A stretch of DNA of 64,000 nt, from positions 1 through 64,000 of the IMG/VR virus record IMGVR_UViG_3300021375_000017. One strand, written 5' to 3'. This document shows, in pieces, positions 1 to 64,000 of the stretch; positions within the stretch are counted from its first letter, which is position 1; each line of letters starts with the position of its first letter. The notes beneath the pieces are model-generated. The model searched no databases. It saw only the letters and a list, made by a program, of their open reading frames with translations, and had not been told where the DNA came from. This DNA is from a virus. A program made the position numbers and the translations under genes.

Positions 1-1
1 G

Positions 2-811
2 TGGAATGGGAAGAAATTGACTGCAATGAATTCTTTTGACCCATCAAGTCATTCAGTTTCTTATATTTGGTATGCACCTGATCATGTTCGTGCATGGAGA
101 AAAGAAGTTTATGAAAAAATTGGTGGTCATAATGTAGATCTATCAATTTGTGATGATCATGAATTAATGATTCGTACTTATCTTGAAACTAAGTACTATC
201 ACATCCCAGAAGTTCTCTATGTGTATCGAATCTCTGGAGATAATAGTTGGTTAGAAAGATGTGATGCAATTCAAATTAAAACAAAAGAACTTCACAATCA
301 GTATGCACAACTTTTAGCAGAAAGAGATGCAGACCTAAAAGATTTGATGAAGATTGACCTTGGTGGTGGATTATTCCCAAGAAAAGGTTATACAACAATC
401 GATCAAGAAGAGGGTCACATTACTTGTGATCTAAATGAAGGTATTCCTCTACCTGATAATAGTGTTGGAGTTATCAATGCATCTCACCTAATTGAGCATC
501 TTAAAGATCCAATTAAGACTATGAGGGAAATTCATCGTGTTCTAGCACATGGTGGATGGGCATTTATCGAAGTTCCCTCTACTGATGGTAGAGGTGCATG
601 GCAAGATCCAACTCATGTTTCATTCTGGAATGAGAATTCTTTTTGGTATTATACCAAACAATCTCATGCACAATTTATTCGTAATACGGACATCAAGTTT
701 TCATGTTTAAGACTAGAAACAAACTGGTGGGACAATAACATTGCAGTTGTTAATACTCATCTTGTTGCAGTGAAAGATGGTGTGAGATACCCAGGTCCTA
801 TTGAGATGTGA
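2..811 (+). CDS. glycosyltransferase/methyltransferase fusion, 3' part
   Basis: The reading frame is open to the left edge, so this is the 3' part of a longer gene. The first ~90 residues look like the end of a family 2 glycosyltransferase: an acidic DDHELMIR stretch is followed by a region rich in Tyr and Arg. From about residue 115 a class I SAM-dependent methyltransferase fold begins: IDLGGGLFPRKGY resembles the SAM-binding loop, and LPDNSVGVINASHLIEHL is the typical Methyltransf_11 strand and helix. Such fusions are common in cyanomyoviruses, where they probably modify virion or cell-surface glycans. The substrate is unknown. The TTG at position 17 is probably not the true start because coding continues upstream of it. 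Confidence 0.7.
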   Translation, partial: WNGKKLTAMNSFDPSSHSVSYIWYAPDHVRAWRKEVYEKIGGHNVDLSICDDHELMIRTYLETKYYHIPEVLYVYRISGDNSWLERCDAIQIKTKELHNQYAQLLAERDADLKDLMKIDLGGGLFPRKGYTTIDQEEGHITCDLNEGIPLPDNSVGVINASHLIEHLKDPIKTMREIHRVLAHGGWAFIEVPSTDGRGAWQDPTHVSFWNENSFWYYTKQSHAQFIRNTDIKFSCLRLETNWWDNNIAVVNTHLVAVKDGVRYPGPIEM

Positions 812-849
812 CTTGAGATAAAAAATATTACATCATCGTTTATATTTTT

Positions 850-857
850 GATAAATA
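850..857 (+). promoter_or_regulatory. T4-like late promoter (GATAAATA)
   Basis: GATAAATA lies 18 bp upstream of the ATG at 876 in an AT-rich gap. It matches the T4-type late -10 motif TATAAATA read by a gp55-family sigma factor, which is encoded in this window at 18334. Confidence 0.5.
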
Positions 858-875
858 ATAAGAGAATTCATACCA

Positions 876-2312
876 ATGTCTGTAGTAACTGATCTTGAAA
901 AAAGTTTAGTCAAGCTGAATGATGTAACTTATGATTCAGTAGATAAACTTATGAAGAAAGTTGCGAAAGATAATGACATCTCTGCAACAGAACTTCATCA
1001 TAAGTTCAAGGCTAAACACAATATGATTCCCGACGATTGGATTAAAACACAAATGCAGGAAGGTAATCTACATAAGTGGTTCAAAGGATCCAAGTCTAAA
1101 GACGGTAAGTCTGGTTGGGTCAATGTTGTAACAGGTGGAACTTGTACAAGTGATGAACCTGGTGAAGGAACCCCTAAGTGTGTCTCTTCGGCAAAGAGAA
1201 CTTCTATGACTAAGGCAGAGAGACTTTCTGCTTCTAGAAGGAAGAAAAAAGCTGATCCTGGACAACAATCAAAGACTGGTGCGGCCAAACCAACTTACGT
1301 TTCCACAGATCCTAAGAAAAAAATGAAAGAAGAAATGGAAATCAATGAAGCAGACAAGAAAGGTAAGGGTAGTGGCAAGAAAGACGCATGTTACCATAAA
1401 GTAAAGGCCTCTGCATCGGTATGGCCCTCCGCATATGCTTCTGGTCGTTTGGTTCAGTGTCGTAAGAAAGGTGCTGCCAACTATGGTAAATCAAAGAACG
1501 AAGAATTTATGATTCTTCCAGAATTGACTGACCTTCAAATTCGGTGTATGGAAGCTGCAGGTATTGAAGTAGAAGTTATTAATGAGAAGTGCTGGGATGG
1601 TTATACTCAAAAGGGTATGAAGAAGAAGGGTAAAAAAGTAGTCCCTAATTGTGTTCCCGTTGGTGAAGAGACCAAAGAGAAAGAAGAAACTATTGAAGAG
1701 GCTGTAAGAATTCCAGCCAAAACCGGAAACATCTATATGGTTGGGTTTAGTTGGAAAGGTAGATATATGCTTATTAAATTATTCTTCCCAACAGTTCATA
1801 GACCTTCAAAAAAAGAAGTACTTGATGCCATTGAGAAAATCTATCCTGGAGCATTAGTTCAGAGATATGATATGGCAACATATCAACCAGGAGAATCTCT
1901 TCTTCATGTTGAAGAGCATGATAAATCTAGTAAGAGTTGTTCTAAAGGTGAATACTATTGTAATGACTCTAAAAAATGTAAATCAATTCCTAAAGGTTAT
2001 CATGTAATGCCCAATGGTGATCTGATGAAAGATGAGGATCACGATGAAGGTGAAGGTGGTGATATGAGTGAAGGAGCTGCATGGACTAAAAAAGAAGGTC
2101 AGAATAAATCTGGTGGTCTTAACGAAAAAGGACGTAAGTCTTATGAAAAAGAAAATCCTGGTTCCGATCTAAAAACACCTTCAAAGAAGGTTGGTAACAA
2201 GAGAAGATCATCATTCTGTGCAAGAATGAAAGGAATGAGAAAGAGACAGAAACCTTCTAATAACACAGGTGACGATAGATTGTCCAAATCACTCAGAGCG
2301 TGGAACTGTTGA
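876..2312 (+). CDS. mosaic virion-associated protein with Cys motifs
   Basis: A 478-residue basic, low-complexity protein built from short modules that I recognise as recurrent in cyanophage proteins of unknown function. These are a TGGTCTSDEPGEGTPKC region (about residues 87-105), ACYHKVKASASVWPSAYASG (about 171-190), CWDGYTQKGMKKKGKK (about 239-254), a compact beta/alpha module around GRYMLIKLFFPTVHRPSK (about 295-312), a Cys-rich segment with a KKCKSIPKGYHVMPNG pattern, and a C-terminal SFCARMKGM...LRAWNC tail. It is probably a structural or packaged DNA-associated protein because of its basic charge and its place upstream of terminase. No enzymatic motif is visible. It shares a module with the next gene. 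A late promoter precedes it. Confidence 0.75.
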   Translation: MSVVTDLEKSLVKLNDVTYDSVDKLMKKVAKDNDISATELHHKFKAKHNMIPDDWIKTQMQEGNLHKWFKGSKSKDGKSGWVNVVTGGTCTSDEPGEGTPKCVSSAKRTSMTKAERLSASRRKKKADPGQQSKTGAAKPTYVSTDPKKKMKEEMEINEADKKGKGSGKKDACYHKVKASASVWPSAYASGRLVQCRKKGAANYGKSKNEEFMILPELTDLQIRCMEAAGIEVEVINEKCWDGYTQKGMKKKGKKVVPNCVPVGEETKEKEETIEEAVRIPAKTGNIYMVGFSWKGRYMLIKLFFPTVHRPSKKEVLDAIEKIYPGALVQRYDMATYQPGESLLHVEEHDKSSKSCSKGEYYCNDSKKCKSIPKGYHVMPNGDLMKDEDHDEGEGGDMSEGAAWTKKEGQNKSGGLNEKGRKSYEKENPGSDLKTPSKKVGNKRRSSFCARMKGMRKRQKPSNNTGDDRLSKSLRAWNC

Positions 2313-2313
2313 T

Positions 2314-2652
2314 ATGAAAGACTTCAAAGATTTTATAAAGGAGTCGGTCACTATTCATGGTGACTTCAATGGAACACTTAATGTAGGTGGTGATAATTCT
2401 GCTTCTCCAGAACAACAGGTGGAAGAGAACTATCAATATCTTGCAGACTTTGTTTGGATGGGTAGTATTTACAGAGTACGGTTAGAACAGGTTGACTCAG
2501 TAAGACTTCCAACTAATCAAGAGTTGGCAGAACAACTGCAAAGTGAATATCCTGGTGCAATTGTTCAAAGGGTATATCCAGTAGAACAAAAACCAACAGT
2601 GAAATTTGGTGATATTAAAAGATATCATCCTGGTAAATTAGATTGGGTATAG
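2314..2652 (+). CDS. hypothetical protein with YPGAxVQR module
   Basis: The ATG at 2314 follows the upstream TGA by one base and gives MKDFKDFIKE, an N-terminus repeated in cyanophage accessory virion proteins, so I prefer it to the more upstream start at 2269, which would overlap the previous gene by 44 bases. The 112-residue product holds a module (FVWMGSIYRVRL ... SEYPGAIVQRVYP) that resembles FSWKGRYMLIKL ... KIYPGALVQRYDM in the preceding gene, so the two genes share a duplicated domain. Function is unknown. The position among head and packaging genes suggests a virion component. Confidence 0.7.
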   Translation: MKDFKDFIKESVTIHGDFNGTLNVGGDNSASPEQQVEENYQYLADFVWMGSIYRVRLEQVDSVRLPTNQELAEQLQSEYPGAIVQRVYPVEQKPTVKFGDIKRYHPGKLDWV

Positions 2653-2655
2653 ATT

Positions 2656-3582
2656 ATGGCTATTTGGAATTCTGGAATAGGTACATTTCTTAAACAAGAG
2701 ACTACCTTGTTTGAAGTGATGGGGATTGCATCAAGTGATGGTCAATATATTTCTACTGATAATAGATTTCCCGTAGATGCTAATATATCAGGAATCTCTT
2801 CAGATACAGTTATCTCCATTGGCAATAGTATTACGGTAAATCAAGGAACTTCACCTTGGGTTGTATCACCCATACCCCAAATTTCTTTACCTCCAGGATA
2901 CGGACAAATCCACAAGTTTGGTGCTGTTCCTGAAATGAGTCAAAATACTAATGGAACGATTTGGGATGAGAATGACACAAATTATCCTTGGGATACAATT
3001 TCTGCAGGCAGTCAACTTGAAGTTCGAGTTGTAGAGCCAAATAATGAAAATAGTACTAGTACTGACCTTGATGGAGATACTGTAGAGATACAAGGACTTG
3101 ATGTAAATTACAATGTCATTACAGAGACTGTAACTATATCTGGATTCTCAGCAACTACTACTAATACATTTTACAGAGTGTATAGAGCGATCTATGCAAA
3201 CACTGCTGATATTGCAAACAGTAAGCGTATTCTAATAAGAGTATCTACCACCACTGTTGCAAAAATATTAGAAAATATAGGACAGACATTGATGTCTGTA
3301 TATACTGTTCCTGCAGGTAAAACTGGTTCTATAATGAGATTAGATGTAACTGCACAAGGAACAGCAACAGGTAGTTTTAAACTGTATGTTCGTGAAGGTG
3401 GTACAGGGAATTTTGTTGTGAAGCATATCGCAGAAGTAAATGGTGTTGGTGGTCCATATCAACTTACTTATCCAATTCCTCAGTCATTCCCAGAAAAAAC
3501 AGATATTGATGCGAGAATGCATACATTATCAAATAATGGTAGATATACCTGCACTTTTGATATTTTACTTACGGATAATTAA
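2656..3582 (+). CDS. hypothetical virion protein (beta-rich)
   Basis: A 308-residue protein with no signal peptide or catalytic motif. Its composition (many Thr, Ser, Val and Ile, and alternating polar/hydrophobic stretches such as VTISGFSATTTNTFYRVYRA) suggests a beta-sandwich structural protein, and Pro-rich turns occur around residues 70-85. It begins three bases after the preceding stop and ends just before the terminase gene, so it is probably co-transcribed with late genes. A decoration or fibre-associated role is possible, but I do not recognise a named family. Confidence 0.65.
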   Translation: MAIWNSGIGTFLKQETTLFEVMGIASSDGQYISTDNRFPVDANISGISSDTVISIGNSITVNQGTSPWVVSPIPQISLPPGYGQIHKFGAVPEMSQNTNGTIWDENDTNYPWDTISAGSQLEVRVVEPNNENSTSTDLDGDTVEIQGLDVNYNVITETVTISGFSATTTNTFYRVYRAIYANTADIANSKRILIRVSTTTVAKILENIGQTLMSVYTVPAGKTGSIMRLDVTAQGTATGSFKLYVREGGTGNFVVKHIAEVNGVGGPYQLTYPIPQSFPEKTDIDARMHTLSNNGRYTCTFDILLTDN

Positions 3583-3584
3583 TT

Positions 3585-4466
3585 ATGAGTAATGTTGACA
3601 TATATTTGGGTAATCCAAATCTCAAGAAAGCTAATACAGCCATTGAGTTTACCCAAGATAACATTGAAGAATATATTAAGTGTAAAGAAGACCCGGTTTA
3701 TTTTGCAAAGAACTATGTTCAGATTGTGACTCTAGACCATGGTCTTCAACCCTTTAAGTTGTATGACTTTCAGGAAAAACTAGTAAAGAACTTTCACGAA
3801 AAGAGATTTAATATCTGTAAGATGCCACGTCAGACTGGAAAGTCTACTACTGTAGTATCTTTTCTATTACATTATGCCATCTTCAATGATAGTGTCAATA
3901 TTGGTATTCTTGCAAACAAAGCATCCACGGCAAGAGAACTTCTTGGAAGGTTACAGATTGCTTATGAGAACCTACCTAAGTGGATGCAACAAGGGATTCT
4001 AGCATGGAACAAAGGTAGTTTGGAACTAGAGAATGGTAGTAAGATATTAGCAGCATCTACGTCTGCTTCTGCTGTTCGAGGTATGTCATTTAACATCCTC
4101 TTCCTTGACGAATTTGCATTCGTTCCAAACCATGTTGCAGACTCATTCTTTGCATCTGTTTATCCTACGATTACTTCTGGTAAATCTACAAAGGTAATTA
4201 TTGTTTCTACCCCACACGGTATGAATCACTTCTACCGTATGTGGCATGATGCGGAAAGAGGATTCAATGACTACACCCCAACAGATGTTCATTGGTCTCA
4301 AGTACCTGGTAGAGATGAAGTCTGGAAAGAACAGACTATTAAGAACACATCAGAACAACAGTTCAAAGTTGAGTTTGAGTGCGTTGGAGGTAATACATTG
4401 GTAGAAGTTGAGAAAGATGATATTATCAGTGAGATGAGGATAGAGGATTTATACAATACAATGTGA
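3585..4466 (+). CDS. 17: terminase large subunit (gp17), N-terminal half with N-intein
   Basis: This 293-residue ORF encodes the ATPase domain of the DNA-packaging motor plus a split-intein N-fragment. Visible motifs are the adenine-binding/Walker A segment MPRQTGKSTT (about residues 81-90), Walker B ILFLDEFAF (about 171-179) and the coupling motif STPHG (about 206-210). Extein residues 1-265 end at FKVEFE; Cys266 (codon 4380-4382) starts an intein N-fragment that closes with a stop at 4464-4466. The nuclease domain is encoded separately at 5060-6244. Neither half alone is a full terminase: a functional motor would require trans-splicing. Joined length is about 556 residues, normal for cyanophage gp17. 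The frame and sequence quality show no sign of a simple frameshift. Confidence 0.93.
   Translation: MSNVDIYLGNPNLKKANTAIEFTQDNIEEYIKCKEDPVYFAKNYVQIVTLDHGLQPFKLYDFQEKLVKNFHEKRFNICKMPRQTGKSTTVVSFLLHYAIFNDSVNIGILANKASTARELLGRLQIAYENLPKWMQQGILAWNKGSLELENGSKILAASTSASAVRGMSFNILFLDEFAFVPNHVADSFFASVYPTITSGKSTKVIIVSTPHGMNHFYRMWHDAERGFNDYTPTDVHWSQVPGRDEVWKEQTIKNTSEQQFKVEFECVGGNTLVEVEKDDIISEMRIEDLYNTM
4380..4463 (+). other. split intein N-fragment in TerL
   Basis: Twenty-eight residues from Cys (block A: CVGGNTLVEVEKDD) to the stop. The extein junction VEFE/CVGG and the short N-fragment match the architecture I recall for the atypical AceL-TerL intein of an Antarctic Ace Lake phage terminase (25-residue N-fragment, same junction). 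The partner fragment is at 5060-5368. Identification from memory of that family is strong, but no alignment was run. Confidence 0.92.
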
Positions 4467-4477
4467 GTTTCTTGGAT

Positions 4478-4485
4478 TATAAATA
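4478..4485 (+). promoter_or_regulatory. T4-like late promoter (TATAAATA) inside the split terminase locus
   Basis: An exact TATAAATA lies 12 bp downstream of the N-half stop and 12 bp upstream of the GIY-YIG ATG at 4498. It would let the endonuclease and the terminase C-half be transcribed late and independently of the N-half. Confidence 0.6.
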
Positions 4486-4497
4486 AAAATAAAAGTT

Positions 4498-5067
4498 ATG
4501 TATTATATTTACTTATTGAGAGATGATTATGGTGATGTCAAATATGTTGGTCAAACACAACAGATTGATGTTAGGAAAAGAGACCACAAAAGATTAAAAC
4601 CACCACATACATTTGAGATTTTATATGAAAATCTTAAAGTGTCTGATGCCAAGATGTTGGAAATAGAAAATATAGATAAGTATGATACATATAGAAATGG
4701 ATGGAATAAATCCTCTGGTGGGGAAGGATTTGATGATTATGAAAGAAAGGGTATTGGGGGAGTAAAGAAAGGAAATGTGCCTTGGAATAAAGGTAAAAAG
4801 GGATGTTTTAGTGAAGAAACTATCCAAAAGTTTAGTAATACAAGAAAAGGTATTGCCTGGAGTAGAAAACTTACTGACAAACAAATCACACAAATAAGAA
4901 ACTTGTATCAAGAACAACCACATGTTGATGGTGTTGGAGATGTAGCAAAAAATGGAAGAAAAATGTCTTATATTCAAGCATTTTGTAAGAAATACTGTAG
5001 TGATTATAATATAACACCACAAGGAATGAAACGTATTATATTAAAGGAGTGTTGGGCAAATGTATAA
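4498..5067 (+). CDS. GIY-YIG homing endonuclease between TerL halves
   Basis: A 189-residue protein opening with YYIYLLRD...VKYVGQT, the two beta-strands of a GIY-YIG nuclease (YIY for GIY, YVG for YIG), then a basic helix with catalytic Arg candidates (RKRDHKR), and WNKSSGGEGFDD. The C-terminal half contains KGNVPWNKGKKG and KFSNTRKGIAW, resembling NUMOD3-type DNA-binding repeats, and a helix-turn-helix-like end. It sits exactly between the two intein-bearing terminase halves and overlaps the C-half start by 8 bases. The likely role is homing: cutting phage genomes that lack the insertion at the terminase locus. It is preceded by its own late promoter. Confidence 0.88.
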   Translation: MYYIYLLRDDYGDVKYVGQTQQIDVRKRDHKRLKPPHTFEILYENLKVSDAKMLEIENIDKYDTYRNGWNKSSGGEGFDDYERKGIGGVKKGNVPWNKGKKGCFSEETIQKFSNTRKGIAWSRKLTDKQITQIRNLYQEQPHVDGVGDVAKNGRKMSYIQAFCKKYCSDYNITPQGMKRIILKECWANV

Positions 5068-5368
5068 AATAAACAACAATATAAAAGTAAAGACACCAAC
5101 TGGATTTCAATCATTTAGTGGAATACAGAAAGTTTTCAAACCATTTTATCATTGGATTATTTTTGATGATGGAAGTGAGATAAAATGTTCTGATAATCAT
5201 TCATTTGGGAGTGAGAAGATAAAGGCATCTTCTCTAAAACTTGATGACATTATTCAAGGAAAAAAAGTTGTATATAATGAAATAGTTGAGGAAGGAATAT
5301 ACTTATATGATTTATTGGATGTAGGGGAAGAAAACCTATACATTACCAATAAAATAGTTTCACATAAT
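5060..5368 (+). other. split intein C-fragment in TerL
   Basis: One hundred and three residues. Block B is EIKCSDNHSFG (His preceded at -3 by Ser), block F is ENLYITNKIV, and block G is the terminal SHN followed by Cys+1. It resembles my recollection of the AceL-TerL C-fragment, which also begins with an Asn-rich MxxxNxNNIK and ends ENLYITNxxVSHN before CEFL. All residues needed for trans-splicing appear present: Cys1 (other fragment), block B His, penultimate His, Asn and Cys+1. Confidence 0.92.
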
Positions 5369-6244
5369 TGTGAGTTCCTAGGTTCTGTTGATACACTCAT
5401 TGCGCCATCAAAACTTAAAACATTAGTCTATGAGAATCCTATTCAGAGAAATGCTGGATTAGATGTCTTTGAAACAGTCAAAGAGAATCATGATTATATT
5501 ATGACTGTTGACGTTGCCAGAGGAGTTGGTGGAGACTACTCTGCATTTGTTGTTATTGATATTACCACATTCCCACATAGATTGGTCGCAAAGTATAGGG
5601 ATAATGAAATCAAACCAATGTTATTTCCAAGTGTCATCTATGAAGTAGCAAAGAATTATAATGAAGCATTTATACTCTGTGAGGTCAATGACGTTGGAGA
5701 CCAGGTGGCTAGTATTCTTCAATATGACCTGGAGTATCAAAACTTGTTAATGTGCTCTATGAGAGGTAGAGCAGGTCAGATTGTTGGTCAAGGATTCTCT
5801 GGTAAGAAGACACAACTTGGTGTCAAGATGTCCAAAACTGTAAAGAAAGTTGGTTCTCTCAATCTTAAAACAATGATTGAAGAGGATAAACTCATTCTCT
5901 GGGATTATGAGATTATTTCAGAACTGACTACATTCATTCAGAAGAACAATTCCTTTGAAGCAGAAGAAGGATGTAATGATGACCTTGCAATGTGTCTGGT
6001 AATCTATGCATGGATGGTCGCACAGGATTATTTTAAAGAACTAACTGATCAGGATGTCAGAAAGAGATTATATGAAGAACAGAAAAACCAGATTGAACAG
6101 GACATGGCTCCATTTGGTTTCTTAGATGATGGTTTGGGTGAAGACAATTTTGTAGATGGTGATGGAGACAGATGGTACACACAAAACAATAAAATGGATG
6201 AATATGGAAACACTGCTGGTGGTTGGGAACTCTGGAATTACTGA
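5060..6244 (+). CDS. 17: terminase large subunit (gp17), C-terminal half with C-intein
   Basis: A 394-residue ORF: residues 1-103 are the split-intein C-fragment, residues 104-394 the terminase nuclease domain starting with Cys+1 (CEFLGSVDTL). The RNase H-like nuclease shows acidic residues in TVDVARGVGGDYSAF (about 146-160), LCEVNDVGDQ (about 208-217) and CNDDLAM (about 330-336), the usual metal-binding positions. The protein would cut concatemeric DNA during headful packaging after joining to the ATPase half. Start: ATG 5060 inside the end of the GIY-YIG gene, preceded by AAGGAG a dozen bases upstream. It ends with TGATG overlapping the next gene. Confidence 0.93.
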   Translation: MYKINNNIKVKTPTGFQSFSGIQKVFKPFYHWIIFDDGSEIKCSDNHSFGSEKIKASSLKLDDIIQGKKVVYNEIVEEGIYLYDLLDVGEENLYITNKIVSHNCEFLGSVDTLIAPSKLKTLVYENPIQRNAGLDVFETVKENHDYIMTVDVARGVGGDYSAFVVIDITTFPHRLVAKYRDNEIKPMLFPSVIYEVAKNYNEAFILCEVNDVGDQVASILQYDLEYQNLLMCSMRGRAGQIVGQGFSGKKTQLGVKMSKTVKKVGSLNLKTMIEEDKLILWDYEIISELTTFIQKNNSFEAEEGCNDDLAMCLVIYAWMVAQDYFKELTDQDVRKRLYEEQKNQIEQDMAPFGFLDDGLGEDNFVDGDGDRWYTQNNKMDEYGNTAGGWELWNY

Positions 6245-6474
6245 TGGATTTAGATGGTCAGATAAAACTTGGACACTTACTTCTGAACGATAGGAAGTGT
6301 AGAACTTGTGGAGAGACAAAGAACTTGATAGAAGGTTTTTATAGGACAAGAAAAGATAGAGGGCCTGTCGCATCTTCTTATTCTTACGAATGTAAAGAGT
6401 GTACTGTTAGAAGAGTTGTACAGAATAGAAAGAAAATGACTCCATTTGTTGATTGGAATTATCCAGATTGGTGA
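6244..6474 (+). CDS. small zinc-finger protein (HNH-like fragment)
   Basis: The start at 6244 overlaps the terminase stop (TGATG), which favours it over the GTG-like start 21 bases upstream. The 76-residue product has two CxxC pairs, CRTCGETK and CKEC, about 30 residues apart, with aromatic residues between, forming a zinc-ribbon or treble-clef-like knuckle like that of small HNH nucleases. No catalytic HNH histidine pair is obvious, so it may be only a DNA- or protein-binding zinc finger. Its position between gp17 and gp18 suggests co-expression with packaging and tail genes. Confidence 0.65.
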   Translation: MDLDGQIKLGHLLLNDRKCRTCGETKNLIEGFYRTRKDRGPVASSYSYECKECTVRRVVQNRKKMTPFVDWNYPDW

Positions 6475-6510
6475 CTCACGTCGTATTTCCCCACTGAAAA
6501 GACCCATAAT

Positions 6511-6518
6511 CATAAATA
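6511..6518 (+). promoter_or_regulatory. T4-like late promoter (CATAAATA) for gp18
   Basis: CATAAATA lies 34 bp upstream of the tail sheath ATG at 6553, and a GGAG ribosome-binding site (6541-6544) lies between them. This spacing is normal for a phage late gene. Confidence 0.6.
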
Positions 6519-6552
6519 TTTTTAGATAAACTGAGATCACGGAGAAAAATTC

Positions 6553-8745
6553 ATGGCGACTCCTCAATTATCTCCAGGCTTAATTGTCAGAGAAGTTGAC
6601 TTAACAGTAGGAAGAGCAGATAACGTTCTTGATAACATCGGTGCAATTGCCGGTCCATTTGAACTTGGACCAGTAAATGAGGCGATTGACATCACGACAG
6701 AACAAGAACTCATTAATTCCTTTGGTAAGCCACTTTCTACTGACAGACAGTATGAGTACTGGATGACGGCATCTTCCTACCTGTCGTATGGTGGTGTACT
6801 TAAGGTGGCCAGAGTTGCTGGTTCTACATTGGGTAACTCCAATGCTGGTGCTGGAGTTGCCTCTACATCGATGACTGGTAATGGTAGAATTGATAACTAC
6901 GATGACTACCAGGCCAATCACACAACTGATACTACTTGGAACTACGCAGCTAAGAACCCTGGTAAGTGGGCAAACAATCTGAAAGTATGTGTTATTGATA
7001 ATGCTGCTGACCAAACAATTGGAATCAATACTACTAACCCTGGTACCAGTGGAGCACTGGTTGGTAACGGTGTTACTGTAAGTCTCAGTGGTGTTGTTAT
7101 TCCTGGTGCAGGTACTACTTCAGTATTCAACGGTTACCTCAAAGGTATTATTACTGGTGTTACAACTGATGCCACTAGTGGTGCTAGTTCAATTGACGTT
7201 AAAATTGTTTCCAGAGTTTCTGGAAGCACCGAAACTAAAATCAATTATCAACAGAGTAATAGTGCTGCATCAATCGCAGTTTCTGACACTGTAAACTTTG
7301 TTAATAACTCTGGTATCAGCACAGGTACTTCACAAGCAGCAACAACTTCTGTTGACTGGTATGATCAACAAAGTCTTGGACTCACCAATTCCACAGTTTT
7401 TTGGAAGTCAATTGCACCGAGACCAGTAGCGTCAAACTATGTTACTCAGAGAAAAGGTGGAAATGACGGTATTCACGTTGTAGTTGTTGATGACACTGGT
7501 TCAGTAACAGGTATTCAAGGAAACATCCTTGAGAAGTTTACGAATCTTTCTAAGGCAGTAGATGCTACCTCTGATGGTAACGCGCCAACGAAGACTTACT
7601 ATAAGAACTTTGTTGCTGACAATTCAGCATACATTTATGCAGGTAAGAATCCTTCACAAGAAGCTGATACTTATTGGAACACTAGTCCATTGGCTTCAGG
7701 TTTCTCTGCGGCATTCACTCCAATCACAACTGGAGCAGGTCTTTGGGGATTAGAAGCACAGGGTGTTACCTTCTCTTCTATTGGTTCAGTAAGTTACACC
7801 TTTACTGGTGGTGTTGATTATTCCGCAAACGGTGGAATGGAGGCTCAACTGGGAGACTTGAACACTGCTTACGATTTGTTCTCTAATAAAGATGAGATCG
7901 AAGTTGATTACGTGATCATGGGTCCTGGTTTGAGTGATGAGTCACAATCACAAGCCAAGGCAAATAAAGTCATCTCTATTGCTGAGGCGAGAAAAGATTG
8001 TGTTGCAACTGTGTCACCACACAGAGCAAACGTTGTTAATGTTACCAACACAACCACTGCTACAAGTAATCTGTTGAGATACTACTCACCACTTACTTCT
8101 TCATCGTATGCAGTCTTTGATAGTGGTTATAAGTATACTTTTGATAGATTCAATAACGAGTTCAGATACATTCCATGTAACGGTGATGTTGCTGGACTGA
8201 TGACTAGAACTAACCTGGTTGCCTTCCCATGGTTCTCACCTGCAGGTACTCAAAGAGGAACTCTGAATAATGCCATCAAGTTGGCATATAATCCCACTAA
8301 GGCTCAAAGAGATCAACTTTATCCTGCAAGAGTTAACTCCATCATCAATCAAAAAGGTAGTGGAATCATTCTCTTCGGTGATAAGACTGGTCTTGGTTAC
8401 GCTTCTGCATTCGACAGAATCAACGTAAGAAGACTGTTCCTCACAGTTGAACAGGCACTTGAAGGAGCTGCAAATTCTCAACTCTTTGAGCTCAATGATA
8501 GTAACACAAGGTCGAATTTCGTTAACATTGTTGAACCATACTTGAGAGATGTTCAGGCTAAGAGGGGTGTTTACGACTTCCTCATTGTTTGTGATGATAC
8601 CAACAATACTCCTGAAGTAATTGACAACAATGAGTTTAGGGCAGACATCTACCTGAAACCAACCAAGTCGATTAACTTTGTCACTCTCACCTTCATTGCT
8701 ACAAGAACTGGTGTCCAGTTCTCTGAAGTTGCAGGTCGTGGTTAA
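6553..8745 (+). CDS. 18: tail sheath protein gp18
   Basis: A 730-residue contractile sheath subunit. The N-terminus SPGLIVREVDLT is the conserved entry strand of myovirus sheath proteins, and the C-terminal ~250 residues (from about YNPTKAQRDQLYPARVNSI to IYLKPTKSINFVTLTFIATR) form the conserved core that packs around the tube. Length is somewhat above T4 gp18 (659), with a Gly/Ser/Thr-rich insertion around residues 150-290 expected to form the variable outer domain. It is followed directly by the tail tube gene. Function: polymerises around gp19 and contracts to drive DNA injection. Confidence 0.95.
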   Translation: MATPQLSPGLIVREVDLTVGRADNVLDNIGAIAGPFELGPVNEAIDITTEQELINSFGKPLSTDRQYEYWMTASSYLSYGGVLKVARVAGSTLGNSNAGAGVASTSMTGNGRIDNYDDYQANHTTDTTWNYAAKNPGKWANNLKVCVIDNAADQTIGINTTNPGTSGALVGNGVTVSLSGVVIPGAGTTSVFNGYLKGIITGVTTDATSGASSIDVKIVSRVSGSTETKINYQQSNSAASIAVSDTVNFVNNSGISTGTSQAATTSVDWYDQQSLGLTNSTVFWKSIAPRPVASNYVTQRKGGNDGIHVVVVDDTGSVTGIQGNILEKFTNLSKAVDATSDGNAPTKTYYKNFVADNSAYIYAGKNPSQEADTYWNTSPLASGFSAAFTPITTGAGLWGLEAQGVTFSSIGSVSYTFTGGVDYSANGGMEAQLGDLNTAYDLFSNKDEIEVDYVIMGPGLSDESQSQAKANKVISIAEARKDCVATVSPHRANVVNVTNTTTATSNLLRYYSPLTSSSYAVFDSGYKYTFDRFNNEFRYIPCNGDVAGLMTRTNLVAFPWFSPAGTQRGTLNNAIKLAYNPTKAQRDQLYPARVNSIINQKGSGIILFGDKTGLGYASAFDRINVRRLFLTVEQALEGAANSQLFELNDSNTRSNFVNIVEPYLRDVQAKRGVYDFLIVCDDTNNTPEVIDNNEFRADIYLKPTKSINFVTLTFIATRTGVQFSEVAGRG

Positions 8746-8783
8746 TAACTATTACAAATATCTAAAACAGGAGTACTAAACCA

Positions 8784-9416
8784 ATGGCAGAAGCAAAAAC
8801 CATTTCTCAATTCAAATCAAAATTGGCGGGTGGTGCAGCCCGTAACAATTTATTTGAAGTTTCAATCCCTTCGTTTCCTTCAGCAATAAGTGATGCTTGG
8901 AACTCTGGTGACAATGGTGAGAACGGAGTTTTTAAATTCCTCTGTAAGGCAGCCAACCTTCCAGCATCAACCGTTGCCGCCATCGATATTCCTTTCAGAG
9001 GTAGAAATCTGAAAGTTGCTGGTGACAGAACGTTTGCTGATTGGACCGTCACCGTCATGAATGACGAAGACTTCAAACTCAGAACCGCTTTTGAAAAGTG
9101 GTCTAATGTTCTTAGTAAATTGGAAGACAACACAGGTGTAACGAATCCAGGTTCTTACATGACTGATGCATATGTCCAACAACTTGGTAGAGGACGTGAG
9201 AAGTTCTCCACTTCAAACGGTGGTGGTGAACATTCTGTTCTTAGAACTTATAAGTTCTATGACATTTGGCCAAATGACATCAGTGCAATTGATTTGAACT
9301 ATGATTCAGCCAATTCAATCGAAACATTCACTGTAAACTTCAGTGTTCAATACTTCACCATCGGTGAATCACCTGAATCCAACACTGGTTCTGCGACAGA
9401 AGAATTGATTCGTTGA
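8784..9416 (+). CDS. 19: tail tube protein gp19
   Basis: A 210-residue inner tail tube subunit, longer than T4 gp19 (163). The protein begins with a short amphipathic leader, then RNNLFEVSIPSFP, FKFLCKAANLPAS, DWTVTVMNDEDFKLR and YDIWPNDISAIDLNY, a pattern that fits the myoviral tube beta-barrel. A GGAG ribosome-binding site lies upstream (aacaggagtac). It sits between the sheath and portal genes, as in all T4-like phages. Hexameric rings stack to make the DNA conduit. Confidence 0.93.
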   Translation: MAEAKTISQFKSKLAGGAARNNLFEVSIPSFPSAISDAWNSGDNGENGVFKFLCKAANLPASTVAAIDIPFRGRNLKVAGDRTFADWTVTVMNDEDFKLRTAFEKWSNVLSKLEDNTGVTNPGSYMTDAYVQQLGRGREKFSTSNGGGEHSVLRTYKFYDIWPNDISAIDLNYDSANSIETFTVNFSVQYFTIGESPESNTGSATEELIR

Positions 9417-9422
9417 TAAATA
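9415..9422 (+). promoter_or_regulatory. T4-like late promoter (GATAAATA) for gp20
   Basis: GATAAATA overlaps the gp19 stop codon and lies 31 bp upstream of the portal ATG at 9454. Confidence 0.5.
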
Positions 9423-9453
9423 CTAGAACAGAAGTTTCTAGTCAATAATAATA

Positions 9454-11121
9454 ATGGCGAGATTATTTGGATTCTCAATTGAAGATAACGAAAAACCCTC
9501 ACCTGGCGTAGTATCTCCGGTTCCACCATCTAAGGATGATGGTTCCGAACACTATGTTAGTTCAGGGTTTTTTGGTTCATATGTAGATATTGAAGGGACA
9601 TATAAAACAGAAAACGACCTTATTCGTAGGTATCGTTCCATGGCACTCTATCCTGAGTGTGATAGTGCAATCGAAGATATTGTAAACGAAGCAATTGTCT
9701 CAGATACCAATGACAGTCCTGTTCAGATTGAACTATCTAATCTGAATGCCAGTGATGGTATTAAAAAGAAAGTCAGAGAAGAATTTAAGTATATTCTTGA
9801 GTTACTTGACTTTGATAAGAAGGCCCATGAAATCTTCCGTAACTGGTATATTGACGGAAGACTATACTACAACAAAGTAATTGATATAAAAAAACCTGAA
9901 GAAGGTATTCAAGAACTGAGATATATTGACGCTTCTAAGATGAAGTATGTCAGACAGTTGAAGAAGAAAGGTAAGGATAGTGTTCAAACAGCACAAAACC
10001 AGTTCACAAGTAGTGAAGGGACTGGATATGACTTTCCAGAAATTGAAGAATATTTCATCTATACACCAGGTGGTCAAGGTGGAAACAGTTCTGCTTCTGG
10101 ATATGGTGGTGCTGTAAAAGGTATTAAGATGACCAAGGATTCGGTCACTTATTGTACCTCTGGATTGGTAGATAGAAATAAAGGTAATACTCTTTCCTGG
10201 TTGCATAAGTCAATCAAACCTCTTAATCAGTTGATGATGATTGAGGATTCCCTTGTTATCTACAGAATTTCAAGAGCTCCTGAAAGAAGAATCTTCTATA
10301 TCGATGTTGGTAACCTTCCTAAGATGAAGGCGGAACAGTATCTTCGTGATGTTATGATGAGGTATCGTAACAAACTGGTATATAACGCAGACACTGGTGA
10401 AATCAAGGATGATAAAAAGTTCATGTCTATGATGGAAGACTTCTGGCTTCCTAGACGTGAAGGTGGTCGTGGTACTGAGATTACTACACTTCCTGGTGGT
10501 CAGAACCTTGGTGAAATCACTGATATCAATTACTTCCAAAGGAAACTTTATAGAGCATTGAATGTTCCTGAGACTAGAATTGAAGGAGAAGGTGGTGGTA
10601 TGTCACTGGGCCGTTCTTCTGAAATCCTGAGAGATGAAGTCAAGTTCTCCAAGTTTGTTGGAAGAATGAGAAAGAGATTCTCTGCAATGTTCAGTGATAT
10701 GTTGAAGACTCAACTTATCCTGAAGAATGTCATTACTCCCGAAGATTGGGAGTACATGAATGATCATATCCAGTATGACTTCCTATATGACAATCACTTT
10801 GCAGAACTGAAAGAAGCAGAACTTCTGACTGAGAGACTTAATCTTCTTCAGACTGTTGAACCTTACATCGGTAGATTCTATTCACAGGATTATGTAAGAA
10901 GACATGTTCTTCACCAAACTGATAGTGATATCTTTGAACAAGACACTCTTATTGAAAAAGAAATTGAGAACGGTGTCATTCCTGACCCTAATGCAATGGT
11001 AGATCCTATGGCAATGGAAGGTGGTGAGGCATTACCACCAGGTCAAGAATCATCTGGTGACCCAATTCAGGCACCTCCAATTCCCAAAGATCCCGATATG
11101 GGTGGTCAGGGAGTCATCTAA
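9454..11121 (+). CDS. 20: portal vertex protein gp20
   Basis: A 555-residue dodecameric portal (T4 gp20 is 524). Recognisable stretches are YKTENDLIRRYRSMALYPE, CDSAIEDIVNEAIV, NWYIDGRLYYNK, the YRISRAPERRIFYIDVGNLP core, and NVPETRIEGEGGGMSLGR, all hallmarks used for g20 environmental surveys of cyanophages. The C-terminus is acidic and rich in Pro, Gly and Met. It nucleates head assembly, docks the terminase and forms the DNA channel. The small scaffold-like gene at 11149 follows. Confidence 0.96.
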   Translation: MARLFGFSIEDNEKPSPGVVSPVPPSKDDGSEHYVSSGFFGSYVDIEGTYKTENDLIRRYRSMALYPECDSAIEDIVNEAIVSDTNDSPVQIELSNLNASDGIKKKVREEFKYILELLDFDKKAHEIFRNWYIDGRLYYNKVIDIKKPEEGIQELRYIDASKMKYVRQLKKKGKDSVQTAQNQFTSSEGTGYDFPEIEEYFIYTPGGQGGNSSASGYGGAVKGIKMTKDSVTYCTSGLVDRNKGNTLSWLHKSIKPLNQLMMIEDSLVIYRISRAPERRIFYIDVGNLPKMKAEQYLRDVMMRYRNKLVYNADTGEIKDDKKFMSMMEDFWLPRREGGRGTEITTLPGGQNLGEITDINYFQRKLYRALNVPETRIEGEGGGMSLGRSSEILRDEVKFSKFVGRMRKRFSAMFSDMLKTQLILKNVITPEDWEYMNDHIQYDFLYDNHFAELKEAELLTERLNLLQTVEPYIGRFYSQDYVRRHVLHQTDSDIFEQDTLIEKEIENGVIPDPNAMVDPMAMEGGEALPPGQESSGDPIQAPPIPKDPDMGGQGVI

Positions 11122-11148
11122 ATACCAATGTAATGAAATCATTTAGAC

Positions 11149-11367
11149 ATGGATGAACTTATGGATCTTTTGGTGACGGACGGTAGTTCTTCCCAAATTA
11201 GTGATCATATTAAAGATATTCTTTTTGCAAAGAGTGCAGAAAATATTGAAACAATAAGACCAAATGTAGCAGCATCAATCTTTGATGGTGATGTGAATCT
11301 TGATCCTGAAGAAGGTGAAGAAGAATTTGTATCTGATGTTAATTTTGAACCAGAAACAGAAGAATAA
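11149..11367 (+). CDS. small prohead core protein (gp67-like)
   Basis: A 72-residue acidic protein: an N-terminal helix (MDELMDLLVTDGS), a central KSAENIETIRPNVAASIFDG segment like the end of T4 gp67, then a run of Asp and Glu. Position between portal and prohead protease is where gp67/gp68 core proteins sit in T4-like phages. It is probably a scaffold component degraded by gp21. The family call rests mainly on synteny and charge. Confidence 0.6.
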   Translation: MDELMDLLVTDGSSSQISDHIKDILFAKSAENIETIRPNVAASIFDGDVNLDPEEGEEEFVSDVNFEPETEE

Positions 11368-11373
11368 TAAATA
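11366..11373 (+). promoter_or_regulatory. possible late promoter (AATAAATA)
   Basis: AATAAATA lies 30 bp upstream of the ATG at 11404 and overlaps the previous stop. The first base departs from the T4 consensus. Confidence 0.4.
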
Positions 11374-11403
11374 ACTATTATACAACAATTGTAATTAAAG
11401 ATA

Positions 11404-11952
11404 ATGGCGACCAAACCAGTAGGTGTAAATACAACTTTTGCAACAAGTTCTTCTTCAGCACAATCTGTAGTTTTTGCACATCAGAGTGATTCTTTAAGAG
11501 TTGTGGCAGAAGGTGTTGGTGTTCATGTTGCATTCGGCACTAATCCAACCGCAACAGTCGATGATTTCTACGTTTCCTCCTTTGAGGCAACTGAAATTTC
11601 ATTAGGACCTGTTGCAACAAATAGAATTGTTGGTATCACTACTGGTACTAAAACAACACTTGATTTTCCAGAGGGACAGGCTTCACCATTTGTTGTGGGT
11701 GATTCAGTTACACTTACTGTATCTGGTGTTTCTGCCTTTGACTTTGAACATAAGATTGTAGATGAGGTTAAGACATCATCGAGAGTTGATGGATATTACA
11801 GTACAAGAATTGTTGTCAATCACGACTCTAGTTCTGTTACTGACGTTTATGACCAAAACAACTGGGCACAATTGAGAGGTTCTTTCAAAGTTGCCGTCAA
11901 GACTAATGCCGGAACTGGTACCGTCTTTTTACAACAAGTACAAGTATCCTGA
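11404..11952 (+). CDS. hypothetical structural protein
   Basis: A 182-residue protein of mostly beta character (Ser/Thr/Val-rich, for example NRIVGITTGTKTTLDFP and VVGDSVTLTVSG), with no catalytic motif and no transmembrane segment. It lies in the head-assembly cluster between the gp67-like gene and the prohead protease and has its own possible late promoter. It may be a capsid decoration or head-associated protein. I do not recognise a named family. Confidence 0.65.
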   Translation: MATKPVGVNTTFATSSSSAQSVVFAHQSDSLRVVAEGVGVHVAFGTNPTATVDDFYVSSFEATEISLGPVATNRIVGITTGTKTTLDFPEGQASPFVVGDSVTLTVSGVSAFDFEHKIVDEVKTSSRVDGYYSTRIVVNHDSSSVTDVYDQNNWAQLRGSFKVAVKTNAGTGTVFLQQVQVS

Positions 11953-11960
11953 GAAAACAA

Positions 11961-12611
11961 ATGAAACTCATCAGAGAAGAAATCGAATCAGTTGAATTTA
12001 TCGTTGAAGAACGTAACGGTAAGAAGAATATGTTCATTGAAGGTATCTTCCTTCAAGGGGATATCTGTAATCGTAATGGAAGAATGTATCAGATGGAAGG
12101 CCTGAGAAAGGAAGTCCAAAGATACACAGAAAACCATATCAATTCTGGAAGAGCCCTTGGAGAACTGGGTCATCCTGACGGTCCTACTGTCAATCTTGAT
12201 AGAGTTTCTCACAAAATCATTTCACTTAAGGAAAGTGGAACAAACTTCATTGGTAAGGCGAAGATTCTCTCTACCCCCATGGGTAAAATTGCAGAATCAC
12301 TTATCTCTGAAGGAGTAAAACTTGGTGTCTCTTCTAGAGGTATTGGTTCACTCAAACAAACAAGAGAGGGTGTGAATGTAGTTGGTGATGACTTTATGTT
12401 GGCAACAGCCGCTGATATTGTTGCTGATCCTTCTGCTCCTGATGCTTTCGTCGAAGGTATCATGGAAGGTAAAAATTGGGTATGGGATGGTGGTATCCTT
12501 AGGGAACAACAAGCTGCCAAAACATATAAGCAAATTAATACACTTGTCACACAAAAACAATTGGACGAACAGAAACTTAATCTGTTTAACGATTTTTTAA
12601 ACAATCTGTGA
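11961..12611 (+). CDS. 21: prohead core protease gp21
   Basis: A 216-residue serine protease (T4 gp21 is 212). The conserved GELGHPDGP places the catalytic His at residue 71, and LGVSSRGIGS places the nucleophile Ser at about 124-125, the arrangement of herpes/T4-type prohead proteases. It cleaves scaffold, core and major capsid precursors after a (Leu/Ile)-x-Glu motif during head maturation. Its likely substrates gp22 and gp23 follow immediately. The start at 11961 follows a GAG-containing ribosome-binding site. Confidence 0.94.
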   Translation: MKLIREEIESVEFIVEERNGKKNMFIEGIFLQGDICNRNGRMYQMEGLRKEVQRYTENHINSGRALGELGHPDGPTVNLDRVSHKIISLKESGTNFIGKAKILSTPMGKIAESLISEGVKLGVSSRGIGSLKQTREGVNVVGDDFMLATAADIVADPSAPDAFVEGIMEGKNWVWDGGILREQQAAKTYKQINTLVTQKQLDEQKLNLFNDFLNNL

Positions 12612-12625
12612 TAAGAATAACAAAT

Positions 12626-12633
12626 TATAAATA
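12626..12633 (+). promoter_or_regulatory. T4-like late promoter (TATAAATA) for gp22-gp23
   Basis: An exact TATAAATA lies 38 bp upstream of the scaffold ATG, with a strong ribosome-binding site (cggagtaag) between them. No TATAAATA is visible directly upstream of gp23, so this one may drive both genes. Confidence 0.65.
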
Positions 12634-12671
12634 AATATAGATTATACATAGGTTAATCGGAGTAAGTTCAA

Positions 12672-13733
12672 ATGTCTCGTGGAGATTTACAAGAAATGGA
12701 GCAATCTAAGACTGCTGTGAATGCGAACGCAAAACCTGCTGAGGGTATGCCGAAGCTTTCAAATCCTGGCGAAGGGTTGTCTGGTTCATACGAAGATCTT
12801 GGTGGTCCTACCCCTGAGAACTACAGTCCTACTAACGATTCTGCAAAGCTCAAAGAGCCTAAGATCGCTACTGTCAAGGATGTAGTAAACAAGGGTGCTA
12901 AACCTGCAGATCCAATGAAGAAGATGGCCAAAGAAGAAATCGAATCAGAAGAAGAGGTTCTTGAAGAGGATCAAGTCACTACTGATGAGGTTGTTGCTGA
13001 AGTTGAAGAGTATGACATCGATGAAGATGTTAATGCCCTCCTCGGTGGCGAAGAACTTTCCGAAGAGTTTAGAGAAAAAGCCAAAACAATTTTTGAAGCG
13101 GCTTTGACTTCTAAAGTCAAAGAAATCCAGGAAACCCTGGAAACACAATACGCAGAAGCACTTGCTGAAGAAGCACAATCCCAAAAGGCCCAACTTCAAG
13201 AGCGTGTTGATTCCTATCTTGAGTACGTTGCTCAAGAATGGATGTCTGAGAACCAACTCGCTATCGAGCATGGTTTGAAGACTGAAATGACTGAATCATT
13301 CCTTGGTGGAATGAAGAGTCTTTTTGAAGAACATTATGTAACTATTCCTGAAGATAAATATGATGTGCTTGAGAGCATGGTAGAAAAACTTGATGATATG
13401 GAGACAAAACTCAACGAGCAGATTGAGAAGAACATCTCCCTTAATGGCCGTCTTGCAGAGTCGGTTGCCGATGGAATCCTTGATTCCGTTTCAGAGGGTC
13501 TTGCATCAACTCAGAAAGAGAAGCTCGCTTCACTTGCCGAAAGTGTTGAGTTTGAAAGTGAAGAAGAGTATCGTGAAAAGCTGGAGACTCTGAAGGAGTC
13601 GTACTTCTCCAGAACAGCTACAGCAAAATCAGAAGCCCCACAAACAATTTCTGAAGGAGTTGATTCAACTCCAGCACCCGTTGGTTCGTCCATGGATGCC
13701 TATCTCAGAACGTTGGGTGCATTCAAAAAGTGA
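12672..13733 (+). CDS. 22: prohead scaffold core protein gp22
   Basis: A 353-residue, strongly acidic, mostly helical protein. A disordered N-terminus (residues 1-80) precedes long Glu/Lys-rich helices, for example EFREKAKTIFEAALTSKVKE and EEHYVTIPEDKYDVLESMVE. The ending VDSTPAPVGSSMDAYLRTLG is typical of cyanophage gp22. Several (L/I)xE sites are present that the prohead protease could use. It forms the internal core around which gp23 assembles and is then digested to peptides. It sits between gp21 and gp23 as in T4. Confidence 0.92.
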   Translation: MSRGDLQEMEQSKTAVNANAKPAEGMPKLSNPGEGLSGSYEDLGGPTPENYSPTNDSAKLKEPKIATVKDVVNKGAKPADPMKKMAKEEIESEEEVLEEDQVTTDEVVAEVEEYDIDEDVNALLGGEELSEEFREKAKTIFEAALTSKVKEIQETLETQYAEALAEEAQSQKAQLQERVDSYLEYVAQEWMSENQLAIEHGLKTEMTESFLGGMKSLFEEHYVTIPEDKYDVLESMVEKLDDMETKLNEQIEKNISLNGRLAESVADGILDSVSEGLASTQKEKLASLAESVEFESEEEYREKLETLKESYFSRTATAKSEAPQTISEGVDSTPAPVGSSMDAYLRTLGAFKK

Positions 13734-13777
13734 ATTTAATATTAATTCAAACAAAGCAAACTATTAGGTAAAAGCAA

Positions 13778-15208
13778 ATGTTTCAATCCGAACATCTGCA
13801 GGAAAAGTGGAGTCCACTTCTCGATTATGAGGGTCTTGATCCAATCAAAGACGCCCATCGTAGAAGCGTAACTGCAGTCCTGCTCGAGAACCAAGAGAAA
13901 TTCCTCCGTGAGGAGCAAGCATTCAGTCAGGGTATCAACCTGATGGAATCCCCCACTAACTCTGCAGGTAGTAACCCTGCTGGTTTTAGTGGTTCCGCAG
14001 CCGCAGCAGGTCCTGTTGCTGGTTTCGACCCCGTTCTGATCTCCTTGATCAGACGTTCAATGCCTAACCTGGTCGCATATGACCTGGCTGGTGTTCAACC
14101 AATGAATGGTCCTACTGGACTTATCTTTGCAATGCGTTCCCGCTACTCTGAGAGAGGTCAGGGTCAAGCTGGTGCAGAAGCACTGTTCAACGAAGCCGAT
14201 ACCGCCTATTCAGGTCAGGATGCTGGTTTCGATCTGACCGGTGGTATGACCGACGTTCGTGCTGGTCTTGGTACCACTGCTCAGTCCGGTTCTAACCCTG
14301 CTGTTCTTAACCCTGTTGGCACTGCCAACTCCGAAGGTTATGTCGTCGGTCAGGGTATGCAGACAGGTGATGCTGAAGCCCTTGATGGTGATGCAGCTAA
14401 CGCCTTCAACCAGATGGCCTTCTCGATCGAGAAAGTCACTGTAACCGCCAAGTCTAGAGCACTCAAGGCTGAGTACTCCTTGGAACTGGCACAAGACCTT
14501 AAGGCAATCCACGGTCTTAACGCTGAAGCAGAACTTGCTAACATCCTCTCTACTGAAATCCTTGCGGAAATCAACAGAGAAGTTATCAGAACAATCTACA
14601 AGGTTGCTGAGCAAGGTGCTGTTTCTAACACCGCAACTGCTGGTGTATTTGACCTGGACATCGACTCTAATGGTCGTTGGTCTGTTGAGAAGTTCAAAGG
14701 ACTTCTGTTCCAAATCGAAAGAGATGCCAACGCGATTGCACAACGCACTCGTAGAGGGAAAGGCAACATGGTTCTGTGTTCCGCAGACGTTGCTTCCGCT
14801 CTGACCATGGCTGGTATCCTTGATTACACCCCTGCATTGAATGCAAACCTGAATGTCGATGACACAGGTAACACATTCGCGGGTACAATCAACGGTAAGT
14901 TCCGCGTATACATCGATCCCTATTCTGCTAACCTTACCTCCGGTAATGCCGCAGGTGGTAACCAGTATTACGTCGTTGGTTATAAGGGTTCTTCACCTTA
15001 TGACGCAGGTCTGTTCTACTGTCCTTACGTTCCTCTTCAGATGGTTCGTGCAGTTGGAGAAAATAGTTTCCAACCAAAAATCGGTTTCAAAACGCGCTAT
15101 GGTTTGGTTGCCAACCCATTCGCAGAAGGAACCACACAGGGTCTTGGACGCCTCCGTGTCAACAGCAACCGCTACTACAGAAGAGTTGCAGTCAAAAATC
15201 TTATGTGA
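13778..15208 (+). CDS. 23: major capsid protein gp23
   Basis: A 476-residue T4-type major head protein. The N-terminal ~57 residues form a propeptide, and the LME at residues 55-57 fits the prohead protease consensus. It is followed by a small-residue linker GFSGSAAAAGPVAG, and then the HK97-fold body (LISLIRRSMPNLVAYDLAGV, GLIFAMRSRYSER, FSIEKVTVTAKSRALKAEYS, FKTRYGLVANPF). Codon use here is richer in C at third positions than in its neighbours, as expected for the most expressed gene. A double-hairpin terminator follows. Confidence 0.97.
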   Translation: MFQSEHLQEKWSPLLDYEGLDPIKDAHRRSVTAVLLENQEKFLREEQAFSQGINLMESPTNSAGSNPAGFSGSAAAAGPVAGFDPVLISLIRRSMPNLVAYDLAGVQPMNGPTGLIFAMRSRYSERGQGQAGAEALFNEADTAYSGQDAGFDLTGGMTDVRAGLGTTAQSGSNPAVLNPVGTANSEGYVVGQGMQTGDAEALDGDAANAFNQMAFSIEKVTVTAKSRALKAEYSLELAQDLKAIHGLNAEAELANILSTEILAEINREVIRTIYKVAEQGAVSNTATAGVFDLDIDSNGRWSVEKFKGLLFQIERDANAIAQRTRRGKGNMVLCSADVASALTMAGILDYTPALNANLNVDDTGNTFAGTINGKFRVYIDPYSANLTSGNAAGGNQYYVVGYKGSSPYDAGLFYCPYVPLQMVRAVGENSFQPKIGFKTRYGLVANPFAEGTTQGLGRLRVNSNRYYRRVAVKNLM

Positions 15209-15213
15209 GTCAC

Positions 15214-15262
15214 TGCCCTACGGGGCATCACATTCACAAGAGACCTTCGGGTCTCTTTTTTT
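15214..15262 (+). terminator. tandem hairpins and T-tract after gp23
   Basis: Two adjacent hairpins: TGCCC-TACG-GGGCA (15214-15227) and GAGACC-TTCG-GGTCTC (15240-15255), each capped by a stable UNCG-type tetraloop, the second followed by seven T. A strong intrinsic terminator. The upstream hairpin may also protect the gp23 mRNA 3' end. Confidence 0.88.
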
Positions 15263-15271
15263 ATGCTTACA

Positions 15272-15279
15272 TATAAATA
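15272..15279 (+). promoter_or_regulatory. T4-like late promoter (TATAAATA)
   Basis: An exact TATAAATA just after the gp23 terminator restarts late transcription. Because it ends at 15279, a TTG at 15281 cannot be in the transcript as a start, which supports the GTG at 15299 for the next gene. Confidence 0.65.
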
Positions 15280-15298
15280 GTTGAAAACAAATATAATA

Positions 15299-15886
15299 GT
15301 GGCTAATAATACATCTGGTGTAAGGATCGCTCAAAACAGTGGTCAACCCACTAGTAGAAACTTTCTGACTCCATCTGGATTTACTTTTCAGGTCCAAAGG
15401 GCACCTAAGGTTACCTATTACGGTAATCTAATAACCCTTCCTGGATTAGATTTACCATTTGTTGTTCAGAATACTTATCTCAAGGAAGTTCCATATCCTG
15501 GGGATGTTCTTGGATTTGAAGACCTAAGATTGAGGTTCTTGGTAGATTCAAATCTTGAAAACTACATGGAGATACAGAACTGGTTAAGAGGTTTAGGTTT
15601 CCCAGAAAGTCTTCAAGAAATTTATGACTTTCAAGATGAAGAAACTCCCTACAATAGAGGACAACCAGAAAAAAGTCAGTTGAACTTATATTCAGATGGT
15701 ACTTTGACTATACTTGATCAACTGAACAATCCTAAGTTCAAAGTGATATTTAATGACTTGTTTCCAATATCATTAACAACGTTGACCTTTGATGCCACTT
15801 TAACAAGTGAACAATTCTTTACAGCAGAGGTGGTTTTCAAGTATACTATATACGAAATACGTGAAATTGATTGTAGTCAATGTTAG
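15299..15886 (+). CDS. tail completion/structural protein, gp3-like by position
   Basis: A 195-residue protein if it starts at GTG 15299 (the promoter position argues against the TTG at 15281). It has the pattern RNFLTPSGFTFQVQRAPKV ... YPGDVLGFEDLRLRFLVD ... LENYMEIQNWLRGLGFPES, a tube-like beta-barrel seen in myovirus tail proteins. In cyanomyoviruses the gene between gp23 and uvsY is usually annotated gp3, the tail completion and sheath stabiliser protein. I follow that by synteny, but the sequence also resembles tail-tube/baseplate proteins, so the exact role is uncertain. Confidence 0.6.
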   Translation: MANNTSGVRIAQNSGQPTSRNFLTPSGFTFQVQRAPKVTYYGNLITLPGLDLPFVVQNTYLKEVPYPGDVLGFEDLRLRFLVDSNLENYMEIQNWLRGLGFPESLQEIYDFQDEETPYNRGQPEKSQLNLYSDGTLTILDQLNNPKFKVIFNDLFPISLTTLTFDATLTSEQFFTAEVVFKYTIYEIREIDCSQC

Positions 15887-16317
15887 TTGATCTTGAAACA
15901 ATTCAGAAGATGTGGGAAACAGATTCTAAAATGGATATTGATAATCTCCATACAGACTCTTTAAATATCCCTATTCTTCACGGAAAATATCATGAACTTT
16001 ATAACAATATTCTCCTTCTGAGAAAGAAGGCAGAACAACAAAGAAAAAATATCCGACATGAGAGGTATGAATATTTTAGTGGGAAAGCAGACCCTGAGGT
16101 CTATATTGAAAATCCATTTCCCAAAAAAATCAGAGATAAAGACACTATGCAAAAATATATGGACGCAGATACAAAACTCTCAGGAGTTTCGTTGAAAATA
16201 GAATACTACTCAGTAATGCTAGATTACCTAGAAAGTATTCTCAAACAGATTACACAAAGAAATTACCAAATAAAGAATGCTATAGATTTTATTAAATTCA
16301 GTAGTGGTATGGGATAG
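15880..16317 (+). CDS. uvsY: recombination mediator UvsY
   Basis: A 145-residue, largely helical, charged protein matching T4 UvsY in size (137) and in context before uvsW. The N-terminal half (LETIQKMWETDSKMDID ... IPILHGKYHELY) and basic centre (KKAEQQRKNIRHERYEYFSG) are characteristic of the cyanophage form. UvsY loads UvsX recombinase on ssDNA coated by the phage SSB. Its ATG overlaps the end of the previous gene by seven bases. Confidence 0.9.
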   Translation: MLVDLETIQKMWETDSKMDIDNLHTDSLNIPILHGKYHELYNNILLLRKKAEQQRKNIRHERYEYFSGKADPEVYIENPFPKKIRDKDTMQKYMDADTKLSGVSLKIEYYSVMLDYLESILKQITQRNYQIKNAIDFIKFSSGMG

Positions 16318-16320
16318 TGA

Positions 16321-16328
16321 GATAAATA
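16321..16328 (+). promoter_or_regulatory. possible late promoter (GATAAATA) for uvsW
   Basis: GATAAATA lies 21 bp upstream of the uvsW ATG. In T4 uvsW is also expressed late, which fits. Confidence 0.5.
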
Positions 16329-16349
16329 TACATAACTGATTTTTATGTT

Positions 16350-17816
16350 ATGTCTCACTTGACAATTGAGAAAGTCAATGAAGTATACCTAAAAATCACC
16401 ACAGAACCTCATGTTGAGCACGAACTAAAAGATAGATTTACCTTTGAAGTACCTGGTGCAAAGTTCATGCCCCAATACAGAAGTAAGTATTGGGATGGAC
16501 ATGTACATCTATACAATCTGAAGACTAAAAGAATATATTGTGGACTATTAGATAAGATTATTGCATTCTGTGAGAATGCTGGATACACCTACAACTTTAA
16601 TGAAAACAAGTTCTATGGAATGCCTTTTGAGGTAAATGAATTTGTGAATAAAGAAGGTGTAAAGGATTATATGAAATCCCTATCACCAGAAATTACACCT
16701 AGGGATTATCAGGTGGATGGTGTCTATGATGCGCTAAGGTATAATAGAAAGTTATTAATTAGTCCAACTGGTTCAGGTAAGTCATTTATGATTTATGCTG
16801 TTGTTAGGTATCATGTTGCGAAGGAAAATAAAATCTTACTGGTTGTTCCAACTACTTCACTGGTTGAACAGATGTATAAAGACTTCTCTTCCTATGGATG
16901 GGATGCAGAGAACCATTGTCATAGAATCTATGCTGGTCGTGAGAGAGTTAACACTAATGAAGTAACTATCACCACTTGGCAGTCTGTCTATCAGTTAGAT
17001 AAGAAGTTCTTTGAAGAGTATGATGTAGTGATCGGTGATGAGGCTCACTTGTTTAAAAGTAAGTCACTAGTAAGTCTTATGGACAAACTTGCTGATGCTA
17101 AGTATAGATATGGATTCACTGGAACATTAGATGGGTCACAGACCCATAAGTGGGTGTTAGAGGGGTTGTTTGGACCATCATATAAAGTCACTCAAACAAA
17201 GAAATTACAGGATGAAGGTTATCTTGCAACTCTTGATATTCAGTGTCTTGTTTTGAAATATAAACCAAAAAAGTTTGATACCTATGAAGATGAAATTCAA
17301 CACCTAATTGGTCATGAAAATAGAAATAAGTTTATAACAAATCTTACTGTTGATTTAAAAGGTAATACTCTTCTACTATACGCAAGAGTGGAGAAGCATG
17401 GTGCCATACTTTATGACCTGATAAATAAAAAGGTAACAGGTGATAGAAGAGTTTTCTTTATTCACGGTGGTGTTGATGCCGAGGATAGAGAACAAGTAAG
17501 AGAAATTACTGAAAGAGAAGATGGTGCTATCATCGTTGCATCATATGGAACTTTCAGTACTGGTATCAATATTAAAAAACTTCATAATGTAATATTTGCC
17601 TCTCCATCCAAATCAAGAATCCGTAATCTTCAAAGTATTGGTAGAGTCCTAAGAAAAGGCAAAGATAAGACTAAAGCAAAACTGTATGATATTGCAGACG
17701 ACTTCACAATAGGGTCAAGAAAAAACTACACCTTGAATCATTTCATTGAACGCATAAAAACCTATGTTTCTGAACAATTCAATTATGACATTACAACAAT
17801 AAACATCAAAGACTAA
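16350..17816 (+). CDS. uvsW: recombination helicase UvsW
   Basis: A 488-residue SF2 helicase (T4 UvsW is about 500). Motifs in order: the N-terminal double-stranded-DNA-binding domain (KFMPQYRSKYWDGHVHLYN), motif I SPTGSGKSF (about residue 138), motif II GDEAHLF, motif III FTGT, motif V region ASYGTFSTGINIK and motif VI QSIGRVLRKG. It unwinds Holliday junctions, D-loops and R-loops and turns off origin-dependent replication late. It follows uvsY and has a late promoter. Confidence 0.94.
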   Translation: MSHLTIEKVNEVYLKITTEPHVEHELKDRFTFEVPGAKFMPQYRSKYWDGHVHLYNLKTKRIYCGLLDKIIAFCENAGYTYNFNENKFYGMPFEVNEFVNKEGVKDYMKSLSPEITPRDYQVDGVYDALRYNRKLLISPTGSGKSFMIYAVVRYHVAKENKILLVVPTTSLVEQMYKDFSSYGWDAENHCHRIYAGRERVNTNEVTITTWQSVYQLDKKFFEEYDVVIGDEAHLFKSKSLVSLMDKLADAKYRYGFTGTLDGSQTHKWVLEGLFGPSYKVTQTKKLQDEGYLATLDIQCLVLKYKPKKFDTYEDEIQHLIGHENRNKFITNLTVDLKGNTLLLYARVEKHGAILYDLINKKVTGDRRVFFIHGGVDAEDREQVREITEREDGAIIVASYGTFSTGINIKKLHNVIFASPSKSRIRNLQSIGRVLRKGKDKTKAKLYDIADDFTIGSRKNYTLNHFIERIKTYVSEQFNYDITTINIKD

Positions 17817-17828
17817 AGGAGGTAACCA

Positions 17829-18215
17829 ATGGCCATAGAGGATGATTTTTATTGTACGATAAAATTGAAATGTGGTGATGAAATTTTTTGTAAGGTAGCA
17901 GCAACTGAAGAAGAAGATAGAACTCTTCTTTTACTTTCCAATCCAATCACTGTAGAAGAGATTGTTGTCAGAGGAACCGTAACTGGTTACAAAGTAGAAC
18001 CTTGGTTAAAGACTACAGAAGAAGATTTGATTATTATCAATATGGATGATGTTCTTACAATGACTGAGAACAGTAATATAGATATGATTGTTTATTATCA
18101 TGATTACTTGAGAAAGAATAACAAAGAGAATAAATCTAGTCTCTCTAAGGAGATGGGATATATTTCTTCTGTTAAGGAAGCAAAGAAATCTCTAGAGAGA
18201 CTCTATAATAGTTGA
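17829..18215 (+). CDS. Sm-like small protein
   Basis: A 128-residue protein whose first ~80 residues read as a five-stranded Sm/LSm barrel: FYCTIKLKCGDEIFCKVAAT, then a Leu-rich strand, then IIINMDDVLTMTE. The pattern G(D/E)E(V/I) near the N-terminus recurs in the genes at 29879 and 33500, suggesting paralogues. The C-terminal 45 residues are helical and charged. A strong GGAGG ribosome-binding site precedes the ATG. Function is unknown; RNA-binding or protein-scaffolding roles are possible for this fold. Confidence 0.65.
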   Translation: MAIEDDFYCTIKLKCGDEIFCKVAATEEEDRTLLLLSNPITVEEIVVRGTVTGYKVEPWLKTTEEDLIIINMDDVLTMTENSNIDMIVYYHDYLRKNNKENKSSLSKEMGYISSVKEAKKSLERLYNS

Positions 18216-18279
18216 GTTATATAACCTATAACATCCTTATGAACCCGGACAAGCCTAATCCTACTCCCATTTTGGATAC

Positions 18280-18308
18280 TTGTCAACTATATGTTTTTCT
18301 GATATAAT
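18280..18308 (+). promoter_or_regulatory. sigma70-like promoter upstream of gp55
   Basis: TTGTCA (18280-18285), a 17-bp spacer and TATAAT (18303-18308) form a near-consensus vegetative promoter 26 bp before the gp55 ATG. It would allow the late sigma factor to be made early by host RNA polymerase. Confidence 0.75.
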
Positions 18309-18333
18309 ATAGAGAGAATATAAATGATGACTG

Positions 18334-18834
18334 ATGCCCATTCAACCGATGACTACGATGAAAAGAGGAAGAAATTCTGAACACTACGTCAATAATAAAG
18401 AGTTCCTTGAAGCTCTTGAAAATTACTTTGCCGAAGTAGAACGTGCTAAGTTGAATGATAAACCAAAGCCTCCTATTCCTAGGTACATTGGTGAGTGTTT
18501 TCTAAAGATTGCAAATCATCTATCATACAAACCTAACTTCGTGAACTATATGTTCAAGGATGATATGATTTGTGATGGTATTGAAAACTGTGTCCGATAC
18601 ATTCATAACTTTAGTCCTGAGAAGTCAAAGAATCCCTTTGCATATTTCACTCAGATTATCTACTACGCATTCTTGAGAAGGATCCAACACGAAAAGAAAC
18701 AATTAGAAATCAAAAATAAAATTCTTGAGAAGACTAATTTCGATGAAGTCTTTGATACGAATGATCTTGACAGTAGTAATTATTCCGACTATAATTCCAT
18801 TAAAGACAGTGTGCATTCCAAACTTAGATACTGA
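18334..18834 (+). CDS. 55: late-transcription sigma factor gp55
   Basis: A 166-residue T4-type sigma factor (T4 gp55 is 185). The core GECFLKIANHLSYKPNF, DDMICDGIENCVRYIHNF and KSKNPFAYFTQIIYYAFLRR matches sigma region 2, including the aromatic residues that melt the -10 element. It directs RNA polymerase to the TATAAATA promoters seen throughout this window, together with sliding clamp gp45. It is expressed from a sigma70-like promoter and is immediately followed by gp47 with a 1-base overlap. Confidence 0.93.
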   Translation: MPIQPMTTMKRGRNSEHYVNNKEFLEALENYFAEVERAKLNDKPKPPIPRYIGECFLKIANHLSYKPNFVNYMFKDDMICDGIENCVRYIHNFSPEKSKNPFAYFTQIIYYAFLRRIQHEKKQLEIKNKILEKTNFDEVFDTNDLDSSNYSDYNSIKDSVHSKLRY

Positions 18835-19874
18835 TGCGTGTAGCTATTATTACAGACCAGCATTTTGGGTGTCGTAAGAACTCTAAGATATTTCATGATT
18901 ACTTCTTAGAGTTCTATAATGAAGTCTTCTTTCCATATCTAGAATCAATGGGTATCACCACAGTGATTGATATGGGAGATACATTTGATAGTCGTAAAGG
19001 TATTGACTTCTCTGCACTGGCATGGGCCAAAGACAATTATTATGATCGTCTGAAAGATATGGGCATCACTGTCCATACCATTGTCGGAAATCATACCGCA
19101 TACTACAAGAACACTAACAAGGTCAATGCAGTAGATCTTTTACTTCGTGAATATGAGAATGTTCATGTTTATGATACTGTCACTGAAGTTGAACTTGATG
19201 GTCTCCCTATACTATTCATTCCATGGATCAATAAAGAAAATGAAGAGAGTACTTATAAATCTATTCAAAATTCAACTAGCATATGTGCGATGGGGCACCT
19301 TGAGCTTAACGGATTTAGAGTTAATAAACAAGTCGTCATGGATCATGGTGGTGAGAGCAAGTTATATTCAAAGTTCTCAAAGGTCTTCTCTGGTCACTAC
19401 CACACTAGATCGGATGATGGACGGATCTTCTACCTAGGTAATCCCTATGAAATGTTCTGGACAGACGTTGGTGATAAGAGAGGTTTTACCGTCTTTGAGA
19501 CAAGGACTCAAGAACATTTTCATGTAGATAATCCTTACAATCTCTTTCATGTCCTATACTATGATGATGATGATGCAGCACTTCTAAATACATCAATCTA
19601 CGAAGATAAGATCGTTAAGGTTGTTGTTCGTAACAAACCAAGAATGAAAGAGTTTGAAAAGTATATTGATAAGTTATACTCTTCAAATGTTCATGAACTT
19701 AAAATCGTAGAGAACTTCCAACTTCAGGAGTCGGAAGATTTTGAAGTTGAAGAGTCAGAAGATACATTTTCTATTCTTGATAGATATATTGAGGAATCAG
19801 AAACTGAATTGGACAAATCAATCATTCAGAACCTGATTAGAGAAATCTATCAAGAAGCTTGTGAGATGACATAA
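18834..19874 (+). CDS. 47: recombination endonuclease subunit gp47 (Mre11/SbcD-like)
   Basis: A 346-residue calcineurin-like phosphoesterase. Metal-binding motifs: TDQHFG (residues 7-12), GDTFDSRK (about 45), GNH (about 86), GHLE and SGHYHTR (about 185-191). It forms the Mre11-Rad50-type complex with gp46, resecting DNA ends for recombination-dependent replication. The size matches T4 gp47 (339). The small gene at 19874 overlaps its stop, and gp46 follows. Confidence 0.95.
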   Translation: MRVAIITDQHFGCRKNSKIFHDYFLEFYNEVFFPYLESMGITTVIDMGDTFDSRKGIDFSALAWAKDNYYDRLKDMGITVHTIVGNHTAYYKNTNKVNAVDLLLREYENVHVYDTVTEVELDGLPILFIPWINKENEESTYKSIQNSTSICAMGHLELNGFRVNKQVVMDHGGESKLYSKFSKVFSGHYHTRSDDGRIFYLGNPYEMFWTDVGDKRGFTVFETRTQEHFHVDNPYNLFHVLYYDDDDAALLNTSIYEDKIVKVVVRNKPRMKEFEKYIDKLYSSNVHELKIVENFQLQESEDFEVEESEDTFSILDRYIEESETELDKSIIQNLIREIYQEACEMT

Positions 19875-20155
19875 TGTATATCATTGCAGTTAAAGGAATG
19901 GAAAAGGATGGGGCCTATTCAGTATCCGATGAAGATGGTGATAAGATCCTTTATCTGTTTGAAGAAGAAGACGATGCAACTCGGTTTGCATTACAATTGG
20001 AAGAAGACTGTGGTTTTCCAACTATGACCACTCTAGAGATTGATGATGTACTAATGATTAAGACCTGTGAGATGCATGATCATAGGTACGCTGTGATAAC
20101 ACCCAATGACATTGTGATTCCTAAAACACATTATGATACTATTTCAAAAGATTAA
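19874..20155 (+). CDS. DUF3110 protein
   Basis: A 93-residue protein resembling the cyanobacterial DUF3110 family: an N-terminal strand (MYIIAVKGMEKDGAYSV), the LFEEEDDATRFALQLEEDCG core and a DDVLMI strand. DUF3110 proteins are found mainly in cyanobacteria, chloroplasts and their phages, so this gene supports a cyanobacterial host. It is inserted between gp47 and gp46, overlapping both (1 and 23 bases). Function is unknown. Confidence 0.75.
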   Translation: MYIIAVKGMEKDGAYSVSDEDGDKILYLFEEEDDATRFALQLEEDCGFPTMTTLEIDDVLMIKTCEMHDHRYAVITPNDIVIPKTHYDTISKD

Positions 20156-21845
20156 ATGGAAAAATCTACTCAGCACCGGGAACCACTTTACAGAAGTAAG
20201 TCTAGACAAAGATCAAACTACTCTCATTATTGGAACTAACGGTGCAGGTAAGTCCACTGTTCTTGATGCATTATGTTTTGTTTTGTATGGAAAGGCGTTC
20301 AGAAAAATCAATAAGAACCAGTTAATCAATACAACGAATGAGAAAGGAACTGTTGTAGAGATTGAATTTAATGTTAATGGAACAGAATGGAAAGTTGTTC
20401 GTGGAATCAAACCCAACAACTTTGAGATCTATAAAGACAATGAATTTCTAGACCAATCTCATTCTGCTATTGATCAACAGAAGTGGTTAGAACAGAATGT
20501 TCTGAAGATGAATTATAAATCATTTACACAAATCATTATCTTAGGTAGTAGTTCCTTTGTTCCATTCATGCAACTCCCCTCATCTAGTCGTAGAGAAGTT
20601 GTAGAAGAACTGTTGGACATTAAAATCTTTTCATCTATGAACAGTCTCATCAAGGAGAGGATTCGCTCTCACAAAGAAGAGATCAGAACTTTTGAGTTAT
20701 CAAAAACCTCTGTCAAAGATAAAATTTCTATGCAAGAGAGGTTTATTGAAGAGGTTGAGACTACTAGTAAATCTAATATCAAAGACAAGGAAGATAAGAT
20801 TAAAAGTATTCTCAATGAAGAGAATGACTTGATGAATGAGAATATAAAATTGTCAGAAGAACTTGATGATTTTGAAAGAGCTATTCAAGTTTATACTGGA
20901 GCATCAGATAAGTTAAAGAAGTTAGGTAACATTAAAGGCAAATTGTCCCAGAAAGTATCAACTATTACTAAGGAACATAAATTTTTCACAGAGAATACGG
21001 TTTGTCCTACCTGTACACAGGACATTGAGGAAGAGTTCCGAATAAATAAAATTGATGACGCTCAAAATAAGGCTAAGGAGTTGCAATCTGGTTTTATAGA
21101 ACTGGAGAAGGCAATTAATGATGAAGAAGACCGAGAGCGTCAATTCAATTCACTCACTAAGGAGATCCTAACTCTCACACATGGTATTTCTAAAAACAAT
21201 ATTCAAATCGCTGGATGTCAAAAACAAATCAGAGATTTGGAATCGGAAATTCAAAGAGTTACCGAACAACTTGCAAACAGAAATATTGAGCATGACAAAT
21301 TAGCTGAACTCAAACAAAAACTAAAGAGTACACAAGATAAACTTTCTGAGAAAAGAGAAGACATCTTCTATCATGACTTCACCTACGGTCTTCTAAAAGA
21401 CGGGGGAGTAAAATCAAAGATTATCAAGAAGTATCTTCCTCTTATTAATCAGCAGGTTAATAAGTATCTACAGATGATGGAGTTTTATATCAATTTTACT
21501 TTGGATAGTGAATTCAATGAGAGTATAGAATCTCCAATACATGAGGATTTTACTTATAGTAGTTTCTCAGAAGGAGAAAAACTCAGAATTGATTTATCCC
21601 TCCTCTTTACTTGGAGAGAAGTATCCAGACATAAAAACTCTGTGAATACTAACTTGATGATACTGGATGAAATCTGTGATTCCTCTCTGGATGGGACTGG
21701 AAATGATGAGTTTCTCAAAATTATTAGATACAATCAACCTAATGCAAATGTATTTGTAATCTCTCATAAAGAGGGATTAGAAGACAAATTTGACAAAATA
21801 TTAAGATTTGAGAAAGTAAAAGGATTCTCCAGATTATCTCCCTAA
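20133..21845 (+). CDS. 46: recombination endonuclease subunit gp46 (Rad50/SbcC-like)
   Basis: A 570-residue SMC-like ATPase (T4 gp46 is 560). Walker A GTNGAGKST (about residues 34-42), a coiled-coil interior with the zinc-hook motif VCPTCTQD (about 290), the signature motif SFSEGEKLR and Walker B LMILDEICDSSLDG. It partners gp47. The gene starts 23 bases inside the DUF3110 gene, and the true start could be a few codons downstream. A GIY-YIG endonuclease gene follows. Confidence 0.95.
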   Translation: MILFQKIKWKNLLSTGNHFTEVSLDKDQTTLIIGTNGAGKSTVLDALCFVLYGKAFRKINKNQLINTTNEKGTVVEIEFNVNGTEWKVVRGIKPNNFEIYKDNEFLDQSHSAIDQQKWLEQNVLKMNYKSFTQIIILGSSSFVPFMQLPSSSRREVVEELLDIKIFSSMNSLIKERIRSHKEEIRTFELSKTSVKDKISMQERFIEEVETTSKSNIKDKEDKIKSILNEENDLMNENIKLSEELDDFERAIQVYTGASDKLKKLGNIKGKLSQKVSTITKEHKFFTENTVCPTCTQDIEEEFRINKIDDAQNKAKELQSGFIELEKAINDEEDRERQFNSLTKEILTLTHGISKNNIQIAGCQKQIRDLESEIQRVTEQLANRNIEHDKLAELKQKLKSTQDKLSEKREDIFYHDFTYGLLKDGGVKSKIIKKYLPLINQQVNKYLQMMEFYINFTLDSEFNESIESPIHEDFTYSSFSEGEKLRIDLSLLFTWREVSRHKNSVNTNLMILDEICDSSLDGTGNDEFLKIIRYNQPNANVFVISHKEGLEDKFDKILRFEKVKGFSRLSP

Positions 21846-21869
21846 ATAGATTAGGTTAGATGAGGTGTT

Positions 21870-22478
21870 ATGGGATATATCTATAAGATTATCAATAATG
21901 TGAATGGTAAATTCTATATTGGTAAAACAGAGAGGACAATTGGGTATAGATTTTCTACACACAAATCCTCCTCTGTTTCACCTAAAGATTATTTTCATAG
22001 GGCATTGAAAAAATATGGTGTGGAGAATTTCTCTATTATTTCTCTTAAAGAAATAAGAGAAGAGGATGATATTAATGAATTAGAGAGACACTATATTAAG
22101 TGGTTGAAACCTCACTACAACCTCAAAGAAGGTGGTGAAGGTGGAAGACACTCTGATATATCAAGACAGAGGATGAGTAAATCTCAATTTGGTGTGAAGA
22201 GAAATCACACACCAGAAAACAGAAAGAAAACCAGTAAAAAGATTAGTGAGTCAAACAAAGGTAAGAATACCTGGACTCAAAATAAGAAGTGGTGGAATAA
22301 TGGTGTTGAGTGTAAATATCAAGAAACACAACCAGAAGGATTTGTAAGAGGAAGATTACCAAAACACAAGAGAGGCCTAACACCGGGATTGGAACTCGGA
22401 ACCAAACTCAATCTTACAGAGGAAGAAAGAAAGAGAAGAAGTAATCACCTTAAACAAGTCCGAAGAAAGGTGTTATAA
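21870..22478 (+). CDS. GIY-YIG homing endonuclease after gp46
   Basis: A 202-residue free-standing nuclease. GYIYKIIN...KFYIGKTERT gives the GIY and YIG strands; the basic helix that follows contains RFSTHKSS; ELERHYIKWLKPHYNLKEGGEGG supplies the catalytic Glu region. NUMOD3-like repeats follow (SRQRMSKSQFG, NRKKTSKKISESNKGK). It is inserted between gp46 and the next operon and is typical of seg-type endonucleases that promote unidirectional inheritance of the flanking DNA. No intein or intron remnants are seen in gp46. Confidence 0.88.
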   Translation: MGYIYKIINNVNGKFYIGKTERTIGYRFSTHKSSSVSPKDYFHRALKKYGVENFSIISLKEIREEDDINELERHYIKWLKPHYNLKEGGEGGRHSDISRQRMSKSQFGVKRNHTPENRKKTSKKISESNKGKNTWTQNKKWWNNGVECKYQETQPEGFVRGRLPKHKRGLTPGLELGTKLNLTEEERKRRSNHLKQVRRKVL

Positions 22479-22479
22479 T
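22450..22479 (+). promoter_or_regulatory. possible sigma70-like promoter
   Basis: TTAAAC, an 18-bp spacer and TATAAT (22474-22479) at the end of the GIY-YIG gene, upstream of a small ORF and the VWA gene. The -35 is weak. Confidence 0.35.
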
Positions 22480-22500
22480 ACTGAGAACCACCGTATCCTA

Positions 22501-22674
22501 ATGACTATTCCAAACTGGCAACACCACTCCAAGAAGGAAAAGAAGAGAAAACTTAAACCCCAAGCGATGAGGGCAAGAAGAGAAGCCCTCCGCCACTTCA
22601 AGAAGTGTCACCCAACCTCCCAGAAACGGGGGGTTTTGTCGTATATTAGCTACATACCAAACCAAAACCTATGA
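22501..22674 (+). CDS. small basic protein (57 aa)
   Basis: An ATG at 22501 opens a 57-codon frame, MTIPNWQHHSKKEKKRK..., ending TGA at 22672-22674, with its stop overlapping the next ATG (ATGA), a coupling common in this genome. The product is very basic (Lys/Arg/His-rich). Two hairpins occur within it (GAGGGC...GCCCTC around 22569-22590 and ACCTCCC...GGGGGGT at 22615-22634, followed by TTTT), so this stretch could also act as structured RNA or as an attenuator. The coding call is moderate. Confidence 0.5.
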   Translation: MTIPNWQHHSKKEKKRKLKPQAMRARREALRHFKKCHPTSQKRGVLSYISYIPNQNL

Positions 22675-24791
22675 CCGTCAATCTAGAAGTCAAAGGAAAT
22701 GTGGCTCGTCTCTTGGCCACTGAGAACCTGATTGTTGAAAATAAGAAAGTACATACGGCATCATTCAATGTTGAGACCCGTGTTCTGACTCTACCTCTAT
22801 GGCAGAAGTCTTCTAATGAAGTCTATGACCTATTGGTTGCTCATGAAGTCTCTCACGCCCTATACACACCTAATGAGGATTGGGATCCAGCAGTTCCACA
22901 CCAGTTCTTAAATGTGGTGGAGGATGTTCGTGTAGAGAAACTCATTAAACGTAAGTTTGCTGGTCTATCTAAAACCTTCTATCGTGGTTACCAACAGTTC
23001 TATGAGGAAGACTTCTTTGAGGTAGAAGGTAAAGATGTCAATAATATGAATCTTGCCGATAAGATTAATATTTACTCCAAGATTGGTAGTTTCCTCCCAG
23101 TAACCTTTACAGAAGAAGAGAAAGAAATTCTAGATCTTGTCAATATGGCAAATACATTTGATGAGGCACAGGTTGCAGCCCTTTGTCTCTACAAATTTTG
23201 TAAGGAAGAGAGTGAGAAGGAGAGGGAAGAAGCAGATGTTCAACTTCCTAATAGTAATAGTGAAGAGAAGCAACCTGTTTCAGATTCTGGTGAAGAATCC
23301 CAACCCGTTGATAGTCAACCTCAAGACACAGAAGAAGAGGAAGATGAAGGTCAAGGTGGTACAGGAGAACAACTCTCACAAAGTGATGAACTAGAAGTAG
23401 AAACTGATACCGCATCTACAAATAACATTCAAGATTTGGTAGATAGTAATGCATCCTCTAGTCAATATCTTGAGTTTGTAGATCTTGATCTCACTAAGAT
23501 TATTAACTCCAATAAGGAAGTTCATGATTATATTGAGGACTTCTGGAAACCTCATTCAGAAGAAGAGTTCTCATTTGCAGATAGTAAGTATGAAACTTTT
23601 AAGAATTCAGCTCAAAAGGAAGTAAACTATCTGGTCAAAGAGTTTGAGATGAAGAAGGCGGCAAGTTCTTATGCACGTGCATCTGTATCACGTACTGGAG
23701 TTCTGGACTGTACCAAACTTCACACCTACAAATACAATGAAGACCTCTTCAAGAAAGTAACTACACTCCCTGATGGTAAGAATCATGGTCTAGTATTTGT
23801 TCTTGATTGGTCTGGTTCTATGAATAATGTCTTGGAGGATACTGTCAAACAACTCTATAGTTTGATTTGGTTCTGTAAGAAAGTTGGTATTCCTTTTGGT
23901 GTCTATACATTTACTCAAACATTCAATGTTGTTCCTGTTGATTATGATAAGTTTGGTCGTATCGAACCTGAACCCAATTACAGTAGAACAAAAGGTTCTT
24001 TCCACATCAGTAATGACTTCTCTTTGATGGAGTTCTTTACTTCCAATACATCTCAAAAAGTTCTTGATCGTCAGATGAGGAATATTCATAGGGTTGTAAT
24101 TTCTCAACGTCATTACAATTCTCCCCATGAACCACCCCGTCTGGGTCTCTCTGGAACTCCTCTAAATGAAACTATACTGACTCTTCGTCAACTTATTCCT
24201 TCTCTTCAAAGTAAGTGGAATGTTGAGAAAATTCAGTGTGTGATGTTGACTGATGGTGAATCAAATCACCTCACTGCAGATCGTTGGCTTTCTAAAGAAG
24301 ATGAACCTTATATTTGTAATCGTGATCCTGGTTATACTGGTCGTTGGTCCAGGCGTCGTCTTCATCCAACTAGAGACTTTATTCGTAATCGTAAAACTGG
24401 TGTCACCTATGCAGTATCTCCAAAGTATTGGGAATTCACTAATACTCTTGTTAAGTGTGTGAAAGATGAACTCCCCTTTGTCAACTTTATTGGTATCCGC
24501 CTACTTAGCGGCCGTGATGCAAATGAGTTCATCCGTAGATACAATAATGGATATAGTCTTGAAAGTGGTAAACTGATGGCAGAATGGAAAAAGAATAGAA
24601 GTATCTCTTTAAAAATGGTTGGATATGATGCATACTTTGGTATCTCATCCAACTCACTTTCTACTGATACTACTTTTGATGTTGATGAAGGTGCCACCAA
24701 GGCAAAGATTAAATCTGCATTCATCAAGTCTCTAAAGACCAAAAAACTAAATAAGAAAGTTCTAAACGAGTTTGTAGAACTGATCTCCTGA
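22671..24791 (+). CDS. VWA-domain protein with HExxH motif (CobT-like partner of MoxR ATPase)
   Basis: A 706-residue protein. N-terminal region: AHEVSHALYTPNEDWD puts a zinc-metallopeptidase-type HExxH at residues 58-62. The centre (about 170-240) is an acidic Glu/Gln/Ser linker. The C-terminal half carries a von Willebrand A domain with the MIDAS motif DWSGS (about 379) and a later MLTDGE strand. It precedes a CobS/MoxR-type AAA ATPase, the classic MoxR-VWA pairing used to remodel or metallate protein targets. Cyanophage versions are sometimes called peptidases. Whether it acts in cobalamin synthesis is unproven. Confidence 0.8.
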   Translation: MTVNLEVKGNVARLLATENLIVENKKVHTASFNVETRVLTLPLWQKSSNEVYDLLVAHEVSHALYTPNEDWDPAVPHQFLNVVEDVRVEKLIKRKFAGLSKTFYRGYQQFYEEDFFEVEGKDVNNMNLADKINIYSKIGSFLPVTFTEEEKEILDLVNMANTFDEAQVAALCLYKFCKEESEKEREEADVQLPNSNSEEKQPVSDSGEESQPVDSQPQDTEEEEDEGQGGTGEQLSQSDELEVETDTASTNNIQDLVDSNASSSQYLEFVDLDLTKIINSNKEVHDYIEDFWKPHSEEEFSFADSKYETFKNSAQKEVNYLVKEFEMKKAASSYARASVSRTGVLDCTKLHTYKYNEDLFKKVTTLPDGKNHGLVFVLDWSGSMNNVLEDTVKQLYSLIWFCKKVGIPFGVYTFTQTFNVVPVDYDKFGRIEPEPNYSRTKGSFHISNDFSLMEFFTSNTSQKVLDRQMRNIHRVVISQRHYNSPHEPPRLGLSGTPLNETILTLRQLIPSLQSKWNVEKIQCVMLTDGESNHLTADRWLSKEDEPYICNRDPGYTGRWSRRRLHPTRDFIRNRKTGVTYAVSPKYWEFTNTLVKCVKDELPFVNFIGIRLLSGRDANEFIRRYNNGYSLESGKLMAEWKKNRSISLKMVGYDAYFGISSNSLSTDTTFDVDEGATKAKIKSAFIKSLKTKKLNKKVLNEFVELIS

Positions 24792-24810
24792 CCAGTTTCT
24801 AAACAGTCCA

Positions 24811-24847
24811 CTCTGCCCCCTGACTCTGCCTCACTCTGCCCTATAAT
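24811..24847 (+). promoter_or_regulatory. promoter-like region with CTCTGCC repeats
   Basis: Three copies of CTCTGCC (24811, 24824, 24834) run directly into TATAAT (24842-24847), 28 bp before the CobS ATG. No good -35 is present at 17 bp, so the repeats may be an activator site or chance. Confidence 0.35.
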
Positions 24848-24874
24848 AAACAAGTAAACAAAGACCCCCGTAAC

Positions 24875-25984
24875 ATGGCATTGTCCACAGAATACATCGT
24901 CACATCTCTTCAAAACCTTTATGGTGAGACTGTGACCTCTGGTGATGTTCGTGCCTGGTGTGCAATGAATGGAACCACCTACAATACTGTTAGTAAAAAA
25001 CTAGATGAATATAAAGTTAGTCGTGGGAAGTGGAATCTGACTATTCAAGAAAAACTGGAACAAACTTATCAAGCTCCAACAGGTCTTCCTGTCGTTGAAC
25101 AAAATCTCACTCCAGTAAAAGATGATACCTTCGTCAAGTTTGGTAACTTTAATGATATTAAAAAAATTATTAAGTCCAATCTATTCTATCCAACGTTTAT
25201 TACGGGTCTGTCGGGTAATGGTAAAACGCTATCTATTGAACAGGCTTGTGCCCAACTTGGTAGAGAACTAATCCGTGTAAACATTACTATTGAAACTGAT
25301 GAAGACGATCTTATTGGTGGCTTCCGTCTTATTGATGGGAACACCGTATGGCACAATGGCCCAGTCATTGAGGCCCTCGAACGGGGAGCCATCTTGCTCC
25401 TTGATGAGTTGGACCTCGCCTCAAACAAAATCCTTTGTCTTCAATCAGTTCTTGAGGGGAAAGGAGTTTTCCTCAAGAAGATTGGTAGGAACGTTTCCCC
25501 AAAGACAGGTTTTAACATCTTCGCAACAGCAAACACTAAAGGAAAAGGATCTGACGACGGACGATTTATTGGTACTAATGTGCTCAACGAAGCATTCCTT
25601 GAGCGATTTCCAATAACCTTTGAACAAGAGTATCCTTCATCTTCTATTGAACAGAAGATCCTTGAAGGTGTATGTCTAGAACTTGGTATTGAAGATAGTT
25701 CATTCATCAAGCATCTCTGTGACTGGGCCGATATCATCCGTAAGACCTTCTATGATGGTGGTGTGGATGAAGTCATCTCTACCCGTCGTTTGGTTCACAT
25801 CATTCGGGCTTACAGTATTTTTAATGATAAGTCTAAGGCCATTGGAGTTTGCCTGAACCGATTCGATGACGAGACAAAACAGTCCTTTATGGAATTGTAT
25901 GACAAGGTTGATGCAGACTTTGTTATTCCTACAGAGGAAACTATTCTTGTTAACTCACCAACTCCTGTTGACAGTTCCATGTAA
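24875..25984 (+). CDS. cobS: CobS-like MoxR-family AAA+ ATPase
   Basis: A 369-residue AAA+ protein. An N-terminal helical region of ~90 residues is followed by Walker A GLSGNGKTL (about 109-117), the ETDEDDLIGGFRL loop typical of CobS/MoxR, Walker B ILLLDELDLAS, and an arginine-finger region NEAFLERFPI. Cyanophages widely carry a gene named cobS, the ATPase subunit of aerobic cobaltochelatase. The upstream VWA gene could be the CobT-type partner. No CobN is in this window, so a role in host cobalamin metabolism is plausible but unproven. Confidence 0.85.
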   Translation: MALSTEYIVTSLQNLYGETVTSGDVRAWCAMNGTTYNTVSKKLDEYKVSRGKWNLTIQEKLEQTYQAPTGLPVVEQNLTPVKDDTFVKFGNFNDIKKIIKSNLFYPTFITGLSGNGKTLSIEQACAQLGRELIRVNITIETDEDDLIGGFRLIDGNTVWHNGPVIEALERGAILLLDELDLASNKILCLQSVLEGKGVFLKKIGRNVSPKTGFNIFATANTKGKGSDDGRFIGTNVLNEAFLERFPITFEQEYPSSSIEQKILEGVCLELGIEDSSFIKHLCDWADIIRKTFYDGGVDEVISTRRLVHIIRAYSIFNDKSKAIGVCLNRFDDETKQSFMELYDKVDADFVIPTEETILVNSPTPVDSSM

Positions 25985-25996
25985 TTTTGATATAAT
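25968..25996 (+). promoter_or_regulatory. consensus sigma70-like promoter
   Basis: TTGACA (25968-25973), exactly 17 bp, and TATAAT (25991-25996): a perfect consensus promoter whose -35 lies inside the end of the CobS gene. It should drive the DUF3310 and sliding clamp genes early in infection. Confidence 0.85.
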
Positions 25997-26026
25997 TGGG
26001 GGAGGTAATACTGCCTTCCCCTTATT

Positions 26027-26386
26027 ATGGACAGCATAACTTTTATTAATGGACCACTTATGGATGACAAAATTGAATTGACTGACCTTAAACCATCTCC
26101 CAATAGAAAGTATAATGAAGATAAAATCTTGAAGGAGTTGTCAGATTATATTTCTGGCACATACAACCAACATTATTCTGCTGGTACTGATAGAGTACAA
26201 ACACTTGACCTCATTGAAGCCTGTGGAGATGGTGAATCATTCTGTCGGTCTAACATTCTAAAGTATGCCTCTCGATATGATAAGAAAGGTACAGCAAGAC
26301 GTGACATCTTAAAGATTCTGCATTATGCAGTTCTTCTGTTACACTTCAATGACAAAAACGCACAACGTGAAACTTACCCTCAATGA
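26027..26386 (+). CDS. DUF3310-like protein
   Basis: A 119-residue protein. The C-terminal ~65 residues, VQTLDLIEACGDGESF ... NILKYASRYDKKGTARRDILK, match the DUF3310 pattern (IxxxDxIEAxG, N-x-x-KYxxRYxxKG, DLxKAxHYxxxL) found in many phages. It overlaps the sliding clamp start by 4 bases (ATGA). Its role is unknown; in phages it sits among nucleotide and replication genes. Confidence 0.7.
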   Translation: MDSITFINGPLMDDKIELTDLKPSPNRKYNEDKILKELSDYISGTYNQHYSAGTDRVQTLDLIEACGDGESFCRSNILKYASRYDKKGTARRDILKILHYAVLLLHFNDKNAQRETYPQ

Positions 26387-27057
26387 CAATGAAACTCTCT
26401 GACAAGACTGTAAACATCCTGAAGAACTTCTCTTCTATCAATCAGTCTATCCTTTTCAAGGAAGGTAATAAACTCCGAACTATTTCGGTAATGAAAAACA
26501 TTCTGGCAGAGGCTGAGATTGATGAGGATTTTCCTAGGGACTTTGGTATCTATGACTTGAATCAGTTTCTTAATGGTTTGAATCTTCATGCTAGTCCTGA
26601 CCTGGACTTTGATAATGAAGGATATGTTGTCATCAAAGAAGGTCGCTCTCGTTCCAAGTATTTCTTTGCTGATAAGAATGTTATCGTGACTCCTCCTGAC
26701 AAAGATATCACTCTTCCTTCTGAAGATGTTGCCTTTGATCTGGATACCCAGCAGTTGGATAAACTCCTCAAGGCTGCAGCCGTTTATCAAGTACCCGATC
26801 TCTCTGTCGTTGGTGAGAATGGTGTTGTTAAAGTGGTTGTCCGTGACAAGAAGAATGACACATCAAACAACTTCCAAATTGTTGTTGGTGAGACAACTTC
26901 AGAGTTCTTCTTCAACTTCAAAGTTGAGAATATTAAGATCATTCCTGGAACATATGAGGTTGCTGTATCCCAGAAACTCCTGGCCAAGTTCACTAACAAG
27001 AACTATGACTTGCAGTATTACATTGCATTGGAACCTGATTCCACCTTCGGAGGTTGA
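26383..27057 (+). CDS. 45: sliding clamp gp45
   Basis: A 224-residue trimeric DNA clamp (T4 gp45 is 228). MKLSDKTVNILKNFSSIN at the N-terminus, FGIYDLNQFLNGL and the C-terminal YYIALEPDSTFGG align by eye with T4 gp45. It tethers the polymerase and, as in T4, activates late promoters with gp55 and its coactivator. The clamp loader genes 44 and 62 follow about 2 kb on. Confidence 0.95.
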   Translation: MTMKLSDKTVNILKNFSSINQSILFKEGNKLRTISVMKNILAEAEIDEDFPRDFGIYDLNQFLNGLNLHASPDLDFDNEGYVVIKEGRSRSKYFFADKNVIVTPPDKDITLPSEDVAFDLDTQQLDKLLKAAAVYQVPDLSVVGENGVVKVVVRDKKNDTSNNFQIVVGETTSEFFFNFKVENIKIIPGTYEVAVSQKLLAKFTNKNYDLQYYIALEPDSTFGG

Positions 27058-27084
27058 TGTGACACAGTGGGAACTGACATACAG

Positions 27085-27103
27085 ACTCCCCACCACGGGG
27101 AGT
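27085..27103 (+). other. RNA hairpin after gp45
   Basis: ACTCCCC-ACCAC-GGGGAGT is a perfect 7-bp stem with a 5-nt loop between gp45 and the next small gene. It has no T-tract, so an mRNA stability or processing element is more likely than a terminator. Confidence 0.5.
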
Positions 27104-27140
27104 AAGTATCATAAAATGATTGTGGAAGCAAATTACCAAC

Positions 27141-27416
27141 ATGATGCAAAAAAGATTGCACAGGCTCAAGTTCCCTCTGCCACGATTTGTGGTGGAGCCA
27201 GACGTGTCCGTTGATATTCCTATGAGAATTATAGGTAGTATCACTGTGATTGCTGCCTACTTTGTAGTCTTACATGTGAATGTGTTAGCAGGTGTTGTAA
27301 TGAACGTTATAGCAGATTGTTTATCAGTTCCCTACTTTGTTAGAACTAAATCATGGGATGTAGTTATTATGCTAAGTTTTTTATTAGCAATCAGTTTCAG
27401 TAAATTATTAACATGA
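27141..27416 (+). CDS. small membrane protein
   Basis: A 91-residue protein starting at the ATG pair at 27141 (a TTG at 27120 is an alternative). A basic N-terminus (MMQKRLHRLKF) is followed by two hydrophobic segments, IIGSITVIAAYFVVLHVNVL and VVIMLSFLLAISFSKLL, likely transmembrane, separated by about 20 residues. The stop overlaps the next ATG (ATGA), which supports coding. It is probably an inner-membrane protein of unknown function located between clamp and clamp-loader genes. Confidence 0.55.
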   Translation: MMQKRLHRLKFPLPRFVVEPDVSVDIPMRIIGSITVIAAYFVVLHVNVLAGVVMNVIADCLSVPYFVRTKSWDVVIMLSFLLAISFSKLLT

Positions 27417-27922
27417 CAAATTGGAAAGAAAAATATAATGAATTGACGGATTCTGAACTCAACAAAATTGCAGTTCTTCGTGTCATGGAATGTACTAATG
27501 GAATTATTCAACATTCATTTAGAGATAAATCTCCTGACGCATTAACTATCGAAGAGACAAGAGCAACAATGAAGTTCAGTATGTCATGTATGAAGAACAT
27601 GGTAATTCCTCTTAAAGAAGAAACCATCACATTCAAACCTACAACAGAAGAACTTCTTCGTCGGGCCAGAGAACTATACGTCAGTGGTGTCAAACAGGGT
27701 AATGATGAGGACTTCAAAGAGTTCATGGAAATCTCTAAAGCCACTGCACAAGTATGTGGTATGAGAAGAATTATTGACGCCAAGAAGATTCTTGAACAAA
27801 ACGTTGACGTGTTTCCCCCAGGTACATTAGATTGGGGTGTAAGTTACCTTATGCAATTCTTTACTGATGAATATCTTCGTGACTTCTTCCAATCCGGTGG
27901 ATTCGGCAATAGTCCTTCCTGA
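27413..27922 (+). CDS. hypothetical protein (169 aa)
   Basis: A mostly helical, charged 169-residue protein (MTNWKEKYNELTDSELNKI ...), with no recognised catalytic motif. It lies in the early replication cluster, coupled by ATGA to the membrane protein upstream, and its last 56 bases overlap the next gene in another frame. I do not recognise the family. Confidence 0.65.
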   Translation: MTNWKEKYNELTDSELNKIAVLRVMECTNGIIQHSFRDKSPDALTIEETRATMKFSMSCMKNMVIPLKEETITFKPTTEELLRRARELYVSGVKQGNDEDFKEFMEISKATAQVCGMRRIIDAKKILEQNVDVFPPGTLDWGVSYLMQFFTDEYLRDFFQSGGFGNSPS

Positions 27923-28379
27923 CAAACATATTGTAAAGATGCCCTTAGAGACCTGTCAGATGCTCTCTATCGTCTGTTCAGACAAGTGGGGGCATGGTTA
28001 TGGTACTTTGCCTAAGGCAGACGGTAACCCCTATGCTACAGAGAAAGGAGCATTCCGCAATCACCCTTGCACCAAGTGGGCAAACGAGACTGTAGCAAAC
28101 TCTAGATGGTTACTTGCTCATGGTATTGCATTATGTGAAGAGTATTTCAATCGATATGGGAAATGCCATACTTGCTTCAAGACTCTCCTTGCTGCTGATG
28201 AAATCATTCCTTATGTGAAATGGGATGGTCATACTCCTTTTGTTCGTGCAATGCCTGAGGAGTTCAAGTTTGATGATAGTATTGACACACTCACTGCTTA
28301 CAAAATGTACATTGCATCTAAACCATGGGTGAAAGATAACTATCTTCGTCTCCCTGATCGTAAACCTGAATGGATATGA
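27867..28379 (+). CDS. pyrimidine-dimer glycosylase-like (Pyr_excise-type) protein
   Basis: A 170-residue protein. MNIFVTSSNPVDSA, DKHIVKMPLETCQMLS, NHPCTKWANETVANSRWL and GIALCEEYFNRYGKCH follow the pattern of the pyrimidine dimer DNA glycosylase superfamily (the T4 DenV fold) as found in many phages and bacteria. Because the N-terminal MNIF belongs to the family pattern, the 56-base overlap with the upstream gene appears real. If active, it would repair UV lesions, useful to a phage of sunlit waters. The enzymatic claim is inference from resemblance. Confidence 0.6.
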   Translation: MNIFVTSSNPVDSAIVLPDKHIVKMPLETCQMLSIVCSDKWGHGYGTLPKADGNPYATEKGAFRNHPCTKWANETVANSRWLLAHGIALCEEYFNRYGKCHTCFKTLLAADEIIPYVKWDGHTPFVRAMPEEFKFDDSIDTLTAYKMYIASKPWVKDNYLRLPDRKPEWI

Positions 28380-28528
28380 AAACTACATTAACTGTTAGTG
28401 ACGATGGAATCCTTACATTTCCTGACGATCTGATGAAAGAACTTGGATGGAAAGAAGGTGATCTACTACAATGGATTGACAACAATGATGGTTCTTTCTC
28501 TCTAGTAAAAAATGACGAAACACTTTAA
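28376..28528 (+). CDS. AbrB/MazE-like small DNA-binding protein
   Basis: A 50-codon ORF starting in the ATGA overlap with the previous gene: MKTTLTVSDDGILTFPDDLM followed by KELGWKEGDLLQW. This is the swapped-hairpin AbrB/SpoVT pattern (a strand, then FPxxLxxxLGWxxGDxL). Such proteins are transition regulators or antitoxins. No toxin partner is visible next to it. It may autoregulate or control early genes. Confidence 0.65.
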   Translation: MKTTLTVSDDGILTFPDDLMKELGWKEGDLLQWIDNNDGSFSLVKNDETL

Positions 28529-28721
28529 ACAAACTTGTGACAAACCATATGATCGTCATGATTATAAAATGGTGTACTCAAACAATCAATCTGTGGTGGT
28601 AGATTCATGGGAACAAGTTCGACAAATTTGGTGGGAAACTCCATCAGAATTTCAATCTCATATTGAAGTGTTGGATAAAATTAATATCCGTCCCAAACAC
28701 ATGACCAAAGGATTTGTATGA
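28512..28721 (+). CDS. hypothetical protein (69 aa)
   Basis: A short protein rich in aromatic residues (WEQVRQIWWETPSEFQSHI), overlapping the AbrB-like gene by 17 bases and the next gene by 4 (ATGA). The tight coupling suggests a real gene in the early operon. No family recognised. Confidence 0.5.
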   Translation: MTKHFKQTCDKPYDRHDYKMVYSNNQSVVVDSWEQVRQIWWETPSEFQSHIEVLDKINIRPKHMTKGFV

Positions 28722-28909
28722 TCATTGATTATGATCACAACCAAGTACCAGTTCCACAAGAAATAGTTGATTTTTGTGACCACTTCACCTATAATGCTGA
28801 ACGTGATGAACTGAGGTACCTTGATTGTGTCTATATGCATATGGGGTATTATGGTGGTGACCCTACACAACTTGAACAGATGAGACAACGTATTTTACCT
28901 ATTTTTTGA
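28718..28909 (+). CDS. hypothetical protein (63 aa)
   Basis: A short acidic protein (MIIDYDHNQVPVPQEIVDFC ...) containing a Gly/Tyr-rich MHMGYYGGDP stretch. It is coupled to the upstream gene through ATGA and ends 7 bases before gp44. No family recognised. Confidence 0.5.
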   Translation: MIIDYDHNQVPVPQEIVDFCDHFTYNAERDELRYLDCVYMHMGYYGGDPTQLEQMRQRILPIF

Positions 28910-28916
28910 ATTTATT

Positions 28917-29861
28917 ATGAACAATGATTTTTTGTGGTGCGAGCGTTACAGACCACAGACCATTGATGAATGTATCCTCCCTGAGGCTACAAAGAAAACC
29001 TTTAAAGAATTTCTAGATAAGGGTGAGGTTCCTAATCTTCTTCTTTCTGGTCCTCCTGGTGTAGGTAAGACCACTGTCGCTAAAGCCCTTTGTAATCAAC
29101 TTGGAGTAGATTCCTATGTCATCAACGGATCCGATGAAGGTAGATTTCTTGACACTGTACGGAATCAGGCCAAGAACTTTGCTTCGACCGTATCACTTTC
29201 GTCAGATGCAAAACACAAAGTCATCATCATTGACGAAGCTGATAACACAGGGAACGATGTACAACTCCTCTTACGGGCAAACATTGAGACGTTTTATAAC
29301 AACTGTCGATTCATCTTCACCTGCAATTATAAAAACAAAATCATCGAACCCCTACATTCTAGGTGTGCCGTCATTGACTTTGGAATCAAGGGAAAAGAAC
29401 GACAGGAAATTGCAGCAGGATTCTTCAAACGTCTCCAAGAAATCCTGGATGCAGAAGGTATTAAATATGATAACAAGGTCTTGGTAGAACTCATCAACAA
29501 ACACTTCCCTGATTGGCGTCGTGTTCTGAATGAGTGTCAAAGGTATTCCACTAGTGGTAGTATTGACTCTGCTATTCTTGCATCATTCTCTGACGTATCT
29601 GTAAATGACCTCATCAAAAACCTCAAAGAAAAGAACTTCTCCGAAGTTCGCAAGTGGGTTGTTTCTAACCTGGACAATGATGCTAGTGTCCTTTTCCGTC
29701 GTATTTACGATGCTCTTGTTGTATCCCTTGAAAACAATAGTATTCCTGCTGCTGTGTTGGTTCTTGCTAAGTATCAGTATCAAATGGCATTTTGTACGGA
29801 CCAGGAGATAAATATGCTTGCTTGTTTGACTGAAATAATGGTGGAGTGCGAGTTCCGTTAA
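28917..29861 (+). CDS. 44: clamp loader large subunit gp44
   Basis: A 314-residue AAA+ ATPase (T4 gp44 is 319). WCERYRPQTIDECILP at the N-terminus, Walker A GPPGVGKTT (about 44-52), Walker B IIIDEADN, sensor 1 FIFTCNYKNK and the LHSRC motif containing the arginine finger. With gp62 it opens the gp45 clamp and loads it on primed DNA. Confidence 0.96.
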   Translation: MNNDFLWCERYRPQTIDECILPEATKKTFKEFLDKGEVPNLLLSGPPGVGKTTVAKALCNQLGVDSYVINGSDEGRFLDTVRNQAKNFASTVSLSSDAKHKVIIIDEADNTGNDVQLLLRANIETFYNNCRFIFTCNYKNKIIEPLHSRCAVIDFGIKGKERQEIAAGFFKRLQEILDAEGIKYDNKVLVELINKHFPDWRRVLNECQRYSTSGSIDSAILASFSDVSVNDLIKNLKEKNFSEVRKWVVSNLDNDASVLFRRIYDALVVSLENNSIPAAVLVLAKYQYQMAFCTDQEINMLACLTEIMVECEFR

Positions 29862-29878
29862 TTAACTAATAAAAAACA

Positions 29879-30169
29879 ATGAATGTAAAACTATTTCGTA
29901 TTATCACTGGTGAAGAAGTGATTGCAGAACTTCTTTCTGAAGATGACTCAACTGTGACTCTTCAGAATGGTCTAGTTGTTCTCCCTTCAGGACAGAGTGT
30001 TGGGTTTGCTCCATGGGCAATGGTGATTGATAAGGATCAACCTGAGATCACGGTAAGTAGAACACACATCGTATACATCGCTGAGGTTGATGAAGGTATC
30101 ACCAAGAAGTATAATGAAGTATATGGAAGTAAACTGGTAACACCAGACAAAAAGAAATTGATTCTTTAA
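29879..30169 (+). CDS. Sm-like small protein
   Basis: A 96-residue protein between the two clamp-loader genes. MNVKLFRIITGEEVIAELLS, then VTLQNGLVV and VYIAEVDEG, read as an Sm-like beta barrel with the same N-terminal SGE(D/E)VIA pattern as the gene at 33500. It has no catalytic motif. Its placement in the replication operon suggests a role tied to mRNA or replisome regulation, unproven. Confidence 0.65.
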   Translation: MNVKLFRIITGEEVIAELLSEDDSTVTLQNGLVVLPSGQSVGFAPWAMVIDKDQPEITVSRTHIVYIAEVDEGITKKYNEVYGSKLVTPDKKKLIL

Positions 30170-30172
30170 ATT

Positions 30173-30553
30173 ATGGAACTTAAGGACTGGTTGAACTCAA
30201 TTAATTTTACCAAGGAGAATCTGATTAAAGATGAACCTTCTTTGGCAAAAGACTATCCACCATACATCATCAATCGTTGTCTCTCTGGACACATGGATTG
30301 TATTATGTTTGCCAACGAGATGAACAAGTACAGTTTTTTAGATAAAGATATGCAATATGAATTTTATCTAAATATATTGAGAAAGAGGAAGAGATTCTCT
30401 CCCTGGCTCCGCAAAGATAAGATCTCAGATTTAGAGATTGTGAAACGTTACTATGGTTATAGTAATGAAAAGGCTTCTCAGGCTTTGAAAATTTTATCCA
30501 ATGAGCAACTTAATTTTATTAAACAACGACTTGAAACTGGTGGAAAAAAATGA
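30173..30553 (+). CDS. 62: clamp loader small subunit gp62
   Basis: A 126-residue protein (T4 gp62 is 187, cyanophage forms are shorter). MELKDWLNSINFTKENL, the PPYIINRCLSGHMDCIMFAN core and the KRFSPWLRKDK patch are diagnostic of cyanophage gp62. It forms the clamp-loader complex with gp44. It overlaps regA by 4 bases. Confidence 0.9.
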   Translation: MELKDWLNSINFTKENLIKDEPSLAKDYPPYIINRCLSGHMDCIMFANEMNKYSFLDKDMQYEFYLNILRKRKRFSPWLRKDKISDLEIVKRYYGYSNEKASQALKILSNEQLNFIKQRLETGGKK

Positions 30554-30993
30554 CACAGACTGTTGAGCCTCAGGTTGATTGGTCAAGAGACCAAATGGTA
30601 GAGGTTAGGCTAAATGAACCTGATGATTTCTTAAAAGTTCGTGAGACTCTGACCCGTATTGGGGTTGCCTCTAGAAAAGAAAAGAAACTTTACCAATCCT
30701 GTCATATTCTACATAAGCAAGGTAAATACTATATCGTACACTTTAAGGAGTTATTTGCCCTTGATGGTAAATACGCTAATCTTACTGTTAATGATGTTCA
30801 GCGTAGGAACCGTATTACTCGCTTGCTTGTTGATTGGGGCTTGATAGATGTTGTCATCGAAGAATCAATTCAAGATATTGCACCATTGAATCAAATCAAA
30901 GTACTCCCTTACAGAGAGAAGACAGAGTGGATTCTAGAACAGAAGTATAATATTGGTAAGAAGAATAATATCAAGGTTGGCCAACCTGAATAA
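30550..30993 (+). CDS. regA: translational repressor RegA
   Basis: A 147-residue RNA-binding protein (T4 RegA is 122). VEVRLNEPDDFLKVRETLTR, the KKLYQSCHILHKQGKYYIVH core and the NRITRLLVDWGLI helix match the RegA fold. In T4 it binds ribosome-binding sites of early replication genes such as 44 and 45 and represses them. The gene ends the clamp-loader operon and is followed by a terminator. Confidence 0.92.
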   Translation: MTQTVEPQVDWSRDQMVEVRLNEPDDFLKVRETLTRIGVASRKEKKLYQSCHILHKQGKYYIVHFKELFALDGKYANLTVNDVQRRNRITRLLVDWGLIDVVIEESIQDIAPLNQIKVLPYREKTEWILEQKYNIGKKNNIKVGQPE

Positions 30994-31043
30994 ATAAGAC
31001 TGAGACTCCTTTCGTGCGGTCTCTACAAAAGTCGGAACACCCA

Positions 31044-31077
31044 AAGACCTCTTGTCTCTTGACAGGGGTCTTTTTTT
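31044..31077 (+). terminator. intrinsic terminator after regA, overlapping a promoter
   Basis: AAGACCTC (31044-31051) pairs with GGGGTCTT (31065-31072), with an inner TGTC/GACA helix in the loop, followed by a run of T. The promoter -35 TTGACA lies in the loop and the T-tract forms the promoter spacer. Confidence 0.8.
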
Positions 31078-31087
31078 ATGTTATACT
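31059..31087 (+). promoter_or_regulatory. sigma70-like promoter embedded in terminator
   Basis: TTGACA (31059-31064), 17 bp, TATACT (31082-31087). It restarts transcription toward the SF2 helicase gene directly from the regA terminator. Confidence 0.75.
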
Positions 31088-31088
31088 G

Positions 31089-31096
31089 TATAAATA
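31089..31096 (+). promoter_or_regulatory. T4-like late promoter (TATAAATA)
   Basis: An exact TATAAATA one base after the -10 of the vegetative promoter, so the helicase gene could be transcribed both early and late. Confidence 0.5.
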
Positions 31097-31159
31097 AATT
31101 CGTTCTCCATGAAAAGAACTTAATTGCTTCTTGATTGGAAATTAAAAAAGAGGTAAACC

Positions 31160-32854
31160 ATGATTACACCAGAGGTGTATGAAGAATTTCGTACAGATGT
31201 TCTTAGCGTAATTAATAATCAAGAAATTTTTACATTAGCAAAAATAAAAGTTTTTATCAAACAAATGGCCGCTGGCAAGTCATGGTTCCAAGGTAAAGAA
31301 TTGTCGCCAGAGTTATATAAAGTATTTTGTAATCAAAAGTTTAATATTCGCGTAGCACCAAAAAACGAAACATGTAACGATGGTATCTTTGAAAAGGAAA
31401 CCGTTGTGGATGGTAAAAAATATAAGTACAGGGACATCACCCACATTAAAGATTCTTTGATGATGGATGAGTTTTTGTCTGATTGTTTTGACACAGATAA
31501 TATCTATATTTTTTCAATCACTCATGCTAAATTTGGAATTTATTTTGAATGTTTTCTCAGATATGCCCTGTGTACAGTCCTGTGGATTGAAGAAGTTCAT
31601 GAGTGTTTAGCAGTAGGTGATCCCGGATCAACTGCATATCAATATGGGACAGGATATAATACTCCATTTGATGCAAAGGTTGCATTGAGATTTAGAGAAT
31701 GGATGAAAATTAATGGAAGAGTATTAGCGTTCACTGCTACTCCAACCCTGCATCAGCAAGAGTATGATGAATATATTATTGATGGTGGTATAAAAACAGA
31801 TCAAAAATTCTCTGATTTATTCTATAAGTGTAATGAACTTACAAATCTAGATTCTTTAATCCCTAACCAAGCTTGGGTGGATAAAACTATTCGATATAAC
31901 CTTGTTTATAGAAAGACACAGGAATGTGTTGACCCGCATGTAGGAACTATGATTGATAGTTTATTAAACAGGGAATCTGAGTTAGAAGAACAAAAAAAAG
32001 TAGATCCCAATGTTCAATCAAAACTTACATCTCTGATTCGATGTGGTCAGGGTGGTGGAGCCTGGGGATGCCCTATTCATAAAGGTCCATTTGGTGGATC
32101 CGGCAAAAGAGATCCAATTGAACATGATATTGGAATGGTTCAAATTGTTGGAAAGCATCTTCAACAAAGAGGATTTGATTGTAATTCTCGTATGATTGCT
32201 ACTCTTCAGGAATCTGGTAGTGGTGGTAATAGAATCTGGAATTTAAATGGAGAGGTAGTCGAAAAGAAATTGTCATGGGAAGATGTGAAGAATCGTTTAA
32301 ATGATAATGATGATCTACTCCGACACTTAATTGTTGTAAATCGTGGTGGATCTGGAATTAATGTTTATAATATTGGAGCAATTTTTATTGCTTCTGTTAG
32401 AGATGCTCTTTGGTCCAGGGAACACATCCCATGTCAAGTTTTGGGAAGAGGTGTACGTTGTAATTGGGGATATGGAAATATTGGAAGAAAATATAATAAC
32501 GATTTGCGTAATTTTATCCCTGTCAAACAACTTGAAGGTAATATTGAAACTACTGTCGAAGTAATTAAAACAGCAAATAAATTAGATATTTGGTACCCTA
32601 GAGGACTTACCGACAGGGGTAGTAAAACTAAAGTTGATGTATGGGAAGATTCAGTTACTATTTTTAGACGTGACTATTGTAATTCTATACAAGATGGATA
32701 TTCTTGGTTACATGATCAAACCGGAACTAAACCCTCAATGATTGAAAGTGCATTACCTTTACCGGGGAAACTTCTGTGTCCACATTGTGGAAACCCAGTT
32801 TATTATTCTGGAGATAAAACGGGTGATGGAACACTATTACCATTCTTTGAATAA
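31160..32854 (+). CDS. unusual SF2 helicase-like protein
   Basis: A 564-residue protein with a divergent SF2 set: a Walker A-like FIKQMAAGKSWF (about residues 34-45), a DEAH-like IEEVHECL (about 147-154), motif III AFTATPT (about 193-199), a motif V-like NRGGSGINVYNIG, and motif VI CQVLGRGVRCNWG (about 429-441). A CPHCG knuckle lies near the C-terminus. The domain order resembles the helicase part of type III restriction or DEAD-like enzymes, but no nuclease partner is adjacent. It has its own promoters and terminator and lies between regA and hsp20, where many cyanophages have no gene this large, so it looks like a cargo insertion. Function is unknown. Confidence 0.7.
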   Translation: MITPEVYEEFRTDVLSVINNQEIFTLAKIKVFIKQMAAGKSWFQGKELSPELYKVFCNQKFNIRVAPKNETCNDGIFEKETVVDGKKYKYRDITHIKDSLMMDEFLSDCFDTDNIYIFSITHAKFGIYFECFLRYALCTVLWIEEVHECLAVGDPGSTAYQYGTGYNTPFDAKVALRFREWMKINGRVLAFTATPTLHQQEYDEYIIDGGIKTDQKFSDLFYKCNELTNLDSLIPNQAWVDKTIRYNLVYRKTQECVDPHVGTMIDSLLNRESELEEQKKVDPNVQSKLTSLIRCGQGGGAWGCPIHKGPFGGSGKRDPIEHDIGMVQIVGKHLQQRGFDCNSRMIATLQESGSGGNRIWNLNGEVVEKKLSWEDVKNRLNDNDDLLRHLIVVNRGGSGINVYNIGAIFIASVRDALWSREHIPCQVLGRGVRCNWGYGNIGRKYNNDLRNFIPVKQLEGNIETTVEVIKTANKLDIWYPRGLTDRGSKTKVDVWEDSVTIFRRDYCNSIQDGYSWLHDQTGTKPSMIESALPLPGKLLCPHCGNPVYYSGDKTGDGTLLPFFE

Positions 32855-32870
32855 AACCGAATAAAAATCT

Positions 32871-32902
32871 ACGGAGTTCACTACCCCGTTTTTTTGTTTT
32901 TT
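32871..32902 (+). terminator. intrinsic terminator after SF2 helicase gene
   Basis: A short ACGG/CCGT stem with an 11-nt loop, followed by TTTTTTTGTTTTTT. The stem is weak but the T-tract is long. Confidence 0.55.
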
Positions 32903-32906
32903 CTGT

Positions 32907-32914
32907 TATAAATA
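32907..32914 (+). promoter_or_regulatory. T4-like late promoter (TATAAATA) for hsp20
   Basis: An exact TATAAATA 58 bp upstream of the Hsp20 ATG. A hairpin (32919-32939) lies just where the transcript would start. Confidence 0.65.
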
Positions 32915-32918
32915 ATGA

Positions 32919-32939
32919 GTGAACGCCTTCGGGGTTCAC
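32919..32939 (+). other. 5' leader hairpin of hsp20
   Basis: GTGAAC ... GTTCAC with an inner CC-TTCG-GG cap makes a UUCG-capped stem with one bulged G, at the predicted 5' end of the late transcript. It may stabilise the mRNA. There is no T-tract, so it is not a terminator. Confidence 0.55.
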
Positions 32940-32972
32940 ACAATCAAATCTCGCTTATTTAAGGAGAAGTAC

Positions 32973-33404
32973 ATGACCAATCTCATGAAGTATAATGCTG
33001 CCGACCTGGACAAATTCATGGACAGGATTACGCGCAACACAATTGGAATGGATGACTACATTGATAGAATCCTAAGAGGTCAAGAAACATCAAACTATCC
33101 TCCATACAACCTCATTCAAGTCAGTGACACAGAATCACAACTAGAGTTAGCTTTGGCAGGATTCAAACCAGAAGAAGTCAATGTCTACACAGAAGAAGGA
33201 AAACTTTTCGTCGAAGGAAAACGAGAAGAATCCACAGAGAAAACAACATTCGTCCACAGAGGAGTGGCTGCAAGATCTTTCACCAGAGCTTGGACACTGG
33301 CAGAGGATACGGAAGTTGGATCAGTTAAATTTGAGAATGGGCTCTTAACGATTTCTATGAAGAGGATTGTTCCAGAACATCATCAACGTAAGAACTGGTT
33401 CTAA
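32973..33404 (+). CDS. hsp20: small heat shock protein Hsp20
   Basis: A 143-residue alpha-crystallin-type chaperone. The start at 32973 is chosen because it follows TAAGGAG and lies downstream of the leader hairpin; the in-frame ATG at 32919 is within that hairpin. The alpha-crystallin domain covers about residues 45-135 (YNLIQVSDTESQLELALAGF, FVEGKREESTE, SFTRAWTLAEDTEV, FENGLLTISMKR). Hsp20 is a cyanophage hallmark, thought to protect virion or host proteins, such as photosystems, during infection. Confidence 0.92.
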   Translation: MTNLMKYNAADLDKFMDRITRNTIGMDDYIDRILRGQETSNYPPYNLIQVSDTESQLELALAGFKPEEVNVYTEEGKLFVEGKREESTEKTTFVHRGVAARSFTRAWTLAEDTEVGSVKFENGLLTISMKRIVPEHHQRKNWF

Positions 33405-33424
33405 ATAGAACGTATCGTCGCCGC

Positions 33425-33466
33425 AGAGGGGTAACTGGCACAATCCAGTGACAACCCCTCTTTTTT
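33425..33466 (+). terminator. intrinsic terminator after hsp20, overlapping a promoter
   Basis: The outer stem AGAGGGGT/ACCCCTCT (33425-33432 with 33454-33461) and inner stem ACTGG/CCAGT with loop CACAAT are followed by six T. Confidence 0.85.
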
Positions 33467-33476
33467 ATGTTATAAT
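33448..33476 (+). promoter_or_regulatory. sigma70-like promoter embedded in terminator
   Basis: GTGACA (33448-33453), 17 bp, TATAAT (33471-33476). The -35 lies in the terminator stem-loop and the T-tract forms the spacer, the same design as at 31044-31087. It drives the Sm-like genes and probably DNA polymerase. Confidence 0.7.
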
Positions 33477-33499
33477 TTATAAGAGGTATATTGTAAAAG

Positions 33500-33871
33500 A
33501 TGACTGTTAAACTATTACTATTGAAGTCTGGAGAAGACGTTATCGCAGACGTAAAAGAGATGTGTGTTGGTGATGAGGAAAAACCTACAGTGGTTGGTTA
33601 TTTTCTTAGATACCCTTGTCGAGTAAAATTGGTTGGACAAGATACGGATCATAAGGGAGATAAACAGCACCCGTTTAGAATGCAACTTACTCCATGGATG
33701 CCCCTAAGTAAAGATGAAATGATTCCTGTTGTTGCAGATTGGGTTGTCACTGCAACTGAACCAATTGATGAACTAAAAGAAGCTTACGAAAAAGGAGTAG
33801 AGAAAAATGAAAATAGAAAACTTGAAACTACTGTCACTGACGGATCAGAGACTGATCCTGACACAGATTGA
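33500..33871 (+). CDS. Sm-like small protein
   Basis: A 123-residue protein beginning MTVKLLLLKSGEDVIADVKE, followed by the strand YPCRVKLVG and PFRMQLTPWMPLS, a beta-barrel pattern like the proteins at 17829 and 29879. The C-terminus is an acidic, probably disordered tail whose coding sequence overlaps the next gene by 65 bases. It is the first gene after an early promoter. Function is unknown. Confidence 0.65.
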   Translation: MTVKLLLLKSGEDVIADVKEMCVGDEEKPTVVGYFLRYPCRVKLVGQDTDHKGDKQHPFRMQLTPWMPLSKDEMIPVVADWVVTATEPIDELKEAYEKGVEKNENRKLETTVTDGSETDPDTD

Positions 33872-34073
33872 AGAGGTCTCAGCAGACCTGGGTGAACCAG
33901 ACTGTAAACTGATAGAACCTTTTATTCTTAATGCCAGTACAATGACACTATCCCCATGGTTTGTTGACATCACAAATCAGAATGAGTTTATGATTCATTC
34001 TGAAAAGATTTTGACAATTATGGAACCTAACAGTAAACTGAAAGTGATGTATGAGGACTTACTTAAGGAATGA
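33807..34073 (+). CDS. small conserved protein upstream of DNA polymerase
   Basis: An 88-residue protein. A good AAGGAG ribosome-binding site (about 33790) precedes the ATG even though this start lies 65 bases inside the previous gene. The second half (FILNASTMTLSPWFVDITNQ, HSEKILTIMEP) reads like the last strands of the Sm-like family, so it may be a divergent member. It overlaps the gp43 start by 4 bases. Confidence 0.6.
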   Translation: MKIENLKLLSLTDQRLILTQIEEVSADLGEPDCKLIEPFILNASTMTLSPWFVDITNQNEFMIHSEKILTIMEPNSKLKVMYEDLLKE

Positions 34074-36610
34074 ATTTCTATACAAACATACAGATGATTG
34101 GAAATCAATTCCTTGTTCGTGGTTATGAGGACGGAAAGAGAGTTCACTATCGTGATACCAACTATCGTCCAACTCTGTATGTTAACTCTAAAGTCCCCAC
34201 AAAATACAAAACTCTGGAAGGTGAATATGTTGAGGAAATTCAACCTGGAACAGTAAAGGACTGTAGAGACTTTTATAAGAAGTATGATGAGATCGAGAAC
34301 TTCAAGATCTATGGTAATGAGAGATATATCTACCAATACATTTCTGACAAGTATCCTCAGGATGAGATAAAGTTTGACATCAAGAAGATGAGACTTTTGA
34401 CTATCGATATTGAGGTCTCATCAGAAGAGGGATTTCCTGACCCAGAACATTGTTCTGAGGAGATGTTGACCATCTCTATTCAGGATTATGCAACTAAGAA
34501 AATTACAACTTGGGGCAGAAAACCATATACCCCTAGTCAGGACAATGTGACCTATCATTATTATCCTGAAGAAAGAGAAATGCTTGGTGCATTCATTGAT
34601 TGGTGGATGAATGACTATCCTGATGTTGTGACTGGGTGGAATACCCGTCTGTACGACATCCCATATATCTGTGGAAGGATCGATAGGGTTCTGGGTGAGA
34701 GGGCCCTTAGGAATCTGTCTCCATGGGGTCTAGCGACCAAGAGAGAGACTTGGATCAATGGCCGTATGTTTTATATCTACGATATTGGTGGTATCACTGA
34801 CCTAGACTATCTGGAGTTGTATAAGAAGTTTACTTATGTGAATCGTGAGTCTTACCGACTGGACTTCATTGCAGAGGTTGAACTTGGTCAAAAGAAATTA
34901 GACCACTCTGAGTTTGATACATTCAAAGACTTCTATACTGGTGATTGGAAAAAGTTTGTAGATTACAACATCGTTGACGTGGAACTTGTTGACCGTATGG
35001 AAGACAAGATGAAACTGATTGAGTTGGTTATCACCATGGCATACGATGGTAAGGTAAACTTTGGTGACCCAATGTTCCAAGTTAGATTGTGGGACACCAT
35101 TATCTACAACTATTTGAAGAAGAGGAATATTGTTATTCCTCCAAGGATCAATACTGATAAGAGTGAAAAGTTTGCTGGGGCCTATGTAAAGGAACCCAAA
35201 CCAGGTGTATATGATTGGGTTGTAAGTTTTGACTTGAACTCACTTTATCCGCATTTAATTATGCAATACAATATCTCACCTGAGACACTTCAGGAAGAGA
35301 AGCACCCATCAGTTACCATTCAAAAGATTCTTGATGAGAAACTTGATTTTCAGATGTATAAGGACTATGCGGTCTGTGCCAATGGTGCAATGTACCGTAA
35401 AGATGTGAAAGGTTTCCTACCTGAACTGATGGAGAAGATGTATGCTGAACGTAAGGCATTCAAGAAGGAGATGTTGAAGTCTAAACAGAAACTGGTTGAC
35501 ATTGAATCAAAACTGAAGACCAATAAGGATCCAGTTCTCCGTAGACAGAGAGAACAAACCATCAAAGATATTGCTAAGTTCAATAACTTTCAGATGGTGA
35601 GAAAGATTTGTTTGAACTCTGCCTACGGTGCAATTGGTAATGCATACTTTAGATATTTCAAACTTGCCAATGCAGAAGCGATTACGATGTCAGGTCAGAC
35701 ATCTATTCGTTGGATTGAAAATCATATGAATGAATATCTAAATAACTTACTTTCAACAGAAGATGTAGATTATGTCATCGCATCTGACACCGATTCAATC
35801 TATCTTAACTTTGGACCTATTGTTGATAAATTTCTTGGTGATAAAGTTAACGATACGAGCAAGGTTGTTTCTATCATTGACAAAGTCTGTCAAGAGAAAC
35901 TGGAACCGTTCATCGAAACATCTTATCAAAATCTTGCGACGTATGTAAACGCATACGATCAGAAGATGCAGATGAAACGGGAGAACATTGCAGACCGTGG
36001 AATTTGGACTGCAAAGAAGAGATACATTCTCAATGTATGGGATAGTGAAGGTGTTAGGTATGAAGATCCTAAACTTAAGATCATGGGTATTGAGGCAGTC
36101 AAGTCATCCACTCCAGCACCCTGTAGGAGTATGATTAAGGATGCTCTCAAACTAATGATGAATGGAACAGAAGATGATGTGATTGAGTATATTGATAAGT
36201 GTAGAAGTGACTTTAAGAAACTTCCCATTGAAGCTATTTCTTTCCCTAGATCTGTTTCTGATGCCCAGAAGTATAAGGCACATGCAACGATCTACTCAAA
36301 GGGAACTCCTATTCATTGTCGTGGTGCCCTATTGTTCAATCACTACATAAAAGAAAAGAAGTTAACAAACAAATATTCACTTATCAATAACGGTGAAAAG
36401 ATTAAATTTTGTTATCTTAAAAAACCAAATATCATCCATGAGAATGTGATCTCATTTATTTCAGAGTTTCCAACAGAGTTGGGACTTGACCAATATGTGG
36501 ATTATGACTTACAATTTGAAAAGGCATTCTTAGAACCTCTCAAGGTCATTCTTGATGCCATTGGATGGAATGTAACTAAGATAAATACTTTAGAAAGTTT
36601 TTTTATGTAA
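34070..36610 (+). CDS. 43: DNA polymerase gp43
   Basis: An 846-residue family B polymerase (T4 gp43 is 898). Exonuclease motif DIEVSSEEGFPD (about residues 108-119) and the VTGWNTRLYDIPYI Exo II region precede polymerase motifs: A SFDLNSLYPHLI, B KICLNSAYGAIGN and C ASDTDSIY. It is a continuous reading frame with no intein or intron. It replicates phage DNA with gp45/44/62. A GIY-YIG endonuclease gene follows before uvsX. Confidence 0.97.
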   Translation: MNFYTNIQMIGNQFLVRGYEDGKRVHYRDTNYRPTLYVNSKVPTKYKTLEGEYVEEIQPGTVKDCRDFYKKYDEIENFKIYGNERYIYQYISDKYPQDEIKFDIKKMRLLTIDIEVSSEEGFPDPEHCSEEMLTISIQDYATKKITTWGRKPYTPSQDNVTYHYYPEEREMLGAFIDWWMNDYPDVVTGWNTRLYDIPYICGRIDRVLGERALRNLSPWGLATKRETWINGRMFYIYDIGGITDLDYLELYKKFTYVNRESYRLDFIAEVELGQKKLDHSEFDTFKDFYTGDWKKFVDYNIVDVELVDRMEDKMKLIELVITMAYDGKVNFGDPMFQVRLWDTIIYNYLKKRNIVIPPRINTDKSEKFAGAYVKEPKPGVYDWVVSFDLNSLYPHLIMQYNISPETLQEEKHPSVTIQKILDEKLDFQMYKDYAVCANGAMYRKDVKGFLPELMEKMYAERKAFKKEMLKSKQKLVDIESKLKTNKDPVLRRQREQTIKDIAKFNNFQMVRKICLNSAYGAIGNAYFRYFKLANAEAITMSGQTSIRWIENHMNEYLNNLLSTEDVDYVIASDTDSIYLNFGPIVDKFLGDKVNDTSKVVSIIDKVCQEKLEPFIETSYQNLATYVNAYDQKMQMKRENIADRGIWTAKKRYILNVWDSEGVRYEDPKLKIMGIEAVKSSTPAPCRSMIKDALKLMMNGTEDDVIEYIDKCRSDFKKLPIEAISFPRSVSDAQKYKAHATIYSKGTPIHCRGALLFNHYIKEKKLTNKYSLINNGEKIKFCYLKKPNIIHENVISFISEFPTELGLDQYVDYDLQFEKAFLEPLKVILDAIGWNVTKINTLESFFM

Positions 36611-36613
36611 AGT

Positions 36614-37300
36614 ATGACCATGGGCAAATATTATACTTATGCCTATTTGCGTGAAGATGGAACTCCTTATTATATCGGTAAAGGATTAAAAAACAGGAAA
36701 TCTAAAAAGCATTTTAGAAGAAATGGAAAAGTATTTTCTCCTCCATCAGAAGATAAAATAATTATTCTCAAACAGAATTTAACTGAAAAAGAAGCATTTA
36801 AGCACGAAATTTATATGATTTCCGTTTTGGGTAGAAAAGATTTGGGGACTGGTATTTTGAGAAATTTGACTGAAGGTGGTGAAGGGAGTAGTGGATATAA
36901 ACACTCCGATGAATTTAAATCTAAAATTAGAAAAGTTCAGAGTGGTAGAGTTATTTCCAATACAACTAAAGAAAAAATGAGAAATGCAAATCTTGGAAAA
37001 GTTTTATCTGATGAACATAAAAAAAAGATTGGAGAATCGCAAGGGGGGAAAGTTGTAAATGAGGAGGTTAGAAAAAAAATAAGTAATACACTAAAAGGAA
37101 AAAAACATAGTCCAGAAAGAATTAATAATATAAGAAAGGGAATGGGATGTGAAACTTATAAATTCATTTCCCCAGAAGGTAAAATAATTGAAGTTGATAA
37201 TATGACGCAATTCTGCTATGATAGAAATCTACAGCAAAGTTGTATGTCAAACATCTGGAACAATAAAAGAAACTTTCATAAAGGATGGAAAAAAGCATAA
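36614..37300 (+). CDS. GIY-YIG homing endonuclease between gp43 and uvsX
   Basis: A 228-residue nuclease: YYTYAYLREDGTPYYIGKG contains the GIY-YIG strands (AYL, YIG), followed by the basic RKSKKHFRRNGK patch and the NLTEGGEGSSGY element. Several NUMOD3-type repeats follow (HSDEFKSKIRKVQSGR, EKMRNANLGK, KKKIGESQGGK, RKKISNTLKGKKHSPE), which bind DNA, then a C-terminal helix-turn-helix-like region. Its stop overlaps the UvsX start (TAATG). A free-standing element flanking two essential genes is a classic homing position. Confidence 0.88.
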   Translation: MTMGKYYTYAYLREDGTPYYIGKGLKNRKSKKHFRRNGKVFSPPSEDKIIILKQNLTEKEAFKHEIYMISVLGRKDLGTGILRNLTEGGEGSSGYKHSDEFKSKIRKVQSGRVISNTTKEKMRNANLGKVLSDEHKKKIGESQGGKVVNEEVRKKISNTLKGKKHSPERINNIRKGMGCETYKFISPEGKIIEVDNMTQFCYDRNLQQSCMSNIWNNKRNFHKGWKKA

Positions 37301-38217
37301 TGGACTTTTTATCAGATATTGTAAAAGAGATTGGAGATGACTTTACCAAACTTGCTGCCGACATCGATGACACTGAGACATATGTGGACACAGGTTCGTT
37401 CGTTCTTAACGCTCTTGTATCTGGGTCTATCCGTGGTGGTGTATCTGGGAATAAAATTACTGCAATTGCTGGCGAAAGTTCTACTGGAAAGACTTTCTTT
37501 TCACTCGCAGTGGTCAAGAACTTCTTGGATACTAATCCCGATGCATATTGCCTTTATTTTGATACTGAGGCAGCAGTTAATAAGTCACTACTAGTAAGTC
37601 GTGGCATTGATCTGAATCGACTAGTTGTTGTTAATGTCGTTACCATTGAGGAGTTTAGGAGTAAGGCTCTCAAGGCGGTAGACATGTATTCAAAAAAACC
37701 TGAAGATGAACGTAAACCTTGTATGTTTGTGTTAGATTCTTTAGGAATGCTTTCTACAGAGAAAGAAATCACTGATGCCCTCAATGAGAAACTTGTCCGT
37801 GATATGACAAAATCTCAGTTGATTAAAGGGGCTTTCAGAATGTTGACTCTTAAATTGGGTCAAGCCAAAATACCAATGATTGTAACCAATCACACCTATG
37901 ATGTCATCGGAGCTTATGTTCCTACAAAGGAAATGGGTGGGGGTTGTTTAGTTGCGGGAACTAAGATACAAACAGAAAATGGTTCTATTCCTATTGAATC
38001 TATTCAAGTTGGTGACAAAGTGAGAACTATGTTTGGTTATTCATCAGTTACTGACACTTTCCATTTCACCGATAAAGATGTTTATGAATTGGAATTGGAA
38101 GATGGAGAAACTATTAGATGTTCTGGCGAACATAAGTTTTTAGTAGATACTGGAGATGGTTATGAATGGAAATCCGTTACTGAGTTATTACCTTCAGATA
38201 CTATCAAATCTATGTGA
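37300..38217 (+). CDS. uvsX: recombinase UvsX, N-terminal half with N-intein
   Basis: The RecA-family strand-exchange protein, N-terminal part. The start at 37300 gives MDFLSDIVKEIGDD, the normal UvsX N-terminus; 37285 is a possible upstream ATG. Walker A GESSTGKT (about residues 58-65), Walker B MFVLDSLGML (about 145-154), and PMIVTNHTYDVIG. After KEMGGG, at the L2 DNA-binding loop, Cys (codon 37945-37947) begins a 90-residue intein N-fragment ending at a stop. The extein part is 215 residues. The rest of UvsX is at 39002-39367. The protein should be active only after trans-splicing. Confidence 0.93.
   Translation: MDFLSDIVKEIGDDFTKLAADIDDTETYVDTGSFVLNALVSGSIRGGVSGNKITAIAGESSTGKTFFSLAVVKNFLDTNPDAYCLYFDTEAAVNKSLLVSRGIDLNRLVVVNVVTIEEFRSKALKAVDMYSKKPEDERKPCMFVLDSLGMLSTEKEITDALNEKLVRDMTKSQLIKGAFRMLTLKLGQAKIPMIVTNHTYDVIGAYVPTKEMGGGCLVAGTKIQTENGSIPIESIQVGDKVRTMFGYSSVTDTFHFTDKDVYELELEDGETIRCSGEHKFLVDTGDGYEWKSVTELLPSDTIKSM
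37945..38214 (+). other. split intein N-fragment in UvsX
   Basis: Ninety residues: block A CLVAGTKIQTENG, then IPIESIQVGDKVRT, VYELELEDGETIRCSGEHKF (block B, Ser at -3 from His), and a C-terminal region around LLPSDTIKSM. Length and split point match canonical split inteins of the DnaE and gp41-1 type. Confidence 0.93.
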
Positions 38218-38222
38218 AAGTT

Positions 38223-38267
38223 GGTTCTGGACTAAATAATAATAATTGAGTCCAGAACCTTGTTTTT
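38223..38267 (+). terminator. strong hairpin after UvsX N-half (terminator or translation switch)
   Basis: A perfect 11-bp stem, GGTTCTGGACT (38223-38233) with AGTCCAGAACC (38249-38259), a 15-nt loop, then TTGTTTTT. It lies six bases after the N-half stop, and the TTG start of the HNH gene is the first codon after the stem. It could terminate transcription, stabilise the N-half mRNA or limit endonuclease translation. Confidence 0.7.
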
Positions 38268-38931
38268 ATCCAATAAGTATACTGATTGTTATTTCCGTAT
38301 TATTAATAAGGCAAATCTTAGGAAACTTCCTCAAATTACTGAATGTCATCATATTATACCTAAATCATTAGGTGGAGGAGAAGAACCAGAAAACAAAGTA
38401 TATCTAACACCAAGAGAACATTTTGTCTGTCATCATCTTCTTCTGAAGATGTTAGAGGGAAAATCAAAACAGAAAATGTGTTATGCTTTTTATAGAATGA
38501 ACTCCAGTAATAATGGAGTTAGGTGTGAAAATCTCAATTCTTATGATAGAATAAGAGAACACTACTCTCATCTCACTTCTGGAGTAAATAACCCATTTTA
38601 TGGGAAGGGGCATTTTGGATATTCTAACCCAATGTCCAAACCTGAGGTTCGGGAGAAACATAAACAAATAGTTTCTTCACCTGAACATAGAAAGATGATG
38701 AGTGATAAAATGTCTGGTGAAAATAATCCATTTTACGGAAGAACTCATTCAGATGAAACCAAGAAACATCTTTCTGAGTTGGCGTCTCAGAGAACAGGTG
38801 AAAACTCTTCCCGTTATGGGAAGAAACACAGACGAGTTGTTTGTGAACACTGCCAAAAAGAAATTACTTACCCAATGTATAAGAGGTGGCATGGAACGAA
38901 TTGTAAAGTCTATCAAGAAAATAAAGACTGA
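38260..38931 (+). CDS. HNH homing endonuclease between UvsX halves
   Basis: A 223-residue protein with a TTG start at 38260 right after the hairpin; no better start is visible. ECHHIIPKSLGGGEEPENKV is the H-N part and YLTPREHFVCHHLLLKML completes an HNH-type beta-beta-alpha metal site. NUMOD-like repeats follow (SGVNNPFYGKGH, SGENNPFYGRTHSDETKKHL), then a C-terminal CEHCQKEI zinc knuckle. It lies between the split intein-bearing halves of UvsX and its last 41 bases overlap the start of the C-half. Predicted role: homing into intein-less uvsX genes. Confidence 0.85.
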   Translation: MFLSNKYTDCYFRIINKANLRKLPQITECHHIIPKSLGGGEEPENKVYLTPREHFVCHHLLLKMLEGKSKQKMCYAFYRMNSSNNGVRCENLNSYDRIREHYSHLTSGVNNPFYGKGHFGYSNPMSKPEVREKHKQIVSSPEHRKMMSDKMSGENNPFYGRTHSDETKKHLSELASQRTGENSSRYGKKHRRVVCEHCQKEITYPMYKRWHGTNCKVYQENKD

Positions 38932-39001
38932 GGATGTTTATGACATCACAGTTGAAGGAGAACATCATTATATTCTTGGTAATGGTGTCGTGTCTCACAA
39001 T
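38891..39001 (+). other. split intein C-fragment in UvsX
   Basis: Thirty-seven residues, with block F VYDITVEGEHHYILGNGVV and block G SHN, followed by Ser+1. The Asp in VYDI and the penultimate His are in place. Size is like the 35-37 residue C-fragments of DnaE/gp41-type split inteins. Confidence 0.92.
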
Positions 39002-39367
39002 TCTGGCCTTAAGTATGCAGCGTCTACAATCATCTATCTCTCAAAGAAAAAGGAAAAGGATGGAACAGAAGTGGTCGGCAATCTTATCAAGGCTAAGACT
39101 GCTAAGTCGCGTTTAAGTAAAGAGAATAAAGATGTTACTATACGTCTCTATTACGATGAACGTGGTCTTGATAGGTATTACGGTCTCTTAGAACTTGGAG
39201 AACTTGGTGGACTATGGAAAAACGTTGCAGGACGTTATGAGATGGATGGTAAGAAAGTCTATGCTAAGGCCATCCTGAAAGAACCTGAGACTTATTTTAC
39301 ACCTGAAGTGATGGAAAAACTAGATGAAATCGCAAAAGAACAATTCTCTTATGGTTCGTCATTATGA
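38891..39367 (+). CDS. uvsX: recombinase UvsX, C-terminal half with C-intein
   Basis: The ATG at 38891 lies inside the end of the HNH gene and gives a 37-residue C-intein followed by 121 residues of UvsX. The extein begins SGLKYAASTIIYLSKKK and continues with the conserved TAKSRLSKENKDVTIRLYYD and the C-terminal DNA-binding region. Joined with the N-half it gives about 336 residues, normal for cyanophage UvsX. The frame is open further upstream, but only this start gives a standard C-intein length. Confidence 0.9.
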   Translation: MERIVKSIKKIKTEDVYDITVEGEHHYILGNGVVSHNSGLKYAASTIIYLSKKKEKDGTEVVGNLIKAKTAKSRLSKENKDVTIRLYYDERGLDRYYGLLELGELGGLWKNVAGRYEMDGKKVYAKAILKEPETYFTPEVMEKLDEIAKEQFSYGSSL

Positions 39368-39866
39368 TGTTGTTCCAGAGTCATACTGTAAAAAACTAAT
39401 TGAGATATTTGAAAACTCCTCTAATCAGGAGTTTATCAATAATGATCACAAACCATGTTTCAGTCAGGTTAATCTGAGTAAAGAAAATCCTGAAATGGTC
39501 AGACAAATCATTCCCATTATTAAAGGTGTACATACTCTGTATAAGAAGGAAACCAAATCTTATTTTCTTCCAGAGTTAAATGCCCTTGAAGAACTTAGGA
39601 TTAAAAGATACCTTCCTAATGGTGAGGAAAGGTTTGATGAACATGTAGACGTGACTGACTATCCCTCATCAAGAAGGTCAGTTGCATTTTTATTTTATCT
39701 GAATACTAATGATGGTAATACAGTTTTTTCTAAACAGAAGTTGAACATTAAACCAAAGTGTGGTAGGGTAGTAGTATTCCCTCCTACATGGGAATATCCT
39801 CATGCAAGACTCCCCCCAACAACTAGTAACAAATACATCATGAGTACATATATTCACTATGGATAA
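39351..39866 (+). CDS. Fe(II)/2-oxoglutarate oxygenase (prolyl-hydroxylase-like)
   Basis: A 171-residue double-stranded beta-helix oxygenase. ERFDEHVDV supplies the HxD iron ligands and YPHARLPPTTSNKYIMSTY the distal His and the 2-oxoglutarate-binding Lys/Arg region; VAFLFYLNTNDGNTVF is the central strand. Cyanophages commonly encode such proteins near uvsX; substrates are unknown. The start at 39351 overlaps UvsX by 17 bases; an ATG at 39324 is an alternative with a larger overlap. Confidence 0.85.
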   Translation: MVRHYDVVPESYCKKLIEIFENSSNQEFINNDHKPCFSQVNLSKENPEMVRQIIPIIKGVHTLYKKETKSYFLPELNALEELRIKRYLPNGEERFDEHVDVTDYPSSRRSVAFLFYLNTNDGNTVFSKQKLNIKPKCGRVVVFPPTWEYPHARLPPTTSNKYIMSTYIHYG

Positions 39867-40491
39867 GGTTGAATTTTTAGTTCTGAAAAATCTAATACAC
39901 AATGAAAAATACTTGAGAAAGGTTCTTCCATTCATTAAAGAAGAATATTTTGATGATACTAAATATAAGGTAATCTTCGACGAGATCTCTACCTTTACTG
40001 CTGAGTATAACGAACTCCCTACAAAAGAGATTCTCAATATTGAGATTGAAAAGAGAAGAGATATTAATGAGGACTCTTATAAACAGATTTCTCATGTAGT
40101 TAATTGTCTTGAGGACGATGTTGTAGAGTTTGATTGGTTGGTTAACACTACTGAGAAGTGGTGTCGTGACCGTGCCATTTATCTTGCCTTGATTGAATCC
40201 ATTCAGATTGCTGATGGAGGAGATGTCAAGAAGGCACCAGATGCCATTCCATCTATTCTGTCTGATGCTCTGGCAGTTAGTTTTGACAACCATGTAGGAC
40301 ATGATTACCTTGAAGATTATGAATCACGATACGAGTCTTATCACAGGAAGGAGGAGAGAATTGAATTCGATCTCGACTATTTTAACAAAATCACGAAAGG
40401 TGGGCTCCCTAACAAAACTCTTAACATCGCACTTGCTGGTTGCGTTCATCCAGAAACTAAAGTTAAAATTAGATTTAAGAAGATTTCTTGA
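39859..40491 (+). CDS. 41: replicative helicase gp41, N-terminal half with N-intein
   Basis: A 210-residue ORF holding the N-terminal domain and linker of the DnaB-type helicase (MDKVEFLVLKNLIHNEKYLR ... FNKITKGGLPNKTLNIALAG). The P-loop is interrupted: LAG is followed by Cys195 (codon 40441-40443), which starts a 16-residue intein fragment and a stop. The rest of the P-loop (TGVGKS) opens the C-half extein at 41556. Its last 17 bases overlap the antisense HNH gene. The N-half cannot bind ATP on its own, so helicase function should depend entirely on trans-splicing. Confidence 0.92.
   Translation: MDKVEFLVLKNLIHNEKYLRKVLPFIKEEYFDDTKYKVIFDEISTFTAEYNELPTKEILNIEIEKRRDINEDSYKQISHVVNCLEDDVVEFDWLVNTTEKWCRDRAIYLALIESIQIADGGDVKKAPDAIPSILSDALAVSFDNHVGHDYLEDYESRYESYHRKEERIEFDLDYFNKITKGGLPNKTLNIALAGCVHPETKVKIRFKKIS
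40441..40488 (+). other. very short split intein N-fragment in gp41
   Basis: Only 16 residues, CVHPETKVKIRFKKIS, covering block A. This is shorter than the roughly 25-residue N-fragment I recall for the atypical AceL-TerL intein. The rest of the Hint fold, including block B, is on the C-fragment. Confidence 0.88.
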
Positions 40492-41143
40492 TTATGGAAT
40501 TTGGTGCTGGTTCTCCAGTTCCAAATTTCCATCCTTCGTTTAATTTAGTATCAATATTTTCTGGTAGTATTCTTTTCCATCCCTTTGTTCCTGGTAAGTA
40601 CATTACCTTTTTTCCTTTATGTGCTTTACCTCCAAGAGATGCTCTTTGTTGTCTTCCTTGATTAGACGCCCAGTAATTGAATTCTTTAGATGCTCTTTGC
40701 TTTCCTCCAAAAGATGCTCTTTCCTTTCTACCTTCTTCTGTACTCCAGTAATAAAAATTTTTAATGTTATCTTTTAAATATTCTTGTTTTTGAGTTTCCA
40801 TTCCTTTGACCATCCATTCTTTTCTTTCATCTATTGGAACAGAAAAGAAACCAATCTTATTATCTCTACAAAATTCCCCAATTATTTTTCTATATTGTGG
40901 AGATAAGTTTGCTCCTAACATTTTCATAGACCTTAAGTCATTTGGATTTTTGTATATTTTCCATAACAAATAATGTGCTATGATATGTTCTCTAACATTT
41001 AGGTATGTAAGGTTACAATCATCATCTGTTCCTCCCATATGTTTAGGAACAACATGATGTTCGTGTAGTCCTGAATATTTTTTATAATCTTCTTTTCTTG
41101 ACTTATTGCCTTTGCATAAGTTAGAATAGATACGATCAAACAT
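40475..41143 (-). CDS. HNH homing endonuclease, antisense, between gp41 halves
   Basis: The only clear minus-strand gene in the window, 222 residues. LHEHHVVPKHMGGTDDDCNL and NVREHIIAHYLLWKIY form the HNH beta-beta-alpha motif. Repeats with RASFGGKQRA and RASLGGKAHKGK, like NUMOD/NUMOD3 elements, follow, and the C-terminus ends in a basic segment. It is convergent with the helicase N-half (17-base overlap), divergent from the C-half, and has its own late promoter at 41166. It is probably a homing enzyme for the gp41 locus. Its orientation prevents read-through transcription of both helicase halves in one sense from including it as a sense ORF. Confidence 0.87.
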   Translation of the reverse strand: MFDRIYSNLCKGNKSRKEDYKKYSGLHEHHVVPKHMGGTDDDCNLTYLNVREHIIAHYLLWKIYKNPNDLRSMKMLGANLSPQYRKIIGEFCRDNKIGFFSVPIDERKEWMVKGMETQKQEYLKDNIKNFYYWSTEEGRKERASFGGKQRASKEFNYWASNQGRQQRASLGGKAHKGKKVMYLPGTKGWKRILPENIDTKLNEGWKFGTGEPAPNSIIKKSS

Positions 41144-41165
41144 TCCCTGTCCCTGCTACTGCTAT

Positions 41166-41173
41166 TATTTATA
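41166..41173 (-). promoter_or_regulatory. minus-strand late promoter (TATAAATA) for the HNH gene
   Basis: The + strand TATTTATA reads TATAAATA on the minus strand, 22 bp upstream of the HNH start at 41143. It is the only late promoter seen on this strand and fits the only minus-strand gene. Confidence 0.6.
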
Positions 41174-41177
41174 TAAA

Positions 41178-41555
41178 ATGTGGATTGAAAAAGAAACAAC
41201 AATTGCTGAAATCAAAACATTACTTGATAATGGATATGAAGTAGAAGTTGATTCTCCCGATGGATATGTTCCAGTTAATTTCTTTATTAACAAAGGAATG
41301 TATGATGAATATGTTTTGAGAATCGATGGCATTGATGAACTTATAAGATGCAATGCCAATCATTTATTTCAGACATCTTTGGGGTGGATGAGTGCATCGC
41401 ATCTTTATAAAAAATATAAAATAATGCATTTTTTAACCGAGAGTGGTTATAAACTTGGTAGTGTATTTAAAACAGGAAATCAAATACCTATTGTTGATAT
41501 TAATGTAAATCATCCAAATCACAGGTATTATACTAATGGAGTTTCTTCTCATAAT
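41178..41555 (+). other. split intein C-fragment in gp41
   Basis: One hundred and twenty-six residues, with block B region ELIRCNANHLFQT (His preceded at -3 by Asn rather than Thr/Ser), block F PIVDINVNHPNHRYYTNGV and block G SSHN followed by Thr+1. The fragment holds nearly the whole Hint fold, as expected when the N-fragment is only 16 residues. Confidence 0.9.
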
Positions 41556-42353
41556 ACTGGCGTCGGGAAATCTCTATTCATGTGCCATGTGGCTAGCTCC
41601 GTCTTGCTCCAAGGGAGGAACGTTCTCTACATTACAATGGAGATGGCAGAAGAGCGCATTGCTGAAAGAATTGATGCGAACCTCTTGAATGTAAATATCC
41701 AGGAAATTGTTGACCTTCCAAAACAAATGTTTGAAACAAAGGTTACAAACCTGGCACAAAAGACTCAAGGTCACCTAATTATTAAGGAGTATCCTACTGC
41801 CTCTGCTCATGCTGGACACTTCAAATCACTTCTTAATGAACTTGCACTTAAGAAGTCATTTCGACCTGATATTATTTTCATTGATTACCTTAATATATGT
41901 TCTTCCGAAAGATATCGCGGAAATAGCACTGTCAATTCATATTCATATATTAAAGCAATTGCTGAAGAACTTAGAGGACTTGCTGTTGAAGCAAACGTCC
42001 CTATCATATCTGCCACTCAGACCACTCGTTCTGGTTATGGTAGCTCTGACGTTGAGCTTACTGACACTAGTGAGTCCTTTGGTCTCCCTGCTACTGCTGA
42101 TCTTATGTTTGCCCTTATTTCGACTGAAGAGTTGGAATCGTTGGGACAAATACTTGTAAAGCAATTGAAGAATAGGTATAATGATTACTCTGTCCATAGA
42201 CGTTTTGTTGTTGGTATTGATCGTGCCAAGATGAGATTATATGATTGTGAACAGTCTGCACAGGATGACCTTCTTGACAATGGTAAGGAAGAAGAGTACA
42301 ATAATGATGAACAAGAAAAACCTAAAAAATCATTTAGTGGATTTAAATTTTAA
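41178..42353 (+). CDS. 41: replicative helicase gp41, C-terminal half with C-intein
   Basis: A 391-residue ORF: residues 1-126 are the intein C-fragment, then Thr+1 opens TGVGKSLFMCHVASS, the rest of the Walker A motif. Further helicase motifs are VLYITMEMAEERIAERIDAN (H1a), IIFIDYLNICSSERY (Walker B), PIISATQTTRSG (H3) and QLKNRYNDYSVHRRF (H4). The extein is 265 residues, and with the N-half totals about 459, close to T4 gp41 (475). It overlaps mazG by one base (TAATG). Confidence 0.93.
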   Translation: MWIEKETTIAEIKTLLDNGYEVEVDSPDGYVPVNFFINKGMYDEYVLRIDGIDELIRCNANHLFQTSLGWMSASHLYKKYKIMHFLTESGYKLGSVFKTGNQIPIVDINVNHPNHRYYTNGVSSHNTGVGKSLFMCHVASSVLLQGRNVLYITMEMAEERIAERIDANLLNVNIQEIVDLPKQMFETKVTNLAQKTQGHLIIKEYPTASAHAGHFKSLLNELALKKSFRPDIIFIDYLNICSSERYRGNSTVNSYSYIKAIAEELRGLAVEANVPIISATQTTRSGYGSSDVELTDTSESFGLPATADLMFALISTEELESLGQILVKQLKNRYNDYSVHRRFVVGIDRAKMRLYDCEQSAQDDLLDNGKEEEYNNDEQEKPKKSFSGFKF

Positions 42354-42757
42354 TGACTGTAAATACTGAAGCATATCTTGAATTTGTCAATGCCGTCACC
42401 TCACAACAAAGTAAAGATCACGAAGCATTCCTCTATCGTCTTCAAGAATTGGAAGGCCAAGAGTTTCCTACCGAGCGACTGTTTACTGCTGCTGTAGGAA
42501 TGTCTGCTGAGGCAGGTGAGTTTACTGAAGTTGTCAAGAAGATCGTCTTCCAAGGTAAACCAGTAAATGAAGAAAACTTATTTCATCTGAAACGTGAACT
42601 TGGTGATATTATGTGGTATGTTGCTCAAGCGTGTATGGGTCTTGATACGACCATTGATGAAATTATTGAGATGAATGTTGAGAAACTGAAGTCTCGTTAT
42701 CCTGGTGGAGAATTTTCCGTAAAACATTCCGAAGTCCGAAAGGAAGGTGATGTATGA
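42353..42757 (+). CDS. mazG: MazG nucleotide pyrophosphohydrolase
   Basis: A 134-residue all-alpha NTP pyrophosphatase. The ExxE...ExxD magnesium site is visible as AEAGEFTEVVKK and ELGDIMWY. MazG is one of the most common cyanophage auxiliary genes, proposed to hydrolyse nucleotides or the alarmone ppGpp; published enzymology favours dNTP-type substrates. It lies immediately after gp41 with TAATG overlap, and its stop overlaps the next gene by 4 bases. Confidence 0.92.
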   Translation: MTVNTEAYLEFVNAVTSQQSKDHEAFLYRLQELEGQEFPTERLFTAAVGMSAEAGEFTEVVKKIVFQGKPVNEENLFHLKRELGDIMWYVAQACMGLDTTIDEIIEMNVEKLKSRYPGGEFSVKHSEVRKEGDV

Positions 42758-43449
42758 CCTACGACTTCTCATTTGCACATTCACCTGAAGGATTTGATAA
42801 TCATATCAACGATAGTATTCGTGGATATTCAAACCTCCTAGAAGATACTGTATCGTTCTCTCGATACTTTGTGGAGGATCATACTAAAGTTGTTGATGTT
42901 GGATGTTCAACTGGTAAACTTACCAAGATGATTATTGACAACAATCCTAATCGTCAGTACGCACATTATGTGGGTGTAGAACTTGCTGGTAGTTTTTATG
43001 ATGATCTTGAGGAACGTCATATAGAGGTTCGTAAAGAATACCCTGGTGCATTGTTAGAATGGGTTCGTGGTAATGTCACTAACTATGAGTTCAAGAACTG
43101 TTCTCTAGTAACATCACTGTTTACTCTACAGTTTATGCCCAAGACTACCAGACAAGATACGATCAATAAGATCTATAATGGTCTCAATGAAGGTGGTGCA
43201 TTTATCTTTGCTGAGAAGTTGATGTGTGAGAATGCATTCTTTCAAGAACTTCTTACCTTTAATCATTATGATTACAAGAGAAAGACTTTCAGTGCAGAAC
43301 AAATCATGGATAAGGAGAAACAACTTCGTGATATGTTGAAACCTAATACATGGTCTGAACTAAGAGATATGGTGATGACTGCGGGGTTCAAAGACTGTCA
43401 GATCTTCTGGAGAAACCATCAGTTCGTTGGAGTTATTGCAATTAAGTAA
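42754..43449 (+). CDS. CmoA-like SAM-binding enzyme
   Basis: A 231-residue Rossmann methyltransferase-fold protein. VVDVGCSTGKLTKMI is the SAM loop (about residues 45-59). The stretch SLFTLQFMPKTTRQDTINKI, then YNGLNEGGAFIFAEKL and FNHYDYKRKTFSAEQI, strongly resembles E. coli CmoA, which makes carboxy-SAM from SAM and prephenate for the wobble-uridine modification cmo5U in tRNA. Other class I methyltransferases remain possible. It lies between mazG and asnB. No CmoB is visible in the window. Confidence 0.72.
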   Translation: MTYDFSFAHSPEGFDNHINDSIRGYSNLLEDTVSFSRYFVEDHTKVVDVGCSTGKLTKMIIDNNPNRQYAHYVGVELAGSFYDDLEERHIEVRKEYPGALLEWVRGNVTNYEFKNCSLVTSLFTLQFMPKTTRQDTINKIYNGLNEGGAFIFAEKLMCENAFFQELLTFNHYDYKRKTFSAEQIMDKEKQLRDMLKPNTWSELRDMVMTAGFKDCQIFWRNHQFVGVIAIK

Positions 43450-44846
43450 TGTGTGGAATTATTGGTGGATTTGATATTCCACAAATTGAAAAAGGTTTGA
43501 ACTCTATTATTCATAGGGGACCAGATAACCAACAGATTGTCCAAATGGAGAACATCTATTTTGGACATGTTCGTTTGTCTATTATTGATACTAGTAATGA
43601 GTCAAATCAGCCATTTGTTTATGGTGACACCACCATGATCTTCAATGGTACCATTTGGAACTATCGTGAGTTAAGAGAAGAATTGAATATTGAAACAAAG
43701 ACTTCAGGTGACACTGAGGTACTTTGTGCTATCTTGGATAGGTATGGTATTGAAGGATTGAATAAAGTTCAAGGAATGTTTGCCATTGCATTTACTCAAG
43801 GAGACGGTTCTATTACTATTGTGAGAGACCGTCATGGTGAAGTTCCTCTTCATTACTCTCTCCTTACAGGTCTCTTTCCATCATTCTCTTTCTGTTCAGA
43901 GATCAAAGGTCTTTTGGCAATGGGGGAGATTGGTAAAACAGTTAAAATGTTAGAACCCGGATCATTTATTAAGGTTTCCTCTGATTACTCTGTAAAAGAG
44001 GGGTATTGGTATAACGTCAGAGAACATATCGAAGATACTTCTACATGGAACTTTAATGATTCTAAAGCGATGGTTTATAGAAACATTGTGATGGGTTCAT
44101 TTGAAAGAACTGTTGCCGATGTTCCTGTTGCATGCTTACTCTCTGGTGGTATTGATTCTGCTATCACAACTCTCATTGCATCTAAACACATCCCAAACTT
44201 GGTGACATATACTGCAGTCCATGATGAGAACTCAAAAGATTTAAAGTCTGCTAGAAAAGTTGCTAAATATTTGGGAGTTGAACTCCGAGAAGTTATAGTT
44301 CAACCACCTACCATCGATGATGTTAATGATGTTATCAATACCATTGAGATGCCATATAAGGCCCAAGTAGAGATTGGATATCCTTGTATTCAACTTGCAA
44401 AAAGAATCCATGAAGATGGTTTTAAGGTGATTATGTCAGGTGAAGGTAGTGACGAACTCTGGGCATCCTATGGTATGAGTTACCATGGTATTAAGGATAA
44501 AGGTTGGACTGACTATAGAATAGGACTCTTTGGTTCACAACATCGTAAAAATTTCACAAGATGTAATAAGATTTTTATGAAGTATGGTATTGAATGTAGA
44601 CTACCTTTTTTAAACACTCAGTTAGTAGAGACTGCACTTGGTCTCAGTCAAGATACTGTTTGGGACGGTAAAGCTAGACCTAAAGCAATTCTCCAAGAGG
44701 CTTTCAGAGGTCAACTCCCAGATGATATTGTTGATAGAAAGAAGGTAGCATTTCAGGATGGTATGGGAATCAAATCTCTTTACGAAGACATTGTAGATTC
44801 TCCAAAAACATATTACACTAAACACTATAAGAAACAGTTCTCATGA
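43449..44846 (+). CDS. asnB: asparagine synthetase (glutamine-hydrolysing)
   Basis: A 465-residue enzyme, shorter than bacterial AsnB (about 550). The mature N-terminal Cys of the class II glutaminase is present (MCGIIGGFD), with HRGPDNQ and the VRLSIIDTS and FNGTIWNY strands. The synthetase domain shows the PP-loop LLSGGIDSA (about residues 231-239), then MSGEGSDELWASY. It would make asparagine from aspartate, ATP and glutamine. It is coupled to its neighbours by overlaps of 1 and 4 bases. Confidence 0.9.
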   Translation: MCGIIGGFDIPQIEKGLNSIIHRGPDNQQIVQMENIYFGHVRLSIIDTSNESNQPFVYGDTTMIFNGTIWNYRELREELNIETKTSGDTEVLCAILDRYGIEGLNKVQGMFAIAFTQGDGSITIVRDRHGEVPLHYSLLTGLFPSFSFCSEIKGLLAMGEIGKTVKMLEPGSFIKVSSDYSVKEGYWYNVREHIEDTSTWNFNDSKAMVYRNIVMGSFERTVADVPVACLLSGGIDSAITTLIASKHIPNLVTYTAVHDENSKDLKSARKVAKYLGVELREVIVQPPTIDDVNDVINTIEMPYKAQVEIGYPCIQLAKRIHEDGFKVIMSGEGSDELWASYGMSYHGIKDKGWTDYRIGLFGSQHRKNFTRCNKIFMKYGIECRLPFLNTQLVETALGLSQDTVWDGKARPKAILQEAFRGQLPDDIVDRKKVAFQDGMGIKSLYEDIVDSPKTYYTKHYKKQFS

Positions 44847-46012
44847 AACTCCCCTACAAATTACAAGATGTTTATGACGGTGAAGCTCAACAGAAGTTCA
44901 CTGTCATTTCTACGTTCGCTGGTGGAGGTGGTTCGTCCACTGGTTATCGTCTTGCAGGTGGTAAGATCCTCTGTATCAATGAGTTTGTAGAAGAGGCAAG
45001 AAATACTTATTCCGAGAATTATCCATCTACTACTATTTTACCTGGTGATATTAAGGAGTTGACAGGTAAAGACTTCCTTGAAGCCACTGGTCTCAAACAA
45101 GGAGAACTTGATATTCTTGATGGTTCACCACCATGTTCTGCATTCTCTGTTGCAGGTTCAATGTGTCATAACATCTATGAAGAAGAGAGGGTAGACTTAT
45201 TTGGAAACACCTACACCACTAGAGTTAGTGGTAAACATTCTGATGGTTGGGGAAAGACAAAAACTTATTCTGACGGTAAACAAGTTGAAAATATTGAAGA
45301 TTTGTTTTTTGAATATATCCGTATAGCAAAAGACATTCAACCAAAAGTAATTGTTGCAGAGAATGTCAAAGGATTGACTGTTGGTGAAGCTAAAACATAC
45401 TATGCAAAGATTACAAATGCATTTACAGAAATTGGATACCTAGTCACTTCTAAAGTAATGAAAGCATCAAATCATGGTGTGGGACAAGGACGGGAGAGAC
45501 TTATCTTTATTGGAGTTCGTGAAGATATTGCAGATAAGATCGGAATGTTGATTACTGGAGTCAATAGTATATTTCCCAGACCTTCAAAAGAATCAACTAC
45601 AATTTCTGATATCATTGATGGTGTTGAGAATAATTCTGAAGATGTTAAAACTCTTACTGAAAAGTTGGTAAGTAGTAACATATACAAAAATGTTATCAGT
45701 AAGATGCCCAAGAATCCAGATAAAGTTTTGACTGGTATGGACTATCACCCTAAAGGACATTGTTTTAATACAAAGAGAGTCTCTTTAAAAAAACCATCTC
45801 CAACTCTTACTGCTAGTGGTGGTTTGATTCATTGGAACGAAGATCGTCCATTGACTGTTCCAGAACTTAAACGTATTCAATCACTTCCTGATGACTTTGT
45901 TTTGACTGGTACATATTCTCAACAGTCTGAAAGAGTGGGTAGAATGGTTCCACCTCTGATGATGAAAGCAATAGCAGAAAACATTTACAAAGAAGTCCTA
46001 TCTAAACTATAG
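44843..46012 (+). CDS. DNA (cytosine-5) methyltransferase
   Basis: A 389-residue C5-MTase with all main motifs: I STFAGGGGSSTGYRLAG (about residues 22-38), IV LDGSPPCSAFS with the catalytic Cys (about 97), VI VAENVKGL, VIII GQGRERLIFIGVR, and the late motifs IX/X (ELKRIQSLPDDF, SERVGRMVPP). No cognate restriction enzyme is adjacent, so it is an orphan enzyme, likely protecting phage DNA from host restriction or marking it. The recognition sequence is unknown. Confidence 0.92.
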   Translation: MKLPYKLQDVYDGEAQQKFTVISTFAGGGGSSTGYRLAGGKILCINEFVEEARNTYSENYPSTTILPGDIKELTGKDFLEATGLKQGELDILDGSPPCSAFSVAGSMCHNIYEEERVDLFGNTYTTRVSGKHSDGWGKTKTYSDGKQVENIEDLFFEYIRIAKDIQPKVIVAENVKGLTVGEAKTYYAKITNAFTEIGYLVTSKVMKASNHGVGQGRERLIFIGVREDIADKIGMLITGVNSIFPRPSKESTTISDIIDGVENNSEDVKTLTEKLVSSNIYKNVISKMPKNPDKVLTGMDYHPKGHCFNTKRVSLKKPSPTLTASGGLIHWNEDRPLTVPELKRIQSLPDDFVLTGTYSQQSERVGRMVPPLMMKAIAENIYKEVLSKL

Positions 46013-46023
46013 AAACTCTTCAA

Positions 46024-46031
46024 TATAAATA
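46024..46031 (+). promoter_or_regulatory. T4-like late promoter (TATAAATA)
   Basis: An exact TATAAATA one base before an ATG at 46032; that ATG therefore cannot be used from this promoter, which supports the start at 46062. Confidence 0.6.
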
Positions 46032-46061
46032 ATGATAATAGAAGTTGTTAGAACTAAAACC

Positions 46062-47534
46062 ATGTCGGATATGAGTAATCTGTACAGAGCTTATTCAGCT
46101 GTACACAGTTCTGAAGTTAGTGATCAGTTGAGTGAGTCTAGAGATCTCATTTCTGATATGCAGTTCAACCAACTGAACTCCTCTGATCTTCAGGAAGTTG
46201 CTGAAGAGATTCTGGAAGAGATGTTTGAACTTAGTCTTGATATTGAACAATCTTCTGATATCATTGCTGATATTTTGAGTGAGGCACTGAAGACCAGTCA
46301 GTCTGACCTCAAGTCACAAAAGATTGACTATATTGGAGAAGCATTTGATGCTGCTCTTGAGAATGGTCATACTGTAGAAAGATTCCTTGGTTATAGAAGG
46401 TCTAAGAAAGTTCAGGAGAACTTCCACAATACTTCCAACGAAGATCGTAGTAGTAAGAGACTTCACGAAGCCCTGATTGCTCAAGAGAGAAAGAACATCA
46501 AAGAAGGTATTCTTTCCCTGATTGAGAAGAAGACAAAAGATTCTTCTTACCTTGAGACCAACATGAAGAAGAGAGCGGAGAATAATGAGAAGGCCCGTAA
46601 GGACATGGAGAAGATGGGTTCAATGAAGAACCCCCAACTTGAAGAGTTCTCTCAAATCAGAAAAGATTGGAGTAGTGCCTACTCTTCCATCTATGAGAAG
46701 ATGGATCCTGTTGGTCAGGAAGATGGTGACATCGATAATGATGGTGATGAGGATAAGTCTGATAAGTATCTTGCTAATCGTCGTAAGGCCATTGGTAAGT
46801 CTATGGGTAAGAAAGGTAAGTGTGAGAAGTGTGGTAAAGATCCCTGTGAGTGTGATAAGAAAGAAGTAGAAGAAGGTTACAAGGAACTTCCTAAGAACAA
46901 GATGTTCCGTAAGGCAGGTAACCTAGGACGTGAAGCGATCAGTACTCCTATTGATCCTGAGAAGCGTCAAAAGGCATATGATCGTTCTAAGAAAATCGTT
47001 AAGACTCTCAACAAAGCAAACGAAGAAGTCCAACAGGTTGATGAAGCAATCACCAGCGAAAAGGGTAAAGAAAAAATGAAGAAGATGATTGATGCTCGCA
47101 CCACTGATTCTGGTAGAGCAAAGCCAGGTAAAGGTCAAAACGTTAAAGACATTAGGCACATTGGTCGTGCTAATGTTGATGGGTATGGTGGTACACCTTC
47201 CAATCTAAAGGTTGCCAAGAACCCAGTAAAATCTAACTTCACTGGTCTCAATAGTGGAACCGGCAACAAAGCAGCAAAAAGAGCAGCAGCACTAAAGAAA
47301 GAAGAAGTAACATTCTCTGAAGCTGAACTGAAAGCCATTCAGACAAAGGTTGATGCATGGGATGTTGAAGAAGGTTATCAGCGTAATCCCGAGAAGGGAG
47401 AGGCTCAAGCAAGAAAGTCTGAAACTTCTGGTCAAAAGACAGAGAGAAATGTCCGTGATAGACTGAAGACTATGGATCCTAAGAAGGCTGAAGCAATGAA
47501 GAAACAGATGAGAGCTGTTGGTTTAAGTGTTTGA
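46062..47534 (+). CDS. hypothetical virion-associated protein (mosaic)
   Basis: About 490 residues from the ATG at 46062. Helical N-terminus (MSDMSNLYRAYSAVHSSEVS), then long charged helices. Midway an Asp-rich loop, DGDIDNDGDEDKSDKYLANR, resembles a calcium-binding EF-hand/dockerin-like loop and is followed by a KCEKCGKDPCECDKK zinc-type cluster. The second half is basic with EEGYKELPKNKMFRKAGN and EEGYQRNPEKGEAQARK, motifs repeated in cyanophage structural proteins. No catalytic site. It is driven by a late promoter, so probably virion or head-associated. Confidence 0.65.
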   Translation: MSDMSNLYRAYSAVHSSEVSDQLSESRDLISDMQFNQLNSSDLQEVAEEILEEMFELSLDIEQSSDIIADILSEALKTSQSDLKSQKIDYIGEAFDAALENGHTVERFLGYRRSKKVQENFHNTSNEDRSSKRLHEALIAQERKNIKEGILSLIEKKTKDSSYLETNMKKRAENNEKARKDMEKMGSMKNPQLEEFSQIRKDWSSAYSSIYEKMDPVGQEDGDIDNDGDEDKSDKYLANRRKAIGKSMGKKGKCEKCGKDPCECDKKEVEEGYKELPKNKMFRKAGNLGREAISTPIDPEKRQKAYDRSKKIVKTLNKANEEVQQVDEAITSEKGKEKMKKMIDARTTDSGRAKPGKGQNVKDIRHIGRANVDGYGGTPSNLKVAKNPVKSNFTGLNSGTGNKAAKRAAALKKEEVTFSEAELKAIQTKVDAWDVEEGYQRNPEKGEAQARKSETSGQKTERNVRDRLKTMDPKKAEAMKKQMRAVGLSV

Positions 47535-47549
47535 TATCTCGGAGTCCCG

Positions 47550-49583
47550 ATGAAAGACGTATTTAAATTTCTAAAGGACTCTAGAAAACTCCTGGAGTCC
47601 ACAACCTCTGAGAGGGCGGCTGAACTTGGTTACGAATATCGTGCCCGTGGAGTTTGGGGTGACCCAAGAACCAATAAGAGATATAGGACTGATGGTAATC
47701 GTTTCGTAGAGATTGACGAACCTAAAAAACAAGAAAGAGATCCTAAGGAAAAGGAACCCAAAACACTTTCCCAATTCAAGAAAGATGTTCCTCAACAGAA
47801 ACAACCTGAAGAGGAAGTACCTTCTGTTGCAAATCAGATGGATAGAGTTGTTCCTGGTGGACCAACTGAAACTGCAATAAGTTCAGGTGACCAGAAGACT
47901 GTTGAAAAACAACTCTCTCGTGGTAGAGAGAATGTTCAAAGTCCTGAGAGAAAGAAGCAAGTTGCTCAACAAGCATCTGATATTATTGCACAGTTACAAG
48001 CAGAGAAAGAGGCCGAAGAGAAGGCTGAACTGGAGGCAGAAGCACAGGCTCAGGCAGAATTAGAAAATCAAGAACCAGTAGAACCAGAAAAAGGTCCAGA
48101 GGATTTTAGGACTATTGATGATGTAGTTGCAGAGAAAGAAGAAGAGATTGACTATAATGATGATGAAGAAGCCTTTGAACAAGAGTATGAAGCATATGAA
48201 AAAGAAGCAGCAGAGATGATGAAGTCTCTGACTGACCGTCAAAAAAAGATGATGGAGAAAAAGTTTGCTTCTTTCACAGAAAGTTTGAAGAAGATTCCTT
48301 CTGCAACAGATAAGAAATCATTCCTTCAGTCAATGGCTCATGCAAAGTCATTTGAAGGTCGTGTGAATGCTGGTGCTGGTAAGAATAACCTTGGTTATGC
48401 TGACATTCAGAACTTAATGGCCAATCGTGATCGTTTATTGGAAGGTTATGGTGATGGATCTCCAGAACAAATCAAAAAGTTTGTACAATCTGTAAGAGCT
48501 ATTAAGGTATCTGATGAATTTGTAGATGCTTCTTTTGAAGTTCTTCCTGATGCGTTCAAAAAATCACTAAGTGGTAAGGGTCAAGTAACAACTGACAAGT
48601 ATGTGTCTGACGATAAGGCACATAAAGATATGCATTATCTTGGTAGAAATGAAGATGGTACTGCCAGAAGAGGTCCTGCTAGTAATAAAGACAGAGCAAA
48701 GTTGATGTGGAGAATCTACCTAGAACAGGGTGGACGTGATGCATACACAGGTCTTCCTCTAGACCTCCAAGCCATGGACCTAGAACATGTTCGTGGGTTC
48801 AACAATAAAGATGGTGGAAAACCTGGTAAGGTAGAGTGGGAACAAAGAGAGAATGATGATAACATGACTCTTATTAATTCCAATGTCAACCAACAGAAGG
48901 TAGACCTTTCAATGGAGGAATTCTTTAAGAAGAAGGTTGACCCTAATAAGGACAAAGGAGAAGCTGACTTTGGTGGTATTGAAAAACTATTTGACAAACA
49001 AAACCAGATTGGTACTGTTGGAGATGAGTTAGCACAAACACTTCTTGGTGAAGGTGGTAAGGGATTGGCCGAGGGTGTATCAAGAGAAATTCTTGATGAA
49101 CACTTTGCATCTGATGACAATAGTTACAATAGTCTGAGAGAAGAGTTCCGTAAGGTAGCAACTACACCAAAAGATAAGGCAAAGGCTGCTGGTATGAAGT
49201 CTAAACTTGGTAAGACACTTCTTAAAGCAACTGGTCTTGCTCGTGGTATTACTGATAAGAGTGGTAGAAGAACTGTTGCACTACAAGAAAATGTATATCG
49301 TGGTTTCTTGAAGTCCATGGCAAATGCAAAACCTGCAGACCGTCAAAAATATATGGATGGTTGGGCAGAGGCTATCAAACAGGGTAATGAGGAGAGAGAA
49401 CCAAAGGCAGTTAACCGTAAGTTACTTGAACTTGGTTTGATTGATGAGGACATCCTGAATGATAAGAAATTAGGTAAAGTTTTTAAAGAAGAATACGATG
49501 AAACTAGGAGAACATCTAAAACATATGGTAGGATGTTTATATCCAAGTACCACAAGGATAATAAATACTTCTATGGAATCTGA
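47550..49583 (+). CDS. large HNH-motif protein, probably virion-associated
   Basis: A 677-residue protein. Residues 1-55 form a module (MKDVFKFLKDSRKLLES ... YEYRARGVWGDPRTNKRY) also seen in the next gene. A long Gln/Glu-rich linker (about 60-230) precedes a domain with GRDAYTGLPLDLQAMDLEHV and DDNMTLINSNVNQQK (about 405-450), an HNH-like motif in which LEH supplies the first His and NxxLINSxxNxxK the Asn region. The C-terminal 200 residues are helical and basic. Unlike the homing endonucleases it has no GIY-YIG or NUMOD repeats, so it may be packaged or act at entry. That role is inference. Confidence 0.65.
   Translation: MKDVFKFLKDSRKLLESTTSERAAELGYEYRARGVWGDPRTNKRYRTDGNRFVEIDEPKKQERDPKEKEPKTLSQFKKDVPQQKQPEEEVPSVANQMDRVVPGGPTETAISSGDQKTVEKQLSRGRENVQSPERKKQVAQQASDIIAQLQAEKEAEEKAELEAEAQAQAELENQEPVEPEKGPEDFRTIDDVVAEKEEEIDYNDDEEAFEQEYEAYEKEAAEMMKSLTDRQKKMMEKKFASFTESLKKIPSATDKKSFLQSMAHAKSFEGRVNAGAGKNNLGYADIQNLMANRDRLLEGYGDGSPEQIKKFVQSVRAIKVSDEFVDASFEVLPDAFKKSLSGKGQVTTDKYVSDDKAHKDMHYLGRNEDGTARRGPASNKDRAKLMWRIYLEQGGRDAYTGLPLDLQAMDLEHVRGFNNKDGGKPGKVEWEQRENDDNMTLINSNVNQQKVDLSMEEFFKKKVDPNKDKGEADFGGIEKLFDKQNQIGTVGDELAQTLLGEGGKGLAEGVSREILDEHFASDDNSYNSLREEFRKVATTPKDKAKAAGMKSKLGKTLLKATGLARGITDKSGRRTVALQENVYRGFLKSMANAKPADRQKYMDGWAEAIKQGNEEREPKAVNRKLLELGLIDEDILNDKKLGKVFKEEYDETRRTSKTYGRMFISKYHKDNKYFYGI
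49560..49567 (+). promoter_or_regulatory. possible late promoter (AATAAATA)
   Basis: AATAAATA in the 3' end of the preceding gene, 22 bp upstream of the ATG at 49590. First base off consensus. Confidence 0.35.
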
Positions 49584-49589
49584 TAAAAG

Positions 49590-50855
49590 ATGAAAAGTTT
49601 CTTTAGATTTATTACAGAAGCAAGAAGTACACCTGTATCTGAGAAGGCCAAGAAGCTTGGTTTAGTCAGTGATGGTAGTGGTGGATGGAAAGATAGAGCA
49701 GGTAAGACTGTTGCGAGAACAGTTGGTGGTGAACTTAAGTTTACTGATAGAGGAACATCATCAGTTCAGTCTGATGGTGGTCAACAACCCGTAGCACAAC
49801 AGAGACAAGAAGTTCCTCAACAAAAGAGAGCGTCAACTGAAGAACCTACTGAGAGAAGAAGTGGTGGTGATGATGAGGAAGAAGGTGGAGATGGTAAAAG
49901 GACTGGAGAAAATGCAACCCTAGTATTTGGTAGATTTAATCCCCCAACTGTAGGACATAAGAAACTTCTTGATGCAGCTCTTCAGATTTCAGGTGATGGT
50001 GACCTGAGAATTTATCCTTCCAGATCGGTTGATCCTAAGAAAAATCCTTTAGAGACTGGTCAGAAGACAGAACTCATGAAGAAGATGTTCCCCGATCATA
50101 GTGATAATATTATTAATGATGAGAGTATCAAAACTATATTTGATGCATTGAAGTTGGCAAGTAATGATGGATTCTCAAATGTAAAAATTGTTGTAGGTTC
50201 TGATCGTGTTGCTGAGTTTGACAATCTAGCTCAGAAATACAATGGTAAACTATATGACTTTGAAGAGATTGAAACTATCTCTGCTGGAGAAAGAGATGAA
50301 GATGCAGAAGGTGTTTCTGGAATGTCTGCCTCTAAGATGAGAAAGGCTGCAACAGAGAATGACTTTGAGACATTCAGAAAAGGTATTCCTGATACTTTGG
50401 ATGATACTGCAACAAAACAGATGATGAATACTGTTCGTAAAGCAATGCAGGTTCAGACAGAATCTTGGAGTCTATGGGAAATTGCTCCTAAGTTTGACTG
50501 GAAGAACTTGAGAGAGAACTATGTAACTGGTAAGATCTTTAAGATTAATCAGTTGGTAGAGAATTTGAATACAGGATTTGTAGGTAAGATTGTTCGTAGA
50601 GGAACTAACTATCTTATTTGTGTGACAGAAGATAATATTATGTTTAAGTCCTGGATCCGTGATCTCCGTGAATATGAAGAGAAGAAACCTGATACCCGTG
50701 TTGGAAGTCCTGGTTACTTTAAGTATGCTGCCAAGATGACACCTGGTTTTGATAAAGGAGATAAGACCAATCTTCAACCTGGCGGAAAACCTTACAAAGG
50801 CCCTAAGACAAATATCAAGGAATTCATAAATAGATACAAAAGTAGAAATCTCTGA
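49590..50855 (+). CDS. nucleotidyltransferase-like fusion protein
   Basis: A 421-residue protein. Residues 1-50 (MKSFFRFITEARSTPVSEKA ...) repeat the N-terminal module of the upstream gene. From about residue 108 comes a cytidylyltransferase-like fold: LVFGRFNPPTVGHKKLL contains the HxGH-like nucleotide-binding signature (PTVGH) and MSASKMRKA the ISSTxIR-like second signature, with IVVGSDRVAEFDNL between. The enzyme class transfers NMP to phosphorylated substrates such as NMN, pantetheine or polyols. Substrate is unknown. The C-terminal third has a KOW-like strand region (GKIFKINQLVENLNTGFVGK). Confidence 0.72.
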   Translation: MKSFFRFITEARSTPVSEKAKKLGLVSDGSGGWKDRAGKTVARTVGGELKFTDRGTSSVQSDGGQQPVAQQRQEVPQQKRASTEEPTERRSGGDDEEEGGDGKRTGENATLVFGRFNPPTVGHKKLLDAALQISGDGDLRIYPSRSVDPKKNPLETGQKTELMKKMFPDHSDNIINDESIKTIFDALKLASNDGFSNVKIVVGSDRVAEFDNLAQKYNGKLYDFEEIETISAGERDEDAEGVSGMSASKMRKAATENDFETFRKGIPDTLDDTATKQMMNTVRKAMQVQTESWSLWEIAPKFDWKNLRENYVTGKIFKINQLVENLNTGFVGKIVRRGTNYLICVTEDNIMFKSWIRDLREYEEKKPDTRVGSPGYFKYAAKMTPGFDKGDKTNLQPGGKPYKGPKTNIKEFINRYKSRNL

Positions 50856-50860
50856 GATTC

Positions 50861-51403
50861 ATGAAAAGGAAAAATAAATTCTCGGATTGGAGAGAAGACC
50901 TGATTGAAGTTGCTGGTATTCCTGAACAGGAACCAAAGACTGATACTGATTCTGAGAAAGAGATTACTGAGAAGAAGATAAAGAATAAGATTGTAATTAA
51001 TCCCTCAATGAAGGAAGCCTTTGAAGAAATTGGTGGTACACTTCTTGAAGTTACAGAACTTGATGAGAAGATGGACATGAAGAAGGCTGATATGGGAGAT
51101 GTCATTGACGACTTCTATAAGTCTGATGCTCCTCAGTTCAAAGGTAAGTCAAAGAAAAAAAGACGTGAGATGGCCATTGCAGCCAAGTTGAATACTGAAG
51201 CCATGAGTGTAGTTGATCAGATGAAAGCATCTGCAGAGTATTGGAAAAAGAATCCTCGTAAGGATTACAAAGCTGGTGATGGTGTCAAGAGAAATGAACG
51301 TGACGCTAGAGTCAATGCAGCAAGAAAGCCTAAAGATACAAGAACTTCACAACAAAGGATGAATGATGCTGTTGGAAAATCACGTGTAGGAGAGAGTGAT
51401 TGA
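50861..51403 (+). CDS. hypothetical basic protein (virion type)
   Basis: A 180-residue charged, helical protein. KFSDWREDLIEVAG at the N-terminus resembles the Ile/Trp-Glu-Asp starts of neighbouring virion-like genes, and DAPQFKGKSKKKRREMAIAAK recurs in cyanophage structural proteins. The C-terminus is very basic (NARDARV ... KPKDTRTSQQR type). It follows the nucleotidyltransferase gene by five bases. No enzymatic motif. Confidence 0.65.
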   Translation: MKRKNKFSDWREDLIEVAGIPEQEPKTDTDSEKEITEKKIKNKIVINPSMKEAFEEIGGTLLEVTELDEKMDMKKADMGDVIDDFYKSDAPQFKGKSKKKRREMAIAAKLNTEAMSVVDQMKASAEYWKKNPRKDYKAGDGVKRNERDARVNAARKPKDTRTSQQRMNDAVGKSRVGESD

Positions 51404-51424
51404 TATATAGAGTATAGATACCCA

Positions 51425-51637
51425 ATGAGGTTTATCATGCTCACATTCCTACTCCCACTTGCATCCAAAATTATTTCTGATGCTGTCAACAAAATTCCAG
51501 AAAATGAAGAACTGGGTGAGAAACTTGTTGAGATCTGTCTTGCTATTCTTTCTAAGGCAGTTAAGTTGACCAAGACTGATATGGATGACCAACTTCTTGA
51601 AGTTGTAACCAAGGCAATTAAGAACAGAGAAGAGTAA
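51425..51637 (+). CDS. small helical protein (70 aa)
   Basis: A short protein with a hydrophobic start (MRFIMLTFLLPLASKIISDA) and then amphipathic, acidic helices (GEKLVEICLAILSKAVKL). An in-frame ATG at 51437 could be the true start. Possibly a small membrane-associated or holin-accessory protein; too little evidence for a name. Confidence 0.5.
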   Translation: MRFIMLTFLLPLASKIISDAVNKIPENEELGEKLVEICLAILSKAVKLTKTDMDDQLLEVVTKAIKNREE

Positions 51638-51665
51638 AAACCTGAGATATAGTCTCTCTAGTTTT

Positions 51666-51673
51666 TATAAATA
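51666..51673 (+). promoter_or_regulatory. T4-like late promoter (TATAAATA)
   Basis: An exact TATAAATA 32 bp upstream of the ATG at 51706, with a TTAGGA ribosome-binding region between. Confidence 0.6.
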
Positions 51674-51705
51674 TTTCTATCTAACAAAGTTTATTAGGAA
51701 AAGAC

Positions 51706-52464
51706 ATGGCACTTTGGGGAAATAATGACAATGTAGATAGCGTAGGTGCTGTCGTCCTAGATTATGATACTGGTGTTGTTACTGGAACCGGTACTTCTTT
51801 TGGCCAGACCGGATCTGCTCAAGAGGGTGATGTACTCCGTTTTGGCACTAAGGCAACTACTTACTTTGGTGATGCAGTAATCGTTTCGATTGCATCTACC
51901 GTCCAATGTACTATTGGTTCTACTGCAGGTCTTTCTGGTGCCGCTATTGCCGGTGTACAGTTCGGAGTATCACAACTTCCAAAATATACTATTCTTGACA
52001 ATACATACAGTGAAACAAGAGCAGAAAATACATCTTTACTTGCAATTGTAAATACTTCGACCAGTACTATAGCAGTTGGTGGAACCACATTGATTCCTGT
52101 AACTTCTGCTGAGGGAATCATTGTCGGAGATAGTCTTGAGGGTCCAACGTTCTCATCAACTTTAATTTCTGTTGTAGCTGATACACAACTGACTCTTGCA
52201 AGTGCTATTGGTGCAGGTGCTACCGTTAGTGCTGGTGCTGCACTCACAGTCAGTAGAGCACAAGGTGGGTATGATGCATTTGTTTACGGTACTAATGAAG
52301 TTTCGACTGAAGCTGAAACAGGTACTCAATATGAACTAACTCATGGTGGTTGGGTTGGTGTTACAACTTATACTGATAATGAAGGTAATTTGAGAGTTAA
52401 GAAAGAAACTCTGGTCGCAATGTCTGGTATTACCACAGGCGGAACAGACTACCACACTCCCTGA
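51706..52464 (+). CDS. virion structural protein (beta-rich)
   Basis: A 252-residue protein opening MALWGNNDNVDSVGAVVLDY, a start seen in cyanophage structural proteins. Composition is rich in Gly, Thr, Ser, Ala and Val with regular beta strands (TVVTGTGTSFGQTG type). No catalytic residues. A late promoter and position in the tail/head block suggest an abundant virion protein. In other cyanomyoviruses homologues are called structural or neck proteins; the exact site is unknown. Confidence 0.7.
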   Translation: MALWGNNDNVDSVGAVVLDYDTGVVTGTGTSFGQTGSAQEGDVLRFGTKATTYFGDAVIVSIASTVQCTIGSTAGLSGAAIAGVQFGVSQLPKYTILDNTYSETRAENTSLLAIVNTSTSTIAVGGTTLIPVTSAEGIIVGDSLEGPTFSSTLISVVADTQLTLASAIGAGATVSAGAALTVSRAQGGYDAFVYGTNEVSTEAETGTQYELTHGGWVGVTTYTDNEGNLRVKKETLVAMSGITTGGTDYHTP

Positions 52465-52470
52465 TAAGTA

Positions 52471-52863
52471 ATGATTTTCAATGAATTGAACGAAGGGAAT
52501 TTCCTTCTCTTTGCTATTAAATATTATGAAAATCCTCAGGCCTTAACAAAGGAGGATTTTAATAAAGACTTGAATCACTTCAAGTATATTAAGAGACTCC
52601 TGAAAAGATATAAGAATAGCGGTGAACTAAAGATACACTTACTGATAAATCACTTTATCATATTGTATAATATCTTTGGTGATGCCGCTACTCCTATGTT
52701 GTTTTATAAAATTGAAAAAGATCTGTGGACAACTGTAAAAACATTCATTGTTTTTATGGACAAACTACCTGAGTATCCTCATACTTATATTCATGATATT
52801 GAGATGGATCAAACATGCCTAGAAGAACTGGAGCGAGTTACCAATGGACAAGGACAAGATTGA
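52471..52863 (+). CDS. conserved hypothetical protein (130 aa)
   Basis: A helical protein (MIFNELNEGNFLLFAIKYYE ... HLLINHFIILYNIFGDAATP MLFYK) with several hydrophobic helices that look buried rather than transmembrane. Its end overlaps the next gene by 20 bases. It follows the structural gene with a TGATAAGTA junction and probably belongs to the same late operon. Family name not recognised. Confidence 0.65.
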   Translation: MIFNELNEGNFLLFAIKYYENPQALTKEDFNKDLNHFKYIKRLLKRYKNSGELKIHLLINHFIILYNIFGDAATPMLFYKIEKDLWTTVKTFIVFMDKLPEYPHTYIHDIEMDQTCLEELERVTNGQGQD

Positions 52864-53167
52864 TAAGTTTGTAGATGCATTTCGTTCAGCAATGTATAAT
52901 GAGTTCAGTGTCAATGAGGAAGGCATGGTGGCAAATCCTCCTGGGGGATCTGGTGGATTTAGTGGTTCCTCCGCTGCTGCTGGTCCTACTGCTGGTTACG
53001 ACCCCGTTATGAAATTGGATGGTAGAAATAAGTATGTTAGAAAGGCTATCAAAGATTTGATGGATAGGAAACAGAAGAGAGTAGATAAGAAGGCTAAGAA
53101 AAAAGCATTAGAATTTAACCCATACTTCAAACCCTTCAATGGATCAGGTAAAGGTAGCTCTAATTGA
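52844..53167 (+). CDS. small protein sharing the gp23 N-terminal linker motif
   Basis: A 107-residue protein: an N-terminal helix (MDKDKIDKFVDAFRSAMYNE), a small-residue stretch GGFSGSSAAAGPTAGYDPVM (about residues 37-56), and a strongly basic C-terminal half (KDLMDRKQKRVDKKAKKKA). The small-residue stretch nearly repeats GFSGSAAAAGPVAGFDPV of the major capsid protein just after its predicted propeptide cut site. It may therefore interact with the same partner, such as protease or capsid interior. It overlaps both neighbours. Confidence 0.6.
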   Translation: MDKDKIDKFVDAFRSAMYNEFSVNEEGMVANPPGGSGGFSGSSAAAGPTAGYDPVMKLDGRNKYVRKAIKDLMDRKQKRVDKKAKKKALEFNPYFKPFNGSGKGSSN

Positions 53168-53510
53168 GCAAAAATTAGATGATCTTAAACCTATCATCGT
53201 CAAATTGGACAAAGCAATTGAGAAATTATCTGAGGTAAATATATCAGTTAGCAGGATGCTTGCTGTCCATGAAGAGCGAATATCAAAACAAGAAGAGATT
53301 GACATTGTACTCTTTGCAAAAATTGACAAACTCCGTGATAAAATGGACGCAGATCATGACAGTGTGCTGCAAAGACTACGTGGACTAGAGAAACGTGTCT
53401 GGATGGCAGTTGGTGGATTGGCAGTACTGTCATTCATCGTATCACCAATGATGCAGAACATGTTGACACCACTACCCATACCCACTACAATGGTAAGAGG
53501 TTCTTCCTGA
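53139..53510 (+). CDS. coiled-coil protein with C-terminal membrane anchor
   Basis: A 123-residue protein: a long amphipathic helix with heptad character (KLDDLKPIIVKLDKAIEKLS ... KIDKLRDKMDADHDSVLQRL), then one hydrophobic segment VWMAVGGLAVLSFIVSPMM and a short tail. It resembles hemolysin XhlA-like or holin-accessory proteins in layout. It precedes the primase gene. Function in lysis or at the membrane is an inference. Confidence 0.6.
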   Translation: MDQVKVALIEQKLDDLKPIIVKLDKAIEKLSEVNISVSRMLAVHEERISKQEEIDIVLFAKIDKLRDKMDADHDSVLQRLRGLEKRVWMAVGGLAVLSFIVSPMMQNMLTPLPIPTTMVRGSS

Positions 53511-53516
53511 TGACTA

Positions 53517-54506
53517 ATGGATTTTATTGATGTCAAATATATTCAACTTATATCATCAAGACTCCAGAAGTTCAAGAAGATAAAACCAAACCTGTATAAC
53601 TGTCGTTGTCCTATCTGTGGGGACTCCCAGAAGGATAAGAAGAAGGCTAGAGGGTACTTCTACCGTATTAAGAATAATACCAACTACAAGTGTCATAACT
53701 GTGGGTTGAACATATCATTCAATAACTTCCTGAAACAGTTTGATGAACCTACTCATAAAGAATATATCTTTGAAAAGTTTAAAGGTAATCATACCGGGAA
53801 GAATTATCCAGTAGAACAACCAAAAGATATCTTTAAAAGGGTTGAGAGTTCTAAACCAACCTTTAAGAAAAAGGTAAAGATTGACTTACCTAATGCCTTT
53901 GATGTTAATGTGTCAAAAGAGTATCTCCATAACAGAGCCATCTTTGATGGAAATTTTTACTATGCAGAAAACTTTCAGGTGTTTGTAAATACTCTGAAAC
54001 CAGGGTCATTTACAAATACCAAATATGGTGAGAAAAGAATTGTGATTCCTCTTGTTAGGGATGACAAACTTATTGGTGTGCAGGGAAGAGCACTCTCCTC
54101 AAACCCTGTTAAATACTTAACCATTATGTTGGAAGAGGATGAACTCAAGGTGTATGGCCTTGATACAATTGACAAGGAGAATCCAATTTATGTCACAGAA
54201 GGACCATTTGACTCCACTTTCTTATCCAACGCTATTGCTATGTGTGGTAGTGATGTTGACCTCAGCACTATTGATTATCAATTCATATACGTCTATGACA
54301 ACGAACCAAGAAACAAACAAATCGTTGATCGAATCTCAAAACAAATTGATAGTGGGGAAAGGATAGTCATATGGCCATCTAACATTAAGGAGAAAGACAT
54401 TAATGATATGATCCTATGTGGTCATAATGTGAAAGAGGTGGTAGAGAAGAACATCTATCAAGGATTAGAAGCAAAACTTAAGTTTACAACCTGGAAGAGA
54501 GTATGA
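53517..54506 (+). CDS. 61: DNA primase gp61
   Basis: A 329-residue DnaG-type primase (T4 gp61 is 342). N-terminal zinc finger CRCPICGD ... CHNCGLNISF (about residues 29-67). The TOPRIM core shows VTEGPFDSTFL (Glu) and VYDNEPRN (Asp). It synthesises RNA primers in complex with helicase gp41, which here must be spliced together from two halves. It overlaps nrdA by 4 bases. Confidence 0.93.
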   Translation: MDFIDVKYIQLISSRLQKFKKIKPNLYNCRCPICGDSQKDKKKARGYFYRIKNNTNYKCHNCGLNISFNNFLKQFDEPTHKEYIFEKFKGNHTGKNYPVEQPKDIFKRVESSKPTFKKKVKIDLPNAFDVNVSKEYLHNRAIFDGNFYYAENFQVFVNTLKPGSFTNTKYGEKRIVIPLVRDDKLIGVQGRALSSNPVKYLTIMLEEDELKVYGLDTIDKENPIYVTEGPFDSTFLSNAIAMCGSDVDLSTIDYQFIYVYDNEPRNKQIVDRISKQIDSGERIVIWPSNIKEKDINDMILCGHNVKEVVEKNIYQGLEAKLKFTTWKRV

Positions 54507-56803
54507 GCAACGGTATCAAGGTACAAAAAAGAAATGGTGATGTAGAGAAACTAGACCTGGACAAAATGCATCTCATGGTTGATGAGGCATGTAAAGATCT
54601 TGCAGGAGTCTCAGCATCACAGGTAGAGATGACATCTGGTATTCAGTTCTACGATGGTATTACTACTGATGAGATTCAAGATATTCTTATCCGTAGTGCC
54701 AGTGACCTGATTGATTTGGAACATCCAAACTATCAGTTCGTTGCTGCACGTCTTCTTCTATTCACTCTTCGTAAGCAAGTCTTTCAGAATAAGAAAGGTG
54801 ATGCTCCTGGGTTGAGGGAACATATTGAGAAGTGTGCATATAATGATCATTACGATAAACAGATTTTTGAAAAGTATTCTCTTGAAGAGATTGATAAGGT
54901 AAATACTTTTATCTACCATGATCGTGACATGTTGTTTACCTATGCTGGTCTTCGCCAGGTAGTTGACAAGTATCTGGTTCAAGATCGTAGTACTGGGGAA
55001 GTGTTTGAGACCCCTCAGTTCATGTATATCATGATTGCCCTTACCATCTTTCAGGATTACCCAAAGGAGACCCGTCTTGACTACGTCAAAAGATACTACA
55101 ACGCAATCTCCAAACATCGACTCAACATCCCCACACCAATCATGGCGGGAGTTAGAACACCACTTAGACAATTTGCTTCTTGTGTTCTTGTTGATGTTGA
55201 TGACTCCCTCGATTCTATCTTTAGCTCTGATATGGCTATTGGCAGATACGTTGCACAAAGGGCGGGTATCGGTATCAACGCAGGTAGAATCCGTGGCATC
55301 AACGCTAAAATCAGAGGTGGAGAAGTGCAGCACACAGGTGTTGTTCCTTTCCTTAAAAAGTTTGAATCAACTGTACGATGCTGCACGCAAAATGGGATTC
55401 GTGGTGGATCAGCAACAGTCCACTTCCCCATCTGGCACCAAGAAATAGAAGATATTATTGTTCTCAAGAACAATAAGGGTACAGAAGACAACCGAGTGAG
55501 GAAACTTGACTACTCAATCCAAATTTCAAAGATTTTCTACGAACGTTTCATTGCGAATGGAGAGATTAGCTTATTCTCACCGCATGACGTACCGGGCTTG
55601 TATGATTCCTTTGGTACTGATAGGTTCGATGACCTATATGTTGGTTTTGAACGAGATGAGTCTATTCCAAGAAAGACTATCGGAGCACAAGAACTCTTTC
55701 TAGATCTTCTGAAAGAGAGAGCAGAGACTGGTCGTATCTACATTATGAATATCGACCACTGTAATAGTCACTCTTCCTTCAAGGACAAGGTGAACATGAG
55801 TAACCTGTGTCAAGAGATTACACTTCCGACAGACCCTATCAATCACATTGATGATGTTGTTGGTGAGATTGCTTTATGTATTCTGTCTGCAGTTAATGTG
55901 GGCAAGATTCGTTCTGATGAGGAACTTGAAGATTTGTGTGATCTTTCAGTCCGTGGTTTAGAAGAACTGATAGACTATCAGGAGTATCCTGTAAGGGCCG
56001 CAGAGATAGCTACAAAGGCCCGTAGATCCCTTGGTGTAGGTTTCATTGGTCTTGCACACTATCTGGCTAAACTGGGGCATAATTACGACAGTCAAGAGGC
56101 ATGGGATGCCGTTCATCAACTCTCAGAATCCTTCCAGTATTATCTTTTGAAGTCTTCAAATGAACTTGCTAAAGAAAAAGGACATTGTGAATATTTTGGT
56201 AGAACGAAGTATGCAGACGGGATCCTTCCTATTGACACATACAAGAAGGACGTGGACGAAGTTTCATCACAGGAGTTACAGCATGATTGGGAGAGTCTAC
56301 GATCATCTATATCCACCCACGGACTTAGACACTCAACACTGTCTGCTCAGATGCCATCAGAAAGCAGTTCCGTTGTGTCAAACGCAACAAATGGAATTGA
56401 GCCACCTAGAGACTATCTGTCCATTAAGAAAAGCAAAAAGGGTCCGCTTAAGCAGATTGTTCCACAGTATGGTTCTCTTAAAAACAACTATACTCTTCTT
56501 TGGGACATGGCTTCTAATCGTGGTTATATCAATGTTGTAGCAGTGATGCAGAAGTTCTTTGACCAAGCCATCAGTGGTAACTGGTCTTATAACCCTGAGA
56601 ACTACCCTGATAATGAGGTTCCAGTCTCTGTAATGGCACAAGACTTCTTGACAACATACAAGTTGGGATGGAAGACTAGTTATTATCAGAATACATATGA
56701 TATCAAGACTGATGAAGCACCAGAAGAAACTCCCGAACTTCAAAATCTCCTAAATGATATTATGGAGTCCGATGAGGACGATTGTGAAAGCTGTAAAATT
56801 TAG
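54503..56803 (+). CDS. nrdA: ribonucleotide reductase class Ia large subunit NrdA
   Basis: A 766-residue catalytic subunit (T4 NrdA is 754). An N-terminal ATP-cone-like segment (VQKRNGDVEKLDLDKMHLMV), the PTPIMAGVRTPLRQFASCVL site with one active-site Cys, NMSNLCQEITLP with the thiyl-type Cys, the PSESSSVVSNATNGIEPPRD loop, and the C-terminal redox pair CESC. It reduces ribonucleoside diphosphates for phage DNA synthesis. No intein is present, although RNR genes are frequent intein sites. nrdB follows. Confidence 0.96.
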   Translation: MSNGIKVQKRNGDVEKLDLDKMHLMVDEACKDLAGVSASQVEMTSGIQFYDGITTDEIQDILIRSASDLIDLEHPNYQFVAARLLLFTLRKQVFQNKKGDAPGLREHIEKCAYNDHYDKQIFEKYSLEEIDKVNTFIYHDRDMLFTYAGLRQVVDKYLVQDRSTGEVFETPQFMYIMIALTIFQDYPKETRLDYVKRYYNAISKHRLNIPTPIMAGVRTPLRQFASCVLVDVDDSLDSIFSSDMAIGRYVAQRAGIGINAGRIRGINAKIRGGEVQHTGVVPFLKKFESTVRCCTQNGIRGGSATVHFPIWHQEIEDIIVLKNNKGTEDNRVRKLDYSIQISKIFYERFIANGEISLFSPHDVPGLYDSFGTDRFDDLYVGFERDESIPRKTIGAQELFLDLLKERAETGRIYIMNIDHCNSHSSFKDKVNMSNLCQEITLPTDPINHIDDVVGEIALCILSAVNVGKIRSDEELEDLCDLSVRGLEELIDYQEYPVRAAEIATKARRSLGVGFIGLAHYLAKLGHNYDSQEAWDAVHQLSESFQYYLLKSSNELAKEKGHCEYFGRTKYADGILPIDTYKKDVDEVSSQELQHDWESLRSSISTHGLRHSTLSAQMPSESSSVVSNATNGIEPPRDYLSIKKSKKGPLKQIVPQYGSLKNNYTLLWDMASNRGYINVVAVMQKFFDQAISGNWSYNPENYPDNEVPVSVMAQDFLTTYKLGWKTSYYQNTYDIKTDEAPEETPELQNLLNDIMESDEDDCESCKI

Positions 56804-56816
56804 ACTAGAGGCGTAA

Positions 56817-58007
56817 ATGCAGTACGATTTCGTAGCAAGTAAAGAGTATAATAATGATAATAAGACTATTCAGGGAATGACAGTCTTCAATACCGAACAG
56901 GTCAATACCAAGAAACAACCAATGTTTTTTGGTAAACCACTTGGTATTCAAAGATATGATTCGTACAAGTATCCAGTTTTTGAGAAACTAACAACTCAAC
57001 AACTGGGGTATTTCTGGAGACCAGAGGAAGTTTCTCTCCAGAAAGATAGAGCAGACTATCAATTACTTCGTCCAGAACAGAAACATATCTATACTTCTAA
57101 CCTGAAGTACCAGATTATGTTGGACTCTGTTCAGGGTCGTGGCCCTGGTATGGCATTCATTCCTTACTGTTCCTTACCTGAATTGGAAGCTTGTATGGAA
57201 GTCTGGGGATTTATGGAGATGATCCATAGCCGTTCCTACACATACATCATTAAGAATGTGTATCCTGATCCTAGTGATATCTTTGATCATATTATCAATG
57301 ACCCACGTATCCTTGAAAGGGCTTCAAGTGTTACTGAGTCCTATGATGACTTTATTAATAGTGCCCAACAATGGGGTAACGGTAATATGTGGAAAGAAGA
57401 TTTCCGTGACACATATGCATCCAAAGAAGATATCAAAAATGTCAAAAGAAAACTCTATAGAGCAGTTGCAAACGTAAATATTCTTGAGGGTATCAGGTTC
57501 TACGTTAGTTTTGCTTGTTCTTTCGCCTTTGGTGAACTTAAACTCATGGAAGGATCTTCCAAAATCATTTCACTAATTGCAAGAGATGAGAACCAACACC
57601 TAGCCATTACTCAGAATATCCTGAACAAGTGGAAAGATGGTGATGATCCTGAGATGAAACAGATTGCCAAGGAAGAAGAAGAGTGGGTCTACGCAATGTT
57701 TGACCGTGCAGTAAACGAAGAGAAGAAGTGGGCAGACTATCTGTTCCGTGATGGATCAATGATTGGTTTGAACGATGTTCTTCTTCAAAGATATGTTGAG
57801 TGGATTGCTAATCGCCGTATGAAGGCTATTGGTTTGAAACCTGTGTATGATGTTGCTGCTAAGAACAATCCTCTTCCCTGGACACAACATTGGATCTCTT
57901 CTAAGGGTCTTCAGGTTGCGCCCCAGCAAACTCAAGTGCAGTCGTATGTGGTTGGTGGAATTAAACAAGATGTCAGTAAAGATACATTTTCTGATTTTAA
58001 ACTTTAA
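56817..58007 (+). CDS. nrdB: ribonucleotide reductase class Ia small subunit NrdB
   Basis: A 396-residue radical-generating subunit (T4 NrdB is 388). Di-iron ligands are visible in PELEACMEVWGFMEMIHSRS (Glu, Glu, His) and ARDENQHLAITQNIL (Glu, His), with the SFACSFAFGELKLMEGSSK core. The C-terminal tail (SDFKL) would bind NrdA. A GIY-YIG gene with its own promoters follows 57 bases later. Confidence 0.95.
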   Translation: MQYDFVASKEYNNDNKTIQGMTVFNTEQVNTKKQPMFFGKPLGIQRYDSYKYPVFEKLTTQQLGYFWRPEEVSLQKDRADYQLLRPEQKHIYTSNLKYQIMLDSVQGRGPGMAFIPYCSLPELEACMEVWGFMEMIHSRSYTYIIKNVYPDPSDIFDHIINDPRILERASSVTESYDDFINSAQQWGNGNMWKEDFRDTYASKEDIKNVKRKLYRAVANVNILEGIRFYVSFACSFAFGELKLMEGSSKIISLIARDENQHLAITQNILNKWKDGDDPEMKQIAKEEEEWVYAMFDRAVNEEKKWADYLFRDGSMIGLNDVLLQRYVEWIANRRMKAIGLKPVYDVAAKNNPLPWTQHWISSKGLQVAPQQTQVQSYVVGGIKQDVSKDTFSDFKL

Positions 58008-58036
58008 TTGACTTTAAGACTGAAATGTAGTATTAT
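58008..58036 (+). promoter_or_regulatory. sigma70-like promoter upstream of GIY-YIG
   Basis: TTGACT (58008-58013), 17 bp, TATTAT (58031-58036), starting at the nrdB stop. Confidence 0.55.
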
Positions 58037-58043
58037 ATAAATA
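58036..58043 (+). promoter_or_regulatory. T4-like late promoter (TATAAATA)
   Basis: An exact TATAAATA overlapping the end of the vegetative -10, 21 bp upstream of the ATG at 58065. Dual early/late control of the endonuclease is possible. Confidence 0.5.
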
Positions 58044-58064
58044 TTATTAGAGTTCAGTCTTAAA

Positions 58065-58685
58065 ATGAATAATTATATTCTTTATTATTACTTAAGGGAG
58101 GACTTCGGTTCCCCCTTTTATGTTGGTTATGGAAAACCGAGAAGAATTAATTCCAGACACTCTAGAAGAAATGGTGCTGAAATTTTACCACATAGAGAGA
58201 GGAGATGGATTGTAAAATCTGGTTTATCTAAAGAAGAAGCAATAGAACTTGAGATAAAACATATAGCACTCTGGAAAAGAGAATGTGATGGTGGTGTATT
58301 GTTAAATCAAAATCTTGGTGGAGAAGGAAAACCTGGAGGACAAAAAACAAAAGGTTTTAGTGGTAGAAAGCACACTGAAGAAGCAAAGAAAAAAATAAGT
58401 GAAAAAGTTGCAGGAAAAAATAATCCAAGTTATGGTGTTCCTTGTAGTAAAGAACGAAAAAGAAAAATAAGTGAAAGAGCAAAAGAAAGATTTGCCGAAG
58501 GATTTAAATCTCCTTCATCAGTAACTTATCTTTTAACAAGTCATTCTAAAGAAAAATTTAAGGTATTTGGAGAACTTAAAAAGTTTTGTAAGTCTCAAAA
58601 TATTTCATACGCAACGATGCGCGCAGCAATTCTTTATGATAGAAAAGGTCCTAGAAGAAATGGATGGAGTATTGAGAAAATTTAG
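58065..58685 (+). CDS. GIY-YIG homing endonuclease after nrdB
   Basis: A 206-residue nuclease. YILYYYLREDFGSPFYVGYG holds the GIY-YIG strands (YYL, YVG), with the basic NSRHSRRNGAEI helix and VLLNQNLGGEGKPGG. NUMOD3-like repeats (GFSGRKHTEEAKKKISEKVA, GKNNPSYGVP, ERKRKISERAKERF) and a C-terminal helix-turn-helix-like segment that ends with GPRRNGWS follow. Its last 26 bases overlap the next gene. A mobile insertion at the nrdB locus, resembling the gene at 36614. Confidence 0.87.
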   Translation: MNNYILYYYLREDFGSPFYVGYGKPRRINSRHSRRNGAEILPHRERRWIVKSGLSKEEAIELEIKHIALWKRECDGGVLLNQNLGGEGKPGGQKTKGFSGRKHTEEAKKKISEKVAGKNNPSYGVPCSKERKRKISERAKERFAEGFKSPSSVTYLLTSHSKEKFKVFGELKKFCKSQNISYATMRAAILYDRKGPRRNGWSIEKI

Positions 58686-59073
58686 GATATCATTACCAGA
58701 AGATAAGTGTGTGATAAAACTTCAGGAATATTGTAAGTTTTCTTATACTCTTTTAAAAGTTCCTGTAGTATCTAAGCCTTTATGCGCTGGCGCAAACTGC
58801 CACAATAATGTAAATCATTATGGGAATACTTATGGTGGAGAAAAAATAAGCGGTTATTATTTAATTACAGATATTGATGATGAAACTTATGGATGTGCTA
58901 TATACCATAGTATTTGGAAAAATACTTATGGAGACTTAATAGACATAACACCATTTGATGATGGAAGAGAATATAATATGTTTTCTGTGTTGGATGATAC
59001 CGATTATTACTCTGGAGTTGTTTATGATGGAAAAGATTATAAATTATTAGAACCCGGACTTAATATTGTTTAA
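58660..59073 (+). CDS. hypothetical protein with CHNNV and HSIW motifs
   Basis: About 137 residues from the ATG at 58660 (an ATG at 58567 would overlap the endonuclease far more). It has a strict pattern CAGANCHNNVNHYGNTYGG, then GYYLITDIDDETYGCAIYHS, then IWKNTYGDLIDITPFDDG. The ordered Cys, His and Asp could form a thiol-hydrolase-like site, but this is only a guess. The gene looks like the original neighbour of nrdB, separated by the inserted GIY-YIG gene. Confidence 0.6.
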   Translation: MDGVLRKFRISLPEDKCVIKLQEYCKFSYTLLKVPVVSKPLCAGANCHNNVNHYGNTYGGEKISGYYLITDIDDETYGCAIYHSIWKNTYGDLIDITPFDDGREYNMFSVLDDTDYYSGVVYDGKDYKLLEPGLNIV

Positions 59074-59184
59074 GATGTCAAAAAAGACACGTTCTCAGGA
59101 TTCCAACTCTAAGGTTAAGGCCAAGAGACAGGATGATTGGTGGTTCCATGAGGAGCCACTAAATACCACAGATACAATGGATAT

Positions 59185-59628
59185 GTGTGTGATTACGAAA
59201 ATCCGTGGTTGTTTCAAGGACAACCTTTTCTATCTGAGGATATTGGTGATTCTTTCGGCTTTGTCTATAGGATTACAAACCTCAAGAATGGTAGAAAATA
59301 CATCGGGCGAAAGTACTTTTGGTCCAAACGAAAGCCTAGAGCTACAGTTAAGAACAAGTCAAGGCGAAGAGTTACAACTGAAAGTGACTGGAAAAAATAC
59401 TACGGAAGTTGTCCAGAGCTTAAGGACGATCTTACAAAGTATGGAAAGGAATCTTTTAGTAGAGAGATCATCTCACTCCATGTAACACTGGGAAAGGTAA
59501 ACTTTGAGGAGACCCGTCAGTTGTTTCTGAATGAGGTTCTGTCCCAAAAGTTGACAGATGAGACTCCTTTGTATTATAATTCCAACATCCTTGGTCGGTA
59601 CTACCGCAAGGATTATTTTAACAAGTAA
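59185..59628 (+). CDS. GIY-YIG-like protein with possible upstream frameshifted N-terminus
   Basis: From GTG 59185 the frame encodes ENPWLFQGQPFLSEDIGDSF, then GFVYRITNLKNGRKYIGRKY (GFVY and YIG strands), a basic helix (KSRRRVTTESDWKKYYGSC), SFSREIISLH with the catalytic-type Glu, and NSNILGRYYRKDYF. I recognise this as a GIY-YIG-related protein common in cyanophages, shorter than the NUMOD type. Upstream, ATG 59075 in another frame encodes a plausible N-terminus (MSKKTRSQDSNSK ... DDWWFHEEP), so the gene may be frameshifted around 59150-59165, or GTG 59185 may be the real start. Confidence 0.7.
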   Translation: MCDYENPWLFQGQPFLSEDIGDSFGFVYRITNLKNGRKYIGRKYFWSKRKPRATVKNKSRRRVTTESDWKKYYGSCPELKDDLTKYGKESFSREIISLHVTLGKVNFEETRQLFLNEVLSQKLTDETPLYYNSNILGRYYRKDYFNK

Positions 59629-59642
59629 ACTGATTTGGATTA

Positions 59643-60266
59643 ATGATTAAGAAAATTTTTATGGGGTTGGTTAGTGTCACTACCCTTACTACAGCATGTG
59701 TGGCATCAACAAACCTTGATAAAGAGCTTAATGACATTACAGGAACTGCTCCTACCATAGAAGGTGTAGAGGAAACACCTACAGAGGAATTGGTAAAGGT
59801 AGAAAAAACCTGGAACTGTCCTACATGTTCTCCCAATGAACAATATGTTCTTAAGAAACTTCAGGAATATACTAAAATTAGTGATCGTAATGCTCTTGCA
59901 ACGATCATGGGAAACATTAAATCAGAATCAAACTTTCGTGCCAACATCTGTGAAGGTGGTGCCCGTGTCTCCTACACTGAATGTAAGTCTGGTGGATTTG
60001 GATTGATTCAGTGGACTAGTATCGGACGGTATAAAGGTCTCGGAAATTTCTGTGCTAGATATCAGTGTGATCCTAGTAGTTTAGAAGGTCAAGTTCGTTG
60101 GATGGTTAATGAACCAATCTTCCAACGTGTCCTCCCTGAGTTTGAAGGACATGGAGATACTATTCCTCAGTATATGTCACATGCATATTACTGGTTAGGA
60201 TGGGGGATCAAAGGATATCGTGAACAGTATGCATATGATTATAGTAAGAAAATGGTATTGATATAA
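59643..60266 (+). CDS. secreted peptidoglycan hydrolase-like protein (lysozyme fold)
   Basis: A 207-residue protein with an N-terminal signal (MIKKIFMGLVSVTTLTTACV; possible lipobox Cys at 19). The C-terminal domain (about residues 70-205) shows ALATIMGNIKSESNFRANI (catalytic Glu candidate in KSESNF), SGGFGLIQWTSIGRY and a conserved Cys pair, the pattern of the phage tail-lysozyme family. It may degrade the murein at lysis or act from the periplasm. It has no adjacent holin other than the possible membrane-anchored gene at 53139. Confidence 0.72.
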   Translation: MIKKIFMGLVSVTTLTTACVASTNLDKELNDITGTAPTIEGVEETPTEELVKVEKTWNCPTCSPNEQYVLKKLQEYTKISDRNALATIMGNIKSESNFRANICEGGARVSYTECKSGGFGLIQWTSIGRYKGLGNFCARYQCDPSSLEGQVRWMVNEPIFQRVLPEFEGHGDTIPQYMSHAYYWLGWGIKGYREQYAYDYSKKMVLI

Positions 60267-60275
60267 CTGAGTCAC

Positions 60276-60304
60276 TTGACAAAGACCTCAGAGTAGTCTA
60301 TATT
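60276..60304 (+). promoter_or_regulatory. sigma70-like promoter for the tRNA region
   Basis: TTGACA (60276-60281), 17 bp, TATATT (60299-60304). It should transcribe the structured RNA and the two tRNA genes that follow. Confidence 0.7.
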
Positions 60305-60306
60305 AT

Positions 60307-60375
60307 AAGGGTGGTTGAGAGACCACTGCGGTGATCCCCTTGGTAGTTCAGGATTAGCGGCGATAGGAACTACCA
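60307..60375 (+). ncRNA. structured RNA upstream of tRNA-Arg
   Basis: Two stable hairpins in tandem: GTGGT-TGAGAG-ACCAC (60311-60326) and TGGTAGTTC (60341-60349) pairing with GAACTACCA (60367-60375), a 9-bp stem around a 17-nt loop. AAGG (60307-60310) can pair with CCTT (60338-60341), enclosing the first hairpin. There is no ORF here and no T-tract. It could be a leader of the tRNA transcript or a separate small RNA; I cannot assign a family. Confidence 0.45.
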
Positions 60376-60378
60376 CTT

Positions 60379-60451
60379 GCCCCGTTAGCTCAGGAGACAG
60401 AGCACGTTCCTTCTAAGAATGCGGTCGGGGGTGCGAATCCTCCACGGGGCG
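60379..60451 (+). tRNA. tRNA-Arg (anticodon TCT)
   Basis: Acceptor GCCCCGT pairs with ACGGGGC; D-stem GCTC/GAGC; anticodon stem CGTTC/GAATG around loop CTTCTAA; T-arm GGGGG-TGCGAAT-CCTCC. CCA is not encoded. It reads AGA codons, frequent in this AT-rich phage. Confidence 0.93.
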
Positions 60452-60455
60452 TCAT

Positions 60456-60528
60456 TGACCTATAGCTCAGTTGGTAGAGCGCGGAACTGTTAATTCTGTT
60501 GTCCTAGGTTCGAGTCCTAGTGGGTCAG
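60456..60528 (+). tRNA. tRNA-Asn (anticodon GTT)
   Basis: Acceptor TGACCTA pairs with TGGGTCA (one G-U pair); D-stem GCTC/GAGC; anticodon stem CGGAA/TTCTG around loop CTGTTAA; T-arm CTAGG-TTCGAGT-CCTAG. CCA is not encoded. It begins four bases after tRNA-Arg. Confidence 0.93.
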
Positions 60529-60543
60529 TTGTTTTTTATTTTT

Positions 60544-60750
60544 ATGAGTCTTCCAGAATATTCATTTGGTGGTCGTCCAGTAGAGTCCACGAATCTCCTT
60601 CTACTTATTAGTGAGATGGAGGGTACATATCAACACCTTAAGTACATGGGGTTTGAGGATGATATGAATACTCTTGATGAGATGAAGAAGAGATACTACA
60701 AACTTTATTTTAGAACAAAGAAGAATGAAGCCATTCAAAATTCTAACTGA
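60544..60750 (+). CDS. hypothetical protein (68 aa)
   Basis: The ATG at 60544, 15 bases after tRNA-Asn, gives MSLPEYSFGGRPVESTNLLL, a helical charged protein. A GTG at 60520 lies inside the tRNA and is rejected. Its end overlaps the next gene by 26 bases. Family unknown. Confidence 0.6.
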   Translation: MSLPEYSFGGRPVESTNLLLLISEMEGTYQHLKYMGFEDDMNTLDEMKKRYYKLYFRTKKNEAIQNSN

Positions 60751-61300
60751 CGATTACTTTGTAGGAAACTTTGGATCTGTTGATGCCTCTGATGAAGTAT
60801 TAAGATGCTGTAAAAGAAATTTTCCTGATGATGATAAACTAGATTCTGGAGCACTTCGTGGCGAATCAGTGGTAGATGAGAGACTTAGGAAATGTAAGAC
60901 CAAAGGTATTAGTATAAGTCAAGTCAACTTTATTGAACAAGGACTGAGGAAGGCTATCATCTATATTAATGATATGAAGTGGAAGATGGATCTTAAACAT
61001 GAGTGGGAGTCATCTATACAATACACTAGGTATATTGGTAAAGGAGATTTTTATGGTTGGCACAAAGACAACTCTGAATCTGCAAGTAGTATAGGTGATA
61101 GGAGACTTTCTATTGTGTATTGTTTAAGTTATGAGAAAGATTATACTGGTGCAGAGTTTGAAATAAAGGAAAGTAATGGTAATATATACAGAAGAAAGTT
61201 TGATTATGGAGACTTTATTGTCTTCCCTTCAGACAAACTACATAGAGTGAATCCTTTAAAGTCTGGAAACAGAACAACCTTAGTTGGTTGGTACATGTAG
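60725..61300 (+). CDS. Fe(II)/2-oxoglutarate oxygenase
   Basis: A 191-residue oxygenase: YGWHKDNSE supplies HxD; YTGAEFEIKESNG and FDYGDFIVFPSDKLHRVNPL the core strands and distal His; GNRTTLVGWYM the 2-oxoglutarate-binding Arg, a PiuC/prolyl-hydroxylase-like set. It is distinct from the oxygenase at 39351, which has a YPHAR motif. Its substrate is unknown. It begins 26 bases inside the preceding gene. Confidence 0.85.
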   Translation: MKPFKILTDDYFVGNFGSVDASDEVLRCCKRNFPDDDKLDSGALRGESVVDERLRKCKTKGISISQVNFIEQGLRKAIIYINDMKWKMDLKHEWESSIQYTRYIGKGDFYGWHKDNSESASSIGDRRLSIVYCLSYEKDYTGAEFEIKESNGNIYRRKFDYGDFIVFPSDKLHRVNPLKSGNRTTLVGWYM

Positions 61301-61323
61301 AGTCCATTTATCATACAAAAATT

Positions 61324-61986
61324 ATGAAAAAATTATTTGCTGCACTATTGTCATCAGTGGTTCTTACTACTCCAGTGATGGCTGACCCTGAAGTGAAGGG
61401 TTGGAAGACACATGACTCTATGGGATGTATGTTGCTTGGGGAATGTACTGATGATATTCAACAAGTCAGATCAATTAGAGACATTCAAAAGTATTATCCT
61501 AGTGATAGTTATAGTAATGTCGCTTCTGAGTTTGATTCAATTGTCCGGGCCCTTGATCAGATCGGAGTTAAAGTTTTTCTAGCGGATGAGAAATACTTTC
61601 CACCAGGTCATAGGGGTGTATATCATACAGTAACTAACAACTTTTTCCTCAACACTAACTTCATGCACAAAGAAGGTGTATTGATGAGTGTGATGAGACA
61701 TGAAGGTTGGCATGCTGCTCAAGACTGTATGGCAGGAACCATTGATAACAGTATGATTGCTATCATTCTTCCAGAAGAAGAGATTCCTGCTATCTGGAGA
61801 GAGATGGCAGAGAGAACATATCCGGCATCAGCAGTACCATGGGAATCTGAAGCAGGTTGGGCAGGTAGAACTGAAGCAGTAACCGCAAATGCACTTGCCG
61901 CATGTGCTAGGGGTTCTATGTGGACAGAGTATGAACCTACCCCAATGACGAGGGAATGGTTAGTTGAGAATGGATATATCAAATGA
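61324..61986 (+). CDS. secreted protein with HExxH metalloprotease-like motif
   Basis: About 220 residues from the ATG at 61324, which gives a clean signal peptide (MKKLFAALLSSVVLTTPVMA, cut after AMA-like VMA). VMRHEGWHAAQDC carries HExxH (about residues 132-136), the zinc-metallopeptidase signature; EAVTANALAACARG downstream may supply a third ligand Glu. It is likely exported to the periplasm late in infection, where it could modify the envelope. The upstream ATG at 61288 would spoil the signal peptide. The family is not recognised. Confidence 0.65.
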   Translation: MKKLFAALLSSVVLTTPVMADPEVKGWKTHDSMGCMLLGECTDDIQQVRSIRDIQKYYPSDSYSNVASEFDSIVRALDQIGVKVFLADEKYFPPGHRGVYHTVTNNFFLNTNFMHKEGVLMSVMRHEGWHAAQDCMAGTIDNSMIAIILPEEEIPAIWREMAERTYPASAVPWESEAGWAGRTEAVTANALAACARGSMWTEYEPTPMTREWLVENGYIK

Positions 61987-62022
61987 TTAAAGAATTTACT
62001 TTAGTAAAGAGGTTATACTATC

Positions 62023-62271
62023 ATGTTGGTAGTAAGATGCAAACAATGTAACACGGAGATCCATAGCACTAACAAAACACAGTCGTGCGGATGTCCTAAC
62101 ATGATGACAGTCATTGGAGAAAAGATTTCTGCAGTTGACTTAAACAAAGTCATCATGTTAAATTCACAGAAGAACACTAAACAAAAAGATGTTCTGTCTT
62201 CTCAAGACTTGATGTATCAAGAGGAGAGAAGAAGCCGAAAGGTAAAAAAACTTGATTTTGAAATTAGGTGA
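62023..62271 (+). CDS. conserved small zinc-ribbon protein
   Basis: An 82-residue protein starting MLVVRCKQCNTEIHSTNKT, with CxxC (residues 6-9) and CGC (about 22-24) forming a likely zinc ribbon, then an acidic middle and a basic ending (SRKVKKLDFEIR). I recall very similar cyanophage and cyanobacterial proteins, but no function is known. A ribosome-binding site AAAGAGG lies upstream. Confidence 0.65.
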   Translation: MLVVRCKQCNTEIHSTNKTQSCGCPNMMTVIGEKISAVDLNKVIMLNSQKNTKQKDVLSSQDLMYQEERRSRKVKKLDFEIR

Positions 62272-62273
62272 TT

Positions 62274-62435
62274 ATGTCTCATAACTGTATTACCGAAAAA
62301 CAGTGTCAGGAGATGATCGATAAAGCAATCGATAAACACAACAAAACTGCCTCACTCATTAGTGCTTGTATAGGTTCAGTATTACTGTTCTTCTATGCTC
62401 AAGGACTCTTGATTGTGGTAGGATTGTGGAAATAA
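62274..62435 (+). CDS. small membrane protein (53 aa)
   Basis: An ATG three bases after the preceding stop opens a 53-codon frame: a charged N-terminus (MSHNCITEKQCQEMIDKAID) and one hydrophobic segment (ASLISACIGSVLLFFYAQGL) near the C-terminus. Short single-span proteins of this layout are common in cyanophages; a membrane role is likely, its nature unknown. Confidence 0.65.
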   Translation: MSHNCITEKQCQEMIDKAIDKHNKTASLISACIGSVLLFFYAQGLLIVVGLWK

Positions 62436-62457
62436 TAATCATATACATATTACAAGA

Positions 62458-62625
62458 ATGAAATTTTATTCCGTGGAACACTGGCAAGAGAACTGGGAAG
62501 AACTAATCTCAAAGGTTGAGAATGGTGAGTCAATAGGAATAACAAATGGAAAACATAGAGCAGTGATGGTTCCTGCAGATGAAGAAATTATAAGAATTCA
62601 TACTGAACATAATGACGCGTCGTAA
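62458..62625 (+). CDS. Phd/YefM-like antitoxin-type protein (55 aa)
   Basis: A 55-codon frame: MKFYSVEHWQENWEELISKV, then ENGESIGITNGKHRAVMVPA. The SxxxxxxNWEEL(I/L)xxVExGExxxITxxGxxxAVxVP pattern is that of the prevent-host-death antitoxin fold, a DNA-binding autoregulator. No toxin is adjacent. It overlaps the next gene by 14 bases. Confidence 0.6.
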   Translation: MKFYSVEHWQENWEELISKVENGESIGITNGKHRAVMVPADEEIIRIHTEHNDAS

Positions 62626-62959
62626 GAATAGATCATATAAAAGAGTCACAGATGATCGTGAACCAATCACAATCAAACATTCTGATATATGTTATCCAGG
62701 GGCTATCAAAGAGAAACAGGTAGATGATGCTGATACTTCTTATCCTGGTATTGTCATCAAATACGATACTGGATATCTGTTGGAAGATGGTGTTCATAGG
62801 ATAACCAAACTTCAACGTGAAGGTATCTATGAATCTCTTTTCTATGTGGTGACAGTGGAAGAATATAAGACTGGTCTGGTAGAGATGGTCTGTGGTTCTA
62901 ATCGTGTCACACTAGGAGAATGGAGCCATAACAAATTAAACTCACAAACTCATGGGTAA
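62612..62959 (+). CDS. ParB/Srx-like small protein
   Basis: A 115-residue protein. DTSYPGIVIKYDTGYLLEDG followed by VHRITKLQREGI resembles the ParB-N/sulfiredoxin pattern (xPIxVxxxxGYxLxDGxHR). It may bind nucleotides or DNA; no helix-turn-helix is visible. Its end overlaps the next gene by 8 bases. Confidence 0.55.
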   Translation: MTRRKNRSYKRVTDDREPITIKHSDICYPGAIKEKQVDDADTSYPGIVIKYDTGYLLEDGVHRITKLQREGIYESLFYVVTVEEYKTGLVEMVCGSNRVTLGEWSHNKLNSQTHG

Positions 62960-63554
62960 GTCAAGAACAATTTCAAAAATAAACTGGTCTTGGGATTATG
63001 GAAAGGTTGTAAGTGAAATAACTTGTACTGATGGTATAACCCAAATCAGAAATAATGATAAGAGACCACCAACATATCCTGCCCATGATATCGCACATTT
63101 CATATGTGGATTTCATGAGGACTATGACTGGGATTATTTGTGGGATCAACATTCAGAATCTCTAATAAATGTCAGACTTGCAGAATATAATGCTGTCTTT
63201 ATTGAGAATCTTCTTTACTTTTATATAACAAACAAATATAAAAATAGTCCATGGACCATATTACAACTGGCAGAACCAATAAAGAAACACTTGAACTGGT
63301 TTGTTAAGGACTATTATAAATTTATCACACCAGAACTAAAACTTAGAAAAATATTTTTATCCAAACTAGATGAAAATATAGTCTGTCAACACTATCAGAC
63401 TTATCATGATGTCTGTCTACTCCAGTTAAAAACTCCTCCTGGTGAGGATGTGCGAGATATTAAACTGGCACTTACTATGGACTCAAGTCTTGACCAGAAG
63501 AACACAGAGGTGTATGATTATATCATTGAGATGAAGAGCATCTTGGGGAATTAG
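62952..63554 (+). CDS. hypothetical protein (200 aa)
   Basis: A protein with a TYPAHDIAHFICGFHEDYDW segment that has several His and Asp residues (possible metal site, AHDIAH), then helical regions rich in aromatic residues. No family recognised. Its stop codon TAG lies within the tRNA-Met gene that begins at 63545, so the two overlap by ten bases. Confidence 0.6.
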   Translation: MGKSRTISKINWSWDYGKVVSEITCTDGITQIRNNDKRPPTYPAHDIAHFICGFHEDYDWDYLWDQHSESLINVRLAEYNAVFIENLLYFYITNKYKNSPWTILQLAEPIKKHLNWFVKDYYKFITPELKLRKIFLSKLDENIVCQHYQTYHDVCLLQLKTPPGEDVRDIKLALTMDSSLDQKNTEVYDYIIEMKSILGN

Positions 63555-63617
63555 CAATCTGGTGAATGCACCGAGCTCATAATTCGGTTAAGGTGGGTTC
63601 GGTCCCCACATTCCCTA
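63545..63617 (+). tRNA. tRNA-Met (anticodon CAT)
   Basis: Acceptor GGGGAAT pairs with ATTCCCT (G-U at the end); D-stem GCA/TGC; anticodon stem CCGAG/TTCGG around loop CTCATAA; T-arm GTGGG-TTCGGTC-CCCAC. CCA is not encoded. CAT could also be read as tRNA-Ile with modified C34; sequence alone does not decide. It overlaps the stop of the preceding CDS. Confidence 0.88.
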
Positions 63618-63646
63618 TTGACATTTCGGTGTCAAACCCTTATAAT
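63618..63646 (+). promoter_or_regulatory. consensus sigma70-like promoter with inverted repeat
   Basis: TTGACA (63618-63623), 17 bp, TATAAT (63641-63646), immediately after tRNA-Met. TTGACA-TTTCGG-TGTCAA is an inverted repeat covering the -35 and half the spacer, possibly an operator. Confidence 0.8.
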
Positions 63647-63668
63647 ACTAAGGTCAACAAACAAGCAA

Positions 63669-63884
63669 ATGACTATCACTTCTAAGTTCAAAAAGGATCT
63701 TCAGACTCTACGTGGGGCTGCAAATGGGGACTTCTTCCTGGATGTAAAGAACCCAAAACTTTTTAAAAAAGTTCGTAAGTATTATGATAACAATGGAGTA
63801 GTATTTTCTGGTGATCCTTTGGATGATTATGATATTCTCATCGATTGTATTGCTGCAGATCTAGAAACTGTTGAGGTTGGTTGA
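63669..63884 (+). CDS. small hypothetical protein (71 aa)
   Basis: The ATG at 63669, 22 bp after the -10 element, gives MTITSKFKKDLQTLRGAANG, followed by a FFLDVKNPKLFKKVRKYYDN stretch and an acidic C-terminus. Helical, charged, first gene of an early-type transcript. Family not recognised. Confidence 0.6.
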   Translation: MTITSKFKKDLQTLRGAANGDFFLDVKNPKLFKKVRKYYDNNGVVFSGDPLDDYDILIDCIAADLETVEVG

Positions 63885-63886
63885 TT

Positions 63887-64000
63887 GTGAAGGTGACTAC
63901 AAAACCAACTGTTCTTCTGGAACAGTTTCCCTATCGGTATATTCAGGTCGGTGTATTAGAAATCAATGGTAAACCTGATTGTAGAATTCAGAAAGTGGAT
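63887..64000 (+). CDS. partial ORF running off the right edge
   Basis: A GTG at 63887 two bases after the preceding stop opens a 38-codon frame (VKVTTKPTVLLEQFPYRYIQ ...) to the window edge without a stop. Coupling to the upstream gene suggests it is real; too short to name. Confidence 0.45.
   Translation, partial: MKVTTKPTVLLEQFPYRYIQVGVLEINGKPDCRIQKVD

What the first reader, a model, noticed from the sequence alone, without database searches (positions are those of the whole stretch)
3585..42353. Three essential genes split by trans-splicing inteins in one phage genome
Terminase gp17, recombinase UvsX and helicase gp41 are each encoded as two ORFs. Each N-half ends in an intein N-fragment starting with Cys; each C-half starts with an intein C-fragment ending in His-Asn before Cys, Ser or Thr; each gap holds a homing endonuclease (GIY-YIG, HNH, HNH). 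Joined exteins give lengths of about 556, 336 and 459 residues, as expected for the families. Such 'fractured genes' with split inteins are known from environmental phage data, but three in one genome, in the packaging, recombination and replication motors, looks exceptional. The phage would need three orthogonal trans-splicing reactions that do not cross-react.
Basis: partly seen in the sequence, partly recalled or inferred. Interest (0 to 1): 0.95.

Follow-up and report, generated by a model that had tools for sequence, protein, structure and literature searches.

The report
Cyanophage with three split-intein genes
A marine cyanophage encodes its DNA-packaging motor, its recombinase and its replication helicase each as two separate pieces that are almost certainly joined after translation by three different split inteins, and the DNA-cutting gene in one of the gaps carries what looks like a built-in off-switch copied from its own target site.

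Summary
In a T4-like cyanophage (92-kb contig with psbA), terL/gp17, uvsX and gp41 are each broken by a split intein with a homing-endonuclease gene (HEG) in the gap. Joined exteins have normal family lengths (556, 341, 459 aa). Each intein has a solved relative: CatC/AceL-TerL for TerL, VidaL for gp41, gp41-1 for UvsX. They are split at three different places in the Hint fold (28-, 16- and 90-residue N-fragments) and are only 24-29% identical, which fits three non-cross-reacting reactions. Each locus belongs to a known kind ('fractured genes'). Three split loci in one genome is rare here: four other TerL-fractured contigs that could be judged have unbroken uvsX or gp41, though uvsX+gp41 doubles recur. 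Relatives add new points: HEG cassettes in the gp41 break turn over often; HEGs are deleted, leaving HEG-less split genes; split inteins re-fuse into contiguous ones; and the TerL HEG has, abutting its late promoter, a copy of the terL junction sequence, found in 108 contigs and three HEG lineages, resembling the I-TevI autorepressor operator of T4. Splicing, HEG activity and the operator are untested.

The parts
3585..4379 (+). TerL (gp17) N-extein, 265 aa, contains Walker A
   Evidence: Terminase_6N 2e-22; phrog_2 263-452
4380..4463 (+). TerL intein N-fragment, 28 aa (CVGGNT...YNTM), S2-type atypical split
   Evidence: N-fragment is 28-29 aa in nearly all of 42 relatives
4462..4485 (+). Homing-site 'echo' TGTGAGTTTCTTGG (copy of C-extein start CEFLG) abutting a T4-like late promoter TATAAATA (4478-4485); putative HEG autorepressor operator
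4498..5067 (+). GIY-YIG homing endonuclease gene in the terL gap
   Evidence: PF01541 1.2e-4, above cut-off; phrog_314 6e-14
5060..5368 (+). TerL intein C-fragment, 103 aa, ending SHN
   Evidence: CatC, PDB 6dsl_B, E 2e-52
5369..6244 (+). TerL C-extein (Cys+1), RNaseH-like nuclease
   Evidence: Terminase_6C 4e-15
37285..37944 (+). UvsX N-extein, 220 aa
   Evidence: phrog_97 7.6e-72
37945..38214 (+). UvsX intein N-fragment, 90 aa, canonical split
   Evidence: TIGR01445 above cut-off
38223..38259 (+). Strong RNA hairpin directly before the HNH gene; both arms resemble the UvsX C-extein start (SGL)
   Evidence: -19.1 kcal/mol, z -5.3
38260..38931 (+). HNH homing endonuclease gene in the uvsX gap (TTG start uncertain), with NUMOD3
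   Evidence: phrog_655 1.3e-43; NUMOD3 5e-15
38891..39001 (+). UvsX intein C-fragment, 37 aa, ending SHN
   Evidence: TIGR01443 above cut-off
39002..39367 (+). UvsX C-extein (Ser+1), 121 aa
   Evidence: phrog_97 239-331
39859..40440 (+). gp41 helicase N-extein, 194 aa, ends inside Walker A (..LAG)
   Evidence: phrog_19 161-361
40441..40488 (+). gp41 intein N-fragment, 16 aa (CVHPETKVKIRFKKIS), S1-type VidaL-like split
40475..41143 (-). HNH homing endonuclease gene in the gp41 gap, antisense
   Evidence: phrog_655 9e-16
41166..41173 (-). T4-like late promoter TATAAATA before the antisense HNH gene
41178..41555 (+). gp41 intein C-fragment, 126 aa, ending SHN
   Evidence: VidaL, PDB 6vgv, E 2e-14
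41556..42353 (+). gp41 helicase C-extein (Thr+1), begins with the rest of Walker A (TGVGKS)
   Evidence: DnaB_C 1e-16; phrog_19 362-595

Best explanation
A T4-like cyanophage makes gp17/TerL, UvsX and gp41 each as two polypeptides. Each pair carries the two parts of a split intein that associate, fold into one Hint domain, excise themselves and ligate the exteins (Cys1 with Cys+1, Ser+1 or Thr+1, and a C-terminal Asn), giving full-length motors. The gap in each gene holds a HEG that cuts intein-less alleles at the insertion site, so that the whole N-fragment/HEG/C-fragment cassette is copied during repair. Three different split positions (after residues 16, 28 and 90 of the intein) and strong divergence keep the three reactions apart. 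The HEGs are expressed late, from their own promoters or behind a hairpin. Shown by sequence: anatomy, families, seamless exteins, presence/absence polymorphism, cassette turnover, re-fusion. Inferred from the families: splicing chemistry and homing. Inferred: orthogonality and regulation.
For: Fragments end exactly at C1 and HN|C/S/T and the exteins continue without a break. PDB relatives: CatC 2e-52, VidaL 2e-14, gp41-1 6e-15. Split architecture kept in 42 other TerL, 33 UvsX and about 70 gp41 contigs; 38 invariant columns in the gp41 intein alignment of 26 rows. Natural contiguous gp41 (L255, L285-L289) and UvsX (L248, L249) inteins join the same two fragments; AF2 pLDDT 91.7 and 90.3, best PDB hits VidaL (TM 0.87) and gp41-1 (TM 0.82). 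The gp41 Walker A is cut between LAG and TGVGKS, so unspliced halves lack a P-loop. Unbroken alleles exist at 94% DNA identity for terL (L051) and 90% for uvsX (L167). A phage about 95% identical has split gp41 but unbroken uvsX (L298). L243, from another metagenome, is 100% identical to the window over 12 kb through both the uvsX and gp41 breaks. Pairwise intein identity 24-29%.
Against: No splicing, co-expression or proteomic data. TerL and gp41 fragments fail generic intein models. The record is 92 kb, probably about half a genome, so an intact copy elsewhere is not excluded. Target cleavage by the three HEGs is untested. The hairpin after the UvsX N-half could act as a terminator, and how each C-half is transcribed is unclear.
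Confidence: 0.9

Rival explanations
1. Genes in pieces: the two halves of each protein work as a non-covalent complex without splicing, as reported for a ribonucleotide reductase split by a HEG; the intein fragments are dead tails.
For: A precedent for a HEG-split gene that works as two peptides is cited in PMC10448857. TerL ATPase and nuclease domains lie largely on separate halves.
Against: Intein ends and Hint residues stay conserved across divergent contigs; contiguous versions stay in frame; the gp41 break cuts the P-loop itself.
Confidence: 0.05
2. The inteins splice, but the HEGs are inert passengers; the loci are inherited vertically and no longer move.
For: HEG-less split alleles exist (TerL L005-L007, gp41 L320/L321).
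Against: Presence/absence among 94-95% identical phages. In L038 the N-flank is 100% and the C-flank about 80% identical to the window, with the switch at the cassette. Gap contents change about 26 times on the gp41 tree.
Confidence: 0.1
3. The terL echo is not an operator but a fossil of the DNA flank that the HEG brought with it when it entered the intein (the recombination pathway proposed for mobile group I introns).
For: It sits exactly at the end of the N-fragment; its differences from the C-extein are at wobble positions.
Against: It is kept across large divergence, follows the local extein (CDF versus CEF lineages) and stays beside the late promoter even where the catalytic domain is HNH rather than GIY-YIG. 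No stand-alone copy was found: all 80 listed matches lie in fractured terL.
Confidence: 0.35
4. Assembly or chimera artefact.
For: The window is a metagenomic contig.
Against: Identical 12-kb stretch from another metagenome, and dozens of independent relatives.
Confidence: 0.01

Closest known systems
'Fractured genes' with split inteins and free-standing HEGs (Dassa et al. 2009, NAR 37:2560; content from memory, paper not held)
   Same: Enzyme gene broken by a split intein with a HEG between the halves, mainly in phage, DNA-metabolism enzymes
   Different: Here three in one contig with three split positions; relatives show cassette turnover, HEG loss and re-fusion; HEGs are GIY-YIG/HNH (that paper stressed a Vsr-like family)
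AceL-TerL / GOS-TerL / Cat split inteins (PDB 6dsl)
   Same: Same gene, S2-type atypical split with a 25-37 aa N-fragment (PMC11766414, PMC13014065); C-fragment match E 2e-52
   Different: 28-aa N-fragment; genomic context, HEG and echo described here
VidaL split intein (PDB 6vgv)
   Same: 16-aa N-fragment, S1 split; fold TM 0.87 for the natural contiguous relative
   Different: About 29% identity in the structural alignment; inserted in the gp41 Walker A; contiguous forms nested within split ones
gp41-1 split intein (PDB 6qaz)
   Same: Canonical split; closest solved relative of the UvsX intein (E 6e-15, TM 0.82)
   Different: Here in UvsX; about 31% identity in the structural alignment
I-TevI of T4 (GIY-YIG HEG with homing-site-like operator over its late promoter, PMC2988022)
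   Same: GIY-YIG HEG, T4-like late promoter, homing-site-like sequence at the promoter
   Different: I-TevI sits in a group I intron and repression was measured; here a split intein and sequence evidence only

Membership tests
Split intein (each of three) | Nucleophile at intein position 1 and His-Asn before Cys/Ser/Thr +1, on two separate ORFs | tested here: met
Split intein (each of three) | Joined fragments form a Hint fold | tested here: met
   TerL by its E 2e-52 match to solved CatC; gp41 and UvsX by AF2 of natural contiguous homologues, not of the window's own joined pairs
Split intein (each of three) | Exteins rejoin to a normal-length host protein | tested here: met
   unbroken alleles span each junction
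Split intein (each of three) | Trans-splicing activity | not testable with these tools
   needs expression
Fractured gene (Dassa type) | HEG ORF between the two split-intein halves | tested here: met
Generic intein HMMs (TIGR01443, TIGR01445, PF14890) | Score above curated cut-off | tested here: inconclusive
   UvsX fragments pass the TIGR models; TerL and gp41 do not; none passes PF14890
Homing endonuclease mobility | Cuts the empty allele and spreads | not testable with these tools
   indirect only: presence/absence and cassette turnover
I-TevI-type autorepressor operator | Homing-site-like sequence at the HEG's own promoter | tested here: met
   terL echo: median rank in the top 0.5% of extein positions over 28 loci, top 0.5-2% in three HEG lineages; gp41 not met, uvsX only suggestive. 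The true homing site is not known, the terL junction is assumed
I-TevI-type autorepressor operator | HEG binds the operator and represses the late promoter | not testable with these tools
   needs gel shift and reporter

The most novel reading that the evidence does not exclude
HEGs lodged in split-intein genes regulate themselves as I-TevI does: the DNA-binding domain that recognises the intact terL junction also binds a mimic of that junction at its own late promoter, and this operator has been kept while the catalytic domain was exchanged (GIY-YIG versus HNH). The phage thus runs three orthogonal trans-splicing reactions with late, self-limiting homing.
Probability: 0.45. Interest if true: 0.7.

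Novelty: new variant of a known kind. Interest (0 to 1): 0.58.

Why it matters
It provides a natural set of three split inteins, cut at three different places of one fold, that should have to work side by side in one infected cell: a ready-made test of orthogonality and of why phages tolerate broken essential genes. The relatives show steps of a cycle (HEG insertion, HEG exchange, HEG deletion, re-fusion) that make the origin and loss of split inteins testable, and the operator-like echo links intein-borne HEGs to the regulation known from T4 introns.

Tried and rejected
Extein echo in gp41: not significant with the C-extein query on either strand; only a weak signal with a junction-spanning query inside the HNH coding end. 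Echo in uvsX: the hairpin arms resemble the junction, mainly on the reverse strand (10-11 of 19 distinct loci in the top 1%), but these are related and palindromic, so one event; left as suggestive. Stand-alone HEG beside unbroken terL, expected under the fossil idea: none among 31 HEG relatives or 80 echo matches. Group I introns at the breaks: Rfam finds none. A second triple-split contig: 15 further TerL-fractured contigs hold no uvsX or gp41 at all, so they say nothing. The Dassa 2009 paper itself could not be read.
Full report
Setting. The window is bases 1-64000 of a 92,001-base IMG/VR record. The order of T4-type genes, close matches to Synechococcus and Prochlorococcus myoviruses, and psbA, a transaldolase-like and a PstS-like gene in the remaining 28 kb (named by eye) make it a T4-like cyanophage.

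Check of the observation. Intein fragments are 28+103 residues in TerL, 90+37 in UvsX and 16+126 in gp41; joined exteins are 556, 341 and 459 residues. PHROG profile positions continue across each break to within about two positions. The gp41 break lies inside Walker A (LAG|TGVGKS). The gp41 HNH gene is antisense. No intact copy of any of the three genes is in the 92-kb record.

What they are. By sequence against the PDB, the TerL C-fragment matches the engineered consensus CatC (E 2e-52), the gp41 intein matches VidaL (2e-14) and the UvsX intein matches gp41-1 (6e-15). These relatives are described in the literature as a naturally split type with a 25-37 residue N-fragment (AceL-TerL, GOS-TerL), a 16-residue type (VidaL) and the canonical type (PMC11766414; PMC13014065). 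So one phage carries all three split positions, S2, S1 and S0. The three inteins are 24-29% identical. In a published set of 16 split inteins, 15 were orthogonal, and most of the cross-reaction seen involved atypically split pairs with one short fragment (PMC7090010); two of the three here are of that type, so orthogonality is likely but not shown.

Relatives. Scans of IMG/VR found the same split TerL in 42 other contigs, none contiguous; split UvsX in 33 contigs; split gp41 in about 70, and contiguous gp41 inteins in eight loci (seven contigs) (contig counts after removing duplicate loci by eye). A contig from another metagenome is 100% identical to the window over 12 kb through the uvsX and gp41 breaks, which speaks against an assembly artefact. 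Unbroken alleles exist at 94% DNA identity for terL and 90% for uvsX, and a phage about 95% identical over most of the shared stretch has split gp41 but unbroken uvsX (L298): presence is polymorphic, as expected of mobile elements.

How unusual is three in one. Of contigs with fractured TerL that also contain uvsX or gp41, four could be judged (G001, G002, G003, G005) and none has a split in those genes. Inteins in both uvsX and gp41 occur in G006, G007, G010, G011 and several shorter contigs. The 129-kb L355 contig (G027) has inteins at all three sites, split in gp41 and contiguous in UvsX and TerL, plus a fourth at the TerL Walker A whose C-part starts a separate ORF. The triple split state is therefore rare in these data, but most contigs are fragments and the sample is small.

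Dynamics of the breaks. In gp41 the gap holds different HEGs and unrelated cargo genes. On a tree of the gp41 C-half the gap type needs 26 changes in 62 rows; the tree has many weak forks, but well-supported branches alone force 5-6 changes for each of the three main types. Gap types were assigned from the end of the N-fragment, so some are coarse. Contiguous gp41 inteins (L255, L285, L289) nest inside a well-supported clade of split ones (100/98), so this case looks like re-fusion. In UvsX, L248 and L249 join the N-fragment in frame to the last nucleotides of the HNH gene and then the C-fragment (AAATCTAT|ATGTATAAGAGGTGGCATGG): the simplest reading is that the HEG was deleted and its tail became linker. 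In TerL, L005-L007 have lost the HEG but keep the stop and the split. AlphaFold2 models of the contiguous gp41 and UvsX relatives are confident (pLDDT 91.7, 90.3), and their best PDB matches are VidaL (TM 0.87) and gp41-1 (TM 0.82).

The echo. Directly at the end of the TerL N-half, overlapping its stop codon, is TGTGAGTTTCTTGG, which differs from the start of the C-extein (TGTGAGTTCCTAGG, CEFLG) only at wobble positions, followed by the late-promoter-like TATAAATA and the GIY-YIG gene. A combined pattern search hit 108 contigs; all 80 listed matches lie in fractured terL. Ranked against all other positions of the same TerL exteins, the junction sequence is at a median of the top 0.5% on the forward strand and is unremarkable on the reverse strand. 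In two distant HEG lineages an echo again lies before the HEG: VECDFGG beside an FE|CDFVG junction (L458, L459) and IECNFLE beside FE|CEFLG (L460). The L460 HEG has an HNH_3 catalytic domain but shares the C-terminal half with the window's GIY-YIG enzyme. T4 I-TevI, also GIY-YIG, has a homing-site-like operator overlapping its late promoter, binds it as tightly as the homing site and represses itself (PMC2988022). The most economical reading is that the terL echo is such an operator. A recombination fossil is the rival. The sequences are related, so the statistics count few independent events, and the homing site itself is assumed, not known.

Other regulation. The uvsX HNH gene is preceded by a strong hairpin (-19.1 kcal/mol, z -5.3), reminiscent of hairpins that restrict T4 HEGs to late expression (PMC2988022). 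The gp41 HNH has a TATAAATA on its own strand 23 bases upstream. TATAAATA occurs 9 times in the window against about 4 expected, three of them just before HEGs.

Verdict. The finding is real and its main interpretation is supported. Each locus is a member of a known kind; the combination of three split positions in one genome, the turnover and re-fusion seen in relatives, and the operator-like echo are what is new here.

Noticed in passing
window 21870-22478, 36614-37300, 58065-58685: Three further free-standing HEG genes with GIY-YIG/NUMOD3 features (after gp46, gp43 and nrdB); the last has TATAAATA at 58036. Six HEGs in 64 kb.
   Followed up: partly
L449, L450, L456: A second, contiguous intein of endonuclease size in TerL at Walker A (QTGK|A..HN|STTVV), upstream of the split intein: two inteins in one terminase.
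   Followed up: partly
L285-L288: gp41 with a contiguous VidaL-like intein at Walker A plus, downstream at TRSGY, the N-part of a gp41-1-like split intein.
   Followed up: no
L248, L249, L166: UvsX interrupted twice within about 11 residues: a different split intein (HN|SYVPTKEMGGG) and then a contiguous version of the window's UvsX intein.
   Followed up: partly
L431 (Vibrio phage VP-1): TerL N-half runs without a stop from the intein N-fragment into a HEG-like sequence, C-half separate; plus a contiguous intein at Walker A.
   Followed up: no
L436 (Shewanella phage Thanatos-1): Cultured phage with UvsX broken by a split intein and a Seg-like GIY-YIG HEG, annotated as two 'recombination proteins'; a possible test bed.
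   Followed up: no
L302, L309, L306, L322 and other gp41 gaps: Non-HEG cargo genes sit in the gp41 break: a 'MDAQ(D/E)FRSLQEAYM' protein of unknown function and a protein with a metallopeptidase-like HEIIH motif.
   Followed up: partly
L458, L459: Distant TerL split inteins that begin with Ser instead of Cys (Ser1/Cys+1), a combination reported for GOS-TerL.
   Followed up: no

What the first reader, a model, noticed from the sequence alone, without database searches (positions are those of the whole stretch)
3585..6244. Terminase split intein of the AceL-TerL type with an intervening GIY-YIG gene
The junction (VEFE/C ... SHN/CEFLG), the 28-residue N-fragment and the 103-residue C-fragment match what I recall of the AceL-TerL intein from an Antarctic lake phage. 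Here the complete locus, including the endonuclease and a late promoter, can be read in its genomic context. This offers a natural variant and shows the associated endonuclease type.
Basis: partly seen in the sequence, partly recalled or inferred. Interest (0 to 1): 0.8.

Follow-up and report, generated by a model that had tools for sequence, protein, structure and literature searches.

The report
Split-intein terminase with self-regulated homing nuclease
A marine T4-like phage makes its DNA-packaging motor as two proteins that a split intein must join, and between the two genes sits a mobile DNA-cutting gene that seems to be controlled by a copy of its own target site, an arrangement so far described only for nucleases carried by T4 introns.

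Summary
Window 3585-6244 holds a T4-type large terminase (TerL) cut by a 989-bp insert: 28-aa IntN, a GIY-YIG gene, 103-aa IntC. IntC is 81/104 identical to the 'Cat' consensus of the AceL/GOS-TerL split inteins (PDB 6dsl), so the intein is a new natural member of a known family; a split intein plus GIY-YIG 'fractured gene' is also published. About 100 related loci add four things. (1) The cassette moves: it is 987/989 identical in two other contigs whose TerL flanks are only 82% and 68% identical. (2) The GIY-YIG gene is lost repeatedly while the intein stays split; in one contig the halves are fused again. (3) Overlapping the IntN stop and abutting the TATAAATA late promoter lies a conserved, mostly non-coding copy of the C-extein start (12/14 nt), i.e. 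of the predicted homing site. (4) TerL genes split at the same site around an unrelated Vsr-like endonuclease carry their own junction copy (14-15/15 nt) just before that gene. Best reading: an autorepression operator like that of I-TevI in the T4 td intron. Binding and cleavage were not tested. I found no description of this for inteins, but Dassa 2009 could not be read.

The parts
3585..4379 (+). TerL N-extein, 265 aa, ATPase part of the terminase
   Evidence: Pfam Terminase_6N E=2e-22; translation
4380..4466 (+). IntN, 28 aa (CVGGNTLVEVEKDDIISEMRIEDLYNTM) plus stop codon TGA
   Evidence: matches CatN of PDB 6dsl, E=9e-4
4462..4475 (+). copy of the C-extein start (TGTGAGTTTCTTGG; 12/14 identical to 5369-5382), overlapping the IntN stop; proposed operator of the GIY-YIG gene
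   Evidence: conserved in 37 distinct loci; register 0 of the C-extein is not beaten anywhere in TerL in 34 of 37
4478..4485 (+). TATAAATA, T4-type late promoter of the GIY-YIG gene
   Evidence: 1.98 bits per column over 37 loci
4498..5067 (+). GIY-YIG homing endonuclease gene, 189 aa, with NUMOD3-like motif and helical C-terminal part
   Evidence: Pfam, alignment A2, model and fold search
5044..5049 (+). AAGGAG, likely ribosome-binding site of the IntC-TerL gene, inside the end of the GIY-YIG gene
   Evidence: read directly from sequence; inference
5060..5368 (+). IntC, 103 aa, ends SHN; its start codon overlaps the last 8 bases of the GIY-YIG gene
   Evidence: PDB 6dsl CatC E=4e-53, 81/104 identical
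5369..6244 (+). TerL C-extein, starts CEFLG, nuclease part of the terminase
   Evidence: Pfam Terminase_6C E=4e-15; 82% identical to S-SM2 gp17
4380..5368 (+). the whole mobile insert (IntN + GIY-YIG gene + IntC), 989 bp
   Evidence: 987/989 identical in L265 and L268 with diverged flanks

Best explanation
This is a mobile split-intein cassette in the terminase gene of a T4-like marine phage. TerL is made as two proteins, N-extein-IntN and IntC-C-extein, which the intein joins by trans-splicing (class 1: Cys1, terminal His-Asn, Cys+1). The GIY-YIG protein between them is the homing endonuclease: it recognises the intein-less terminase around the E|CEFLG junction and cuts it, and repair copies the whole 989-bp insert. 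Its gene has its own late promoter. A second copy of the recognition sequence sits directly upstream of that promoter, so the enzyme most likely binds there and represses its own synthesis, as I-TevI does in the td intron. Shown here: gene layout, family membership, recent transfer of exactly the insert, conservation of the copy, repeated loss of the nuclease gene and one fused allele. Inferred: splicing, cleavage of the empty site, operator function (the operator step alone about 0.55).
For: Family. Mobility: insert 987/989 identical between the window and L265/L268 while 120-nt flanks are 98/120 and 82/120 identical, with identical runs of only 11 and 14 nt beyond the insert (also 71). Nuclease: GIY-YIG in 12/12 homologues, invariant Y5, Y16, R26, H30, E55, N70, fold like UvrC N-domain and I-TevI. 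Operator: conserved copy plus promoter in 37 distinct loci with registered match to the insertion point; the 24-nt block occurs in IMG/VR only at this locus in 71 of 71 newly fetched loci; an unrelated nuclease family at the same TerL site has its own 14-15/15 junction copy; exact precedent in I-TevI (PMC2988022). Nuclease lost at least 4-5 times with the intein still split.
Against: No activity was measured. In one locus alone the 14-nt match is no better than shuffles (49/100). The 37 loci share ancestry. gp41-1 split-intein loci with a GIY-YIG gene show no such copy. The match is one-sided: only the C-extein side in most loci. The fused allele is a single contig.
Confidence: 0.7

Rival explanations
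1. Same mobile split-intein cassette, but the C-extein copy is a non-functional relic of the event in which the endonuclease gene entered the intein, with no regulatory role.
For: In L196 the copy continues the IntN frame (E-CEFLGL*), as expected if it once was extein sequence; L024, L095, L217 and L251 keep a longer copy.
Against: Most of the copy lies beyond the IntN stop, yet it is as conserved as coding DNA across loci whose GIY-YIG proteins are about 60% identical, while the spacer behind the promoter varies in length and sequence. It does not follow the local synonymous spelling of the extein. A second nuclease family has its own copy.
Confidence: 0.25
2. The copy is a weak self-cutting site: the nuclease cuts its own locus there to release or mobilise the nuclease gene alone, rather than to repress it.
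For: Several alleles have lost the nuclease gene with one end of the deletion in or next to the copy. A review notes that some homing nucleases may cut their own sequence at a low rate (PMC10448857).
Against: Deletions that keep both intein ORFs must end there anyway. Stable conservation in 83 of 91 loci does not fit frequent self-cutting.
Confidence: 0.08
3. The conserved block is only an extended late-promoter element or an expression signal, and its likeness to the extein is coincidence.
For: It abuts TATAAATA directly, and the single-locus match is not significant.
Against: The other TATAAATA sites of the window lack it. The match starts exactly at the insertion point and is unbeaten in about 3000 positions in 34/37 loci; the other nuclease family copies its own, different junction.
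Confidence: 0.07
4. The terminase is not spliced at all: the two halves work as separate subunits and the intein fragments are dead remnants.
For: Pfam places the ATPase domain on the first protein and the nuclease domain on the second, so separate function is conceivable.
Against: H, N and C+1 at the splice junction and the block B His are invariant or nearly so even in a lineage with 34-37% identical IntC. Both intein halves stay open also after loss of the nuclease gene. Related AceL, GOS and Cat inteins splice (PMC11766414).
Confidence: 0.03

Closest known systems
AceL-TerL / GOS-TerL / Cat atypical split inteins
   Same: Same host gene, short IntN of about 25-37 aa and IntC of about 103-115 aa, Cys+1; IntC 81/104 identical to the Cat consensus; the model of a fused relative finds Cat as best structure.
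   Different: A natural sequence with 28 + 103 aa, read together with its nuclease gene, promoter and flanking genes; relatives without the nuclease and one fused natural form are added.
Fractured genes with split intein and intervening homing endonuclease (for example AceL NrdHF with a GIY-YIG gene, PMC7891396; Dassa 2009)
   Same: Two gene halves, each ending or starting in an intein half, with a free-standing GIY-YIG gene between them.
   Different: AceL NrdHF is a class 3 intein with the usual split site; here class 1 and the N-terminal split site. The homing-site copy at the nuclease promoter is not reported in the papers held; Dassa 2009 could not be read.
I-TevI in the T4 td intron (homing endonuclease and autorepressor)
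   Same: GIY-YIG nuclease expressed from its own late promoter inside a mobile element, with a homing-site-like sequence at that promoter (15/20 identical there; PMC2988022).
   Different: The element is a protein-splicing split intein, not an RNA intron. The copy is 12/14 nt and lies just upstream of TATAAATA; binding and repression are untested; no hairpin over the start codon was predicted.

Membership tests
AceL/GOS/Cat TerL atypical split inteins | sequence homology of both fragments to the family | tested here: met
   CatC E=4e-53, CatN E=9e-4; 81/104 identical IntC. Native AceL not available.
AceL/GOS/Cat TerL atypical split inteins | split close to the N-terminus, after the first helix (IntN about 25-37 aa) | tested here: met
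   IntN 28 aa; in the model of the fused relative the split point follows helix 25-29; natural S2 split site as in PMC13014065
AceL/GOS/Cat TerL atypical split inteins | class 1 splicing residues: nucleophile at 1, His-Asn at the end, Cys+1 | tested here: met
   C1, SHN, C+1 in window; terminal Asn and Cys+1 invariant in alignment
AceL/GOS/Cat TerL atypical split inteins | trans-splicing activity | not testable with these tools
   needs expression of the two halves
Fractured gene | host gene in two ORFs, each with one intein half, and an endonuclease ORF between | tested here: met
   same layout in most of about 100 loci
GIY-YIG homing endonuclease | GIY-YIG domain with catalytic residues | tested here: met
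   equivalence to I-TevI catalytic residues from own knowledge
GIY-YIG homing endonuclease | cuts the allele that lacks the insert | not testable with these tools
   indirect: near-exact transfer of the insert between diverged terminases
I-TevI-type autorepressed endonuclease | homing-site-like sequence at its own late promoter | tested here: met
   12/14 nt next to TATAAATA, registered at the insertion point, conserved
I-TevI-type autorepressed endonuclease | nuclease binds it and represses transcription | not testable with these tools
   needs gel shift and reporter assay
I-TevI-type autorepressed endonuclease | RNA hairpin that blocks translation from read-through transcripts | tested here: not met
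   no stable hairpin at 4440-4530, z = +1.8

The most novel reading that the evidence does not exclude
Homing endonucleases that break inteins into split inteins gain their own promoters and, in at least two unrelated nuclease families (GIY-YIG and Vsr-like), regulate themselves through a copy of their target site. With the nuclease gene in place the intein moves between states: split with nuclease, split without, and (seen once) fused again. The copies also show where each nuclease binds.
Probability: 0.45. Interest if true: 0.75.

Novelty: new variant of a known kind. Interest (0 to 1): 0.57.

Why it matters
Split inteins are central protein-engineering tools, yet how they arise and are kept is argued from few examples. 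Here one locus family shows a natural series (nuclease present, nuclease lost, halves fused again), a nearly exact transfer between diverged phages, and a sequence that predicts the nuclease's target and its regulation. If true, it extends the I-TevI autorepression principle from RNA introns to protein introns, and it supplies about 100 natural intein pairs plus one natural fused version for testing.

Tried and rejected
Shuffle test of the extein copy within a single locus: not significant (49/100), so not used as evidence; registration and conservation were tested instead. RNA hairpin over the nuclease start as in I-TevI: none in the window. Group I intron or other RNA family in the insert: none at gathering threshold. 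Junction copy at the Walker-A split intein of L053/L056: the match lies inside IntC coding DNA and is probably chance. Junction copy at gp41-1 loci: not seen. A first left-flank comparison was out of register by one base; the corrected figures are. Dassa 2009, Bachmann 2015 and Stevens 2018 are not held.

Full report
OBSERVATION. The window is part of a 92,001-base IMG/VR virus record of a T4-like myovirus: T4 portal, family B DNA polymerase and ribonucleotide reductase lie in it, and the TerL C-part is 82% identical to cyanophage S-SM2 gp17. TerL residues 1-265 are followed by a 28-aa IntN; a 189-aa GIY-YIG ORF follows 31 bp after its stop; the 103-aa IntC plus TerL-C starts 8 bp before the end of the GIY-YIG ORF, with a likely ribosome-binding site AAGGAG inside it. 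Pfam confirms both terminase halves and the GIY-YIG domain.

FAMILY. IntC matches the solved Cat intein at E=4e-53, 81/104 identical; IntN matches CatN. A fused natural relative models as an intein fold and finds Cat as best structure (E=1e-11). A fractured gene with a split intein and an intervening GIY-YIG gene is already published for AceL NrdHF (PMC7891396). At this level the locus is a new member of a known kind.

DISTRIBUTION AND STATES. Scans of IMG/VR gave 108 distinct loci after removing duplicates, a few outgroups included. Of 91 with both intein halves readable, 83 have the GIY-YIG gene, 7 lack it but remain split, and 1 is fused. The nuclease-less alleles arise at least four to five times on the trees; L085, L156 and L159 differ from nuclease-bearing L155 by 0.002 changes per site, and L133 (same contig as L050) still carries the tail of the nuclease gene. 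The fused allele (L011 = L082 = L190) has 97% intein DNA identity to the window and nests among split alleles, which is best read as re-fusion by deletion; it is one contig.

MOBILITY. Between the window and L265/L268 the insert is 987/989 identical, while the neighbouring 120 nt of TerL are 98/120 (left) and 82/120 (right) identical, and the identical runs beyond the insert are only 11 and 14 nt. The cassette from Cys1 to the last Asn codon has moved recently between diverged phages. Homing predicts this; it does not show which enzyme made the cut.

NUCLEASE. All 12 aligned homologues have a GIY-YIG match. Y5, Y16, R26, H30, E55 and N70 are invariant; their equivalence to the I-TevI catalytic residues is from my own knowledge. 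The model (mean pLDDT 72) gives the GIY-YIG fold, a low-confidence linker and a helical C-terminal part; a NUMOD3 match in the linker is below the curated cut-off in the window protein. Foldseek returns the UvrC N-domain and the I-TevI catalytic domain with probability 1.00, though with E-values above 0.001.

THE EXTEIN COPY. Directly after IntN the window reads TGTGAGTTTCTTGG-AT-TATAAATA (4462-4485). The first 14 nt copy the start of the C-extein (TGTGAGTTCCTAGG, 12/14) and the last 8 are a late promoter. In 37 distinct loci the block is conserved (copy 1.74 bits per column, promoter 1.98), although most of it lies beyond the IntN stop; the spacer to the nuclease ATG varies from 5 to 21 nt. 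Against each locus's own terminase, the register starting exactly at the insertion point is beaten by no place among about 3000 positions in 34 of 37 loci and is the unique best in 27. L024, L217, L251 and L095 carry longer copies including the last N-extein codon; in L196 the copy is in frame as E-CEFLGL. The copy does not follow the local synonymous spelling of the extein, so gene conversion does not maintain it. The 24-nt block occurs in 111 stretches of IMG/VR, and all 71 newly fetched ones are this locus (67 complete, 4 cut by contig ends). Other TATAAATA sites in the window lack the upstream block. Caveats: in a single locus the match alone is not significant, and the 37 loci are related.

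AN INDEPENDENT CASE. In another phage group the same TerL position is split by a distant intein lineage with a Vsr-like nuclease between the halves (L185, L349-L358; the nuclease type was recognised by eye, not by a profile search). There the 15 nt CAAGAATGTGAT|TGT spanning the junction recur, 14-15/15, directly before the nuclease ATG in L349-L354 and L356, 13/15 in L358 and 10/15 in L357; in eight of nine loci the junction is the unique best match in 3572 positions. Two unrelated nucleases with a copy of the junction at their gene start argue for function.

MECHANISM. For I-TevI a site 15/20 identical to the homing site overlaps its late promoter, is bound with equal affinity, is cut about 100-fold less and represses transcription; similar sites lie before I-TevII and I-TevIII (PMC2988022). 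The anatomy here is alike. I therefore propose an operator for autorepression; the copy also predicts that the nuclease contacts the C-extein side of the junction. Binding, cleavage and repression were not tested. The chief rival is a relic of the founding insertion.

NOVELTY. The intein and the fractured arrangement are known. The target-site copy at the nuclease promoter of a split intein, its recurrence in a second nuclease family, and a natural re-fused allele were not found in the papers held; Dassa 2009 was not readable, so priority is uncertain. I rate it a new variant of a known kind.

Noticed in passing
L056 (ORFs 985-1359, 1304-2350, 2343-3314, 3315-3911, 3889-5070); also L053, L101: Terminase in three pieces: a second split intein in the Walker A motif with a Vsr-like nuclease gene, plus the split intein of this finding with its GIY-YIG gene, so two trans-splicing reactions would be needed for one protein.
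   Followed up: partly
L016, L058, L107, L135, L136, L178, L179, L187, L199, L201, L208, L216 and one more: A second, contiguous intein in the Walker A motif with class-3-like features (A, S or M at position 1; DHLW, LCG, PTHN) in the same terminase as the split intein.
   Followed up: partly
L359-L406: gp41-1 split-intein loci: the intervening GIY-YIG gene has its TATAAATA promoter between the arms of a conserved inverted repeat (GTAAGTTATAC / GTATAACTTAC), which recalls the hairpin control of T4 homing nucleases; some relatives (L362, L364-L366) lack the GIY-YIG gene.
   Followed up: partly
L145 837-3053 and 2896-4179 (Vibrio phage VP-1): IntN at the same terminase site runs in frame into a GIY-YIG domain, while IntC and TerL-C form a separate ORF; a contiguous intein sits in Walker A.
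   Followed up: partly
L146 and L149 (Campylobacter phage CP81): Terminase pieces lie about 22 kb apart on opposite strands, and an IntC-like segment opens the second piece at a different site of the protein.
   Followed up: no
L218 553-1461 and 1439 onward: Nuclease-less split allele in which the two terminase ORFs overlap in different frames and IntN is 37 aa.
   Followed up: no
L163: Identical to the window through TerL-N, intein and nuclease, but only 76% identical in the C-extein: a natural recombinant or a chimeric contig.
   Followed up: no
window 6223-6474: Small ORF with paired CxxC motifs directly after the terminase; S-SM2 has an ORF annotated 'endonuclease VII' at the same place.
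   Followed up: no
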